A stretch of DNA of 64,000 bases from Gentiana macrophylla (taxonomy: Eukaryota; Streptophyta; Magnoliopsida; Gentianales; Gentianaceae). Both the position numbers and the translations under genes were made by a program. The notes beneath the pieces are model-generated. The model had not been told where the DNA came from and did not search any database. It worked only from the letters and a program-made list of their open reading frames with translations. The stretch is taken from the NCBI GenBank assembly GCA_026214975.1, contig CM047808.1, positions 10,442,267 through 10,506,266 of the forward strand. The letters are read 5' to 3'. This document shows, piece by piece, positions 1 through 64,000 of the stretch. The first letter of the stretch is position 1; every line of letters begins with the position of its first letter.

Positions 1-152
1 ACAACCGTTGTAGGAAGGTTTTAACAAATGACATACATTACAACCACTCATTTCTAACCTCTCACACACGATAAAAGTGTATTATGTGAAAGAGAGTAAA
101 AATGAGAGACTCTAATGTATGCCACTTGGTATAACCTTTCTACAACCGTTGC
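1..152. mobile_element. MITE-like inverted-repeat element
   Basis: Nearly the whole stretch folds back on itself. The left arm (1-40) is an imperfect reverse complement of the right arm (about 114-152), about 33 of 39 positions by eye. A second inner stem pairs roughly 50-70 with 85-107. This is the shape of a miniature inverted-repeat transposable element. No superfamily can be assigned, because the left edge coincides with the window start and no target-site duplication can be read. It abuts an F-box gene remnant at its right side. Confidence 0.6.
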
Positions 153-159
153 ACCATAA

Positions 160-250
160 AATCTGATTGTCCCAACCATGAGGAAAATCCACTAACAGAA
201 ACAACTCAGTAGCCAGGTTGATAGTGAGGATTCACCAGAGTGGAAAAGGA
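160..250 (-). pseudogene. F-box/FBA gene remnant (C-terminal part)
   Basis: On the minus strand this short stretch matches the FBA-domain region of the intact F-box gene at 25674-26846. It encodes a version of the ILTFNLATELFQ...GWE motif (here ILTINLATELF...GWDN). It also aligns with the same part of the pseudogene at 1290-2025. Only about 30 codons survive and a stop lies just upstream. The MITE at 1-152 may have interrupted it. It is one of four F-box pieces in the window, so the locus was a tandem F-box cluster before the retrotransposons arrived. Confidence 0.6.
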
Positions 251-274
251 AATGAAACAACTCAATTTTCTATG

Positions 275-395
275 CCCCTAACAAAAATTGTATGCGATTA
301 ACATCGACAAAACCCTCCAACATTTCAATCAAACCAAACAATAACCGGCAAATGAACGATAGAAAAATTCAGAATCTCTTCAGAAAGCCTTTTCG
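275..395 (+). repeat. Fragment matching the Copia-A 5' leader
   Basis: This 120-bp segment is almost identical to the reverse complement of about 32680-32766, the untranslated leader of Copia-A, including the MNDRKIQNLFRK-coding stretch. Homology begins at the same point in both copies (taacaaaaat) and stops after cagaaag, where this copy passes directly into an F-box N-terminal fragment. The open reading frame across 292-630 is therefore a chance fusion of leader and F-box DNA. Confidence 0.7.
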
Positions 396-446
396 ATCAA
401 CTGTGTACCTCGTTATTTCATCCCTCCATATGATATCATTGGTAAG

Positions 447-566
447 CGTCATGATCGTTATCTTCAACTTCCTGAAGAAATCATTGAGGAGATTCTTGTT
501 AGGGAGGAAAAAGGGAAGCCTCCAACGGCGTCGTTTCAGAGTTGTTCTGAAACAACGCACCCATGA
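447..566 (+). pseudogene. F-box domain N-terminal fragment
   Basis: The plus strand reads RHDRYLQLPEEIIEEILVR, matching the start of the intact F-box protein (HHLHLPEEVIEDILIRLPVK). After the arginine the sequence diverges and ends at a TGA at 564-566. Only the first third of an F-box motif (LPxxIxxxIL) remains. It has the opposite orientation to the other F-box pieces. It is a remnant, not a functional gene. Confidence 0.65.
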
Positions 567-1289
567 AAACCTGGAATCTAATGCACCCATGACAACAATG
601 TCTTTTCATGTGGCGAAAAGAAAAAGGTAAATCTGAAGAAATGAAGGTGAAAATCATTCACCCTTCAAGGCCATAAAGATGACAATGAAGGACGCATAAG
701 CGTTTCGTATACCAAACATCAGCCTATACCTTTATACCCACAGGAGCCAAATAAAAAGGAAAAAACCTACAGGAAAAAGTAACAAGGCCGGAACAAGAAG
801 CCAATCGCTTTTAAAAGTTATATGCATAAGGCACACAATGCACGCTGCAATGATGACCACCTTGGATATGTAAAACACGGCATCCGTAAGCTAAAACAAC
901 AAGGAAACTCAGGCAGTGGACAATCCATCCAGCATATTAAAACACTTCTAAGAGTTCCTAATGGCTGTTCCATTCAACACCAAATGGCGCCAACCGCAGG
1001 TGAAAGAATTCTGCAACAGTATTTCACTAGGGAAGAACCAGAAAAAAAAGGTACCAGCCACATGTTGGGACAGGTAGAACAAAAATATTGAAGAAATTTT
1101 CTGGGAACTAGAAGAACTAAGACGTTCGAACCCAAATTTTCTATCACAAACAGAAATTTTCAACATGGATATAACTACAATTAGAACACCTTATGATGAT
1201 TCACGAGTGAAATAAATAAAAAATACAAAGAAATATTGGAATCAAGAACATGTAATGTATTAATTCGTATACATTACAACCACCTAAAT
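567..1289. other. Non-coding F-box-cluster flank with a duplicated segment
   Basis: I see no supportable gene here. Positions 1092-1250 are similar to 2222-2295 continued directly by 25345-25440, which are contiguous once Copia-1 is removed. This is an old duplication of the 3' flank of an F-box gene. A short inverted repeat (AATGTAT...ATACATT) lies at about 1256-1275, next to the truncated end of the following pseudogene. The ORFs in this stretch are short and unlike any protein I recognise. Confidence 0.5.
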
Positions 1290-2025
1290 TTCCTCTGTTG
1301 TCCCAACTTTGAGGAAATTTTGTTTTCTTCTGAAACAACTCAGTAGCAAGGTTGAAAGTGAGTATTTGGCACCCAAAAAGGTTTGCTCACACACACCAGT
1401 GAACGACCCCATTATCCAATGTGGAACATTTGGTTGAATAATGAACAACCAAAGGAAATCCTTCTAATTTTCTCCAAGCATTTGATCTTAGGTTGTATAC
1501 TTCAGCTCTATGTCCATCAACTTTTCCCCAATAGTCTAAGGTCACCACTCTAACAACCTTAAAATCCATGGTAACATTATCAAATCCAAAGCCAACCAAT
1601 TCGCAATGCTCTCGAGGACTGCAAAGGGGCGGAATGGGAAGAGTTCTCACCTGCTTCAATGATGGATTAACCAACAAACTATAGGGAGAATATCTCAAAC
1701 ACAGTATGCCATTGCAGTGACCAACCAATTTTAGCAAAACGTTGCTTTGAGAAGGCGGGAGATCAAAGTCAGGCCCTGGAGATGATGTATAATCGGCGGC
1801 TTGTTTTTGAAAATCACATATATTAATCAATCTAATAATGCCCTTGTGGAACTGAGTGGCAGATGCTCCCATTATAAAATCATTGCGAACGTATAAGCAC
1901 ATTGCAAGAAAAGTTTCTCCTCCACTTCTAATAAGATGCTTGTGTATGAAAGGATGAAGCCAACTGATGATTCTGCTATAGGAATGGGGGGAAGATACAT
2001 ACAGATGAGGAGGAAGGGTATTCAT
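1290..2025 (-). pseudogene. F-box/FBA protein pseudogene
   Basis: The longest frame (2025 to 1387, 212 codons) aligns along most of its length with the intact paralogue at 25674-26846. Shared blocks include LVGHCNGILCL, LLVNPSLKQV, LVGFGFD.VTMDFKVVR and RAEVY.LRSN.WRK..GFPL. Such proteins normally act as substrate receptors of SCF ubiquitin ligases. The F-box itself is missing: the first 25 residues are unrelated to the LPEEVIEDIL motif. A TGA interrupts the frame after VHWCV, beyond which NLFGCQILTFNLATELFQ continues to about 1310 before homology ends. It lacks the SKP1-binding domain and the C-terminal third, so it is a 5'- and 3'-damaged paralogue. Confidence 0.8.
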
Positions 2026-2295
2026 TTGCTAATGAGAAACCCCCCTTCCTGTTGCCAATTTAAAGGCAAAAGAACTTTGAGGACTAACAGCAACATCATC
2101 AAATGATTTTGTGCTTCCATAGTTGGAATCAGCCTATTCAAGCATCCACAAGGCGACCAAATCAGTTGGCCAACTTATACCATACTCCTAACTTAAACAA
2201 TACTATGGATCAAGTATAACATAAAAAAAATTGAAGAAACTGTCTGGAAACTAGAACCAAGACATTCCAACCCAAAATTTCTACTAGAAACAGAA
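2026..2295. other. Non-coding flank of the F-box pseudogene
   Basis: No gene is visible. The last 75 bases duplicate about 1092-1151. The final five bases (cagaa, 2291-2295) form the left target-site duplication of Copia-1 and recur at 25340-25344. Confidence 0.6.
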
Positions 2296-2584
2296 TGTTG
2301 GATATTGTGCTGAGACATTAAGTGTTTATTTTCTGTTTTTGTAATAATTTGACTCAGTCATAGTTTGTTAGAAATGTTGAGTCTAAATAGGAAGAAGTCT
2401 TCCACATTTTCCCTAGTTTATAGGAGATAGTTGCAAGGATAAGGTTTATCCTATTATCATGTTATTTCGTTTCTTTGATGTAAGTTTATGGCTATATATA
2501 GCCTGCTGCAAATGAATAAAAGAAGAACAAGTTCTCAGCATTCATTTTGTCCATTTACAAAGTATTATCAATTAAGTTCCAACA
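2296..2584 (+). repeat. Copia-1 5' LTR
   Basis: 289 bp, TGTTGG...CCAACA. It holds a TATA box inside a perfect 14-bp palindrome, ggctatatatagcc (2490-2503), and an AATAAA at about 2515. The primer binding site follows after one base at 2586. Confidence 0.95.
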
Positions 2585-2600
2585 GTGGTATCAGAGCCAT

Positions 2601-5600
2601 ATGGCCGAATCAAACTTTGTTCAAGCTGCCATTCCTAAATTTGATGGTCACTATGATCATTGGAGCATGTTGATGGAAAACTTCCTTAGGTCCAAGGAGT
2701 TTTGGTCTGTCATAGAAGGAGGTGTGCCTAATGCCACTGGTACACTCAATGAAGCTCAGAAAACTGAGCAGGAAGGCAAGAAGTTGAAGGATTTGAAGGC
2801 CAAGAACTATCTATTTCAGGCAATAGATAGATCCATTTTGGAAACAATTCTGAGTAAGGAGACTGCCAAGGACATTTGGGACTCCATGAAGAAGAAATAT
2901 CAAGGGAATGCTAGGGTGAAAAGATCCCAACTCCAAGCCTTGAGGAGAGATTTTGAAACTCTCTCTATGAAGGATGGGGAATCTGTTGCTGCATACTGTT
3001 CCAGAACCATGGAAATATGCAACAAGATGAGGTTTCTTGGAGAAAAGATGGATGATGTTGCAGTGGTTGAAAAGATCTTGAGGTCCCTCAGCCCCAAATT
3101 CAATTATGTAGTGTGTTCCATTGAGGAATCAAAGGATGTAGACACACTTTCATTGGATGAATTGCAAGCCTCTTTGCAAGTTCATGAGCAGAAAATGACC
3201 AGAACAGAAGGTCATGAGGAGCAAGCTTTGAAGGCTACCTCTTTCAATTCAAGAGGAAGAGGAAGGGGTAGAGGAAAAGGAAGGGGCAGAGGTGGTGGCA
3301 GAGACTCTAGCAGTGGCAGAGATGGCCTCAAAAACTCAGACACTGATCAGAAAGGTAAAAGGCATGACAAATCTCAAGTGGAGTGTTATAGATGTCATAA
3401 ATTTGGACACTATAAGTCTGAATGTTACACAAAGATGCCTGGAGACAAGGACAATGAACACAAAAGCAAGGGAGAGGTGTCAAATTTCATGGAGACTGAG
3501 GACAGTGCCACACTTCTCATGGCTGTCCATTCCACATATGAAGCTTCAAATAACATCTGGTATGTTGATACAGGCTGTAGCAATCATATGTGTGGAGATA
3601 AGGCTATGTTCACTACTTTTCATGATACACATCACTCTAAAATTAGTTTTGGTGATAAATCTGCTGTCATGACTGTAGGAAAGGGAAATATAGAAATTCA
3701 GACAAAGAATGGTGGTGTAGAAATCATTTCTGATGTATTGTATGTGCCTAAACTAAAATGCAATCTGCTAAGTGTTGGCCAGTTGCAAGAAAAGAACTAT
3801 GAAGTCACATTCAAGGACAAAATGTGCAAAATTTATGATCCTACAAGAGGCACAATTGCTATGATAAAAATGAATGCAGGCAGATTGTTTCCCCTACATG
3901 TAACACCTGTTAAGAAGTGCTTGATGGCCAAAAGTGGAGATGCATCATGGCTGTGGCATTACAGGTATGGTCATTTGAATTTTGGTGATTTACAGAACTT
4001 AAGACAGAAGAATATGGTGGAAGGACTACCAAAAATTCAGGCTCCTGCACAAGTTTGTGAGGAGTGTACCATGGGGAAACAACACAGACTCCCATTTCCA
4101 AAGGGCAAAGCACAGAGGGCAACAGAGGTGCTAGGACTGATACACACAGATTTGTGTGGTCCAATTACTCCAACTTCAAATGGTGGAATAAGGTATGTAA
4201 TTACTTTCACAGATGATAAAACAAGGAAAACTTGGGTCAGTTTTTTAAGGGAGAAATCTGAGGCATTCATGGCTTTCAAAACTTTTAAAAATCATGTTGA
4301 AGTTGAGACAGGTAAAAAGATTCAGAGACTGAGATCAGACAGGGGTGGAGAGTTTTGCTCACATGAATTTGAGAAATTCTGTGATGAGCTTGGCATCAAA
4401 AAGGAGTGACAAAGCAAATCTCATACTCCACAACAAAATGGAGTATCGAAAAGAAAAAGCAGACCATACTCAACATGGTGAGGAGTATGATGCTTTTGAC
4501 AGGGGTACCAAAGAGTTTTGGCCTGGTCAGAAATTGGAGTGTGTATGTATCAAGCAGAAGCCCCACAAGTGCTGTGAATGACATGACACAACAGCAAGCA
4601 TGGACTGGACACACACCAAATGTAAGTAATTTCAGAATATTTGGCTGCATTGCATTTGCACATGTACCTGATGCAAACAGGAAGAAGCTCAGTGATAAAG
4701 GGGATAAATGTGTGTTCTTGGGGCTAAGTGAGCAATCCAAGGCATACAAATTATATAATCCAGTCACAAAGAAGGTTGTAATTAGCAAAGATGTGGTCTT
4801 TGATGAATCAAAGGCCTGGAACTGGAATCACAGAGGCAAGACAGATGATATCTTGTTTGATATTGACATTGAGAATGTGCAGGCAGATGAGGAGGCTGGA
4901 ATGCAAGCAGAAAACATAGATGATACAACAGTTGATGCTGAAAATGATGGACTTGTGGAAACTGAAAATGCTAATGATGAAGAATTAAGTGAACATACTG
5001 AGTTTCACACTGATACTTCATCAAATGAGGAGGAAACCAGACCACAAAGATCAAGGAAAAGACCCTTGTGGATGACTCAATATGATATACCAACTTTACC
5101 AGGAGAAACAAACTACTATGCCCTTATGACAGAAGGAGATCCTACCACATTTGATGAAGCTATAAAAGATTCAAAGTGGAAGGATGCTATGGATGAAGAA
5201 ATGGCATCCATTCTGAGGAATGATACATGGGAACTTGCAGAATTACCAGCTGGACACAAGACCATTGGGGTAAAGTGGCTGTATAAAACTAAGCTCAATG
5301 AGAAGGGAAAGGTGGATAAGCTGAAGGCAAGACTAGTTGCTAAGGGATACAAGCAAGAGTATGGCATTGATTACAATGAAGTCTTTGCACCTGTTGCAAG
5401 GATGGACACTATCAGATTGGTAGTATCTATAGCTGCACAACAGAACTGGAAGGTGTATCAGCTTGATGTGAAGTCTGCATTTTTAAATGGAAGAATTACT
5501 GAGGAGGTGTACATTGATCAACCTCAAGGATATGTTAAGGCTGGACATGAAGACAAAGTGTGCAGGCTTAGAAAGGCTTTATATGGATTGAAGCAGGCCC

Positions 5601-6022
5601 CTAGGGCCTGGTACAGCTGCATTGACTCATACTTCAACAAAAATGGTTTTCAAAGATGTCCACATGAACCTACACTGTATGTGAAGAAAGGAAAGAATGG
5701 TGATATGTTAGTGGTCTGCTTATATGTTGATGACCTGATTTATACAGGTAATAGCACAGACATGATGACTGACTTCAAGAAAGATATGATGAAGACCTTT
5801 CAAATGACAGATTTAGGACTGATGCACTACTATTTAGGCATTGAAGTACAACAAAAGGAGGATGGTATCTTTATAACTCAAAGGAAATACACCTCTGAGT
5901 TACTGGACAGGTTCAAAATGAAGGAATGCAACCCTGTGAAGACACCAGCAGATGTTGGAGTTAAGCTCACCAAAGCTGGAGATGGAAAGAAAATTGATGC
6001 AAATCTGTATATGCAAATGGTA
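2601..6022 (+). pseudogene. Copia-1 Gag-Pol, first part (gag, protease, integrase, RT), frameshifted
   Basis: Start ATG at 2601 lies directly behind the primer site. Residues follow copia order: a UBN2-type gag, a CCHC zinc knuckle CYRCHKFGHYKSEC (about 262-275), an aspartic protease site WYVDTGCSNHMCG (D about 323), an integrase zinc-finger region beginning HYRYGH (about 453), and catalytic Asp in HTDLCG (about 517) and RSDRGGEF (about 580). The frame breaks between 4404 and 4460 (two small shifts around the QQNGV motif). It resumes as 4460-6022 with an acidic linker and an RT containing [23 protein letters not shown] and YVDDL. At 6023 the nested gypsy element interrupts the RT after MQMVGC. 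The missing C-terminus continues at 24330. With such young LTRs, the frameshift may be a sequencing error. Confidence 0.92.
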
Positions 6023-6736
6023 GGGTGTGTAACACCCCGGTTTCCAATCCCGTCGGCCGCCGGTATTGGTCACCGTAGTGCCACTCATCACGACCACACA
6101 CGATCGTGGCGGTAACATGCAACATTCCACAACAGAAAGAAAATAAACATTCACCATTCATTATTTTAAAAGAAAATATTCAAGTGAGTGCAAATAGCCC
6201 AAGAAAATGAAATTATGCGAACGTCAAAATCTTTAAAATTTAAAATTCCAAATAATGTAGAAAACATGTGGATCGCGACTACGTGGCTCTCAAACCCCGC
6301 GACATCCCAAAGAACGAGCAAACATCCATAAAGTACTCGCTAAGAATCTGCTCCCATAAATGGATCATAGCAGGTCAAACGAAAGCAAAACCGTCAACTA
6401 TAAAGTTGAGTAAGAATAAATCTAGTATACGCAAGGTAAAACCAACCCACAAAAGTACCACCAATTTATGAAGGACCCAAACAATCCACAAAAGTTACGA
6501 CCAATCCACAACGGATACCATACATCACAACTATCCACCTAAAGGTCCCGAATGTGCACATCCCTCAAAAGGGTAAACCCTATAGAGGAGGATCCTAAAG
6601 GTCATCCAATGGTGCCATTAGTTAAATGGACCATCGCGCACTGGGGTGCAAGGAAACCTTCCCGGGTTCCCGGCTTCGGGTGCTACCCTATCCGGCCCGA
6701 CCATACCAATGTCTGCAACTCCCCAAATACGCTAAG

Positions 6737-8719
6737 TGTTGAAATAGTGTCCTAAACCCAATCGGGTTGGACCGGATCCGACCGGGTCGGATCATTTCTA
6801 CTATTTCTTTATGTTTATACATATATTAAATGGCTTTCATGTTGTCGTATATATGTTCTTTTAAAGGACCAATTGTGAATTGCTATATGATAACGCCCTT
6901 AGTATTAAATCGCGTGATAGAGAAACCATGATAGGCGATTATGGTTGATGAGATCTCTAATCACTTTAATAAGTTTGATACTTAAATGTCTCTAGGCGAT
7001 GTACTATCAAACAGGGCATTGATAGTATAAAACAGACTAGCACGTATTAGATGTCTTCTGCCTTTAAGAAGCGTGGGATAGATCTCGCTATCGAAGTGTA
7101 GAGACACTTGGGTATGCGTGGACGTGTATTAGAGAATGCGCGACGTTAGGGATCGACCCACTTACACGATAAGTGTCACACTATGTGGCGGTTGTGTAAT
7201 TATCCTTAAGACCGAGTCTTCATGGCATCACGGTGTGGATTGTCATGCTTTGACACTATTGAGGTTTCCAGCCATGGGCGATCATGCGGTAGTGATTGGG
7301 TGTGATCTCAAGCACGCGGAGTATACATGATTGGTCGTCCGGGAATCGCGTATCCTATGATTGGGATCGAATATCCGAAATGGCCTTCTTATAAGGAATG
7401 TCTTACTCTCGTGAATCTTTGCAAAGTGGGAGTAAACGAGTTACTTCGAGAGAGCATGATATCCAGATTATAAGATACGGTCGTTGATGTTTTGACACTG
7501 ACTAACGACCGTATGGATATTATTACAATGATAGGATTGTAAGTTACACGGTAATCGCTTTCACATGAAAGGTAGTAGTCATTGCATTTGACTCTTCCGA
7601 TGATTGGGGTCACGGTGTGTTGCTGACGCTATCCCGTGATCGTTAGGCATGAAGGGCATTTTCGTAATTTGCACTTTGTGTCTACGGCCAACATATTCGA
7701 AGCCTATCGGGTCACACACATAAGAACATCTAGCGGATTAAAATGTGGTTATAGATGATAACCAAATAAGGAAAGTTTATCTCGAGACTATAAAGGTTAT
7801 AGTGGTAAATTAATATGGTGGTATTTATTTATTATGAATAAATTAAATACAAGATATTAATAATATTATATTAATTAAAGAATATTCCGAAGCCAATTTA
7901 TGGCTAAAGGTGGCATAACTTATTTGTGTATAAGATACACTTGGATTATGCAATTTAATTAATGATATTACCTATTATTAATATTAGATATTAATAAAAA
8001 TAAAATAATATAGATATATGATCTATACATGCGTGTGTGCATAAATGCAAATTGATTTGCATGCATGCAAGTATGCGTATATATATATGATATTATTAGA
8101 TTTATTTTGTGTAATATATATATGTGATATATACACACGTAAAATTGATTTATGGTAATAAAATAAAGATAGTCAATATTAGATATTGACAATATCTTGG
8201 AATATTCAATATAAGATATTGACAATATCCTAGATTTATTTAATATGAGATATTATAATAAATGAGATAAATCAATCTATTATATTTTCCTTATTTTATT
8301 GGGAAAAGGTTTTCTTCCTCCACTCATATTTGGGCGCCATATACACTATAAATATAGTGTGGGTGTCAAGCTCTTTTGTACATCATAATTCCAAGAGCTA
8401 ATAGTTCTTGTGTAAAATTGGAGAGCATCCTATGAGAGTTGGAGAGAGGAAAAGGGCCGGCCCTAGCAACCGGAGTTTTCCAATAAAGCAATCCATGGTG
8501 GGATTCCGCGGTCGCTTCGTGGACTAAATGGGTAGAGGCCGAACACTTGGCGGCTCCATGCGAATCCTACTCTCCTGGGCGGTCAAAGCGTCGATCTTTT
8601 AGATCAACCAAGGTAACCACCGTCTCACTATCTATTTGTTTATTGCTTAAACGAAGTCGATCTTGGGTCGATAGAAATAAATTTTTGAATTCATTGCGTT
8701 CCGCATAGATTTCCTAACA
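6737..8719 (+). repeat. Copia-2 5' LTR
   Basis: 1983 bp. Near its start is a strong dyad, gatccgaccgggtcggatc (about 6775-6793). The TATA box (8347-8354) lies in a perfect inverted repeat, acactata-aa-tatagtgt (8343-8360). An AT-rich tract with tatata and tgcatgcatgc runs at 7975-8290. It ends at 8719 before the primer site. Confidence 0.93.
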
Positions 8720-11700
8720 ATGGTATCGAGAGAGCTTCGAGCTTAAGCAATAAGCATGTTATTTTATGTAGTTAATTTTATCATTTAAATCACGTAATTA
8801 AAAGATGAAAGATTTTGATTTGCAAAATTGATACACGAAAAAAAAAAAAAAAAAAAAGGGGATCGGGTGGTGCTCGCCGATCAGGCGGCGGCACCACCAC
8901 CGCGGCGGTCAAGGCGGGCGGCGGCAAAGAGGGCAACTCGCGCCGCGATCGTTGACCGCCAATGCCATGGGATCTCCAAATTTTTGTTTTGTGTATTTTG
9001 TGATTCAATATGGTTCATAGTTGTGATTGGTAATTCCTCCTTTGTTTAATTGTGTCGTGCTAACCAATGGTTCAAATAGTTTAGGGCCATCGGGATGCCA
9101 CACAAGATTAAAATAATATTGGCCTTTCCAAACTTTGTTTGGAATAGCTGAGCCCTTTTCAAATATTTGATTTGGAATAGCTTAGCTTTGCAGCCACTTC
9201 CAAAATTTTGATTTTGGGAAGTGGCGAGCCTAAACTAAAATTATTGGCCTTTCCAAATATTTGATTTGGAATAGCCAGACCTTTTCAAATATTTGATTTG
9301 TAAAAGCGCAGCTTGCGCCACTTCCAAAATTTTGATTTTGGAAAGTGGCTGCGCTAAGCCAAATTTGGTTTAGAAACCAGCATCCCTTTGATTGCGAATC
9401 AAAAGGAAAAAACAAAAGAGAAATAATTTTAATTTTGATTTATTTTTAGAATAGTTCTAATTAATTAAAATTAAAATTAAAATCGGTTTAAAATTAATCG
9501 TTAATTTTATTTCGATTAAAATCATTTAATTAATTAAATGTTAATTAGTTAATTGATTGGATAAAATTATTTAATAGATTAAATGTTAATTGATTAATTA
9601 AGACGCAAGTAGTTAAATTTTAATTTTATTTTTTCATAAGATTTTATTGTATGGATTAGATATAGTAGATATAATATGATTATATGGATTTTATTGATCG
9701 CTGACTCGAATCGATAGGATAGATGTGAATGATTTAATTTTTCTGTTGGTTTAAAATTGTCCTAGGCCATTATGAAGAACGTGACCTAGTTTATTTTCTG
9801 CATTTATCCCATTCCTGACTCTCTCTGCAAAGCGGCGGGTGTATTTATTTTATTAGATAGAATTAAATGTAACAAGAATGGAGCGGAAGATGGAGACCAA
9901 AGAAAGACGAAAATAAAGATCTCATTAGAGAATGGAGCATTAAAGATCCTATTGGTGGTTGCAACCTACTTTTAGATTGTGACCAGCGGTTTTCGCTCGG
10001 TTTGTATTCAAACCGCACCTAGGAAAAGTCCATGATCATACCGGTTACTTTACGCATTTATTTATTTTGTGCTTGTATTTATTTTATATGATACGATAGA
10101 TGCATGACTAGGCACGATCTAGATGAATGTGTAGGATGTATGTCTTTAGAGATAGATATATTTGATGAGACCGCAATTAAAAATTAATTAAGTGAATTAA
10201 TTTACATAAATACTTCCACAACAAAAATCAAGTCGGAACGTTGTCTCCCAATATTATAACGACGGTGAAGAGCCTGTGTTCGGATCCAACTGATCGACCA
10301 CCGCCGGGAGTTGACCTACCTCGGGTATATCGTCGTTATTGAGATATGATCGTATGAGATCTCGTGAATATTGGGTTATGACTTGACTAGAGTCTTTCGG
10401 TGATTGGCCACCGTCAGGGCCGTCTGACTTTAGAGACAAGGGGTTGACTAACACATAGTGATGTGTATCGCCAAAGAGTTGACTAGTCAACCACTGAGAA
10501 TCACATAGAGATGTGAATGGTAAATAGTTACCTACCTTTCGAAATTATCTTGGTTGATCGACCACCGCCGGGAATCAAGGTAACTAGATTGGATCTCAGC
10601 CACTAAAGAATTTTGAAATATTCTTGAAAGTCAATTGGAAGTAGTTGACTAGTGGGAGCAAAATCATAAACCAAAAGACCATTTTTGATTTTGCGTGTAT
10701 AAACCACAACACTCATTTATTTTCATTTTTATGTTGTAGTTTTTGCAAACTTTATATTTATGTTTAATTCTCGATTAGTAAAACCAAATTATGAGTGTTA
10801 CCTTTTGAGAAACGTTCTCAAATATGGTTAAGTAATTTTAATCCTTTTAAAGTAAGCAATGACACGAGCAATCCCGTTATAGTAGTTGGAGACAAGGAGA
10901 CTACATATTCAATGCAGTGCTCCAAGACTTTAATTATTAAAGAAAAGCGGGAGCTCGTGATATTGGACACGATCCAATATAATCATTCGGTCATACGATG
11001 ACGAGTTATTCAAACGTTGGATAAGAATGACTAGACCGAATTTTGGAAAGGATGTTTTCAAATTGTAAGATTTAAGTATCGACTTAATTCTATCATTGCT
11101 TAAAAGCTAATTAAATAGTTAATGTTTTAAATACGATTTAAAAGGTTAAATAAACTATTTAATAAACTTTAGATTTTCTTTATGAAAGGAAATTGAAAAC
11201 ATAGCTCTTGTGATCTTTCTTAAGTCTTATGAAGACTACACTAAGAAATATTTACAAGTGCCTGAAGGATTAAAAAGGAAAGTTAAGGCATGTGCTTAAA
11301 TAGAGAACTTATTGAAGTTTCTATTCTAGGCAAGTGAGTTGAGATAAATCTATCTAAGTTCAAGTCAACTCTTAGATATATGATATCTTACGAGTGTGAT
11401 TAAATTAGAAAGATTAAATACAGATATGGAAGGTTAAACAAATGTTGTAACACTTACCATATTCTGGATCTAGTAAACTGATAAGGGAACTAAATAAATG
11501 TTATTATGTTCCGGTTCTTATGAAGAATACGTTTTCAGGATTTAGTAGACACATTCAATTGTAAAGAATAAATGTTATTCTAATAAAGTTGGAAGGTCAC
11601 TTTGATCCAACATACTAGATTGTTGTCACTATATAGTTGATATATGTGATAAGGTCTCAACCGAATATTTGTATGGTCATTATCCTTGATATTTGTAGTT

Positions 11701-11989
11701 GTTCTGATGTAGTCTCTCCGGAAGGGAAGCGCGTAATTAAACGTCATTCGATGATGTTGAACCATATGATTATGAATCATGTGGGTTATAATGTATCTTA
11801 TCCAAAGAGGACTAAAATACACTTTTTCTAAAAGGTTATAAAATCTAGAAAGTTGTCCAAAGCCTAAACATACCGATGTTTGTTGGCTTATGACAATTAA
11901 TGCCACAAATAATTGTTTGTTAATCTCTACGACTATTTTAGAAATAGTCAAGTGTACTTATTGAAGTACAACAATTCGGAAACCCGAAA
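8720..11989 (+). other. Copia-2 untranslated leader and eroded gag region
   Basis: It contains the primer site at 8721, an A run (8839-8857), a GC-rich GGC-repeat stretch (8870-8960), a hairpin array (9126-9406), a very AT-rich block (9420-9640), and a motif gatcgaccaccgccggga at about 10291 and 10555. I find no gag or protease motif I would defend. Short ORFs here are not conserved-looking. It could be a replaced or non-coding leader of a non-autonomous family. Confidence 0.5.
9126..9406 (+). repeat. Array of seven short hairpins in the Copia-2 leader
   Basis: Inverted repeats occur at 9126-9144, 9158-9178, 9194-9224, 9251-9271, 9284-9304, 9317-9350 and 9384-9406. Most have arms of the type TTCCAAA/TTTGGAA around a TTTGA-containing loop. 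The sixth extends into a longer stem through agcgcag/ctgcgct. The last is CCCTTTGATT-gcg-AATCAAAAGG. Confidence 0.75.
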
Positions 11990-14090
11990 GTTCGAGCTAG
12001 TACGAATATGAGATTGATGAGCTACTTAGGAATTAATCTTCAATTGGATTGAAGTAATTAATACTGAAGGGTGTTTCGTAAGTCGTCTGCGAAAGGAATA
12101 AGATTCTTCCTTGAAGGATACCATCTTTGGGATACGCAATTAGATTGTGCTCTAAAATGGAAACAACACTTTATATGATAAAGGTGTGACGCAAGCCATG
12201 GCAAGTATCCATTACCCATTTCGGGATAGTGCCTTATACTTAACCGAGTTCAAGAATAAAGGTTGAATAAATTTCACATTAGATATGGAAGAGGATAATG
12301 TCGAATCTATCTTAACCGATGATTTGAGGTTTTCATAGGCAAAGTCAGAAAGGCTTGGAGCCTAGTACGACATATGCAACTTTGTGGAATGTCTTAGCGG
12401 CCTGCTGGATATTATTTACTCGTCTGCGGAGCAAAAGGTGTTTGTCTCAAACATGTCTTTGTCTTCTGTATGGAAGTGTTTCTTCCAAGAGAGACAGTGG
12501 GAGTGAATCGATCTCAAAACAGCTTTGAGATCCACAAAGATATATTCAACCAGAGGAACGTGAGCAGACGCCGCATAGCGATGAGGTGTAGATCACTGCT
12601 CAGTGCACACAAAAGTTCTATAAGTCTGTGGATAACCTCAAGCCCGAAAGGGCTGCTGGTATGTTCATCTTGATGAATGAATATCTCACGACTAATGAAA
12701 GAAAATGTTTGAAAGGCATTTGAGAGATATGGCCAGGAGCCATAAAATCTGAATTAGATTCCATCAGTGACAACCAGGTTGCGAACCTAGTCTGTCTTAC
12801 CTAAAGGGAGTGTCCCTGAAAGGCTGAAATGGATGGTAATATGATTACCATAAGGCTATAGTGACGGCTGAAGGGTATGAGGTGTAAACTTTGTAATTAC
12901 CTTTATGCTGCCATCTGAGCCCAGTTCTAATCAGATGATGCTTGTTATAACTTCGTATCATGACTATAAGATAGTGTTGAAGACGTTGGGCAGAAAGCTC
13001 GATGTTCATAGACAATAACATGACACGTAAGTCCACGAGATCCATTTATGGACTCAAACAAGTTTCTCTAGACGATTTCTTTGTTTGATAATCAAAGGAG
13101 TTTGATTTAGTCAAAAGAAGGATATGCCCAATGTGCAAGAAGGATAGTGGGAGTGTGTTATGATTTTTGAGTAAGGTATTGGATATCTCTCTCATGAATC
13201 ATCTCCCCATGTCACGATCAATTAATGTTTGGTAATTCAAGATCTTTACGAAAAGCACTTGGATTAGCGGTTCTTATTTTTAGAAATGAGAATCTATAGT
13301 GATAGATTTAACTGCTGTTAGATTATAGTTTACCTATATAGATGTGATGCTAAAAGAGTTTAGCATAGATCTCGAAGGGGATACTGCTAGCCGGTGTTCT
13401 CAAGATCTATCTATGTTAGGACGCTGGTCCTAAAGATAAGGTAAAAGATGATGCTTATGGAAGGTTTCCTTCGCTCTCGCGATAGGAACCATCTTATAGT
13501 AATGCCGGATGTTCATAGTCCATGAATAGCCATGAGCAAGTATGAAAGTAAATCTGGTAAATGTCGAGAATATCCTTAAACAAGTTAAGGAAAGTTTCCT
13601 AGTTTATTAAAACTTGGAATTAAATAAACGTAGATATACTGACGCGTATCCCAGAGTCTTATGAAGGCGAGTGGGAGCTACAATGCTGGTTTGCAAATAC
13701 TTCGATTAAGTGATACGTTGAGTCGGAAATGTTCTAGCCTATGGGTCACTTGTAACTCTACAACTTAGCCAAAACACAAGAGTGCCTTAGAGGCTAAATG
13801 AGCAGTACATGGATCTAGAAGGTTCATTCATGAACCTTATACGGTTCTTCCACCTTTTCTGTATAGCTGATATAGTAAGTGGATTTATTGCTTGAAGCAA
13901 GGACCAGGGTCTCGTCAGAGATTCGTGTGTGTGTTGAGGCTGTTCCTTTGACTTGGTCATTTGGAACGTGATATGAAGATAGTCTGAGTCCCCATGGATA
14001 GCGATCCGTTTATGGCTGTGGTCAAGCAAGTAGTATTACATGAGATTCTTGTGTTTCAACTTGGTCTCGTGTGTGCGAGTGATTGGTTTT
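11990..14090 (+). pseudogene. Copia-2 pol remnant (integrase, RT, RNase H)
   Basis: Recognisable islands remain in order. These are an integrase-like stretch near 12190-12240, the integrase C-terminal segment FLPRE near 12470 (copia FLEREF), the RT motif IYGLKQ at about 13043-13062 followed by KEFDLVK and KKDSGSV at 13085-13150, an AIGTI island near 13480, and RNase H/connection traces at 13560-13960. Stops and shifts are too many to define any single frame. RT would copy element RNA into cDNA, but this copy cannot. The order and strand fix the element orientation as plus. Confidence 0.65.
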
Positions 14091-14106
14091 AGGCCAAGTG
14101 GGAGAT

Positions 14107-16101
14107 TGTTGAAATAGTGTCCTAAACCCAATCGGGTTGGACCGGATCCGACCGGGTCGGATCATTTCTACTATTTCTTTATGTTTATACATATATTAAA
14201 TGGCTTTCATGTTGTCGTATATATGTTCTTTTAAAGGACCAATTGTGAATTGCTATATGATAACGTCCTTAGTATTAAACTGTGATAGAGAAACCATGAT
14301 AGGCGATTATGGTTGATGAGATCTCTAATCACTTTAATAAGTTTGATACTTAAATGTCTCTAGACTGATGTACTATCAAACAGGGCATTGATAGTATAAA
14401 CAGACTAGCACGTATTAGATGTCTTCTGTCTTTAAGGGCAGGGATAGATCTCGTCTATCGAAGTGTAGAGACACTTGGACTGTACGTGGACGTGTATTAG
14501 AGAATGCGTGACGTTAGGATCGACCCACTTACACGATAAGTGTCACACTATGTGGCGGTTGTGTAATTATCCTTAAGACCGAGTCTTCATGGCATCACGG
14601 TGTGGATTGTCATGCTTTGACACTATTGAGGTTTCCCCTAGCCATGGGGCGATCATGCGGTAGTGATTGGGTGTGATACTGAAGCATGCGGAGTATACAT
14701 GATTGGTCGTCCGGGAATCGCGTATCCTATGATTGGGATCGAATATCCGAAATGGCCTTCTTATAAGGAATGTCTTACTCTCGTGAATCTTTGCAAAGTG
14801 GGAGTAAACGAGTTACTTCGAGAGAGCATGATATCCAGATTATAAGATACGGTCGTTGATGTTTTGACACTCGACTAACGACCGTATGGATATTATTACA
14901 AATGATAGGATTGTAAGTTACACGGTAATCAAGCTTTCACATGAAAGGTAGTAGTCATTGCATTTGACTCTTCCGATGATTGGGGTCACGGTGTGTTGCT
15001 GACGCTATCCCGTGATCGTTAGGCATGAAGGGCATTTTCGTAATTTGCACTTTGTGTCTACGGCCAACATATTCGGAAGCCTATCGGGTCACACACATAA
15101 GAACATCTAGCCGGATTAAAATGTGGTTATAGATGATAACCAAATAAGGAAAGTTTATCTCGAGACTATAAAGGTTATAGTGGTAAATTAATATGGTGGT
15201 ATTTATTTATTATGAATAAATTAAATACAAGATATTAATAATATTATATTAATTAAAGAATATTCCGGAAGCCAATTTATGGCTAAAGGTGGCGCAACTT
15301 ATTTGTGTATAAGATACACTTGGATTGTGCAATTTAATTAATGATATTACCTATTATTAATATTAGATATTAATAAAAATAAAATAATATAGATATATGA
15401 TCTATACATGCGTGTGTGCATAAATGCAAATTGATTTGCATGCATGCAAGTATGCGTGTATATATATATGATATTATTAGATTTATTTTGTGTAATATAT
15501 ATATGTGATATATACACATGTAAATTGATTTATGGTAATAAAATAAAGATAGTCAATATTAGATATTGACAATATCTTGGAATATTCAATATAAGATATT
15601 GACAATATCCTAGATTTATTTAATATGAGATATTATAATAAATGAGATAAATCAATCTATTATATTTTCCTTATTTTATTGGGAAAAGGTTTTCTTCTCC
15701 TCCACTCATATTTGGGCGCCATATACACTATAAATATAGTGTGGGTGTCAAGCTCTTTTGACATCATAATTCCAAGAGCTAATAGTTCTTGTGTAAAATT
15801 GGAGAGCATCCTATGTAGAGTTGGAGAGAGGGGAAAGGGCCGGTCTAGCAACCGGAGTTTTCCAATAGCAATCCATGGTGGGATTCCGCGGGTCGCTTCG
15901 TGTGGACTAGCGGTGAGGCCGAACACTTGGGCGGCTCCATGCGAACTACTCTCCTTAGACGGTCAAAGCGTCGATCTTTTAGATCAACCAAGGTAACCAC
16001 CGTCTACTATCTATTTGTTTATTGCTTAAACGAAGTCGATCTTGGGTCGATAGGAAATAAATTTTTGAATTCCGCTGCGTTCCCGCATAGATTTCCTAAC
16101 A
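14107..16101 (+). repeat. Copia-2 3' LTR
   Basis: 1995 bp and colinear with 6737-8719. The TATA dyad recurs at 15725-15742. Differences from the partner are small indels clustered at CG and CHG sites (for example near 14280, 14360-14460 and 15830-15960), while long AT-only tracts agree exactly. Confidence 0.93.
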
Positions 16102-16313
16102 CTAAGGTCATTGAAGTCGTAAGGAAACCTTCCCGGTTCCCGGCTTTGGGTGCTACCCTATCCGGCCCGACCACCATGGGTCTACAAACCTCAATGCCTA
16201 AAATCCAAATCCCCACCGTGATGTCAATACCCCTGACCCATCAAGACATGACTCCCAAAATAAATTCATAAGATTGAACCACGCTACTACCAAAGAAGGA
16301 ACACAACATAGAC

Positions 16314-16656
16314 CAGGCGCCCGCTTGGAAGACCAGACGCCCGTCCCAAGACTCTCGCTGGGCGCCCGTCCAAAATATCGACGCCCGTCCGTGATGTATA
16401 GACGCCCGCCTACTCTAACAGAGTTAGATCTCGAATGTAAAACAACCCCTTAGACGTCCGTCCTGTAACCCAAACGCCGTCCCAAGGAAAAATTACCAGG
16501 CGGCAGGCGCCGTCCGTAAAACCCGGACGCCCGTCCCTTCTAACGGAGTTAGATCTCGAATGTAAAATAACCCTCCAGACGTCCGTCCGTAAACCAGACG
16601 CTGTCTCGAATCGAAATCCAGCAGACGCCCGTCTAGCGAGCCTGGACGCCCGTCCA
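16314..16656 (-). repeat. CGCCCGTCC doublet cluster, Tekay 3' LTR copy
   Basis: This is the same cluster as 23241-23578 in the partner LTR, with more apparent base errors at CCWGG/CAG sites. Copies of (g/a)gacgcccgtcc stand in pairs about 20-21 bp apart. Confidence 0.8.
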
Positions 16657-17539
16657 CCTGGGTTTCCTCTTGAACCCTAACAATTATACACGCGATTTCT
16701 GAGCCGTTTCACAACAAAACAAAGAAAGAAATACAACATTTTAAGCCCGAAATCTCCATACAACAATATCTTACCAACTATAAATTTTAACCAACGCAAC
16801 AACACACTATTATGAACGTATAACATCCCCGAAACAGGACAACCAAGCGTAGACACCCTTGAATAAAACTTGACAGCAAAACGTAGAAATATTCTTACCG
16901 GTTAGGCTGCGTTTCTTGAAAGCCCTCTGCTATCGAGCTAGAATCGCCTCTCTACGGCCCGAATCTATATATAAACAAAACAAAGGATCACCAAACAATT
17001 CTAGTGATCCCCAAAGATAGAACCCTAAATCGCACAAAATTTTTTTCAACGCATAAGAGGATCGGCCGTGGCCTTTGGTCGGCCGATCGTCATGCTCGAG
17101 ATGTAGGAAAAGAAATAACGATGCTTACCAATGATGGCGACGACGAATTCCTAAACACCAAGGAGAGATTTTTCTCTCCTTCTTCCTTACTCTTGGCCGA
17201 CGGCAAGGGAGGGTTTTTGGGGCTGAAAAAATTTGTGTTTTGGGGAAATAAGGAGGAAAAGGAGAAAAATCCTCTTTAATCTATTAAATGATTAAGACTT
17301 CTCCTTTTTTTTTGTAAATTCCTCCATAAACTAATAAATCCCATAATTTTCCCAAATAATAGATCTTTTACTTAATTAGTTAGGAAGTCAAAATTTCGGG
17401 ATATTACATCCTTCCCCTTAAGACAAAACTTCGTCCTCGGTTCAGTTCAACCGGCGTTGTTCCACCCCCTTAAAAACACCCTTCGTCCCGAAGATAAGCA
17501 AAAGGATTTTACGTACAAGGCTTGAAAAAGAATGCATAC

Positions 17540-17810
17540 CTTAAGGGAACAAATGCGGGTACTTCATCGCATAGCATCCTCGCCTTCCCATGTCGCCTCC
17601 TCGGTGGCATGGTTAGAGACATAAGACCTTGACGATGCTAACCTCACGCCCCTTGTTTTCCGTACCTTGGTATCTAATATCTCGCACCGGTACCTCCTCG
17701 TAGGTCAAGGATCGGTCTAGCTCAACCACCTCCGGTTCGATCACGCGAGAAGGATCACTCACGTGCTTGCGCAATTGAGATACATGGAACACGTTATGCA
17801 CTTTATCCAA
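17540..17810 (-). pseudogene. Integrase C-terminus with chromodomain
   Basis: The frame starts MDKVHNVFHVSQLRKHV and runs through PSRVIEPEVVELDRSLTYEE, the conserved linker of chromovirus integrases. Past a shift near 17613 it reads HATEEATWEGEDAMR, the core of a chromodomain (EEATWExE..MR..YP), followed by a stop codon in place of the usual last residues. Chromodomains of this group are thought to steer integration to marked chromatin. This is the main evidence for assignment to the chromoviruses. Confidence 0.85.
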
Positions 17811-17829
17811 CGCCGCGGCAAAGCTAATC

Positions 17830-18860
17830 GGTATGCCACTTCACCTATGCGTCCAAGATCTCATATGGCCCCACGCACTTGGGACTCAACTTCCCTTTTG
17901 CCAAAACGCATCACTCCTCCTGGTTGGTGATACTCGTAGTAATACCTTATCGCCCACGGCGAACTCAATATCCCGCCGGTGTAAGTCTGCATAGCTCTTC
18001 CGCCTATCCCGGCAGCCTTCATCTTTTCTCGGATTATCTGCACCTGCTTAATCGTATCTTCGATCATCTGCGGTCCCAAAATCACTGCCTCGGACGAATC
18101 GTCCCAACAAACCGGACTTTTGCACTTCCTACCATAAAGTGCCTCAAAAGGTGCCATCTTAATACTGGCATGGTAACTGTTGTTGTATGAAAACTCAATA
18201 AGATCGAGCTTTTCCTCCCAAGAGCCTTTGAATTCTAACACACATGCCCTCAACATGTCTTCCAAAGTTTGTATGGTCCTCTCCGTCTGACCATCGGTAG
18301 CAGGGTGAAAAGTTGTACTCATTCGTAGCTCCGTCCCCAAGGCTGCCTGTAGCTCCTGCCAAAACCGAGATATGAATCTCGCATCTCTATCTGACACAAT
18401 GCTGCTGGGTATACCATGTAGTCTCACAATATTTCTCCGGTATGCCATAGCCAACTCCGTCTTACTCCAGGTGTCTTTCATCGGGATGAAATGGGCCGCT
18501 TTGGTCAGTCTATCCACAACGACCCAAATCATATTATTCCCTTTAGGGCTCCTCGGTAATCCGCATACAAAATCCATAGAGATGGAATCCCACTTCCAAA
18601 CCGGCACATCCAACGGCCGCAAAGATACCCTGTGGCCGTCGATGTTCAATCTTGACCTTCTGACAAGTCAAGCACTTTAACACAAATTCTGCTACCTCGC
18701 GTTTCATATTGGGCCACCAAAAGGTTTTCTTGAGGTCCTTAAACAATTTGTCTCCTCCCGGATGAACCGAATAAGGCGTACTATGAGCTTCACTCAAGAT
18801 CCGCCTCTTGAGTTCTTCGTCACCGGTACACACCACCGCCCTTAAACCGGATACTACCAT
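17830..18860 (-). pseudogene. Tekay-like integrase
   Basis: Two overlapping frames (18860-18543 and 18649-17861) together give a nearly complete Ty3/gypsy integrase. It has the H...H...C..C zinc domain (AHSTPYSVHPGGDK ... CLTCQKVKIEH), catalytic core residues in SMDFVCGLP, IVSDRDARF and the DGQTERTIQTLEDMLRAC block, and the SYHASIKMAPFEALYGR motif. Integrase inserts the element cDNA into chromosomal DNA. One frameshift separates the zinc domain from the core. The last 40 residues of the longer frame are out of phase. Confidence 0.88.
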
Positions 18861-18879
18861 CCTCGTAACGTAAAATCAC

Positions 18880-20868
18880 CGCTCCATCTGTACTCAATCT
18901 TGGCCTTCTTTGCCTCAATTACCCTGTCACCCACTTGTTTCGCCGGATCTCGCCAGATAATTCGGGTTGCAAGACGAAGTCGCTTTTATCTCCGCTTTCG
19001 GATGACACAAATATCCATGCGGTCCAACTCTTCTCGCAATCGATCCGAGCTACTTCCTCGCACAAGGAATGAATCGATTTCGCGTCCGCCACTACATTGG
19101 CCTTCCTTCGTGGTATTGGATTTCCATGTCATAATCTTTAATTAGTTCCAACCAACGCCTCGACGCATGTTGAGTCGCTCGTAAATATGTACTTGGACTC
19201 TTGTGATCTCAAAACACCTTGAAAGTTATTCCATACAAATAGTGTCGCCATATCTTCAATGCGAAACCACAAATTGCCAACTCTAAGTCGTGAGTCGGGT
19301 AGTTACTCTCATATGGTTTCACCGCCTCGATGCATACGCGATCACTCATCTCCGTTGATCGAGACGCAACCCGCACCATTCTTCGATGCATCGGTATAAA
19401 CCTCAATATCCTCATTACCCTCTGGTTGTGCTAAAATAGAGTCGTAGTCAACCGCTCCTTAGCAGCTTGGAACGCCTCACATTTTTCATCCCACTTAAAC
19501 CGGTTCTCTTTCTTCATTAATGCGAGTCATCGGCCTCGCAATCTTGGAAAAGTCTTTTACAAATCTTCGGTAATATCCAAACCAAACCCAAGAAGCTTCG
19601 AATTTCCGCAACATTCTTAGGTGTTGGCCATCTCAAATCACCGCCTCTATCTTGCTCGGGTCAACAGATACACCGCCTTTCGAGACAACATGCCCCAAAA
19701 ATGCCACTGCGTTCCAACCAAAATTCACATTTTGACAATTTCGCATACGCTTGTTTCTCCCAGTAAATCTGCAATACGAGCCTCAGTGCTTGGCATGCTC
19801 TTCCTTAGTCTTAGAGTAGACCAGATGTCGCCAATAAAGACTACTACAAAGCGTCCAAGTAGGGTCTGAATACCCGGTTCATCAAATCCATGAAAATCGC
19901 TGCGTGCGTTGGTCAATCCGAAAGGCATGACCGTGAATTCGTAATGTCCGTGCACTCGTACGAAATGCGGTCTTTGGAATATCCGCATCTCGCTACCCGA
20001 GCCGGTGATACCTCGATCGCAAATCAATCTTCGAGAAAATACCGCTTCGTAGTTGATCGAACAAATCTTCGATCCTAGGTAACGGATACTTGTTCTTTCT
20101 TGTGACGTTGTTCGGTTTCCGTAATCAATACACACCGCATACTACCATCCTTCTTCTTCACAAACAACACCGGTGCTCCCATGGTGATACACTCGGTCGG
20201 ATATACCCCTTATCGAGCGCTTCTTCCAATTGTACCTTTAGTTCGCTAATTCCTTAGGTGCCATACGATAGGGTGCTTTCGATATCGGTCCGGTCCCGGG
20301 CACCAACTCCATCGCAAACTCTACCTCCTCCGGGGTGGCATGCCTGGTATCTCATCGTGGAATACATCCCCAAAATCACGGACTACATCAATGTCCGCTA
20401 GTTTAGATCCCCGTGCTTACATCATGTACGTGACACATAAACAACGGGTGCCCTTTCTCGATGAGAGATCTCAAAGTCATCACCGAATAATCTTCACATT
20501 AGGTTTATCCACAAATCCCTTGTAAGATACCCGCACCCTTTAGGACCTCTCAAAGTCACCTTCTTCGCTTCACAATAATTTTGGCTTTATGCCGGTTCAA
20601 CCAATCCATACCCAAGATAACGCCGAAGTTCTCGAGGGGAACTCGATCAAGTCAACCGACAAGTTGACTCCCAAAATCACTATTGGTACATCCCTATACA
20701 ACTTAGAACATGGTACTAACTCTCCGATGGTTGCATAAATTTGCTGTCAATTACCTCAAATGTAGCTAGACCTAACCTCAAAACATGTGAACTTGCTACA
20801 AAGGAACATGATGCACCCGAATCAAAAAGTACATAGGATAAGAATGAGTTAACCGAGAAAATTACCCG
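18880..20868 (-). pseudogene. Tekay-like protease, reverse transcriptase and RNase H
   Basis: Reading leftward on the minus strand, the aspartic protease site YVLFDSGASCSFVAS lies near 20835-20795. RT follows at about 20400-19450, with MCIDY, the GHYEFTVMPFGLTNA block (near 19930) and VVVFIGDI, where FIDDI is expected at the catalytic aspartates. RNase H traces (KIWRHYLYG, KANVVADA) lie at 19250-19090. The order matches Ty3/gypsy pol. More than five frame changes occur. The replaced YxDD residue may be mutation or base-calling error. The product cannot be made as read here. Confidence 0.8.
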
Positions 20869-20869
20869 T

Positions 20870-22067
20870 CACTACGTGGTTGCTCGCTCGCCTCCTCTCC
20901 GCCCGGTCACGAATAATCTCCTGGGCCTCGATTTTTCTCCCCGACCAGGCTGTGCCGACCACGATGGTCGGTTTCTATTTCCACCATGGCGCAGTGCACC
21001 CCTCTGTCGGCTCGCAGTGCGGAGTACCACTCTGCTGCTGGTTACCCCTACCCAGGTTCCCGTGTTGCTCCCGGAGTCCCACCCATGTTGCTTCCGTAAC
21101 CGATGCCGATCCGGCAGTGTGTGGAGCCGTAAAGCACTCATATCGCTCTACGCCCAAACTTCCCACAATTGTGACACCGAACTCAAGCGCTTTGAACAAT
21201 CGGTACCGGATGATTTCTCCGGCACCGCTTGCAATGATAACTTCGTGGCCGACTAAACCCCTGGAGTTACCTCTCACCGGCCGACCACCACCGCCGCTGG
21301 TAAGGTGTGAATTTTCCGGCGCGACGGTCGATCTGGTGGGTTTCGGAATTGCTCGCTTTTTTGTCGCCTCGATTGTCCTCGAGAGACGCTCTTCCTCTTG
21401 TTAGTAGTATATGCCGCTTTGACCTCTCTCCGAATCCTCTCAATGTTGCACGCTACTTCACACATCTCTTTTAAGCTCGTGAAGCCCCTACTTGCACCCA
21501 TACGATCCCGGATCGCCAAATCTAAGTGTTGCTCAAACTTCACCATCTTGGCCTCTTCAATGGGCACTAGCTCGATGCATAAACCGCCAAGTCGACAAAC
21601 TTCTCGTAGTATTCTTGACAACATATCCCTCGTCGGAGATTATCGAACTCCACCCGCAGCTCTTTCCTCTTGGATTCGGGAAAGAATTCACGCCTCCCTC
21701 TGCTTAAACTCACCCGATTCAAAGGGACCAATACCGCTTCCCTTGCTCATTTACAGCCTGAGCCAACCGATCTTTATTAGCACCCCACCATAAATCACCA
21801 CTCACAACCAAGTAAAGCGCCTTGGTCGACCTTCGCCTCCTACGGGCTGACTAGAGTGGCGAAAATTTTCTCAAACTCCCTAATCCACCGCCGAGTCCCT
21901 TAGGATCTCCCTTACCATCGTCTCGACTAGCCTCTCTGACTCACGGCCCTAGTCATGCCGGTGGTTGACCCTGAGAACGATCCTCTGCCGAACGTTGACC
22001 GCTCGATCAGTCTTGATTCATCTTAACCAAATGATCAATCACCGGTCCTCTCATTTCCATTCCTGTG
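20870..22067 (-). pseudogene. Tekay-like gag
   Basis: The probable start is near 22067 (MPHRNGNERT). The best-preserved frame, 21624-21274, reads EEAKMVKFEQHLDLAIRD and ends in a basic stretch, typical of the capsid/nucleocapsid border of chromovirus gag. A zinc-knuckle half-site (CHNCGKFG) is readable in another frame near 21170. Gag forms the virus-like particle that packages element RNA. Several frameshifts break it. The plus-strand frames at 20876-21404 are antisense shadows. Confidence 0.75.
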
Positions 22068-22333
22068 AGGCATAGCTAAACTACAAAAGTAAACAATCAT
22101 ACATTCAATTATCACCTATATCATGCCACGAATATTTCACATATACTAACACTTATCATTCCAAAATTAATTGCAACCTGTACCACATTGCCACATACAT
22201 TAGAACTTACCGTATTTTCCCTACATAGAACTCAATACCTACCCCACACATCCTCACCGTGCTTATTTTAGTGAATTTAATCTTAAGGTTCATTTTAGGT
22301 GGTGGTCCCGAGTCGAACGGCTCGATACCACTT

Positions 22334-24324
22334 TGTAACACTGGTTTCCAATCCCGCCGGCCGCGGTATTGATCACCGTAGTGCCACTCATCACGACACA
22401 CACATGGCGGGTAACATGCAACATTCCACAACAGAAAGAAAATAAACATTCACCATTCATTATTTTAAAAGAAAATATTCAAGTGAGTGCAAATAGCCCA
22501 AGAAAACGAAATTATGCGGAACGTCAAAATCTTTAAAATTTAAAATTCCAAATAATGTAGAAAACATGTGATCGCGACTACGTGGCTCTCAAACCCCGCG
22601 ACATCCCAAAGAACGAGCAAACATCCATGTAAGTACTGCTAAGAATCGCTTCCCATAAATGGATCATAGCAGGGTCAAACGAAAGCAAAACCGTCAACTA
22701 TAAAGTTGAGTAAGAATAAATCTAGTATACGCAAGGTAAAACCAACCCACAAAAGTACCACCAATTTATGAAGGACCCAAACAATCCACAAAAAGTTACG
22801 ACCAATCCACAACGGATACCATACATCACAACTATCCACCTAAAGGTCCCGAATGTGCACATCCTCAAAAGGGTAAACCCTATAGAGGAGGATCCTAAAG
22901 GTCATCCAATGGTGCCATTAGTTAAATGGACCATCGCGCCTTTGGGTGCAAGGAAACCTTCCCGGTTCCCGGCTTCGGGTGCTACCCTATCCGCCCGACC
23001 ATACCAATGTCTCAAACTCCCCAAATACGCTAAGGTCATTGAAGTCGTAGGAAACCTTCCCGGTTCCCGGCTTTGGGTGCTACTCCTATCCGGCCCGACC
23101 ACCACGGGTCTACAAACCTCAATGCCTAAAATCCAAATCCCCACCGTGATGTCAATATCCCGACCCATCAAGACATGACTCCCAAAATAAATTCATAAGA
23201 TTGAACCACGCTACTACCAAAGAAGGAACACAACATAGACTAGACGCCCGCTTGGAAGACCAGGCGCCCGTCCCAAGACTGCTGACGCCCGCCCAAAATA
23301 TCGACGCCCGTCCCAGATGTATAGACGCCCATCTACTCTAACAGAGTTAGATCCTGAATGTAAAACAACCCCTTAGACGTCCGTCCAGGTAACCCAAACG
23401 CTCGTCCAAGGAAAAATTACCCAGGGCAGACGCCCGTCCAGAAAACCCGGACGCCCGTCCACTCTAACGGAGTTAGATCCTCGAATGTAAAATAACCCTC
23501 GTGACGTCCGTCTGTAACCCAGACGCTGTCTCGAATCGAAATCCAGGCAGACGCCCGTCTAGCAGGCCTGGACGCCCGTCCACCTGGGTTTCCTCTTGAA
23601 CCCTAACAATTATACACGCGATTTCTGAGCCGTTTCACAACAAAACAAAGAAAGAAATACAACATTTTAAGCCCGAAATCTCCATACAACAATATCTTAC
23701 CAACTATAAATTTTAACCAACGCAACAACACACTATTATGAACGTATAACATCCCCGAACAGACAACCAAGCGTAGACACCCTTGAATAAAACTTGACAA
23801 AGAAACGTAAAAATATTCTTACCGGTTAGGTCTGCGTTTCTTGAAAGCCCTCTCATCGAGCTAGAATCGCTCTCTACGGCCCGAATCTATATATAAACAA
23901 AACAAAGGATCACCAAACAATTCTAGTGATCCCCAAAGATAGAACCCTAAATCACACAAATTTTTTTCAACGCATAAGAGGATCGGCCGTGGCCTTTGGT
24001 CGGCCGATCGTCATGCTCGAGATGTAGGAAAAGAAATAACGATGCTTACCGATGATGGCGACGCAACTCCTTCCTAAACACCAAGGAGAGATTTTTCTCC
24101 TTCTTCCTTACTCTTGGCCGACGGCAAGGAGGGTTTTTGGGTCAAAAATTTGTGTTTTGGGGAAATAAGGAGGAAAAGGAGAAAATCCTCTTTAATCTAT
24201 TAAATGATTAAGACTTCTCCTTTTTTTTTGTAAATTCCTCCATAAACTAATAAATCCCATAATTTTCCCAAATAATAGATCTTTTACTTAATTAGTTAGG
24301 AAGTCAAAATTTCGGGATATTACA
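22334..24324 (-). repeat. Tekay-like 5' LTR
   Basis: 1991 bp, uninterrupted. On the minus strand it begins TGTAATATCCC and ends TGTTACA. A TATATATAG candidate TATA box lies near 23890 on the minus strand, so the doublet cluster at 23241-23578 would be transcribed if that is the start. The ORF at 22768-23178 on the plus strand is LTR sequence, not a gene. Confidence 0.9.
23241..23578 (-). repeat. CGCCCGTCC doublet cluster, Tekay 5' LTR copy
   Basis: Cores (cgcccg or one-base variants) start at 23245, 23265, 23286, 23305, 23326, 23378, 23399, 23431, 23452, 23505, 23524, 23552 and 23573. Within each group the steps are 19-21 bp. Groups are separated by about 28-53 bp. A unit of about 126 bp (23332-23458) is repeated in tandem at 23459-23585. 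The best full sites read ggacgcccgtcc. Confidence 0.85.
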
Positions 24325-24329
24325 GGGTG

Positions 24330-24981
24330 TCTGCTATACCTTACAGCTACAAGACCAGATATTATGTATGCTGTGAGTGTAGCTAGCAGATATATGAGTG
24401 AACCTACTGAAGCACACCTGCATTTTATCAAGAGGATACTAAGGTATCTACAAGGCACTAAGGACTATGAGATCAAATATACAGCAAGTCCAAAACCTAA
24501 ACTGATTGGGTACTCAGATAGTGACTATGCTGGTGATGTTGATGATAGGAAGAGCACCTCAGGTCAAGTGTTTATGATGAACAACAGCGTTGTATCATGG
24601 GGATCAAAGAAGCAACAGATTGTCACTTTATCCACCACAGAAGCGGAGTTTGTAGCTGCTGCACAGTGTTCATGTCATGCAATTTGGTTGATGAGATTGC
24701 TGAATGGCTTGGGACAGATGCAACATGGTCCTATTCCTATCTACTGTGACAACAGATCAGCTATCCAATTGTCCAAAAATCCTGTTTTACATGGAAGGAG
24801 TAAACACATAGATGTTAGATACCATTTCTTGAGGGATTTATGTGAAGATGGTGTTATAGAATTGATACATTGCAGCAGCAGGGATCAACTAGCAGATATT
24901 ATGACCAAGCCACTCAAAAGGGAGCTGTTCATGAGCTTGAGAAAGAGATTGGGAGTATGTTCTATCCAAGAAAGTGGCTGA
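24330..24981 (+). pseudogene. Copia-1 Gag-Pol, second part (RT C-terminus and RNase H)
   Basis: This directly continues the polyprotein interrupted at 6022. It begins LLYLTATRPDIMYAVS, the standard end of the copia RT, then the RNase H domain with SDSDYAGD, the TLSTTEAEF block, YCDNRSAI, KHIDVRYHF and QLADIMTKPL. It ends at a natural stop shortly before the polypurine tract and the 3' LTR. No internal stop is visible over about 215 codons. It lacks its own start and is annotated only as part of the split gene. Removing the insertion and one gggtg copy restores the reading frame across the junction. Confidence 0.92.
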
Positions 24982-25049
24982 ATCGAAGATGAATCAAGTT
25001 TGAAGGCTCTCTAAACTGTTTTTCATCAAAATCAGTTTAAGGGAGAGTA

Positions 25050-25339
25050 TGTTGGATATTGTGCTGAGACATTAAGTGTTTATTTTCTGTTTTTGTAATA
25101 ATTTGACTCAGTCATAGTTTGTTAGAAATGTTGAGTCTAAATAGGAAGAAGTCTTCCACATTTTCCCTAGTTTATAGGAGATAGTTGCAAGGATAAGGTT
25201 TATCCTATTATCATGTTATTTTCGTTTCTTTGATGTAAGTTTATGGCTATATATAGCCTGCTGCAAATGAATAAAAGAAGAACAAGTTCTCAGCATTCAT
25301 TTTGTCCATTTACAAAGTATTATCAATTAAGTTCCAACA
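25050..25339 (+). repeat. Copia-1 3' LTR
   Basis: 290 bp, identical to the 5' LTR by eye except for one extra T in the ttattttcg run. It is preceded by a purine-rich tract and followed by the cagaa target duplication at 25340-25344. Confidence 0.95.
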
Positions 25340-25344
25340 CAGAA

Positions 25345-25673
25345 AATATCCAACACGAATATAACTACGATTAGAACACCTTATGATTATTCATGAAAGA
25401 AGAAATCAAAAATAAATAGAAACATTGGAATCAATAACAAATAAGGACGCCCTCCAACAAACCAAAATCATACAACTTAAGTATTAAATTGAAACATAAC
25501 TTCATAAAAAACATATATTTAGAATTGTAGTTTCCTAGCTATCACGTGAAATCATCTTATCTGCATAAGAGCAACCATACTGTGATCTTAATGAACAGAA
25601 ACATAAGTTAAAACAGAGAATCCGGTTCGGTTTCCTCAGTTGTTGATTGAGACTAAACTTGACTTGCATTCCC
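25345..25673. other. 3' flank of the F-box gene
   Basis: This is non-coding and AT-rich. 25345-25440 duplicates about 1152-1250, the equivalent flank of the damaged paralogue. It probably includes the 3' UTR of the minus-strand F-box gene. No clear single polyadenylation signal stands out. Confidence 0.5.
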
Positions 25674-26846
25674 CTATTTCAAGCGGAGCTCCAAGCAATG
25701 GGCATCGTATGGCCGAAGTTGTGATAAATCATCGCAAACTATGCAGCTGTGATGATTTAGTAGATCATACAATATTAGCTTTCGAGTGGTTGTTTTGTAG
25801 AGTAATTTATGCTTCTGGGAGAAAGATATCGGTTTTAGGAATTGAGTTAGAGGTCCGATCGAATAGAGTTTGGTCCACGTTTGTTCCTTCTCATGTTTAC
25901 TCACTGTCCACACATTTACAAACCTGTTCGCAAGATAAGGGTGACAGCAGGAGACAAAAGCAAGAGACTCTTGGTTTAAAAGAAAAAGACTAGGGACATT
26001 TTTGTGCCAATCAAAGCTTTCTCTTTTCTCCCAGCCTTGAGGAAGTTCCATTTGCTGAAACAACTCAGTAGCCAAGTTGAAAGTGAGTATTTGCCAACCG
26101 AAAAGTTTTGATCCTACACACCAGTAGATGATCCCATTGAAGAAAGTAGAAGATTCAGTTGAATAATCAACGGCCAAAGGAAATCCATCTACTTTTCTCC
26201 ACTCATTTGATCTAAGGTCGTATACTTCAGCTCTCTGTTGTAGAACCCAAGATTCCAAGTTCAATATTCTAACAACCTTAAAATCCATGGTCATAGTATC
26301 AAATCCAAAGCCAACCAATTTGCAATACTCTGGAAGGATGCAATCGGGGAGCCTTTTCACCTGCTTCAAGGATGGATTAACCAGAAGAATAATTGAATAA
26401 TATGTCAAACACAATATGCCATTGCAATGACCAACCAAGTTTAGAATAGAGAGGTGAAAAGAAGGCGGGAGCTCAAAATTAGGCATTGGCAAAGTATGAA
26501 GGGCAGCTTGATTTTGACTATCACATAAATTAATCAATCCATCCACGCCCTCGTTGAACAGTCGGGCTGATGTTTCTTTATGATGGTCATACTCATAGGG
26601 GCATACAACTAACAACCCCTCGTCTACCTGCTGTGTATGCCTAACGACAAAGCACATTGCAAGAAGACTCTCTTCACTTGTGATGAGGTGTTTGTTAATG
26701 AAATTGGTACTTTTTATGAGAAGAGACCATGATTTACTTACGCATCGAAATCGGATGATAGATTTGACTGGTAACCTGATAAGAATATCTTCAATGACTT
26801 CCTCAGGAAGATGAAGATGATGCCTACAAAGATGAAAAGTAGCCAT
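25674..26846 (-). CDS. F-box protein with FBA-type associated domain
   Basis: A 390-residue uninterrupted frame starting MATFHLC at 26846. Residues about 12-40 carry the F-box, LPEEVIEDILIRLPVKSI, then RFRCVSKSW, which binds SKP1 in SCF ubiquitin ligases. From about 95 to 330 it follows the F-box-associated (FBA) pattern: LVGHCNGILCL, LLVNPSLKQVKRLP, LVGFGFDTMTMDFKVVR, RAEVYDLRSNEWRKV and ILTFNLATELFQQMELPQGW. The substrate is not predictable. It is the only intact gene in the window, in a single exon, which is common in this family. Three damaged relatives lie at 160-250, 447-566 and 1290-2025, so it belongs to a tandem cluster now split by Copia-1. Overlapping plus-strand and alternate-frame ORFs are shadows. 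Confidence 0.88.
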   Translation of the reverse strand: MATFHLCRHHLHLPEEVIEDILIRLPVKSIIRFRCVSKSWSLLIKSTNFINKHLITSEESLLAMCFVVRHTQQVDEGLLVVCPYEYDHHKETSARLFNEGVDGLINLCDSQNQAALHTLPMPNFELPPSFHLSILNLVGHCNGILCLTYYSIILLVNPSLKQVKRLPDCILPEYCKLVGFGFDTMTMDFKVVRILNLESWVLQQRAEVYDLRSNEWRKVDGFPLAVDYSTESSTFFNGIIYWCVGSKLFGWQILTFNLATELFQQMELPQGWEKRESFDWHKNVPSLFLLNQESLAFVSCCHPYLANRFVNVWTVSKHEKEQTWTKLYSIGPLTQFLKPISFSQKHKLLYKTTTRKLILYDLLNHHSCIVCDDLSQLRPYDAHCLELRLK

Positions 26847-27210
26847 CTTGGAGCAGGAGAAACCTTGTTTATGGAGGGTAGGATCGTTGTATTTGAAGAC
26901 ATCTGAAGACTCTTCTTTCTTAAAACATCAGAAGACGCTGATTTGTTAGGAGGAATTTTGGTAAAGGGAAAACATGGAAACATCAAGCAAACATGGAAAG
27001 TAAAATACTCTCGGTGATTTGTTTACACCACAATCTACATGGGCAACGATCCTCTTAAGTAATAGCCACCACACGGGCAAACATTTTATCAACAAAACAA
27101 CTAATTTTTGAAAAAAATCTATGGTTCGATAATTTTCATATTTTGAGTATGTTATATCACTTGTATTTGTGAACTTATTTAAGGCTAGATGTAAAATCCG
27201 TAATTTTATG
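26847..27210. other. Upstream region of the F-box gene
   Basis: This is the likely promoter side of the minus-strand F-box gene. The short ORF at 26738-26986 is an alternate frame overlapping its 5' end. I see no convincing TATA element and no other gene. Confidence 0.4.
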
Positions 27211-27466
27211 GGGGAGTGGTTTAAAAGGACAAAAAAGATGGGAAAAATGGGAATCAGGACAGTGAAAATATAAATTGGATGATAATAACAAATCCACTGT
27301 TCATAATCCCAAATCCACTGTTTGCTGCAGTGGAACTAGACTCAAATCTAATGTTTCACTATCACAATGGAATAAGGACATGTCATTTTTACCCGAAAAA
27401 AAATTCCACTATCCTTTTTGTATATTTCTATGTTCAAATTGTCTTTTTTAACAATAAACCCTAATT
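27211..27466. repeat. 250-bp duplicated sequence, copy 1
   Basis: About 250 bp similar to 27613-27862 in the same orientation, from ggagtggtttaaaaggac to caataaaccc. It is followed by attaagggcattttcgtca, which the second copy lacks. The ORFs over both copies are not gene-like. The origin could be an unclassified dispersed repeat. Confidence 0.75.
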
Positions 27467-27608
27467 TTATTAAGGGCATTTTCGTCAGTTATCGAAACCC
27501 AAGAAAAAAGTGAAAATATTTCTCTCTTGATCATCTTCGGTGTTCCGTTTTGCAGAACCAAGTAATCAAAAGGATCCTGGTGAAAAAGAACATTCTTCCA
27601 TCTAATTT

Positions 27609-28175
27609 TTTTAGGTGGAGTGGTTTAAAAGGACAAAAAAGAGGGGGAAATGAGAATCAGGACAGTGGAAATATAAATTGGGTGATAAGGACAAATCCAT
27701 TGTTCATAACCCCAAATCCATTGTTTCTTGCAGATGGCCCGACTCCTAAATCTAATATTTCACTATCACAAATGGAATAAGGATACTCTCCTTTTACCTA
27801 AAAATATTTCACCGTCTCTTCAGATATTTCTATGCTCAAATTGTCTTTTTGACAATAAACCCATTTTTTATTTTTTATTTTTGCTTAAAGCCCTGTATCC
27901 GAACCCACTCATCCGACTAATCCGTAGCTCGCCGGTCGTCGTCATGCAGAGACGACTCAACTCAGGGTAAACACTGCCAAGAGCTTTCTTTCAACACGGA
28001 CCCACCTGGTCCGATTAATCCGGAGTTCGCCCGGGGTCGTGCCTGCAGAGTCTGACTCAACTTAGGGGTAAGACCTGGTAAGAGCTCTTTCAACATGGCG
28101 CCTCAAAGAAGATTCGAACCGGTGACCTCCCTAGGCATTCTCAAGTTATCTACCACTTGAGCCAAGCTACTTGGT
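27609..28175 (-). mobile_element. SINE-headed insertion with 16-bp target duplication
   Basis: It is flanked by the identical 16-mer ttcttccatctaattt at 27593-27608 and 28176-28191. On the minus strand it opens with a tRNA-like head: an A box (tggctcaagtggtag, 28150-28164) and a B box (ggttcgaatct, 28109-28120), the RNA polymerase III promoter of tRNA-derived SINEs. The body holds two similar units of about 105 bp in tandem (27895-28100). Next comes an A-rich tract (27863-27890), then a copy of the 250-bp repeat, and finally a short A run at the far end. The long target duplication indicates LINE-machinery retroposition. Confidence 0.75.
27613..27862. repeat. 250-bp duplicated sequence, copy 2
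   Basis: This is the partner of 27211-27466. It lies inside the SINE-headed insertion, immediately beyond the SINE A-rich tail. Confidence 0.75.
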
Positions 28176-28191
28176 TTCTTCCATCTAATTT

Positions 28192-28613
28192 ATTCATAGT
28201 AATTTGAGGTAATTTGTTCTATCTTAGTAATTCTGGGTAATTTGTTCTATCTTTTTGTGATGCAGCTCGTATAAGTCATAGGTTAGGTTTTATGATGACC
28301 TTATGTAATTATACAATAGTTTTGTAAATTAAGCATGTCAAATTGTGTACTTGGTAGGTGAGTTCGTGGATTGACATTTGCAACATAGATTCTGCAAATT
28401 TTCTGCTTTAAGAACTTTAGCTATGAGGCAAAGAGTTTCTTCGATTAATTAATACAATTCTTTCTTTTATTTAAATGGTTTTATTTATATTTTTGGCAAT
28501 TTTTATAAAAACATTTCTGGGAAAAATTGCATGTAGGCAAGGTTACTGCAACTAGCCAACTTGGTTCTGGAAAATTTGTTTTTACGTATAACATGTAATT
28601 TTATGTATATGCA
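28192..28613. other. Non-coding spacer with a short tandem duplication
   Basis: AT-rich and without a supportable gene. Two adjacent units of about 28 bp ending ggtaatttgttctatct lie at about 28197-28252. Confidence 0.5.
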
Positions 28614-29757
28614 TTATGTTATTGATTTCCAGCTTATAAGTGAGCCACCCGGAAATACAGAAAATCCTGTAATAGATCTTCTTGTGTCATTACATCTGCC
28701 CCAATTTGAATCTACAAAACATTTTAGCTCCAAATCACTCTCTGATGGGAATAAGATGCCCTGACCAGGGGATTTCTTTAGGTATTTAAGAAGTTTATGA
28801 GCTGCTTGAAGCTGTAATTCTGTAGGTTTATCAAGGAATTGGCTAAGCTGTTGTGTGCCATAAGTAATGTCTAGCCTTGTCAACCCTAAGTATAGCAACT
28901 TCCCAAACAAACTTCTGTAATAACTCTTTGATTTTAAAGGCGATGAATCCTTTCTATGTAGGCTTATAGAAGTGTCAATAATAGAAGTTTGATTAGGTTG
29001 ACAATCGGAATAGCCATATTCTTCTAGCAGTTCCAGACAATATTTTCTTAGTGACAACACAATTTCCTTATTTGATCTAACTACTTCCAGCCCTAAGAAA
29101 TACTTGAGATCTCCAAGATCTTTTATGCCAAACTTATCATTCAGAAAGCTCTTCAATTGCTTTATTTCTTCCATATGTGGACTTGTAACTAATACATCAT
29201 CAACATAGACTAGGACTGCCACAAAAGAATCATCTGAACATTTGACAAACAAGCTGTAATCCTGTTTGGATTGCCTGACCCCCCCCCCCCCCCCTCTCAA
29301 GCAGAGCTTGGGTTAGTTTAATGTTCCACTGTCTAATGGCTTGTTTGAGGCCATATAAAGACTTTGTAAGCTAGCAAACAAGCCCTAGTTCTGACTGGAA
29401 ACCCTGTGGCACTTGCATATAAACTTCCTCTGTTAGATCTCTATGTAAGAATGCATTGTTTACATCTAGCTGGTGCAGATTCCATCATTTTGCAGCTGCA
29501 ATGGCAAGAAAAGTTCTGACGGTTGTAAGTTTAGCCACTGGTGAAAATGTGTCCAAATAATCCAATCCCAACTGATGTGTATAGCCCTTAGCCACAAGTC
29601 TTGCCTTGTATCTTTCTATTGAACCATCCGATTTCCTTTTGATTCTGTATACCCATTTACAACATATTGGTTGTTTGCCTTTAGGTAGTAATTTTCCAAG
29701 TCTTTGTTTGCTATAGAGCCTTGATTTCATTGTCCATAGCCTCTCTCCATTCAGCAT
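28614..29757 (-). pseudogene. Copia-A reverse transcriptase, C-terminally truncated
   Basis: 29757-29485 carries the RT N-terminal block ([28 protein letters not shown]). Near 29345-29300, in another frame, SLYGLKQAIRQWN follows. 29300-28614 carries YVDDVLV, the DLGDLKYFLGLEV stretch, LLYLGLTRLDI and the beginning of RNase H (SNWGRCNDTRRSITGF). The poly-C run at 29279-29294 sits exactly where ALLEGGF-type residues are expected and destroys the frame. The protein is cut off before the RNase H active site. Confidence 0.82.
29279..29294. repeat. Run of 16 cytosines
   Basis: A C homopolymer interrupts the RT of Copia-A between ALLE and RQSKQDYSLF. It is the longest C/G run in the window. Confidence 0.9.
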
Positions 29758-30300
29758 GTTTTACTGCCTCACTATAAGTTTTAGGTTCTTCCAATATTTG
29801 AGTACTAAGAACATATGACTTGTGAAGTAGTAGATAAATGATCTAATGTGTCTACCATTGCCAAAAGTGTGGTGAAGTTTCAGTAGTAAGATTATTACAT
29901 ACATAGTCCTTAAGATAAGAAGGTACTCCTCTATTTATGGAAGACTTTCTAATGTTTAAATCCTCATTGGGAGGCAACTCTTCCACATAATCAATGAATT
30001 GAACATTATCAATAGGTAGTTCAATCGTGTCATGAGCAGGCTATTGATGATGCAAAGAATCAGGAACATATTCTTGCTGATGCACAACATCATGAACATG
30101 GTCTTGTGGATTTATATCATTAAGAGAATGATCATATGGAACAACTCCTTGTGCTGGAAAAGACAAAACAGAATTTGGAATAGAAAATACATCTCGATCA
30201 AAAGGGACATGCAATGGCAAATCTTTGATATTACCTGAAGGAAAAGAAAACTCATGAAAGATAACATCTATAGCAACAAAATTATGTTTTCATTGAAGAT

Positions 30301-31402
30301 TTAAAAGATAAAATCCATTACATTAGGAACACCACCCAAGTAGACAGACCCAATACCTTTGGCTGCAAACCTGTTATTATCATGATTAAGAGTATAGGCA
30401 AAATTCAGACAACCAAATACTTTCACATCGTTATATGAAGGCCATACATAATATAGCATTTCATAGGGAGATTTGTTTTGTAATAATGGAGAAGGAGTAA
30501 TGTTAATAAGATTCACAGTATGAAGAACAAAATAAGATCAGTAAATCAAAGGCAAATCAGACTGGAATCTCAAACTCCTAGCAACATTTAGGATGTGTTG
30601 ATGTTTTCTTTCAACCACTCCATTTTGTTGAGGAGTTTTGACTACATGAGTCTGATGCAAGATACCTTTAGCAGAATAAAACTCAGGTAGATCTAATTCT
30701 AACCTATTATCGGACCTCAAAACCTTAACATTCTTATTAAACTGAGTTTGAACCAGATTACAAAATTGTTGAACAAGACTCCTGACCTCACCTTTAGACT
30801 TTAACATATGAATCCAACAGAATCTGCTATAGTTATCTACAATGGTAATGGAAAATATGACCATGTATACCAACTACTCTACATAGACCCCAAATGTCCA
30901 TAAGAATTAGATCAAAACAAGCCCTAGAAACAGATTGACTCAAATGAAAACTTAGTCTTGTCTGCTTGGCCAAATGACAAATCTCATAGATCTGACCATC
31001 TAGAATATGCACATGTGCATTATCCTTCTGTAAGACCTTAAGTCTTTGATCTGAAGCATGGCCAAGTCTGTAGTGCCAAAGTAAGGCTTGATTATCTGCA
31101 ACCTTGACATTATTAATAACATAGAAAGCATAACAAGACATATCTGCCTTAAAAATATTTAGTCCCTTATTCAGATCAGCTGAACCAATCCTTTTGAGAA
31201 TCATCATATCTTGTATCACACAACAATCCATAAAAAATTTAACACTATAGGCTCTAGATCTTTTTAGCTTACTGATGGACATGAGATTGAAGTTGAAATC
31301 AGGTACACACAACACATTGTCTAAGGTCAAATCATGATTGACTTTCACTTGACCAATATGAGTGATTTTAATATCTTTACCATTAGGTATAGTAACATAC
31401 AT
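30301..31402 (-). pseudogene. Copia-A pre-integrase and integrase
   Basis: 31402-30833 carries the copia region between protease and integrase (LDNVLCVPDFNFNLMSISKL) and the zinc-binding stretch LLWHYRLGHASDQRLKVLQ...ICHLAKQTRLSF. Its CxxC is altered. 30873-30538 has core motifs (VDNYSRFCWIHML, VLRSDNRLEL, TPQQNGVVERKHQHILNVARSL). 30516-30301 holds the C-terminal part (LLQNKSPYEMLY, VFGCLNFAYTL). This would be an integrase joining cDNA to the chromosome. Three frames are needed to read it. Confidence 0.82.
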
Positions 31403-31579
31403 GTTTTAAATAGGTTTGCAAGAGCATAATAAAGGCTTATCAAATATAATATGGTCAGTAGCACCAAAATCTACTATCATTCAAAACAATTAAAGGATTT
31501 AGACAAACATGAATCCATAGAATCAAAGTTAGTAGAAAGAACCGCTGAGTTAGCAGAATTAAAACCAGCATGACTAATT

Positions 31580-32607
31580 TCCTAGGACATGGATTGAGAC
31601 AAAGAAACTACCCTCAAAATATTCAAAATCTGCTTATACCTCTCTTGTGTGACTGGAGCCTTAGGATCTGCCACTGATTCTTGAGGAACTTGGCCCAAAA
31701 TGCCTTCAGAAGAAACAGTATTGGCTGCAACAAACCTTCCATCTTCCTCTGCCTCTAAAATTGGTAGGATAACCATGCTTTTTATAGCATCTATCCACTG
31801 TGTGGCATGCCATCCCACAGTGAGTGCATTGTGTTGTGGTTTCTTACTACCATTATTGTAAGATTTCCTGAAGTTAGAATTAGCATTTTGGTTCTGATTC
31901 TGGGCCATTACTTCCAAGTACAGAACTCACACTATTTCCAGTTGCTACATAATGATGCTGTCTTTCTTGCTTCAATGCCAGAGAAAAAACATTATTAACA
32001 GTAGGAAATAGAGATCATTAATACATGAGATTTCATGGTGGAAAACTCTCATTAAGGCCTTTAAGAAATCCTATAACATGATGCCTTTCATTGTGATCCT
32101 TGTACCATTTCTGGACACAATTGCAAGTAGGGGAGGTATCAAGGCCAACAATTGATCCCATAATATCTTGAGCTTTGCTAAGTATTCTGAAACATAAAGA
32201 TCCATCTGCTTCGTATTTTGGATCTCATCCATTAAATCTGATAGCCTATCAGTATCTCCACCGTTATATATTTCTTCTAAATCATCCCAAATCTCTTTTG
32301 CAGTTTGATAACTCATCACACTATGTGCAATTCTTTTTGAAACCGAATTTCTTAGCCATGCTTTGATCATGCTATTGTTCTGCTTTCACAAAGAGAGATG
32401 CCTATCTCCCAATGGTGGGATGGGAATAGAGCCATCAATGAATCCAAGCTTATTCTTGGATGACGGAGTATTAAGCATAGCAGTTTTCCAACTATGATAG
32501 TTAGATTCATCAAGAACTGGTTGCACAAAGATAAACACTGGGCTCTCACAAGGATGAAGCACCAAATCAGCAGGAATCGGAGCAGGTAGAACCGGATGGT
32601 TGCCCAT
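31580..32607 (-). pseudogene. Copia-A gag
   Basis: The start ATG at 32607 gives MGNHPVLPAPIPADLVLHP. Next comes the retrotransposon gag core (LDESNYHSWKTAMLNT, then MIKAWLRNSVSKRIAHSV and AKEIWDDLEEIYNGGD). A zinc knuckle CTHCGMACHTVDRCYKKHGYP is readable near 31840-31770 in a shifted frame. Gag forms the particle shell and binds RNA. Frame changes occur near 32380, 32070 and 31800. The in-frame extension upstream of 32607 is leader sequence, not protein. Confidence 0.8.
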
Positions 32608-32772
32608 GGAAAAAAACAAGGAAGAATAGAAACTAGAAATAACAACTGAGTAATAATAACACTTTCTGAAGAGATTCTGAATTTTTCTGTCGTTCATTTC
32701 CGGTTATTGTTTGGTTTGATTGAAATGTTAGGAGGGTTTTGTCGATGTCAATCACATACCATTTTTGTTAAG

Positions 32773-34190
32773 TGATGAGAGTCAACTTGGTGATCATCGC
32801 GCATTACGTCGAATATACTAGCAAGAGTACTAGGTCAAATTATAGCATAGCAACGGCGAATCAAGGTCGATCCCACAGAGTCAACGCAACTCAATCATAA
32901 ACGAATCTAACCTAACTAAAATATGGTCATTGACCAACAATAACATAGAAACGAACATGGTATTCCTCTCCCATCCCTACCTATGTACCAACTTGGCATA
33001 GTTATCCTTATGTTTACTTCCCACATAATTTCCCTAAATTAATCAAGTGTTTTAATTTAGTTTAGCTATGGGTGCTATCTCCTAACCCTATCTACTTCCA
33101 TTGTAATGAAAATAGACAATCTATATGCAACTAACCTCCTTCATTGGTTGTATTAGTCCATACGCGATAAATTCTAGAGATGCCGGCACGAGACCGAGAA
33201 CCTCCCTAAGCAGCCATCAACACTGACGAGCGCGTTCCTAGGGATCCATCAAGACTATGTCCTAACTAACACTTCACCTTCCAAGTCCTTCATGTTAATT
33301 TACGATATACGAATATTAGATTGGCCAGACCTAAGTAATCGTTTTAATTAATCCTGTCGATCAACGTAGCTGACGCTGAATCTCTAGATTAAGGTTCCTA
33401 AAAATTTACCGCGGTTAATCGGTATGGACCGCCAATTAACCGGGGGCATCATTTCCTATTCTGGAATCTACATTGCTTTGTTCTGATTAATTCAAGTACA
33501 TTATGGGGTCGTTAAACATGCATAACTACAACACGTAAAAACAAGTAGATCTACCATAATAAAGGCATAAAGGAACGTTCAAAGCTTCATACCTTCGGTT
33601 ATGGGAATCTAGCTTGATCTACTCAAGCTAGAGACGGTGTGGAGGGGAGAAAACCAGAAAATAAATCACAAAGGATCTAAAGAAACTTTATTGCATCAAA
33701 TCTAAATGAGAAGATATATTGTATTGTATTGCCTATGTTACAATTGGATTCTACGGCTTTATATAGATAATATAGCTTACTTAAGACTCTAATAAACCCG
33801 AACCGACCGAGTAGATGTGGCAGACTTTGGTTTCTTGTCCTCTAAGTCCTCGATAAATCGGGCCTGGGCTTCGATTAATCGGCCCAACTTTTCGTCCCTT
33901 TTTCTGGAAGATTTCTTTCTGGACTTCATTTACTTGGCCCAATGTCTTCCTTTCAGCCTAGATTCATCCTTAGCTGCTCCAGATTTTGATACATCCTGAA
34001 AAGTGTATAAAACAAGGCGGAACAGTACCAAATCTACGGGATAATAATAGAAATGCAGAATTGTGAACCTAGGAACATACATATAGCATTTAACATATAT
34101 TCCATACGATAATGAGCCTATCTATCGCCTCTCGAGCACAATTCGGGGTAAATAAGGGTATAAGTATTTGTAACATTTAGGGTGTCATCA
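32773..34190 (-). repeat. LTR of the Tat/Athila-type fragment
   Basis: 1.4 kb with inverted termini TGATGA...TCATCA. Minus-strand TATA candidate ctatataaag at 33766-33757. A palindrome doublet lies upstream of it (33851-33881). The ORF at 33817-33999 is not a gene. Confidence 0.8.
33851..33881 (-). repeat. CGATTAATCG palindrome doublet (LTR)
   Basis: cgataaatcg at 33851-33860 and cgattaatcg at 33872-33881, start to start 21 bp. They lie upstream of the minus-strand TATA candidate at about 33760. Confidence 0.8.
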
Positions 34191-35538
34191 ACTCCCCCCC
34201 CACTTAGCTTTTGATCGTCCCGAGCAAAAAGGCAAAAAGAAAATGAAACCCTGACCAATATACAAGCTACATAAAAACGGCGTTGTCTCACATAGTCACG
34301 ATAGAGATCATGTTAACTCATATCCATAAGTAACACATTAAACAATATTCACGTCATGAACCAATGTGAGTGTGCAATAACTCATCTATCCTTAGTAATG
34401 CGGACAATCGCACATTACGTCAACCCGTAGTCGAACTAACCATTCACGAACATGCTTTTCCCTTTACGCCATTTATTTAATTAATTGATTTTTTTACTTT
34501 TATTGCTTAGGTCAAGTCAACTGGGCAAGGCGGATCGAGAACTGAGTATTACTCTTAGGCTCAATTTATCGGTCTATTTTGTGCGAGGGTCGTGCGTCTT
34601 ACGCTCCATCGAATTTGCTTCCCTCTTTCTAAAGAGAAAGAACTAGCATATAACCATGATAATCATTTTTCTTTCTTTGTCTCTTTTTATCGGCAGGTAA
34701 ACTCTCAAAATTTATCCATCCTTACGGTCTACACTCATGATAAACTACCGAATTCATAACTCCTTAGCCCTTATAAGATCCACAACTTGACCTAAATGAC
34801 CATAGGTAGAACAAAATTCGAGATAAAGCTAGGGTCAACTCTAGTCAAAGCAATGCGCCATCTACTACATACCAGGGAAAGTGAGTTATACGTGCTTAGA
34901 ATGGTGGTTCATAAACAGAATATGCGTTTAATACACCAAGATTTGTAAGGGCCCGACTCTTATCTATGCATGGGAAACAAGGGTGTAATTAATCAACTCC
35001 AAAAGGTCAAAAACGTCATCTTTTTTCCAAATTTTTTTTATGAGACGAATCAAAGTCTCTGTGGTGAAAAATGCATTTAAGAGAATCAAGGTAATCAAGC
35101 AATCATCGGAATATAATGCTAAAAAGCTAAGTGACGCTCCTACCCCCCACTTAATCGAAGCATTGTCCCCAATGAAAAGATAAAAAATGAAAACAGAAAG
35201 GAACTTAGCTTTGGTAAGCGCGGAGCGGAAGAAGTAAACGGATCGCTATCAATTGCAAAGGGCTCAAAAGATAAATCCGGAAATCGCAATGCTTATCTCA
35301 TACAAAACAAGAGACGCAACTCGAGTGACAATAACCGTATAATTAAATTGAAGCAGTAAAAGAGAAACATAAAAACTCCTAAACCATGTTATGCCGAAAA
35401 AATGATTATATTAATATTAAAAGTCTGACATAATACTACTAGATAGGAATGAAAAGAAAAAAATAAAAATAAAAATAAAAATAAAAATAAAAATAAAAGA
35501 CTACAATGGAAAACAACAACAAGAAATAAGAAAAGAAA
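34191..35538. other. Non-coding 3' region of the Tat/Athila-type fragment
   Basis: This is the untranslated stretch between the env-like ORF and the 3' LTR, with the polypurine tract at 34191-34204. An (AAAAAT)n microsatellite lies at about 35459-35498. No gene is seen. Confidence 0.6.
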
Positions 35539-36657
35539 CTAGGAATCACCAAAGTCGGAATCGTAGTCCTCCTGTGGATCCGCATAATGCTCAAAACCAA
35601 GAGGCGGACCAGAAGTAGATGCAGCAGCAGCAGAAGTGGACGCTCCGCGATGTGGGGGAGCTCTTGGTGGTGGGGCGTAAGGAGGAATGGCTAGGAAGTC
35701 CATCATATAATCCATTTTACGGTGCAAACCCATAATCTCTCTTGCATTCTCCTCAATCAGAGCTATCTGAGATCGAGTTCCCCCGTGGACTGGAGTACGC
35801 TTTCGCTCGGCTCTCTGACCGACCCGTCTCTGTTGTCGCGAGACTGACTGTGAACTGAGTTTGGGCTCAGGCTCTTCCCAATCATCACTAACCAGAACCG
35901 GAACCTCACTTTCCAGAGCGAACATGTCAATCATAGGCCCATAAGGCAACTGCTCTCACTTGGATTCAACGGCAATGTCTTGAATTCGGCTATGCATGAG
36001 CAACGGATGTTGATCAGAGATTCCTGCTCCAGGTAGAACATCAACTCTTACCGCTTCGGTGTAACTGATGCCGTGTGCTTGGTCGGCAGAAGGTGGGAAC
36101 AGATGAATCTATTCAGCATCTTCATATCCCAAGATAGGTCATTCTCCAGGAAAATTGATGGGGCTCCCATCGGATTGCGTTTCCATACCACCCCAAAATA
36201 CTCAGCTATCATCTGCATCCTCTCCGGATCATTAACATTGGAGGATGATGTATATTCCTCCGGCCCGACTGGTGGGTTGCGCACCCCATAATACTCGTTG
36301 ATCCTCTCGATGGTGAAATCTACTTTCATCCATTGGACCATAGAAAATGTGGCTCCTGGGTTGTGCGCCAGATACGCGTAGAACTCTCGCACCACCGTGG
36401 CATTGAATCGGCTTGGTACTTCTGCCATATCGAGTATATCATGATACTTCATGGCTCTCGGTAAGATAGTGCAACAATCCTCCAAGTCGATGCCACGTTC
36501 ACGAGCAACATGTCGACTATTCCAATGACCTCTAAATGACTCGTAGATCTGTAGTTAATCGAATTGCTCAACCCCGTCTATTAAGGGGTTGGCATCGGCA
36601 TAGACAACCTGATGACCGCTTGGACGGCGAACAGTTATGTTGTGTTTTGGACCCATA
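35539..36657 (-). pseudogene. Env-like ORF, 'putative plant transposon protein' type
   Basis: It starts at 36657 (MGPKHNITVRRPSGHQ) and can be read to 35539 with an in-frame TAA near 36555, a frameshift near 36048 and a TGA near 35960. It shares the family pattern FNATVVREFYAYL, then a stretch around the IERINEYYGVRNPP motif, and a Pro/Ser-rich acidic tail ending DYDSDFGDS. Proteins of this family are commonly carried between pol and the 3' LTR in Athila/Tat elements; their role is not established. About 370 residues if continuous. A palindrome doublet stands 47 bp upstream of the ATG (36704-36734). Confidence 0.75.
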
Positions 36658-37088
36658 GTGGCTGAATACAGAGACTGCGGATTTCTGGAACAAAAATAAC
36701 CCGTGATTAATCGGACCCTACTGCCGATCAATCGTGCCTAATTTTTCATATTTTTCTCTGAAACAGGGCTATAGATAGAGAAAGAAGATGAATGGCCGTA
36801 GTGGCAATGGTACAGCAATGCAGCTCAGCACAAAGAATGGAAAATGAAGGTTTTGGAGGGAGTTTATGATTGGGGGTGTGGTGAAAATGGCTAATAGTGG
36901 TGGTGGTGATGGTGGAGGGAGTGGTGTCCGAAATTTATGAAGAAGAAGAAGAAGAAAGGAGGAAATTGATATTGAAGATGAAGGTTGTAGTTGGAGATGA
37001 AGAAGAATGAGGAGTAATGGGTGTTTAAATAAGAGAAATTAGGAGAAGATAGAAGGATTTAGTGGGATAGTGGGTTGTCCAAATTCAT
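36658..37088. other. Leader upstream of the env-like ORF
   Basis: On the minus strand there is a CT-rich leader with a TTATTTAAA element near 37030, then the doublet at 36734-36704, then the ATG at 36657. No coding signal is seen. The exact outer boundary with the Copia-B LTR lies between about 36740 and 37146. Confidence 0.5.
36704..36734 (-). repeat. CGATTAATCG palindrome doublet (internal)
   Basis: tgattaatcg at 36704-36713 and cgatcaatcg at 36725-36734, start to start 21 bp. It is the same family-specific palindrome as in this fragment's LTR. Confidence 0.75.
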
Positions 37089-37200
37089 TTAAGTACATGG
37101 AACTGTTGATACCAATGACTAGTCTGCTAAGTGAGCTCACCCAACATAGCAAAGACTAATCCCCTTGGTGAATTCCAATACACTGTTGTTTATTAATACC

Positions 37201-38564
37201 TCAGTCAACTTTTATGATGCCAAGTTCAGTCCTTAACTTAGCAAATCTCTCACTGTCCAATGGTTTAGTAAATATATCAGCAAGTTGATCTTCAGTAGGG
37301 ATATAGAGAACCACCACATCTTTCTTTTCAACATGATCTCTTATAAAATGATGTCTCACATCAATGTGCTTGGTTCTTGAGTGCAATACAGGATTTTCAG
37401 TGATTGCAATTGCACTAGTGTTATCACACATTATAGGAATTTCTCTTTCCTCAATTCCATAATCCCTTAACTGTTGTCTTAACCAAAGTATTTGTGCATA
37501 GCAACTTCCAGCAGCAATGTATTCAGCTGTGGAAGTTGATATTGAATTATGTTTCTTACTAAACCAGGAAACCAGTCTATTTCCCATCAACTGACAGGTT
37601 CATGTGGTGCTTTTTCTATCAATCTTGCATCCTGCATAATCAGAATCTGAGTAGGATATAACTTTGAAGCTTCCATCTTTTGAATACCATATCCCTACTC
37701 CCAAAGTCTCTTTTAGATACTTGAGAAATCTTTTGACTGCAGCTAAATGACTTTCCTTAGGCTTTGATTGAAATCTTGCACAAACACCTACAACAAAGGA
37801 TATATCAGGTCTGCTGGCAGTGAGGTACAGCAGACTGCCTATCATCCTTCTGTATAAAGTCTGATCAACATCTTTGTCTTCTTTATCTTCATCTAGTCTG
37901 TTGTTGGTACTCATTGGAGTTGATACCTTGGTGCTATTTTCCATGCCAAATTTCTTCAGTAGCTCCTTGGTATATTTAGTTTGATGAATGAAGATTTCAT
38001 CTTTCATTTTTTTGACTTGTAATCCCAGAAAGTAGTTCATCTCTCCCATCATACTCATTTGGAACTTTCTTTTCATGAGATTAGCAAACTTTTCACATAG
38101 CAATTCATTTTCAGAACAAAAAATTATGTCATCAACATAAATCTGTACCAGCAAGGTGCTGTCCCCTTCATTGATTCTGAAAAGAGTCTTGTCAATGGTA
38201 CCTTTGGTAAAACCATTGTCTACCAAGAATAAGATAGGGTTTCATACCATGCTCTTGGTGTTTGCTTCAAACCATAAAGTGCCTTGTTGAGTCTGTACAC
38301 TTTATCTTCTTGATCTTTAACTTCAAAACCATGAGGTTGCTGAACATAAACCTCTTCTTCCAGAATGCCATTCAAGAATGCACTTTTAACATCCATATGG
38401 TATACTTTGAAGTTTTTGTAAGCAGCATATGCCAAAAATAATCTTATAGCTTCCAGTCTTGCAACTGGGGCATATGTCTCATCAAAATCTATTCCTTTAG
38501 CTTGAGAATAGCCTTTTGCTACTAGTCTGGCCTTATTTCTTACAATGGTACCAGATTCATCCAA
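37201..38564 (-). pseudogene. Copia-B reverse transcriptase and RNase H
   Basis: Frame 38564-38220 gives RT motifs [28 protein letters not shown] (in part), [10 protein letters not shown] and [14 protein letters not shown]. 38226-37600 continues with YVDDIIF and LLYLTASRPDISFVVG. 37590-37201 is RNase H with SWFSKKHNSIS.STAEYIAAGSC, CDNTSAI, KHIDVRHHFIRDH and QLADIFTKPLD. RT and RNase H copy element RNA into DNA. Only two small breaks (near 38222 and 37595) separate the three frames. It ends with a natural stop before the LTR. It is the best-preserved pol of the right half. Confidence 0.88.
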
Positions 38565-39140
38565 TTTGTTTTTGTATACCCATTTTGTTCCAATTATATT
38601 TGCATGAGTAGGCCTTTATACTAGTATCCAAACTTGATTTCTTTCAAATTCATTCAATTCTTCTTGCATAGCAATTATCCAATCTGGATCAGATATTGCT
38701 TCTTCAACAACTTTAGGCTCCATTTGAGATAGAAAACAAGTAAACATTGCTTCCAATTGTCTTCTAGTCCTTACACCTTGATGTATGTTCCCAAAAACTT
38801 TCTCAGCAGGGTGATCCCTTAACCATTGTGGATTTTGGTTAGTTTGGTTCTCAGGAACCTCATCTTCAGTAGGCTCTGATGTTGCTTCAGTAGGGGGTTC
38901 AGCAGATCCTTGAACTGCTTCAGTTGTTGCATCAGTAGTGTTACCAGCAGGTTCTTCAGCAGGGGCAGAATCAGAAAATTTTAAGTCATTTATCCTTTCC
39001 AAAACATCAACACATTCTGGATCAGGGACTTGAAGATTTTTAGCATGTTATGAAACTTCATCTTCCATTCCAGTGAACTTTGGTTCATCAAATACCACAT
39101 GTATTGATTCTTCATATTTCAGTGTCCTTTTGTTCAAGAC
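38565..39140 (-). pseudogene. Copia-B integrase-RT linker
   Basis: Frame 39002-38616 is acidic and threonine/glutamate-rich (PAEEPAGNTTDATTEAVQGS), then RDHPAEKVFGNIHQGVRTRRQ and EAISDPDWIIAMQEELNEFERNQVW. The latter blocks are conserved at the junction of integrase and RT in many copia elements. Upstream, RTLKYEESIHVVFDEPKF is readable to about 39130. One frameshift near 39005. It has no separate function; it is part of the polyprotein. Confidence 0.8.
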
Positions 39141-39645
39141 TCAATGCCTTGTCGATGAAGAATATCCCAAAAAGATTCCTTCATCTGATTTTGGTTGGAA
39201 TGTCTTCAATTGCTCCTTATGATTCAAGATAAAACACTTGCTTCCAAATGGATGGAAATAAGATATATTTGGTTTTCTTCCATTCCATATCTCATAAGGT
39301 GTCTTCAAGAGCTTCTTGTTCATCGAGGTCCTATTTTGTGTATAGCATGTCGTATTGATTGCTTCAGCCCAATATCTTTCAGGTAATAATGCTTCACAAA
39401 TCATAGTCCTTCCTGCTTCTTTCAAGGTTGTGTTTCTTCTCTCAGCAACTCCATTTTGCTGAGGTGTACCAAAGAAATGCTAATTGATGCGAGACACCAT
39501 TTTGCTCACAATATTCTCTTATGACTTTATTAAGAAACTCAAGACTTGTGTCGATCTCGATCTTCACTACTGTTAAACTTTTCTCATTTTGCAATCTCTT
39601 CAAAAGTTCAGGCATCTTTTGAAGTGTTTCACTTTTCGTGTTTAG
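39141..39645 (-). pseudogene. Copia-B integrase, distal half
   Basis: Minus-strand reading starts at the insertion border with TKSETLQKMPELLKRLQN. It continues through SLEFLNKVIREYCEQNGVSH, then (shifted) TPQQNGVAERRNTTLKEAGRTM and LLPERYWAEAINTTCYTQNR and KTPYEIWNGRKPNISYFHPF. These are the second half of the integrase core and its C-terminal GKGY-like region. The catalytic aspartate stretch reads KIEIDTSLEF where KIRSDRGTEF is usual, so the second catalytic D is shifted or lost. The proximal half is at 44598-44866. Confidence 0.82.
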
Positions 39646-39674
39646 CAGCGTTTATGTGTTTCAGTTTGAACGTA

Positions 39675-39825
39675 AACGGGCGTCCTGAGCTATTGGACGC
39701 CCGTCCGTCCAAATCTGGTAGTCTCTGTTTGTGTTTTGCCCAGGCAGACGAGCGTCCAGTAACTTGGACGCCCGTCCTGTTCTTTCTCCAGGCAGACGTC
39801 CGTCCAGTAACTTGGACGCCCGTCT
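39675..39825 (+). repeat. Three GGACGCCCGTCC doublets
   Basis: Pairs at 39675/39694, 39747/39766 and 39794/39814. Core-to-core steps are 20-21 bp. In the last two pairs the context reads caggcagacg..cgtccagtaacttggacgcccgtc, closely similar to doublets in the Tekay LTR at 23545-23581. Confidence 0.85.
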
Positions 39826-40530
39826 GGCCTGTCTGTCACCAGTTTTTTTATTTATTTATTTTTGTTTTAGGTAGATATCGTGGTTTAGGGTTTCTGTTTT
39901 TCGTAGGTAGGTTTCGTAGGTAAGTTTCTGAGGTTGAATTATCTGACTCCACGTTTTTCACGGTCAAATTTTTGGATTAAAGGGATCGTTTTAGCACTCG
40001 TTAGTATTTCGGCCGTAACTTTCGGCTCGAGTGTCCGTTTGGAACGCAGGACCCCAATTCGGAAAGCTCGTTCCGACGCCGACGACATGGCAAACTCACC
40101 ACGTTTTCGAGGTCAAAATCCACTGTTTTCCCATCCATTTTGGCCCTAGAAGATTTCACCACGTTTTTTTTTCCTCCGTCTTAGTGTTTTTTTTCTGTTT
40201 TAAATTTTTCGTAGGTAGGTTTCCGTTTCTTTTTTCTGTTTCTTTTCTTTCAATAAAAGTAGCGTCACACAAGTTGAGAGTTTTTATTTTTGCCGTGTTT
40301 CGATGACCGCTGGGTTAAGAATGTGCAAAAGTTTTTACTCGATTTGTGAAACGTGAAGTGTAACCTAATCAGAACCCAGTGCCCTCTCGTGCTTAAATTT
40401 ATCCGTGGTCTGCTTGTATGTGTGATTTGATGATATGAATTGCCATGAGTTTAAGATATTAGTTTAGGGTTTGCTGCGTTTTCCAATTTACTGCTGCGAA
40501 TTCGATGTTGGACGAAAGTTCAAGGTAAGA

Positions 40531-40713
40531 GAACGCCCGTCCGATCCATAACATGCAGTGAACGGGCGTCCCGACTATTAGACGCCCGTCCGTCGGGCTT
40601 TGCTCAACTCTGCTCCAGCTTTTTCGAGTCGACGAGCGTTCGGCTCATTGAACGCCCGTCCAAAGGTAAAATTTCCAGGCAAACGCCCGTTTGGTATGAG
40701 TGAACGCACATTC
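40531..40713 (+). repeat. Further GAACGCCCGTCC doublets
   Basis: Sites at 40531, 40560/40580, 40630/40650 and 40681/40702. The paired sites are 20-21 bp apart. Some arms are variant, such as gaacgggcgtcc and aaacgcccgttt, and they keep most of the dyad symmetry. Confidence 0.8.
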
Positions 40714-43121
40714 AGGTTCCAAATTTTTCTTAACTTGATTTTTAATGCTTTATTTGACGTGGATCCTTTCATATGAGCTTCTGTGGCTAATTATTCCTAC
40801 GTAGATGTTCTGAACTTGCATGTTTACATCTTTCCATCTACGAATCCGTGTTAAATAATTGATTAATTTTTATATACATGCTTCATTAATTGACATGCAT
40901 GTTTTATTGTGAGCCTCTGTGGCCGTTGTATATATGCGTAGATGTCCTGTTCTTTCACCGTTATGGTTTTCTTTCCATCTATTGCAATCCATGTTGAGTA
41001 ATTCACCGAGCTAGACGTGATTCTAATATGACTTATGATGTTCCTGTTGTCGTCTATCTAGGGTGTTAGGATTCATCTATGCATGTTATAGTTAATGGCG
41101 GTTCTCGTATGCTATAATCGTTTTATTGTTATTTAGTAGCTAATGTCGGTTTCGTATGATGCTACATATCGTTGTGATGAATCCCGTGAGCTTTGAGACC
41201 TATGTGCTTTCTTGTTATTCTTGTAACTCATACGGGTAGCTACCGCCGGTTTTCCGTATGCTACCATGTCTTCTTATGAGTTATATCTGCTTAGTATAGC
41301 TAATCGTTGGTTCTCCATAATGCTATCACCTTTGATAGGCTTAAAGCGCGCTCTACACGGCATATAATGAATAGTATCATCGCTTATCGTAAACTATCAT
41401 TATTTGGTGGACGTTTATTATATACATGTCGTGTTGCAAATGAGTGGGCTAGTTTTCTTTCTTTTATTTTCTTTTATTTTTGCATATCATTTAGTTGCAT
41501 GTCATCTAGTTGCATTGTTTTTCTATTTTTCTTTTATTTTTCTTGAGCGTAGTTAATCGTCCGGTTTCGTAATACTACCTCGCTTTCTTTATTTTAGTTT
41601 CTCGTGATAGGCCGTAGTCATCGTAGGTTGTCCTCCAAACTCGCCACTGAGCCTGTCTGTAATTTATTTTTATTTATTTTATTTTTAGGATTGCATATCA
41701 TGTAGGCTGCATTGTAGTATATTTTCATGTAGTTTGCACCTAGCCTCTCTTGTTGTGTAATGTTCCATGTATATGTATTTCATCTTTATACGAGCTTAAA
41801 TTTGAAATATCTCTATATCTCCTTTTCCATGTGCTTTATATATGTAATCTTTTCTTTTTCCTCGTAGACTCTTTTTGCAATCCGATCAAGTCTGCAGGAT
41901 ATTTTTGATAGCTATTGTGCACTTTCACGATGAATTCGGTTTACCTGTGATGCTCCACGATCTCACTGAGCTATGCAAAGAATTTTGGTTTTACCGATTT
42001 TTCCGGAATTGCCAAAGATCCAATCACTAAGTTCTCTAATTTATTATTTCGCACAACTTGAGGACAAGTTGCAATCTAAGTGTGGGGGAGGATGGTTTAT
42101 ATGTATCTATGAGTCGCTTGCTCAATTTCTATTATATTTCTATGAAAAGTGCTTAATTTTAAAAATTTTGTTTTGTCCTTTGAGTGAGCATTGCATGTCT
42201 TTGTTCGATGTTTATAATCATTGATGTTGTATTCTGCATATTTAGTAAATTTATTTGTTTCACCCGACACTATTTTTCACGTGCCATAGTAAATGATGAG
42301 CTATATTCTAAAGCTATGCCCATTTGATTAGAGATTTTTGATGATTATCGCATGATTCTTAATTTGCTTCCATACGAATTTTGAAAATTTTAATAGTTTG
42401 TATTTAGAGTTAAAGTATGACATACTGTGAATATCTGAAGGTTTGAATGTGATAAATGACACGTAACTATTGCGCTTTTGAAATGAAGTGAATAAGTGAA
42501 GTTGTTTTAAATTATAAATGTGTGTGTCGAAAGCTGGTCGATGAATTGAGTGAGGTAGGTCATACCACGAATGTCCTATTCCACTATGATGACCAAAAGC
42601 TCACGACAGTTAGAAAAAGCTGCCTTATGATTGGAGTAGGTAGGGGATTAGCGGGAAATGTCCTATTCTGCTATGAGGGGCAATAGCTCATTCTCGATGT
42701 GTGTTTAAGTGAAATAATTAAATCAACTTATGAGAATAGTGATATGAATTAAACGAAAGACTTAGTTATCGCCGATCTTATCCCCAAAGATAAACCGAAG
42801 ATATGTTGTAGGGACTATCCTCTAAGTATGTCGGAAATATTTTAAATGCTCCCTATTATTTTTTTCGGGGTTTGTATGTTTTGTGAGGTGCATGTTATAA
42901 TCGTTTTTATATGTCTAATTTAAATGGGATGTTGGCTAGTTTTGCTTGAATTAATTTCAAGTGTGGATTTAGTGGAAATTTATTATGGCTATGCACACAC
43001 TCACTTGGGTGAACCTCTAAACTACTTGAATATGTTTTATATTTGCATAAGTGTTTATTTGTCTCGAGTGATGATTATGTTTTGTCTTGCTCGGGACGAG
43101 CAAGGTTTAAGTGTGGGGGAG
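40714..43121 (+). other. Non-coding interior of the Tat/Athila-type fragment
   Basis: No gene is supportable. The region holds a hairpin array (41086-41578), T-rich tracts, an internal purine tract near 42087 preceded by cttgaggacaagttgcaatct, and the terminal purine tract at 43105-43121. Short ORFs at 41307, 41973 and 42924 have no family resemblance. Confidence 0.6.
41086..41578 (+). repeat. Array of five diverged hairpins with compensatory stems
   Basis: Five units at 41086-41117, 41136-41165, 41235-41265, 41296-41326 and 41549-41578 share a loop of 19-21 nt (consensus taatcgyyggttytcgtat). The flanking stems differ: TTATAG/CTATAA, GTAGC/GCTAC, GGTAGC/GCTACC, ATAGC/GCTAT and GTAGT/ACTAC. 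Every stem change is matched on the opposite arm. Confidence 0.75.
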
Positions 43122-43602
43122 TTGTTAAGGGTGATTTTATACGTTTTATAAGGATATATTTTATATCAATTTCCCCCATATTCTTATGTTTTTCATAGAA
43201 ATCGAGCTTTATATTGAAATATTGAGTAAATGATGTTTTCAATGGTTAAATTGCAAAACGTAATGAATTAGGTGCTTAAATGGTGATTTTATATGATTTT
43301 GGAATTATGTTACGCTTTGGTATGTTTTCCTAATTTGTAGATACACATTGGTTATGGAAAAGATGATCTTAAAGAGAGAAATTCGAGTGGAGAAAGAATC
43401 AAAAGGATTTATGGAAGAATAAAAGATTTAAGGAAAGAAATCAAGTTGATTGATCCACCGGATCAAGCGCCCAGGGAGTGAACTAGCGTCGGTGTGGACG
43501 AAGCGTTTGAGGTTCCGGACGAGCGTCCCGTAAGAGGAAAAGTGATTCGAGAGAGTTCGGACGTTGTTTGGGCGAAAGCCCGCCCTTGAGTCCAAAGCAG
43601 TT

Positions 43603-43635
43603 GGACGGGCGTCCACCCAAAACGGACGGGCGTCC
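43603..43635 (+). repeat. GGACGGGCGTCC doublet upstream of the LTR TATA box
   Basis: Sites at 43603-43614 and 43624-43635, start to start 21 bp. They are the inverse-centre version (GGGC) of the GCCC sites elsewhere in the fragment. Confidence 0.85.
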
Positions 43636-43668
43636 ACCGCCGACTTAGCCTGGCCCGACCTAAAAATC

Positions 43669-43676
43669 TATATAAA
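43669..43676 (+). promoter_or_regulatory. Candidate TATA box, nested Tat/Athila-type LTR
   Basis: tatataaa, preceded by the doublet at 43603-43635 and followed by a short leader with aaccctaaacc. Confidence 0.6.
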
Positions 43677-44597
43677 GCAAATGCGCCTTCAACCCTAAAC
43701 CATACCATAATTTCTCATACACTAAAACCTGAGGAGCAGCCACACTTTGGGAGTCTCAGGGCGGTCACCCGAGCCTTGTGCTCGGGGTGATCCGAGGTTA
43801 GATTAGGATCGTTTTTTTCGTTTTCAATTCATGGATCATCCATTGTATAAACTATGTGAGTTCATCTTGTTGATTTATTCAAGCTTTGTTTATCTTCATG
43901 ATCTTTGATTTATTTTGTATCGTTCTATGATCATGATGCTATCGTGTGAACTCATATCGAGAGATTTGTTTACTAATTGATATGTTTACAACATACGGAA
44001 GTTGCGTAAACTAGATCACCGTAGAAAGATAGGATCTTTAATCGTTAATTCGTGACAAATTAATGGATTAATTATCTAGGTTGTTAGATTCTAAAATACG
44101 AGAGTTAACCTGAATCTACACCTTCGTTTTGTATGGAAATTGGTCTCAACATTCGGAAGAGGAGAGATCGGTAATTGAATTCACTAAGGAATTAGGAGTT
44201 CAAAGCTTGAGAAATAGATTCACTAAGAGATTAGGAATTTGTATCTCGTGTAAAGGTGAAACCACAATTTGAATTAAAATCATGAGATGAACTTGGATTG
44301 AAATCACTTGGTTTGTAGTATGTTTGATCCCATGTATCTTTAGTTTAGGTTGTTTTTATTGTTTGTTATAGGTTAGATTTATTTTAGTTGTTCTATCTTC
44401 GTTTATATGTTTTTCTTTCATTTATTTGTTTTCGTAAGTAACAATTGAAAGGAATTAATAAAACTAGATTCAACATCCCAATTCCCTGTGGATCGACCCC
44501 TTACTTATCTCGCTCTACTATCAACAACCCGGTATTCGGCCGGTTAGGAGTTAGTTTTGCATATAGGTTAGGGTTTATAAATTTTCTTTTTGTTTAG

Positions 44598-45240
44598 TGA
44601 TGCAAAAATCCTCCGAACACTGGTCCAAATAAATCCATGTTCAATAGCTCCAAAACTCTTTTTGTTGATTGTTTAATCTTTGATTTGAAGCTTGAATTTT
44701 TTTGTTTACCTTGCTGACATGCATCACATATAGCATCCTTTTTGAATGTAATCTCGTGTAAACCAATCACCAACTTCTTTTTCACCAACCGATTGATATC
44801 ATCAAAATTAAGATGATTCAACTTCTTATGCCACAACCAATTCGGGCCTCGACTTAGTATGCACAATCAGGCAGTGTTTCGGAACAATGATGAGACCAAT
44901 CCACAACATACATGTTTTGTTGTCTTCTTCCAGCCAACACAACTTGTTCACCTCTTTCACTAATGACAATACAGTAGCCCTTGTCAAAAGTGACCTTGTA
45001 ACCCATGTCACAAAATTGTCCAGTGCTCAGTAGGTTGTAGTCCATTCCTTCCACAAATGCAACATTCCTGATAGTTAATCCATTCCTCACCAGTGTGCCA
45101 TATCCTCTTGTGTATCCTGGTGTATTCTTGTTGCCAAAATTGACTCTTGGACCATACTTTGCCACATAATTTGACAAACATTGCTTATTATTTGCCATAT
45201 GTCTGGAACATCCACTGTCAAAGTACCAGACACCCTACAA
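44598..45240 (-). pseudogene. Copia-B protease and integrase, proximal half
   Basis: The minus strand first reads VWYFDSGCSRHMANN near 45235-45190, the aspartic protease active site (DSG). It continues NYVAKYGPRVNFGN...GYGTLVRNGLTI and YNLLSTGQFCDMGYKVTF. In an overlapping frame (44866-44594) come the integrase zinc domain LWHKKLNHLNFDDINRL...CDACQQGKQ and the first catalytic aspartate in LLNMDLFGPV. About 20 expected residues after GPV are absent before the insertion border (GGFLHH). The remainder of integrase lies at 39141-39645. Confidence 0.85.
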
Positions 45241-45247
45241 AACAAAG

Positions 45248-47516
45248 TTAATGTATTTTAGGTACCCAAAATTGTTTGGGTCCATAGTGGTCAGTGGTAA
45301 GCATGACCCTTGGCATATTTCCATAAGGTCTTCTTTGAAAAGTATTATACTTTTGTTCATATGTGTATTCCACACTTCCATAAGGTCTAACATTTGGTTG
45401 TGTAGGATTCACATATGCTTTCTGGCCTTTTGGTACATAATGCTGTTTGAAGTGATTCTTATTGTTAGAAGCACTAGTATAACCATATGTTTGCTGTCTG
45501 TTAGGAGCATCCCTGTAATATGGAGTCTGCTGAGGTCCCTGCTGAGGTCTTGAATAAGTCCTCTGCTTTGAGTCCATTGCCGAGGTTTTACCCTAGCATT
45601 CGGTTATGTCTATTGTTTCTAGCAAGAGGGGCATGAATATTCCAATCATCATCGGTGAGGGAACAATCGCTTTCCCCCCAAAATAAGTATCCCTAGAATG
45701 ATCAACATTTTTAGGTTTAGGATTCTTATCCTTGGAATATATCTGATTTTTACCCTTTTGTGGTCCAAAGAGACTTAGCAACAGGTCTCCTATATCGAGA
45801 GGTCTAGAAGGTCCAGCAGTCCCACTTTTGGATTTGCCCTTTTTGTTAGGTACTGTTGACATTTTTTACTTCTGATTTTGCTTCTTTGAAGACTTCTCGT
45901 GGGCTTTCTTCGCTCAAGAACCTTTTGGGAGTTGGATCTTGTGCGTACAAACTTAGGACCACCTCAGTACTAGGTTCAAGAACCTTACTAGATCCACTCT
46001 TAGTAGATTGTCGAGTTCCAAATCCAAGGCCTGCTTCTATCACCATAAGGCTTTCCAGATTTGAATGCAAAGAGTGGAACTAGATTGTTCAGCAGATTCA
46101 GCAGCCACTGAATGTACAGCAGACTTATGTTGATTATGTTCAACATGATTTTCCTTTCCTTTGAGAGTTCTTAATTCAGCTTTTAGCCTTTCAACTTCTG
46201 TTTGAAGAGCTTCTTTTTCAGTCTTCACAATCTCATAACCAGATTGTATTTTCCTCAGTTGATTAAGGATGGCATCCAAAGTTTCTTCATTGTCAGAATT
46301 TTTGGGATTTGAACCACAAGTTGATTCACAATCACTTTCAGCAGGAGTGTTTATATATACAGAATTGTATACCTCCTCAGCTCTTCCATATTTTCCATCA
46401 AAGCATAATCTTCCATGTCAGCAAAAAGTGCAGTATCATCAGATTCATTTCATTTTTCTGATTCAACTTATTATCCTGATTCATCATCAGCAACCATTGC
46501 TTTCTTGCCAGGTCTTCTTTGCTGATTCTTGTTCTTCAAGAGTGCCGACAAATGTGTCCGAAATGTCCAGGTTTCTTGCAGTTGAAGCACAGAAAATCAG
46601 GTTCTTTTTTCTGTTTTAGATCAAGACAGTCAGGTTTGAAGTGTCCTGGTTTCTTGCAATGAAAAGACAAGTAATCATTATCTTTCTTGGATTCTTCCTT
46701 TTTCTTTTCACTTGATTTCTTTGTGAAATTCCTTGGAGAACCCCTTCCAGTTTTCATCATTCTGATTTCTTGCTCAGTGGGGAAATTTGCTCTTGCATCT
46801 CATCCAGTAGATCATCTTGAGCTCCTGATGATTCTTCTTGATGTGTTGCAACCAATGCAGTAGTCTTTGGTTCTTCCTTTTCAGTCTCATGGTTTCTTAC
46901 TGGATTCATAAGCCTTGAGATATGAAAATAGCTTGAAGGTGTCCTCTTCATGTAGTCTTCTCATTTCTTCTATGGCAGTAACCTTCATTTCCCAAACTTC
47001 TTTTGATGGTAGGGCTTCTAAGATTTTTGTATTGATTTCTTCTCTTGAGTAGTCTACATTCAGTAGGGTGAGTTCATCCATGATAGCATTGAACCTTGAC
47101 TCCATTTGTTCAATAGTTTCATTTTGAAATCTTGAAACTTCTTTTTGGCTACACTAATCTTGTTTTTCTTGATAGCATTAGTGCCTTCACAGATTAGTTG
47201 TAACTTATCCCAAAGTTCCTTTGCAGTCTTGCAATCCTTCACTTTCATGTACATATTGCTGTCCAAGGTTCTGTATATGATATCAATAGCAATATTGTTG
47301 AGATTTTCTCTTTTTCTATCTTCAGCATTCCACTCTCTTTTTGGTTTTGGAATATACTGAGTTTCACTTCCCACTGTTACTGACTTAGTGATTTCCAGTG
47401 GTCCATCAGTCAGCACATCCATCATCTCATCATGTGTTGCAGCTAGATAAGCCTGCGTATGACGTTTATACTCATCAAAACGATCTAAGGAACACATCAA
47501 CATAGTTCTAGCATAC
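45248..47516 (-). pseudogene. Copia-B gag and extended spacer
   Basis: 47503-47060 and 47105-46887 carry gag (FDEYKRHTQAYLAATHDEMM, AKELWDKLQLICEGTNAIKKNK, EALPSKEVWEMKVTAIEEMR). 46760-46536 has two zinc knuckles; the second is complete (CFNCKKPGHFGHIC), the first has lost its first Cys (SFHCKKPGHFKPDC). 46279-46040 encodes a predicted coiled coil (VKTEKEALQTEVERLKAELR). 45862-45248 is a Gln/Tyr-rich tail (RPQQGPQQTPYYRDAPNRQQ). Gag forms the particle shell. At least five frame changes occur. The first ten codons lie across the Athila-like insertion at 63152-63163 and just above 47503. Confidence 0.8.
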
Positions 47517-48051
47517 TGATGTGTAACATTTATATGATAAAAATTACGATGTTTTATATACGTTATCGACTCTTTTTATATAAAATATAATAAAATATAA
47601 CGATAATCTTATAAAATATTAATAGCTATGAATAAATCTAAATACCATAAAAATATAGTAAAAAAATGATAAAAAGTTATAAATTTTGTACCGGTTAATA
47701 ACCGGAGTGTCGTGTCGATTCACGTGGGTATTTTTGGTATTTTACGCACCTTAGGTAAACCACGACCCAGTAGTGACGACATTTTGTGGAGTAAAATCAT
47801 ATCTTTTGAAGGAATAAAGGAAGTGCCAAGAGATTTAAAGTTCAAGTGGACCAATGATTCGTGACGCCATATCAAGTTATATTTTCAACGAACAAATGGC
47901 CCAGCAAAAGGCATTTTCTGAAAAAGAAGTCTTCATGGAAGTTATAGATCTCCTCAAGAGCTTTCCAACGCATATTGAATTATGTCATTTGGAGATCCAG
48001 AGCTCAAGTTATGATTTTATCAAGTTTCGGATTAAGATTGAAAAATCTATC

Positions 48052-48083
48052 CGGATCGATCCGATTTACCTCGGATCGATCCG
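48052..48083 (+). repeat. CGGATCGATCCG doublet 1, 5' LTR
   Basis: Perfect 12-bp palindromes at 48052-48063 and 48072-48083, exactly 20 bp start to start. Confidence 0.95.
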
Positions 48084-48149
48084 AGGAGGCATAATGATTA
48101 TCCAAAGATGTGGCCCTGCAGAGAATATCCTGGATAATATTTTTATTCC

Positions 48150-48181
48150 CGGATCGATCCGCCCTTTCTCGGATCGATCCG
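48150..48181 (+). repeat. CGGATCGATCCG doublet 2, 5' LTR
   Basis: Perfect palindromes at 48150-48161 and 48170-48181, 20 bp apart, ending 17 bp before the TATA box. Confidence 0.95.
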
Positions 48182-48197
48182 CAAGGGAAAAATTGCC

Positions 48198-48205
48198 TAT
48201 AAAAG
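48198..48205 (+). promoter_or_regulatory. LTR TATA box, Athila-like 5' LTR
   Basis: tataaaag, set between the palindrome doublets and the presumed transcribed region. It is conserved at 61886-61893 in the 3' LTR. Confidence 0.75.
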
Positions 48206-50079
48206 GGCAAAGATTGCGTACACATGAGGGGTACCAAATATATTTCTTTTACCTCTTTCTAGTAGTAGTAGTATGTATATATATAGGCCTTATGCCATAA
48301 ATAAAGTAGTATCGCCATAATGCTCGAGAAATTATCGAAAGATCAATGTTGTTGAAGTTGTTGTAGCATCCGCATTTAATACATCTTCCGATCCAATCGT
48401 TGTAATCGGGTAAAATTTCTAAAGTATTTATGTTTATTATGTTTGTTTTTTATCTTTCGTGATAATGTTAGTAGGCTAAATCTAATAACTAGCCAAAGTT
48501 ATGTAATCGCTTTATTTCGATCTTTCGGTAAAGGAATGTTGTCTAAGTAAAATTGAATAAAAATTGAGTTAATTGAATCTTTTCTATTGATAAAGTTTGA
48601 CTTGAAAGAATTCATAATCTAATTATGAATTGACGCCTCGTAATTAAGTTATGAACTCGTTAATAGAAAAACCGGAGGGTAAAAATTGGCCGAGTGAAAA
48701 CGTGACAACGGAATCCGCTTTCCTATTCGGGGCGATTTGTCCTAAAAGATAAATCTTATTAAAATTTGTACTCAAGATCGTAATAATGTTAAAATCATCG
48801 CTTAATTGAAACTTAAACCGAAAGTTGAATCGCCCGCCTTGACAACCGGAACTTTTAAATAAAATTGACCGCTTGACGAACGGAATGACTCCTTTTATTC
48901 AAAGGTAGAATCGCACTCGGGACCTGCTCGTAAAAACCGTAATGCTGTGGATTTGGACCGATGACAATGGACATATGACAATTTCATACGCTAATGTGAG
49001 GACGAATTGTTAACCTTAGAGTACACCGCTTCATTTACTCAATTGAACCTAAAGATCGAGCACATTCCATTCAATTGAAAAGATCGTATAAATCAATTAT
49101 ATAAACTTTGGCTAGTTCTCTAATAATATATTTGGCATCTATATATTTATATCTATATATATATACTTTGCAACTTATGCACATCTATATATATTTATAT
49201 ATCTATATATATTATATTAGAATAAAATTTTAATTTACGTATTTATTTTATGTTGACTAGAATAGTAGTGATCTGTGTTATAAAATTGCGGTTTAGATCG
49301 AGTTAATAAAAGCTCTTTGGTGTTTAACCACACTTAGAAGAATTACAAAGTTCCTCGAGGATACGATACTCGACTCACCATACTAGCACTACAGCTTTGA
49401 CCCGATACAATCGTCGGTTAAGGACTCGTATTAGCACTAGAAAAGGCCACGTCAGCCTTTTCCGCGCCGCTGCCGGGAACGACGCTAATTTCTTTTTTGT
49501 GTCTATGGTTACTACTTGTATTAGCTCAAAATTCTCGAGAATAAGTCAACACTTTTCTTATCTCATTTCTAATTTTATTTTCATCAAGATTTCACCTTAT
49601 GTAAGTTACCAAATTTTACTACTATCAATTTCGTGTTATTTTCTAATTTCGTTAGTTGATGACCGTATGGTAAGGCCCCACTCACTCCTTATAAGCCTGA
49701 CATAAACACTTACGAAAAGCGCGCTAAGAGTAGAGAGAAAACGTGGTCATACTAGTCGTGAAATCCTGACGAATCGTCTTCAAACAAATACGAGAATGGT
49801 CAAATCGTTGATGAAACACCGAACAAGTGGCTGAACATGCTCAAGGCATGGACAAAACCCTCGTTAACCTTAATAATCAAAATAAAAATAATAATAGAAA
49901 TAATCGAATCGGACCGTAATAATCGTAATAACCCAAGAAACCCAAGGCCTATCTCGTGACCAAACCATAAGAAGAAATCGACTAATAATCCCATACTTTT
50001 ACCTAATGAAGGAGCGAATAATTTCGAGATTAAATCTCATCTTTTGGTTTAATTGACGCAAGAGCCCAATTCTAGGAGA

Positions 50080-51518
50080 AGATGATGAAGATCCGCATCA
50101 TCATCTCTATCTTTTGAAGAACTCGTGCAATACATGACCAAAAGTCAAGGTGCTCACAAGGAATTAACAAGGATGACTATGTTTCCTTTTTCTCTAAAAG
50201 GACGAGCCCGAGATTGGTTTATGTCTCTTCCACATCATTCACTTACAAGTTGGGAGGAGATTCAAACTGAATTTCTGAAACAATACTTCACTCCTGGACG
50301 GAATTTGGAATTAAAAGTCGAGGTTGCTAATTTTAGACAAGGATCTCAAGAAACGCTTGGGAATGCGTGGGAAAGATTTAAAAATTACTAAGAGCGTGTC
50401 CCACCATGGTTATTCCTTAGACATGCAAATTCAACTTTTCTCGTCAGAAATTAAGAAAAGATTCACGTCTTCGATGTAGACCATGCATGTGGTGGTTCTT
50501 TAATGATGAGTGAAGCTCAATTAGTTTACGATGCCATAGAAAAAGATTTCCAAAATAACAGAATGTGGGAAACCGGTTCTAGCACCGTAAAAGTAGCTTT
50601 GCAGAGAATGTACGCCTAATACGGAAGTTCTAGCGCATTTAGAAAATTTGAGTAGGAAATTTGATGGATTACAACAGAATAAGAACCAAAGTTCGTAAAA
50701 TAGTGCACCAACCGAATACTCAAATCAGATAAAATACCACTAGTGGATTGAAGAACCGACAGATGCTCAAGAGAGAGGTGAGTTTTCTTCAAAGAAGATA
50801 GAAATTTAAACAATGCTTATTCAAACTCATTCAATGCTATTAGAAGAGATCACCCTACTTATCGATGGTCCGAAACCCTAGCAAGCAAGGACAACCGCCG
50901 ATCCAGCTTCCATATAGAACTTGAATAATAATCAAGTTTATCAAGAAAACACATCTAATCGAATTTACAATCATTACCTAGATCCTATCCTCAACATACC
51001 ACTCAAAGTATACCAGTAACTCAAAGTTCAACTCAACCTGCAGAAGGAGTTGAAAAATGGGAAAACTAATGGAAAATATGATGGGTGTAGTATCTACTCA
51101 AGCTAAAAATATAGAAACGATGGTGACTTCTATTGGTACAATACTAAGACACATGAGTTCAATGAAAACATCTATGAGTGGACATGATACCAGGATGAGA
51201 ACGATAGAAGCCTCATTAAGGAATATGGAAGATCATTTGAGTAGGACAGTGAACGTAATAATAGCAGACCCCCAGGGAGGATTACCAAGTAACACTGAAA
51301 GGAACCCAAGAGAGGTAAATGTTGTAGTTACGAGAAGTAGGAAGCTCAGTGGAAGTAATGGAATTGAAAACCTTGGGAATAATGAAGTAGAAGATGACTT
51401 AGATGTTAAGAATGATAAAGATGAACTTGAATTTACAGACGAGGAAGAAGAAATTATAGACAATTACTTAAAAAGAAATAAAAGTTCGGAACCTGAAAAT
51501 GAAAGGAAAATTGGGTAA
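50080..51518 (+). pseudogene. Athila-like gag
   Basis: 50125-50391 holds the Retrotrans_gag core: MFPFSLKGRARDWFMSLPHHSLTSWEEIQTEFLKQYF, split here only for quotation as FPFSLKGRARDWF and SWEEIQTEFLKQYF, followed by FRQGSQETLGNAWERFK. Past a stop near 50390, HHGYSLDMQIQLF-type and LMMSEAQLVYDAIEKDF stretches can be traced in other frames to about 50620. 51057-51518 is the gag C-terminal spacer, with QGGLPSNTERNPREVNVVVTRS, a motif usual before the protease in this lineage, and an acidic end. At least four interruptions. Gag would build the cytoplasmic particle. Confidence 0.82.
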
Positions 51519-52700
51519 AAATCCTAAGATTCTCGAAAGATCCCATGGATAAAGATTTAAGGACTTTATTTAAGGAACACATTAGAATGGAAGAAAATGA
51601 AAACAAGGATGAAAAACATGAAGAAATGAAGGAATCAAGTAGAGATGGATTCAGTGGAACAATTTAAAAGAAAGAATTCAAGAACTCAAACATGGCGATC
51701 GAGTAATACTCAAAGGTTTAAGGAAAAGGAAAAGAGAAACGACAAAGGAACCAAAGGTCATAGATTTAGAATCTTTACCTTACCCTCCTAAAGATCAAAT
51801 CAAAAAGGCAAAACTCGATAAGAAGTATGCTCGCTTCTCGACACTTTTCGTCATATTCAAGTTAATATCCTCAAGTATCGAAGCTTTGATTAATATACTC
51901 GCCTATGGAAAATTTCTCAAAGAAATTTCACAAACAAAAAAATTAGAGGAATATGAGAATATATGCCTAAATGAAGAATGTTCCGCACTTACAAGAACAT
52001 AAGTTACCACCTAAACTGAAAGATCCAGTAGTTTTACCATTCCGTGTGAAATTGGAGGATTTCTGCTTAAGAAGGTCTTATGTGATCTAGAGCAAGTATA
52101 AATCTCATGTCTTATGAGGATTATAGAAAGTTAGGCATAGAAAGCTTACTAAGATCGAAATGACTCTTAAAAATGGCGGATAGATCGATTAAGTACCCTA
52201 AAGGAATTATAAAGGACATATTGGTTAAAGTAGACAAATTCTATTTTCCAAGAGACTTTGTAGTTATGGAAATGGAAGACGGTTATTCCGCGCCTCTCAT
52301 TCTAGGTCGTCCATTTCTAGCTACAGAAGAACTTTAATCGATGTTCGTAAAGGAGAATTAATCTTAAGAGTCAATGAAGACGGTTACTTTCAATATTTTC
52401 AAAGCTATGAATCATGCATCAACAGAATCATGTTCTTTATAGAAGATATTCATTCTCGTCTATGATAATCGCTTACCAACTTTTGAAGACAGATTAGAAG
52501 AATGCTTAACTTTGTCTATCTATAAAGAAGATGAGGAAGACATTGAAATGAAAGAGATAATTCTTTCTTTAGATACGTAAAGTTTTACCTTTAAGCCACC
52601 ATGGCATAAGCACTTGAATTAGAACTAGAAGGACCGGTTCTTAAATCGTCAATAAAGATCCGCCAAAGAACCTGGACTTGAAACCATTACCTTTAAATCA
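51519..52700 (+). pseudogene. Athila-like protease region
   Basis: 51780-52330 reads, in several frames, LPPKLKDPVVLPFRVKLEDF, a damaged CDLxxxINLMSYEDYRKLGI block in place of the expected DLGASIN protease site, then PKGIIKDILVKVDKFYFPRDF and APLILGRPFL. These are the family's conserved protease-to-RT blocks. The catalytic triad is not intact at 52075-52105. No long frame is left. Confidence 0.75.
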
Positions 52701-54250
52701 AATATGCTTTTCTTGAAACCGATAATCTATTACCAATTATTATTTCATCGCCTTTAATCGAGCAACAAGAAGATCAATTACTTGGAATGTTGAAAAAGCA
52801 TAAGAAAGCTTTTGGATGGACAATTCTTTCGATATTCGAGGTATTAGCCCTGAGATTTGCGCTCATAAGATAATTCAAGGAAGATGCTAAGCCTTGTATT
52901 CAACCGCAACGCCGCCAACCCAAATTTGCGCTTAATTGTTAAGAAAGAGGTCATTAAGTCATTAGAGATGGGAATAATTTTTCCCATATCGAGATAGTGA
53001 ATGGGTAAGTCCAACTCAAGTGGTACCAAAGAAAGGAGGTTTCACAAAGAAAGAAAATGATAGAAATGAATGGATTCCAACAAGAGAAATTACAGGATAT
53101 CGAATGTGCATTGATTTTAGGAAACTAAATGATCATACTAAGAAAGATCATCATCCACTTCCATTCATAGTTCAAATGTTGGAACGGTTAAGTGGTCATA
53201 AATATTATCGCTTCTTAGATGGTTATTCAGATATTTACTGATTTTCATTGCAAAGCAGAGATAGGAAAAGACTACTTTCACTTGTCCTTATGGAACTTTT
53301 GCGTATAAAAGAATGCCGCTTGGTTTATGTAATGCTCCAAATGACGCTTTCAAAGATGCATGATGGCTATATTTTCTCGATATGGTTGAGAAATTCTTGG
53401 AAATTTTTATGGACGACTTTAGTGTTTACGGAGATTCTTTTGGTAAATGTTTATCGCACTTAGAAAGAGTGTTGCAACGTCATGAGGATACCAATTTAGT
53501 TTTAAATTGGGAGAAATGTCGTTTAATGGTATCGTAAGGAATTGTTCTAGGCCATAGAATCTCTCCGAATAGAATTGAAGTTGATAAAGCTAAGGTTGAA
53601 GTAATTGAAAAGTTACCACCACCGCTAATCTAAGGACTCGAGAGGATTTCTTGGACATGCAGGATTTTATAGAAGATTTATTGCAGATTTTTCAAAGATA
53701 GCAAAGCCCCTAAGTCATTTGCTTGAAAAGGAAGTACCTTTTAACTTCGATAGTAAATGTAAGGAAGCTTTTCGCACCTTAAAAGCGAAATTAACTCATC
53801 GCACTAAAGCTAATAGCACCGATTGGAATTTACCGCTTGAAATTATGTGTGATGCCGTGATTTAGCGGTAGGAGCAGCTTTTAGGTCAAAGATATAACAA
53901 AATTCTCAAAGCTATTTACTATGCATCTCATACGTTAAATGCAAATTTCACCGAACTATACAACTACGTAAAAGAACTCATATGTAATTTTTGCCTTAGA
54001 TAAGTTTAGATCGTATATTGTTGGTTCTAAGGTAATAATTTATACGCACTATTCACTTTGAAGTATTTGTTTTGAGTAAGAAAGATGCGAAACCACGCCT
54101 TCTTAGATGGATTCTCTTACTTCAGGAGTTCGATTTGGAAATTAAAGATAAAAAGGGAAGTGAGAATGTAGTAGCGATCATCTAAGTAGAATGGAAAATG
54201 ATGGAGAAAAGTGGAATAGAAATTAAAGATTCATTTCCGATGAACAACTT
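52701..54250 (+). pseudogene. Athila-like reverse transcriptase and RNase H
   Basis: 53020-53241 encodes RMCIDFRKLNDHTKKDHHPLPF and QMLERLSGHKYYRFLDGYS. A TGA follows (53239). Further blocks appear in shifted frames: KRMPLGLCNAP-type near 53310-53345, VEKFLEIFMDDFSVYG near 53385-53440 (catalytic DD present), and RNase H traces near 53690-54170. The segment gives the best RT for lineage assignment, although four or more frameshifts need correction before alignment. Confidence 0.82.
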
Positions 54251-54379
54251 TTAGAATAGATACTCCTTCAACCATGCAATTATTAAAGAATAGAATTCCT
54301 TCTAAGGAAATGTCACCTGGTTTGGAGATATCATTAATTACTTAACCTCGTGATTATATTCCGCCTCATTGACTTGGCA

Positions 54380-55560
54380 AAGCAGAAAGAAATTCTTTTA
54401 TGACTTAAAATTTTATTACCGGGAAGAACTGACCTTTTCCGTAAATGTTCGGATGGGATAATCGTAAAGTGTGTGCCTGATAATGAAATTTTAAGTATTT
54501 TATCATTTTGTCATGATCGTGAGGCAGAGGTCATCATGGAGGATGGAAAATCGCTTTTAAAGTTTTACAATGTGGTTTTTATTGGCCTACGCTATATGTA
54601 GATGCTTATAAGTATGTCAAATCTTGTGAATCTTGTCAAAATGGGGAAATGTATCTAAAAACATGAAATGCCTATGCAACCTATTTTAGAATGTGAGTTA
54701 TTTGATGTTTGGGGTATAGATTTCATGGGACCATTTCCTATATCTTTTGAAAAAGATTTATTCTAGTAATGGTAGATTATGTTTCAAATGGGTAGAAGTC
54801 AAGCTCTTCCCACTAATGATACCAAAGTTGTCATACGATTTCTTAAAAGAATATATTTACACGTTATGGCATTCCGAGGGCTATCATTAGTGATAGAGGT
54901 TCGCACTTTTGTAATAGACCATTTACCAAGATAATTGAAAAATATGGTGTAACGATAAGTTAGAACGCCTATCATCCGCAAACCAAAGGGTCGCAGAGGT
55001 GTCTAATAGAGAGATCAAAAGAATTGTAGAAAAGACAAAGGATTCAAATCGAAAAATCAAGGCGCTTAAACTAGACGATGCATTATGGGCATATAGAATG
55101 CCTTTTAAAACACCAATTGGTTGTTCTCCTATAAGTTAGTTTTTGGTAAGTCGTGTCATCTCCTGGGCTGAGTTAGAACACCGAGCCTTCCGGGCTATTA
55201 AATTTTTGAATTTCGATCCTAAGGTCAGCCGGTGATCATAGATTGCTTCAATTGATGTAACTAGAAGAATTCCGCCTCTCGATTCTTATGAAAACGCCGA
55301 ATCTACAAGAACGCACGAAATCCTTTCACGATAAGAGAATCTATAGTCGTGAGTTCCATGTAGGCGATCGAGTGCTCTTGTACAATTCACGCTTAAAGTT
55401 ATTTCCAGAAAGCTTAAATCAAGATGGACAGTCCATTTAAAGTAACGAGAGTTTACAAATCTGAGCCGTTGAACTAATCGATGGAAATACAACTTTTATA
55501 GCCAATGGCCATAGAGTAAAGTTATTTGTGGAAGGAGAAGGAACCGCATCAAAGAAGAAA
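54380..55560 (+). pseudogene. Athila-like integrase
   Basis: A zinc region (CHDREAE... YKYVKSCESCQ) lies at 54510-54645. [12 protein letters not shown] with the first catalytic Asp is at 54715-54750, then [10 protein letters not shown] near 54765-54790. AISDRGSHF-type and [12 protein letters not shown] core blocks follow at 54885-54985, and [15 protein letters not shown] at 55077-55120. Integrase C-terminal traces reach about 55560. Frames change repeatedly and the stop-rich gaps prevent any continuous translation. Confidence 0.78.
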
Positions 55561-56750
55561 TAATGCTACTAATCGATCCTCCGACAAAGTAAAAAGCAGA
55601 GAAATCGAGAAACGAAAAGCGTAGAGTTAAACTCACCAAATACCAAAGCTATCTATCTTTACTCTATTTTTTTGTGTTTTAGTTATGTTTAAAGTAGTTT
55701 CGCTTTTTACCGGATAGACGTAAAAGAACTGGATGTCTTTTTTAGATAGAATAGAAATTTTTATACTGCTTTTAAAATTAGGCTTGATAAAGATGTCGCG
55801 CTTTAAGATAGAAGCTTCGCTTTTGAGAAAACAAGCAATTGTTGAGAGAGATCGATCGAAAGAACTATGTAATGGAAAATCGAGAAGTTCGATAAAGAGA
55901 AGGGCAAAGTTTTTAAGAAGGTGTGTAAGCCGTGGGAAAAAGTGAGCATGAAGGGAAATGTAGGAAAGCACAACCAAATCCTGTGATGAGTGTTTGAATG
56001 TTGTTAAGAAGGAACGATTAGGTGGTTATCCGAAAATCCCGATGGAGATCAAAGAGAAAATTCAACGCCTCATTTCTTAAGGTTAGGTTGATAGAACGTT
56101 ACATCGTAACTCCGGAAGATTTAGAAGTATTGGAATTAGACCCTCGTGAATTTTGTAGTACTTATAAAATTTTTATATAACTTTTGAAAATTTTATAAAT
56201 AGGATCTTTATGAAATTACTTAAAAGTTTTATAAAGTTTTTATAAAAAAGTTTTTTAAGTTTAAAAAAAAAAAAAAAAATTTGGTCGGATCGATCCGACC
56301 TAACCCCGATCGATCCGAACTCGAAAAACCTAAAAAAGGGACGGGGACCTCTTTCTTCTTCTTCTTCTTTTTTTCTAAAACAGCCGCCTCCCCCCTTCTC
56401 CCCAATTCGAATTTTTTCCTTCAAATCATCACACACTATCACCATTAAACTACACCACTTCTTAAACTTTTCTCATTTTCCACTCCTCTCTTCAAATTTG
56501 CATTTACATTGAAGTAATTTTCAAGGGAAAGCTTCAACTTTCATTCCGGCGACTTTCCATCTTTTCCGGCCAAATTTCAACCTCTTTAAGCTTTGTAAGG
56601 TAACATTGTAGTCACTTATTTTCTTAATTTCGCTTTTTATGCAATTTTTATTTTTCAACTGCTTTGTCACTCACATTTGTATTGTTGTTTTGTGTGTTGT
56701 TTTGTTTTTTTTTTTTTTGTGTTGTTTTGTTATTGTATCATTATCGTAGA
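55561..56750 (+). other. Spacer between integrase and env-like ORF, with doublet and CT-rich leader
   Basis: No gene is seen; the ORF at 55733-55945 is not family-like. An A run lies at about 56262-56279, a CGGATCGATCCG doublet at 56286-56317, a taaaaaaggga element near 56330, then CT-rich leader DNA up to the ATG at 56751. The layout resembles a promoter plus 5' UTR. Confidence 0.5.
56286..56317 (+). repeat. CGGATCGATCCG doublet, upstream of env-like ORF
   Basis: Sites at 56286-56297 (perfect) and 56306-56317 (one mismatch, ccgatcgatccg), 20 bp apart. Confidence 0.9.
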
Positions 56751-58242
56751 ATGGCCGAATCATCCAAAGCTAGTAAAAACGCAAACCGCATATCCCTACC
56801 CAAATTCCAGCTTATAGAAACTAGGCCTTTAATGTAAGAAGAATTGGCGCTTAGTTTTGAAAGAACTGTCTGCTGCAGCTAAGAAAGCATTGAAAAATAA
56901 ATTTGGGCAGTGTTTAGTTGCAATAGAGAGGGGCTTAGACTTTAAAGATTTGGGAAGGGAGGTGAAGGAAATTTTTGAAAGGCGACATTGGATGGAATTA
57001 GCCAGTTTAAGGTCGGGAGAAATTAACACCACCTTAGTAGCAGAATTTTATTCTTTGGTAGCAACTCACAATGCTACGGATGAAGGTGAGTTAACCTCTC
57101 ACAACCTCGAGAACTAGGACAAAGGCTGCTTACTCTCACATTATTAATGCTATTTATGGTATTCCCGATATACCGGAGAATGAGGATTATTATACGCTTT
57201 GGAATTTGGATGAGCCAAAGACTTTGATCATATTGTTGCGGTAGCCTGTAATGAGTTAGATCCCATCGCTGCCTGGCATGAAAACAGTTTTCCTATGGGA
57301 AATGTATCCGGATATGAAAGCCATTAAACGCTTTATCACCACACTTTACCCGACTCGGCATTTTACATCTTTTGGTAAAGAGGATTTGTGTATTGCTTGG
57401 GCTATAGTTAATGATGTACCGTGGATATAGGCAGAGTGATGTGTAGTAGGGGCCAAGGATTTTGCCCTGATCGCTAGACCAGCAAATACATGCCTTTTCC
57501 GTGTTTTATTTCTTCCTTGTGTCGCCGATAGAGTCCCCGAGCTCCCAAATGATAATTTGATGATGGTGGATGACACACTTATAGGTCCTAGTTTACCACT
57601 TAGGCCGGGCAGAAGAATAAACTTTTGGACCCTAACCGTCAACGACCTCACCTACTCCATCTATCTGCCGTCCCTCCTTCATCCAAATAAACTCAAACTC
57701 ATCTTCCCAATACCATCACTTACGACATGTTTCAATCCATGGCCTATGATGTTCATCGTGCTAATGCCAATATGGTCAAGCTTTTTGCGGAAAGGAATAA
57801 ATTATGGTCTCAAGATTTACGCCAAGGCATACGAGGTTTATATCAAATGAATATACCGCAAAACCCTACCTATGCCGAGATGGATATTCCGCAATGCCAA
57901 ACCCAAATTTTATACCTTGCCCGATTTCATTCCACCGATGCCACCACCCTCGCATTTCCAACAAATGCCGCATTCTTTTGGATTTCAAACTAGTGGTGTA
58001 GGAGATTTTTCGACAGTACTATGGCAAATGCGACATCGTAATGGACTGATCTCGATCATTTGGCCATACCACGATGAGATGGGGAAGCACTTTTTCCGAT
58101 ATCACGAGAGAGATGAGCTCGATGGGACTAGATAGCTCGGTACGGATGTCAACTTATTTTCAAGATCCATCCCAAGAATCGACCCGTTCTCAAGCTATGC
58201 CAAGTTCAAGACACGTCGAGCTGAGTGATGAAGAGGAGTGAT
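56751..58242 (+). pseudogene. Athila-like env-position ORF ('putative plant transposon protein' type)
   Basis: The ATG at 56751 opens MAESSKASKNANRISLPKFQ. After a shift near 56840 the frame 56857-57117 reads LVAIERGLDFKDLGREVKEI and EINTTLVAEFYSLVA, the pattern of this family. INAIYGIPDIPENEDYYTLW follows near 57145-57205. Later pieces (57557-57850, 57727-58135) include MVDDTLIGPSLPLRPG and FAERNKLWSQDLRQGIRGLY. About 490 codons if continuous. Despite its position, I see no clear signal peptide or membrane segment, so an envelope role is not supported. Confidence 0.7.
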
Positions 58243-58529
58243 AATTTTTAAACATTCTCTGGTTTTTGACATTGAAACAATTTTATTTATCATGCACTTT
58301 TTCTTTTTTTTTTTTTTTTTTTCTTTAAATTTTAAGTTGTTTTGATCATAGTAGAATATTATACGATTTTCATGTTTTCATTGCATATTATGGTATTAAG
58401 CATCGTGTAGAAAAATTTATCGTTATAACGTAATGAAAGTGAACCAAAAATAGGAAGAAAACTTGTCACCTAGAAAAAAACTAGGCATTTTTCATGCAAA
58501 ATCGACTCATCCGTGAACAAGATAATGTT

Positions 58530-58561
58530 CGGATCGATCCGCTTTTCACCGGATCGATCCG
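58530..58561 (+). repeat. CGGATCGATCCG doublet, internal promoter-like region (first)
   Basis: Perfect sites at 58530-58541 and 58550-58561, 20 bp apart. Confidence 0.95.
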
Positions 58562-58602
58562 ACGTGAGTATACCGACCGACAACATTATCGATTCGTGAG
58601 GT

Positions 58603-58634
58603 CGGATCGATCCGCCCTTTCTCGGATCGATCCG
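58603..58634 (+). repeat. CGGATCGATCCG doublet, internal promoter-like region (second)
   Basis: Perfect sites at 58603-58614 and 58623-58634, 20 bp apart. The spacer ccctttct matches that of LTR doublet 2. Confidence 0.95.
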
Positions 58635-58766
58635 TAGTACAAAACGCGCAGTAAAGTAGATCTTTTCTACTTTTGCTTGATAGATGTATTCTATAAAAGG
58701 AAAGAGCAACAACCAACCTTTTGCTCATTCTTTCCTTTCTTCTATTTTAATTTCTCTATTTCGTAA

Positions 58767-59640
58767 ATGTCTAACCGATCCTCTCCTCGGTTAATAGTTA
58801 TGAGCCACATACGCTGATGGTGTGGTCCCAAGGCGGCATGCCTCTTGTTTTCATAATAACGCCCCGAGACATCTAAATTTCGTCCGCTCTCCTATTCTCG
58901 ATGGAGAAAGGCTTAAACACCAAAAAATTGATCGCTGGGGACGAATCTAATCCGAGGTCATGGGTGGAAAAAGTTGATAAGGACTCCTGCAGGACGAGTA
59001 AACATTTCGATAGTTAGAGATTTCTTTGCGCTCTCAATGAGATAACGACAAGAGCCTCATCTCAACTTATTACGCTTAGGGAATCGTTATTTCATTTTCA
59101 CCAGCTTATCATAAATCAAATCTATCAAATTCCACCATGTACTTTTGATCAAAACCCACACTTCGAGTTTCTTTGGGAACTTGGGGATGCGATAATGTTG
59201 TAAACCGCATCGCAGGCCTTCGATTCAGATTTCCGCTGTTTGATCATAACTATGATTCTTCAACTCGCTTTATCCCCTCATTTAAGGGCTTGGAAACGCT
59301 TCATTAATTCTCGGATCTATCCAACTGTAGATTTTTATGGGGTTACGGATGATGAGATGTCATTGTTGTATCGCTGGATCGTGGAGCATACATTGATCGG
59401 GGAGTTTTGATTTTTAAGACCGCAATTAATTTTGCGAAGAGAAAGACGTAATAGGGGAAAACCGCTACCATTTGCCTGGTTATCTCTCACCTTTGTATCC
59501 AATCAATCACGTGCTCGAGTTTGCTATCGACGAGATTTTTCCATCTCGTGATTCTCGCTAGATTACTTCCGTGGATACTCCCGGATGTTCATCTACGGTT
59601 TGATAATCGCCAGAGTTGTGTTGCTAAGATGGTAGTTGTT
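58767..59640 (+). pseudogene. Second extra ORF of the Athila-like element
   Basis: ATG at 58767 (MSNRSSPRLIVMSHI), then frequent stops. Readable pieces include KRFINSRIYPTVDFYGVTDDEMSLLYRWIVEH (near 59295-59390, quoted as YPTVDFYGVTDDEM and LLYRWIVEH) and LPGYLSPLYPINHVLEFAIDEIFPSRDSR (near 59475-59560). These resemble a plant transposon-protein domain more than a cellular gene. I cannot assign a function. Separate TATA-like and leader signals upstream suggest it was once transcribed independently. Confidence 0.45.
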
Positions 59641-61211
59641 TAAATTAGTTGTTTAATTGTTTTTTGTTGTTTGTTGCTTTTATTTATAGTTTGTAATAGT
59701 GTTTAATATATATGTCATTTTCTTTAATCAAAATAATATATGGTTGCTAAAAATAAGAAATAATAATCAAATCATATAAAATTTTAATTTTATTTGCAAC
59801 TCATTTTTTATTTACTCATCAACATCGGATTTATGTCATTTCGTAAGTGGGGAGTGGAAGTAAGTTAGTAAATAAAAATTAAAATTTTCTTATATAAATG
59901 TATACTTAATTGCTCAATACTTAGTTTAATTTTTCTTGAAACAAAATAATTAGATAATATATAATTAATATGAATAAAAACAATATAAATTGGTAAGAAT
60001 AGATTTTAATTAAGTAAAATAAAGTAGATATATTATAATTATATTATATATGTCAATTTTAGATCTTTATAAGATTTTAAGTATATGTAACTATACATAA
60101 ATATTATCAAGTAAGTTTCATATGAAATTTTAGCAAATATACTTATATTTATAATGAATTTTTAGAATAATTTTCTTTGTAAAATGAAATATGAATATGG
60201 AATCGGATTAGAATGATGAGATTTTGACACCACAAAATTACCTCAACCTTGATTAGAGTGATCAAGACCTCACTCTCGAAATATTTTTTGATCATAACCA
60301 CCCTTGGCTTATTTTGGTCTACATTTCCTAAAAATCCTACGAGTTTGTACGTATTTATGAAAGGAGATGATAGCACGTGTTTTAAGGATGGTGTATGTTG
60401 AGGTGAAAAAAAAAAAAAAAAAAAAAAAAAACCATATTAATCGAATACTGTATCTTCCTTATCTTTGATCAACAGATATCGGTAGTAGCTTCCAATGATT
60501 TGAGTGCAAGAGGTGTTATCTAGAAACGCCCTATATCACTACGAGGTATAAAGCTCCCGATAAAAATTTGAATCATAAGATCTCAAGAATGATTACGAGT
60601 TTAAGGAAACCGACTCGTAATTTTAGATCGAAAGAGTATTACTCCGATCAATCTTGATGAAGCAATGCCTCAGAAATTTGATTTTCTACACACACTCACG
60701 CTTTTAGTTCTTAATATTGAAAAAGAAGAGAGAAAATCTGAAAAATAGTTGGAAAAGGAGATATTATTAATCGAAACTGCTTTTGATCAAACGTGAAGGT
60801 GTAAGACGCATTTACTTGCTTCTTCTCTTTTGATTTCTTTTCTATCTTTTCGATTAACCAATGTCCTATCCTAAAAGTATTAGCCATCTTGTCAATTACT
60901 TGACTTAGTCTTTGATTCCAAATATTTCATATAAGTTGAGATAGGAAAATAATTCTAGAATTTTAATTATATTTATTGAGTAAATGTTGTGAAATTTCAT
61001 TTGAATAATAGTTGATAAATAATTTATCAAAGTTATCTACACTTTTATCTTATTAATTTCTAAGAAAGATATAATTAATATGTTTATAATATTGAAATGA
61101 TATTTTACTAATTTAAAAATTGTATCTACCACTTATATTATTTTTATCGTAATTTTTATATATTATCGCTTATTTTGCTTTATGACGATCAAAGAGCTAA
61201 GTGGGAGTAGT
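59641..61211 (+). other. AT-rich 3' untranslated region of the Athila-like element
   Basis: No gene is visible. Very AT-rich, with an A run of about 26 bases at 60405-60430, then the polypurine tract gctaagtgggagtagt (about 61196-61211) that would prime plus-strand DNA synthesis. Confidence 0.7.
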
Positions 61212-61739
61212 TGATGTGTAACATTTATATGATAAAATTACGATGTTTTATATACGTTATCGACTCTTTTTATATAAAATATAATAAAATATAACGATAA
61301 TCTTATAAAATATTAATAGCTATGAATAAATCTAAATACCATAAAAATATAGTAAAAAATGATAAAAGTTATAAATTTTGTACCGGTTAATAACCGAGTG
61401 TCGTGTCGATTCACGTGGGTATTTTTGGTATTTTACGACCTTAGGTAAACCACGACCCAGAGTGACGACATTTTGTGGAGTAAAATCATATCTTTTGAAG
61501 GAATAAAGGAAGTGCCAAGAGATTTAAAGTTCAGTTTGACCAACGATTCGCGACGCCATATCAAGTTATATTTTCAACGAACAAATGGCCCAGCAAAAAG
61601 GCATTTTCTGAAAAAGAAGTCTTCATGGAAGTTATAGATCTCCTCAAGAGCTTTCCAACGATATTGAATTATGTCATTTGGAGATCCAGAGCTCAAGTTA
61701 TGATTTTATCAAGTTTCGATTAAGATTGAAAAATCTATC

Positions 61740-61771
61740 CGGATCGATCCGATTTACCTCGGATCGATCCG
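61740..61771 (+). repeat. CGGATCGATCCG doublet 1, 3' LTR
   Basis: Perfect sites at 61740-61751 and 61760-61771, 20 bp apart. Confidence 0.95.
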
Positions 61772-61837
61772 AGGAGGCATAATGATTATCCAAAGATGTG
61801 GCCCCGCAGAGAATATCCTGGATAATATTTTTATTCC

Positions 61838-61869
61838 CGGATCGATCCGCCCTTTCTCGGATCGATCCG
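61838..61869 (+). repeat. CGGATCGATCCG doublet 2, 3' LTR
   Basis: Perfect sites at 61838-61849 and 61858-61869, 20 bp apart, 16 bp before the TATA box. Confidence 0.95.
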
Positions 61870-63146
61870 CAAGTGGAAAATTGCCTATAAAAGGGCAAGA
61901 TTGCATGCATATGCACGAGAGGTACCAAATATATTTCTTTTACCTCTTTCTAGTAGTAGTAGTATGTATATATATAGGCCTTATGCCATAAATAAAGTAG
62001 TATCGCCATAATGCTCGAGAAATTATCGGAAGATCAATGTTGTTGAAGTTGTTGTAGCATCCGCATTTAATACATCTTCCGATCCAATCGTTGTAATCGG
62101 GTAAAATTTCTAAAGTATTTATGTTTATTATGTTTGTTTTTTATCTTTCGTATAATGTTAGTAGGCTAAATCTAATAACTAGCCAAAGTTATGTAATCGC
62201 TTTATTTCGATCTTTTCGGTAAAGGAATGTTGTCTAAGTAAAATTGAATAAAAATTGAGTTAATTGAATCTTTTCTATTGATAAAGTTTGACTTGAAAGA
62301 ATTCATAATCTAATTATGAATTGACGCCTCGTAATTAAGTTATGAACTCGTTAATAGAAAAACCGAGAGGTAAAATTGGCCGAGTGAAAACGTGACAACG
62401 GAATCCGCTTTCTATTCGGGGCGATTTGTCCTAAAAGATAAATCTTATTAAAATTTGTACTCAAGATCGTAATAATGTTAAAATCATCGCTTAATTGAAA
62501 CTTAAACCGAAAGTTGAATCGCCCGCCCTTGACAACCGGAACTTTTAAATAAAATTGACCGCTTGACGAACGGAATGACTCCTTTTATTCAAAGGTAGAA
62601 TCGCACTTTCGGACCTGCTCGTAAAAACCGTAATAGCTTGTGGATTTGGACTGATGACAATGGACATATGACAATTTCATACGCTAATGTGAGGACGAAT
62701 TGTTAACCTTAGGAGTACACCGTTTCATTTACTCAATTGAACCTAAAGATCGAGCACATTCCATTCACTGAAAAGATCGTATAAATCAATTATATAAACT
62801 TTGGCTAGTTCTCTAATAATATATTTGGCATCTATATATTTATATCTATATATATATACTTTGCAACTTATGCACATCTATATATATTTATATATCTATA
62901 TATATTATATTAGAATAAAATTTTAATTTACGTATTTATTTTATGTTGACTAGAATAGTAGTGATCTGTGTTATAAAATTGCGGTTTAGATCGAGTTAAT
63001 AAAAGCTCTTTGGTGTTTAACCACACTTAGAAGAATTACAAAGTTCCCTGAGGATACGATACTCTGACTCACCATACTAGCACTACAGTTTGACCCGATA
63101 CACTGTCGGTTAAGGACTGGTATTAGCACTAGAAAAGGCCACGTCA

Positions 63147-63268
63147 CATACAGGTTGTTATTCATGATGCAAAGCTTTGAAAATCAGAAACTTGAAAAAG
63201 TTTTCAAAGTATTTTCACAAGCACAACAAGTAGGATTACTTCGCAATGTAGCATCGCTCGATACCAAT
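63147..63268 (-). other. Copia-B gag start, leader and primer binding site
   Basis: On the minus strand the leader follows the primer site ttggtatcgagc (63268-63257, tRNA-iMet type) and ends at an ATG at about 63163. The first codons MNNNLY lead straight into ARTMLMCSLDRFDEYK across the Athila-like insertion. The first base pairs (63147-63151) are the right catac duplication. Confidence 0.8.
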
Positions 63269-64000
63269 TGTTGGTCCCTTGAAAAGGTTTTTGTTAAGTT
63301 TAGAGGGGGGGTGAATAAACTTAACACTTAAAAACTTTTGGAGTTAACAAACTCAAAGAAGGTCGATGCTTTCTGACCGCTCGATAGTCCGATGACCACT
63401 CGCAGTCTCTGGACGATGAGATATCACTGAATTTGTTACAGCGGAATATATTCAAATTAAGCCTTATTACTTGTTGTTTAAATGTGATACTAAGTATTAG
63501 ATACTCTGTAGTGTAAGTGTGTGATTCAGTTGCTAGTTTCAGTAGGTTGATGTGATCAGTGTACTAAATGCAGAAATTAAATGTAGAAAGTAAGTAGGCA
63601 AATTTTATAGTGGTTCCAGGTGGTGTAATCCTATCACCCACTATTCTCCTGTGATGTTGGAGGAAATTCACTAGAGATCTTTGAGGTTGCGCTTACAAAA
63701 ATCCCTAAGTCGTCATCATCCTTCACCAATAACTATGGCTTCACAAACCGAACACTTGAAACAGTAGGATTGTCGCTCCAAAGTATTCCACCTGGTCCTT
63801 GAAGGGTAGGATTTCCTCTTCACCACACTCCACCACAAACAACAGCTTCTTGACACCTAAGTGCTTCTCTCTGTCTTCAAGAGGTTTCTTGTAAAAGAAA
63901 GTTTGAATCAAGTAAATGATTCAACAGTCAGCAGCTTAATCAGGATGAAATGATCAGCAGCTTAATATCTTCAAGTGTGTGAACTTGATGTAACTTAATA
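63269..64000 (-). repeat. Copia-B 5' LTR (partial)
   Basis: The LTR ends (minus strand) GGGACCAACA at 63269 beside the primer site. Its start lies beyond the window. A G run (about 63304-63311) and a weak 19-20-bp direct repeat gaccrctcg (63376, 63395) are present. The 3' LTR partner survives only as its first 60 bp or so at 37089-37146. Confidence 0.75.

Follow-up and report, generated by a model that had tools for sequence, protein, structure and literature searches.

Paired boxes and their elements in the window

Within the window—the whole 64-kb stretch of DNA that was analysed—we observed boxes of three types in close pairs in several elements, as the sequence-only reading had claimed, the steps between paired boxes being 19–21 bp in all three. 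The first type, CGGATCGATCCG, belongs to an element that we call Athila-like, after that earlier reading, and whose features are as follows.

About 47517–63146, + strand: Athila-like Ty3/gypsy element, flanked on both sides by CATAC
47517..49454, + strand: 5′ LTR of that element, 97.4% identical to 61212–63146
48052..48083, + strand: doublet 1 of the 5′ LTR, two CGGATCGATCCG units, step 20
48150..48181, + strand: doublet 2 of the 5′ LTR, step 20
48197..48206, + strand: TATA box CTATAAAAGG, 16 bp past doublet 2
56286..56317, + strand: internal doublet A, followed after 434 bp by the start codon (ATG, 56751) of an env-like ORF
58530..58634, + strand: internal double doublet B (58530/58550 and 58603/58623)
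58691..58700, + strand: TATA box CTATAAAAGG, 57 bp past doublet B and 67 bp before an ATG (58767)
61740..61869, + strand: both doublets as found in the 3′ LTR

At up to two mismatches CGGATCGATCCG has 15 matches in the window against 0.88 expected; 14 of these, with at most one mismatch, form seven pairs that all have a step of 20 (starts 48052/48072, 48150/48170, 56286/56306, 58530/58550, 58603/58623, 61740/61760, and 61838/61858), and a solitary match with two mismatches lies at 59312. The element carries ten such boxes, four in one LTR and six internal, and encodes a Retrotrans_gag match (50089–50388, E 1.4e-14). The 3′ LTR has the same TATA box, CTATAAAAGG, at 61885. Past internal doublet A there is only a degenerate TATA-like word, and in the region of the env-like ORF a weak Transposase_32 match (56833–57114, E 0.022) falls below the Pfam cut-off. 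Doublet B is located 3′ of the env-like ORF and 5′ of another decayed reading frame, and together with the TATA box at 58691..58700 constitutes a probable internal promoter; the 32 bases 48150–48181, spacer included, reappear within it at 58603–58634.

The second type, GGACG-NN-CGTCC, and the third, CGATTAATCG, were found—along with a candidate doublet in a copia LTR—at the following positions, a strand having been assumed for the groups at 39.7, 40.6, and 43.6 kb.

16335..16655, − strand: GGACG-type array in the left Tekay-like LTR, steps 25, 19, 21, 52, 73, 52, 46, 21
23262..23581, − strand: the same array in the other Tekay-like LTR (22334–24324), steps 21, 19, 21, 52, 21, 32, 21, 53, 47, 21
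39674..39825, + strand (assumed): three GGACG-NN-CGTCC doublets, steps 21, 20, 20
40531..40661, + strand (assumed): GGACG/GAACG-type boxes at 40531, 40560, 40580, 40630, and 40650, steps 29, 20, 50, 20
43517..43635, + strand (assumed): single box at 43517 and doublet 43603/43624, doublet step 21
43668..43677, + strand: TATA box CTATATAAAG, 33 bp past doublet 43603/43624
33851..33881, − strand: CGAT(T)AATCG doublet, step 21
33757..33766, − strand: TATA box CTATATAAAG, 85 bp past the doublet at 33851
36704..36734, − strand: second CGAT..ATCG doublet, step 21, each unit one change from CGATTAATCG
36051..36554, − strand: Transposase_32 (PF20167) ORF fragment, E 1.8e-15, behind the second doublet
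8038..8069, + strand: candidate doublet TGCATAAATGCA/TGCATGCATGCA in a copia LTR, step 20, with a copy at 15417–15448

GGACG-NN-CGTCC has 30 matches with two mismatches or fewer (1.26 expected in the window), many of them in pairs with steps of 19–21, the rest lying 25–73 bp from a neighbour. The boxes had been described as palindromes, which description is exact for CGGATCGATCCG and fits only the arms of GGACG-NN-CGTCC, a box whose half-sites flank a non-pairing central dinucleotide (CC, GG, AG, or TC). The left Tekay-like LTR consists of 6028–6736 and 16099–17408, split by a nested copia element; in the other, the sole TATAWAWR word near the array is upstream, at 314 bp. The doublets 39746–39777 and 39794–39825, 48 bp apart, have one spacer in common.

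As to CGATTAATCG, only one of four units, that at 33872, is perfect, the step being 21 in both pairs (33851/33872 and 36704/36725); the six matches with at most one mismatch are a modest excess over the 2.0 expected, and one shuffle in 100 reached that number. The first doublet probably lies in the U3 region of a minus-strand 3′ LTR, whose start was judged by eye. The second is followed after 48 bp by an ATG (36656) that precedes the Transposase_32 ORF, and no TATA box was found downstream of this doublet. Because the 33–37 kb boxes adjoin Ty1/copia pol and that ORF, the label of Tat-type fragment previously given to the sequence at 32.8 kb could not be established. The copia-LTR candidate is followed, 9 bp on, by an AT-rich TATA-like run. 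The observed/expected CpG ratio at the boxes is 0.98–2.96, compared with 0.80 for the window, some flanks being equal or higher, and the box GC content is 0.38–0.60.

Box spacing and downstream TATA boxes

When the window was searched for CpG-containing 12-mer dyads that resemble each other and lie no more than 80 bp apart, 16 pairs emerged—a count that, like the other box and pair counts for the window, takes in both LTR copies of an element—of which ten have a step of 20 or 21 and the other six run between pairs. Sixty dinucleotide shuffles averaged 0.07 pairs, with none at 19–21. When the CpG condition was replaced by one on G+C, 12 of 19 pairs were at step 20 or 21, and 100 local (500-bp) shuffles again averaged 0.07 pairs, none at 19–21.

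The outcome that would have the doublets confined to a few copies did not occur: the 1.79-Gb genome holds at least 6532 CGGATCGATCCG pairs with a gap of 5–12 and at least 826 with a gap of 13–43, compared with zero at either gap for the same pattern read backwards. Among the matches listed from the genome, a step of 21 rather than 20 is the commonest, being found in 32 of the first 50 CGGATCGATCCG places. We also took 200 kb from the same genome at fixed intervals (loci numbered with the prefix L), in which sample similar boxes of inverted symmetry lie within 80 bp of each other in 82 pairs. Of these, 28 have a step of 20–24 and none one of 12–19 or 25–27; 20 shuffles averaged 0.7 pairs with none at 19–24, and a direct-symmetric control yielded 21 pairs with three at 20–24. 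A spacing peak above shuffled controls was accordingly found in both the window and the sample, and in the latter it stands at 20–22 bp in several box families. The smallest step is 20–24 in 17 of the 21 box clusters of the sample, two of the 17 (L009 at 2314, L010 at 2319) being doubtful box pairs, and 19–24 in 28 of 33 clusters when window and sample are combined. Repeated CpG 12-mers of any kind have a broad distribution of distances in the sample. Beyond 24 bp a 10.5-bp phasing is weak for nearest neighbours (P 0.026), in counts that are not independent.

TATA boxes were observed in association with the arrays, and in a preferred direction. The word CTATA[AT]AA[AG]G, fixed after these sites had been seen, has six occurrences in the window, both strands counted, and five of these (four without the second LTR copy) lie 16–85 bp downstream of a doublet. 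The Sirevirus TATA consensus, as interpreted from its publication and with at most one mismatch, is within 100 bp of four of nine window groups, a set from which we omitted the candidate copia doublet (8038) and any second LTR copy (background 0.026, P 5e-5; P 8e-4 with either strand allowed; diverging control 1/9); the other five groups are the Tekay array, those at 39.7, 40.6, and 36.7 kb, and internal doublet A. Among the 21 genomic clusters, an outward CTATAWA lies within 200 bp of ten, the doubtful pair L010 at 2319 included (background 0.111 per cluster, P 3e-5), and is missing at that distance from 11, while an inward one accompanies a single cluster. The looser word TATAWAWR blurs this preference: 13/21 outward (background 0.183) and 5/21 inward. 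The inverted repeats of L010 and L017 carry arrays with no CTATAWA nearby, and in all four further genomic copies (L003–L006, two of them near-identical) a TATA box lies ahead of the doublet. We did not score as promoters any weak TATA-like words that fell within AT-rich runs.

Candidate readings of the doublets

We propose, with a probability of about 0.7, that the doublets are regulatory boxes close to promoters, to which protein dimers would bind along a single face of the DNA. Each unit would be a dyad of opposite half-sites, of the kind that a protein homodimer would read; and since a step of 20–22 bp is about two helical turns, two dimers would come to lie abreast on the same face, where they would probably bind cooperatively. 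In many elements the array ends 6–121 bp short of a downstream TATA box, both in the U3 region of the LTR and in what are probably promoters inside the element, close to accessory (env-like, Transposase_32) ORFs; the box sequence varies by TE family—with the GGACG type in several—and the spacing is kept. Protein binding, the dimeric state, and the activation of transcription by that binding we infer from these features. A dimeric DNA-binding protein had been one of two options put forward at the outset, and it is favoured by position, since many arrays precede a TATA box, whether in an LTR or in a probable internal promoter.

The other option was an RNA hairpin, in which the two units would pair in transcripts as a stem of 10–12 bp with a loop of 8–9 nt, which would signal dimerisation or packaging or else be the template of small RNAs of 21–22 nt, and the 20–22 nt step would reflect that function. 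Single-strand folds do beat shuffles in seven of eight stretches (z −5.75 to −2.67), but such folding is trivial for two palindromes; the Tekay stretch folds no more than by chance (z −1.24), and in four of the eight the best fold does not join the two units of a doublet to each other. Three of 11 GGACG-type doublets (39794, 40630, 23262) match better between units than within them, whereas the doublet at 16623 and its LTR copy at 23549 do the opposite; over all 11, between-unit pairing does not exceed that of permuted partners (P 0.41), covariation does not separate a self-dyad from a hairpin between the units (P 0.53 and 0.41), and CC/CC and GG/GG centres break the hairpin, with pairing at only 6 of 22 central positions. 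Small-RNA hotspots in maize coincide with palindrome-rich Sirevirus LTR regions, according to two articles (PMC10760457, PMC5311732), which fits a hairpin; yet a hairpin has no need of self-symmetry in each unit and leaves the TATA box ahead unexplained, and on balance we consider it unlikely.

The box families, for their part, might not be independent, if one old system of boxes had spread through recombination between elements. GGACG-NN-CGTCC is common to the Tekay-like LTRs, the 39.6–44 kb piece, and the genomic loci L013, L016, L021, and L024, as a single old system would have it, and the form RRRCG-NN-CGYYY covers several families; but CGGATCGATCCG, CGATTAATCG, and ACGTTTAAACGT fall outside that form and nevertheless have a step of 20–23, so that we regard this origin as improbable.

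Among 43 doublets—34 from the scan and nine collected by hand, second LTR copies and three doubtful ones being omitted—we observed 41 distinct spacers, whose likeness to the next stretch is 0.31, compared with 0.29 for shuffled sequence. These unrelated spacers, together with the 20–22 bp peak in several families, support the earlier contention that the geometry is constant and the sequence is not. We therefore give least credence to a mutational by-product, in which slippage or unequal exchange would multiply boxes and the step would be inherited from old duplications: plain duplication is seen at 39746–39777/39794–39825 and in the 32-bp unit found again at 58603, a few spacers similar to the stretch after them (L010 at 6535, L017 at 8539, L013 at 5533) fit it, and it can account for part of the 48–53 and 69–73 peaks, but the distinctness of the spacers, the convergence of different families on one step, and the broad distances of repeated CpG 12-mers all speak against it.

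If protein dimers do read the doublets, these could be the operators of self-contained circuits, in which a family's own accessory nuclear protein would bind its own palindrome as two dimers and either switch on the LTR and the accessory promoter or protect both from silencing, box and protein diverging together under a fixed geometry; this elaboration strikes us as quite doubtful. In Athila-like elements the accessory protein of such a circuit may be of the Transposase_32 type. The predicted structure of the Transposase_32 ORF in the window, with a mean pLDDT of 37.4, was unusable, and none of its eight candidate homologues in the protein database has an E value ≤0.001. The best match of the L021 ORF in the PDB (E 0.27) was unconvincing.

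Should the arrangement prove true in other plants, a simple rule—similar dyads 20–22 bp apart, aimed at a TATA box—would locate LTR and internal promoters in elements that otherwise share little sequence. It would also raise the questions of whether the boxes are read by a host protein or by the element's own accessory protein, and whether a family-specific box sequence is an escape from the control of related elements.

Comparison with known systems

Literature searches on the exact box sequences gave nothing on plant transposons by title, and one joining helical turns with palindromic sites of plant LTR retrotransposons found no paper. A search of IMG/VR gave no CGGATCGATCCG doublet; two GGACG-type matches there were 23-bp tandem repeats in GC-rich contigs, and unrelated.

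The VANDAL anti-silencing protein VANC acts with motif arrays, and a similar element-encoded protein acting on repeated short motifs of its own family would give family-specific boxes. VANDALs, for which anti-silencing proteins are described (PMC11728184, accessible part), are DNA transposons, unlike the LTR elements here, whose binding protein is putative. Grande resembles the circuits considered above: its 3′ internal region is reported to carry an accessory gene that has its own promoter and a nuclear protein product (PMC11963269). The palindrome-rich Sirevirus LTR regions of maize, like those studied here, have clusters of hairpin-capable palindromes in the LTR regulatory region, whereas maize Ty3/RLG elements are generally reported to be without an obvious peak of such structures (PMC10760457).

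The sequence-only reading knew of no named feature with this definition, which statement is to be amended in view of the "repeated motif" (RM) boxes of Sireviruses, described in the accessible portion of Bousios et al. (2010; PMC2829016) as palindromic, lying upstream of the TATA box, and repeated upstream of env. Like the boxes here, they are family-specific and repeated in the LTR. They form a CpG island, with a TATA box on average 37 bp past it; here a TATA box lies ahead of four of nine window groups and ten of 21 genomic clusters, and the CpG ratio is raised at the boxes but in some flanks as well. Most RM boxes have a CGG-CCG core, which is shared by CGGATCGATCCG, but not by GGACG-NN-CGTCC and CGATTAATCG; Tnd-1 is likewise without it. 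The constant 20–22 bp pairing seen here has no mention for RM boxes in that portion of the article, in which the boxes belong to Ty1/copia Sireviruses and are said to be missing from the remaining copia elements of that study, whereas ours are mostly in Ty3/gypsy elements: Retrotrans_gag lies in the 47.5–63.1 kb element, and gypsy-type gag, RT, or IN in L014, L016, L020, and L024. RM boxes are further defined by a dyad, which CGGATCGATCCG has throughout and GGACG-NN-CGTCC in its arms only; by at least eight copies per element, of which the Athila-like element has ten; and by copies upstream of an env-like gene, as at 56286–56317 and 36704–36734. Arrays also precede env-like/Transposase_32 ORFs in L021 and L024, the match in L024 being below the Pfam cut-off. 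The boxes described here resemble the RM boxes of Sireviruses and, should the arrangement prove true in other plants, would extend this feature to Ty3/gypsy elements.

Box pairs and their host elements in the window

On re-examination of the window, the three box types lay at the positions that the sequence-only reading had given. Its description of them as palindromes holds for CGGATCGATCCG, which is a true palindrome, but not for GGACG-NN-CGTCC, whose arms are symmetric while the two central bases are unpaired; of the four CGATTAATCG units, one is perfect. Fourteen CGGATCGATCCG units that deviate from the palindrome at no more than one base make up seven pairs, all seven with a start-to-start step of 20. 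When the window was scanned with no sequence preset, 16 pairs of similar CpG dyads were found no more than 80 bp apart—the mean in 60 shuffles being 0.07—of which pairs ten had a step of 20 or 21 and the remaining six link neighbouring pairs. A G+C condition in place of CpG, with local 500-bp shuffles, led to a similar outcome and added a candidate doublet in a copia LTR, which doublet, like its copy, is followed 9–11 bp on by a TATATATA run.

Additional candidate doublet, Tekay-like LTRs and box-bearing piece in the window
8038–8069 (units at 8038 and 8058), copy at 15417–15448: candidate doublet TGCATAAATGCA/TGCATGCATGCA, step 20, copia LTR, found by the G+C-condition scan
6028–6736 with 16099–17408, and 22334–24324: Tekay-like LTRs, the left one holding a nested copia element
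About 39640–44600: 5-kb piece with GGACG boxes, splitting the copia integrase within the 33–47 kb region

Because the element at 47.5–63.1 kb has LTRs of 97.4% identity, CATAC on both flanks and a Retrotrans_gag domain, we assign it on these sequence features to Ty3/gypsy, and take it to be Athila-like after the sequence-only reading; its doublets are located in both LTRs, before the env-like ORF (56286) and behind that ORF (58530–58634). The other LTR pair is presumably of the Tekay type, a name based on the LTR ends and primer site; its element gives a weak integrase match on the minus strand, below Pfam's cut-off. The 33–47 kb region contains the copia domains Pol_BBD, gag_pre-integrs, SH3 and RVT_2 on the minus strand, and the piece inserted there has TTTAG at each edge (39641, 44593), with ends that differ from TG..CA. 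A Transposase_32 ORF, preceded by the doublet at 36704–36734, follows those copia domains and may belong either to the copia element or to an adjoining gypsy fragment. In the accessible part of PMC11728184, Transposase_32 (PF20167) is reported from an accessory ORF of sunflower Athila, for which a nuclear signal is predicted.

Elsewhere in the window, two long copia ORFs on the plus strand (2520–6112; gag to integrase, then reverse transcriptase) stop about where the Tekay-like LTR starts; an open 417-aa frame with an F-box occupies 25677–26927 on the minus strand; 26018–26539 is 77% identical to 1289–1832; and 27204–27471 and 27609–27872 form a direct duplication of 83% identity.

Step length in an independent sample and across the genome

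In an independent sample of 20 stretches of 10 kb, taken at fixed intervals from two chromosomes, strict dyads formed 18 pairs, seven with a step of 20–23, as against means of 0.7 pairs in shuffled sequence and 0.05 at steps 19–22. With arms of 5 and a centre of 2–4, 28 of the 82 pairs had a step of 20–24, and none a step of 12–19 or 25–27. The smallest step was 20–24 in 17 of the 21 clusters—two of those 17 being doubtful box pairs—and 35, 39, 42 and 52 in the other four; with sample and window together, 42 of 94 nearest-neighbour steps fell within 19–24 and none within 12–18. Further box families appeared, some as a single pair: ACGTTTAAACGT with ACGTTTGGACGT, AGGCGCACGCCT, GAACG-NN-CGTTC, CGGACCGGGCCG, TGACGTCA and CGGATCGGTCCG.

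The genome search returned at least 6532 CGGATCGATCCG pairs with a gap of 5–12 bases and at least 826 with a gap of 13–43, among which latter the matches listed had, in nearly all instances, a gap near 40, roughly the distance between the internal unit's two doublets. Fifty places among the matches listed in the 5–12 search, counted by eye on the plus strand of a single contig, had steps of 21 (32 places), 20 (9), 22 (6) and 19 (3), and none had a gap of 5, 6, 11 or 12; the step of 20, as in the window, is the lesser form among them.

Since the TACGTTTGGACGTA arrays of another stretch of this genome (L010; steps 21 and 31) lie in inverted repeats (1–1861 and 5426–7295, about 1.9 kb, 91.8% identity) adjoined by a MULE transposase ORF (7843–9264), the doublet design may reach beyond retrotransposons. 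A short inverted repeat in a further stretch (L017; 7787–8113/8348–8668, 86%) bears ACGTTTAAACGT-type boxes with steps of 22–24. Two IMG/VR contigs considered as relatives (L001, L002) are GC-rich, with 23-bp tandem repeats containing GGACGSSCGTCC, and were set aside as unrelated.

Position relative to TATA boxes and reading frames

Five of the six strong TATA words in the window sit 16–85 bp downstream of a doublet (four without the second LTR copy, at 48197, 58691, 43668 and 33766), that word having been defined only after inspection of the window matches; for this reason we also applied the published Sirevirus TATA consensus, which occurred in four of nine window groups (P = 5e-5; either strand, P = 8e-4) and, in the diverging control, in one of nine. 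Of the 21 independent clusters, 10 had CTATAWA on the outward side no further than 200 bp away, against a background of 0.111, and one had it on the inward side; for TATAWAWR the counts were 13 outward (background 0.183) and five inward.

In one stretch (L021) an array, a TATA box at a distance of 8 bp and, about 0.5 kb past that box, a 435-aa Transposase_32 frame stand in line; in another (L024) a gypsy RT is succeeded by an array and its TATA box, and 1.3 kb later comes a partial match to Transposase_32 that does not reach Pfam's cut-off. In two others (L016, L020) the array's TATA box has the same orientation as a gypsy ORF, for RT or gag, that lies further along, and L014 has a doublet on the far side of a gypsy element's integrase.

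Candidate dimer sites and the Sirevirus boxes

The constant length of otherwise unrelated spacers, the self-symmetric units and the outward TATA boxes together match protein dimers, which would sit on one face of the DNA at the paired boxes. That an RNA hairpin between the units explains the doublets seems to us unlikely. As to the protein dimers, larger steps were phased near 10.5 bp with the 19–24 peak removed (P = 0.0002) and more weakly among nearest neighbours (P = 0.026); some steps, such as 28 and 48, are out of phase, and duplication of modules, as over 48 bp in the group at 39.7 kb, also plays a part. We regard the phasing as suggestive only.

Within the titles and abstract openings covered, a range from which subscription journals are mostly absent, no gypsy elements with such boxes are described; nor did we find the boxes in the accessible parts of PMC11302176 or PMC11963269, and the palindromes at insertion targets in PMC6911290, as far as its available text goes, are a different matter. 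The accessible text of PMC2829016, in which we found no statement of a constant pair spacing, reports palindromic repeated-motif (RM) boxes in 13 Sireviruses and their absence from the other copia elements studied; going by that text, those boxes and the present doublets are alike in symmetry, in promoter position and in having copies before env.
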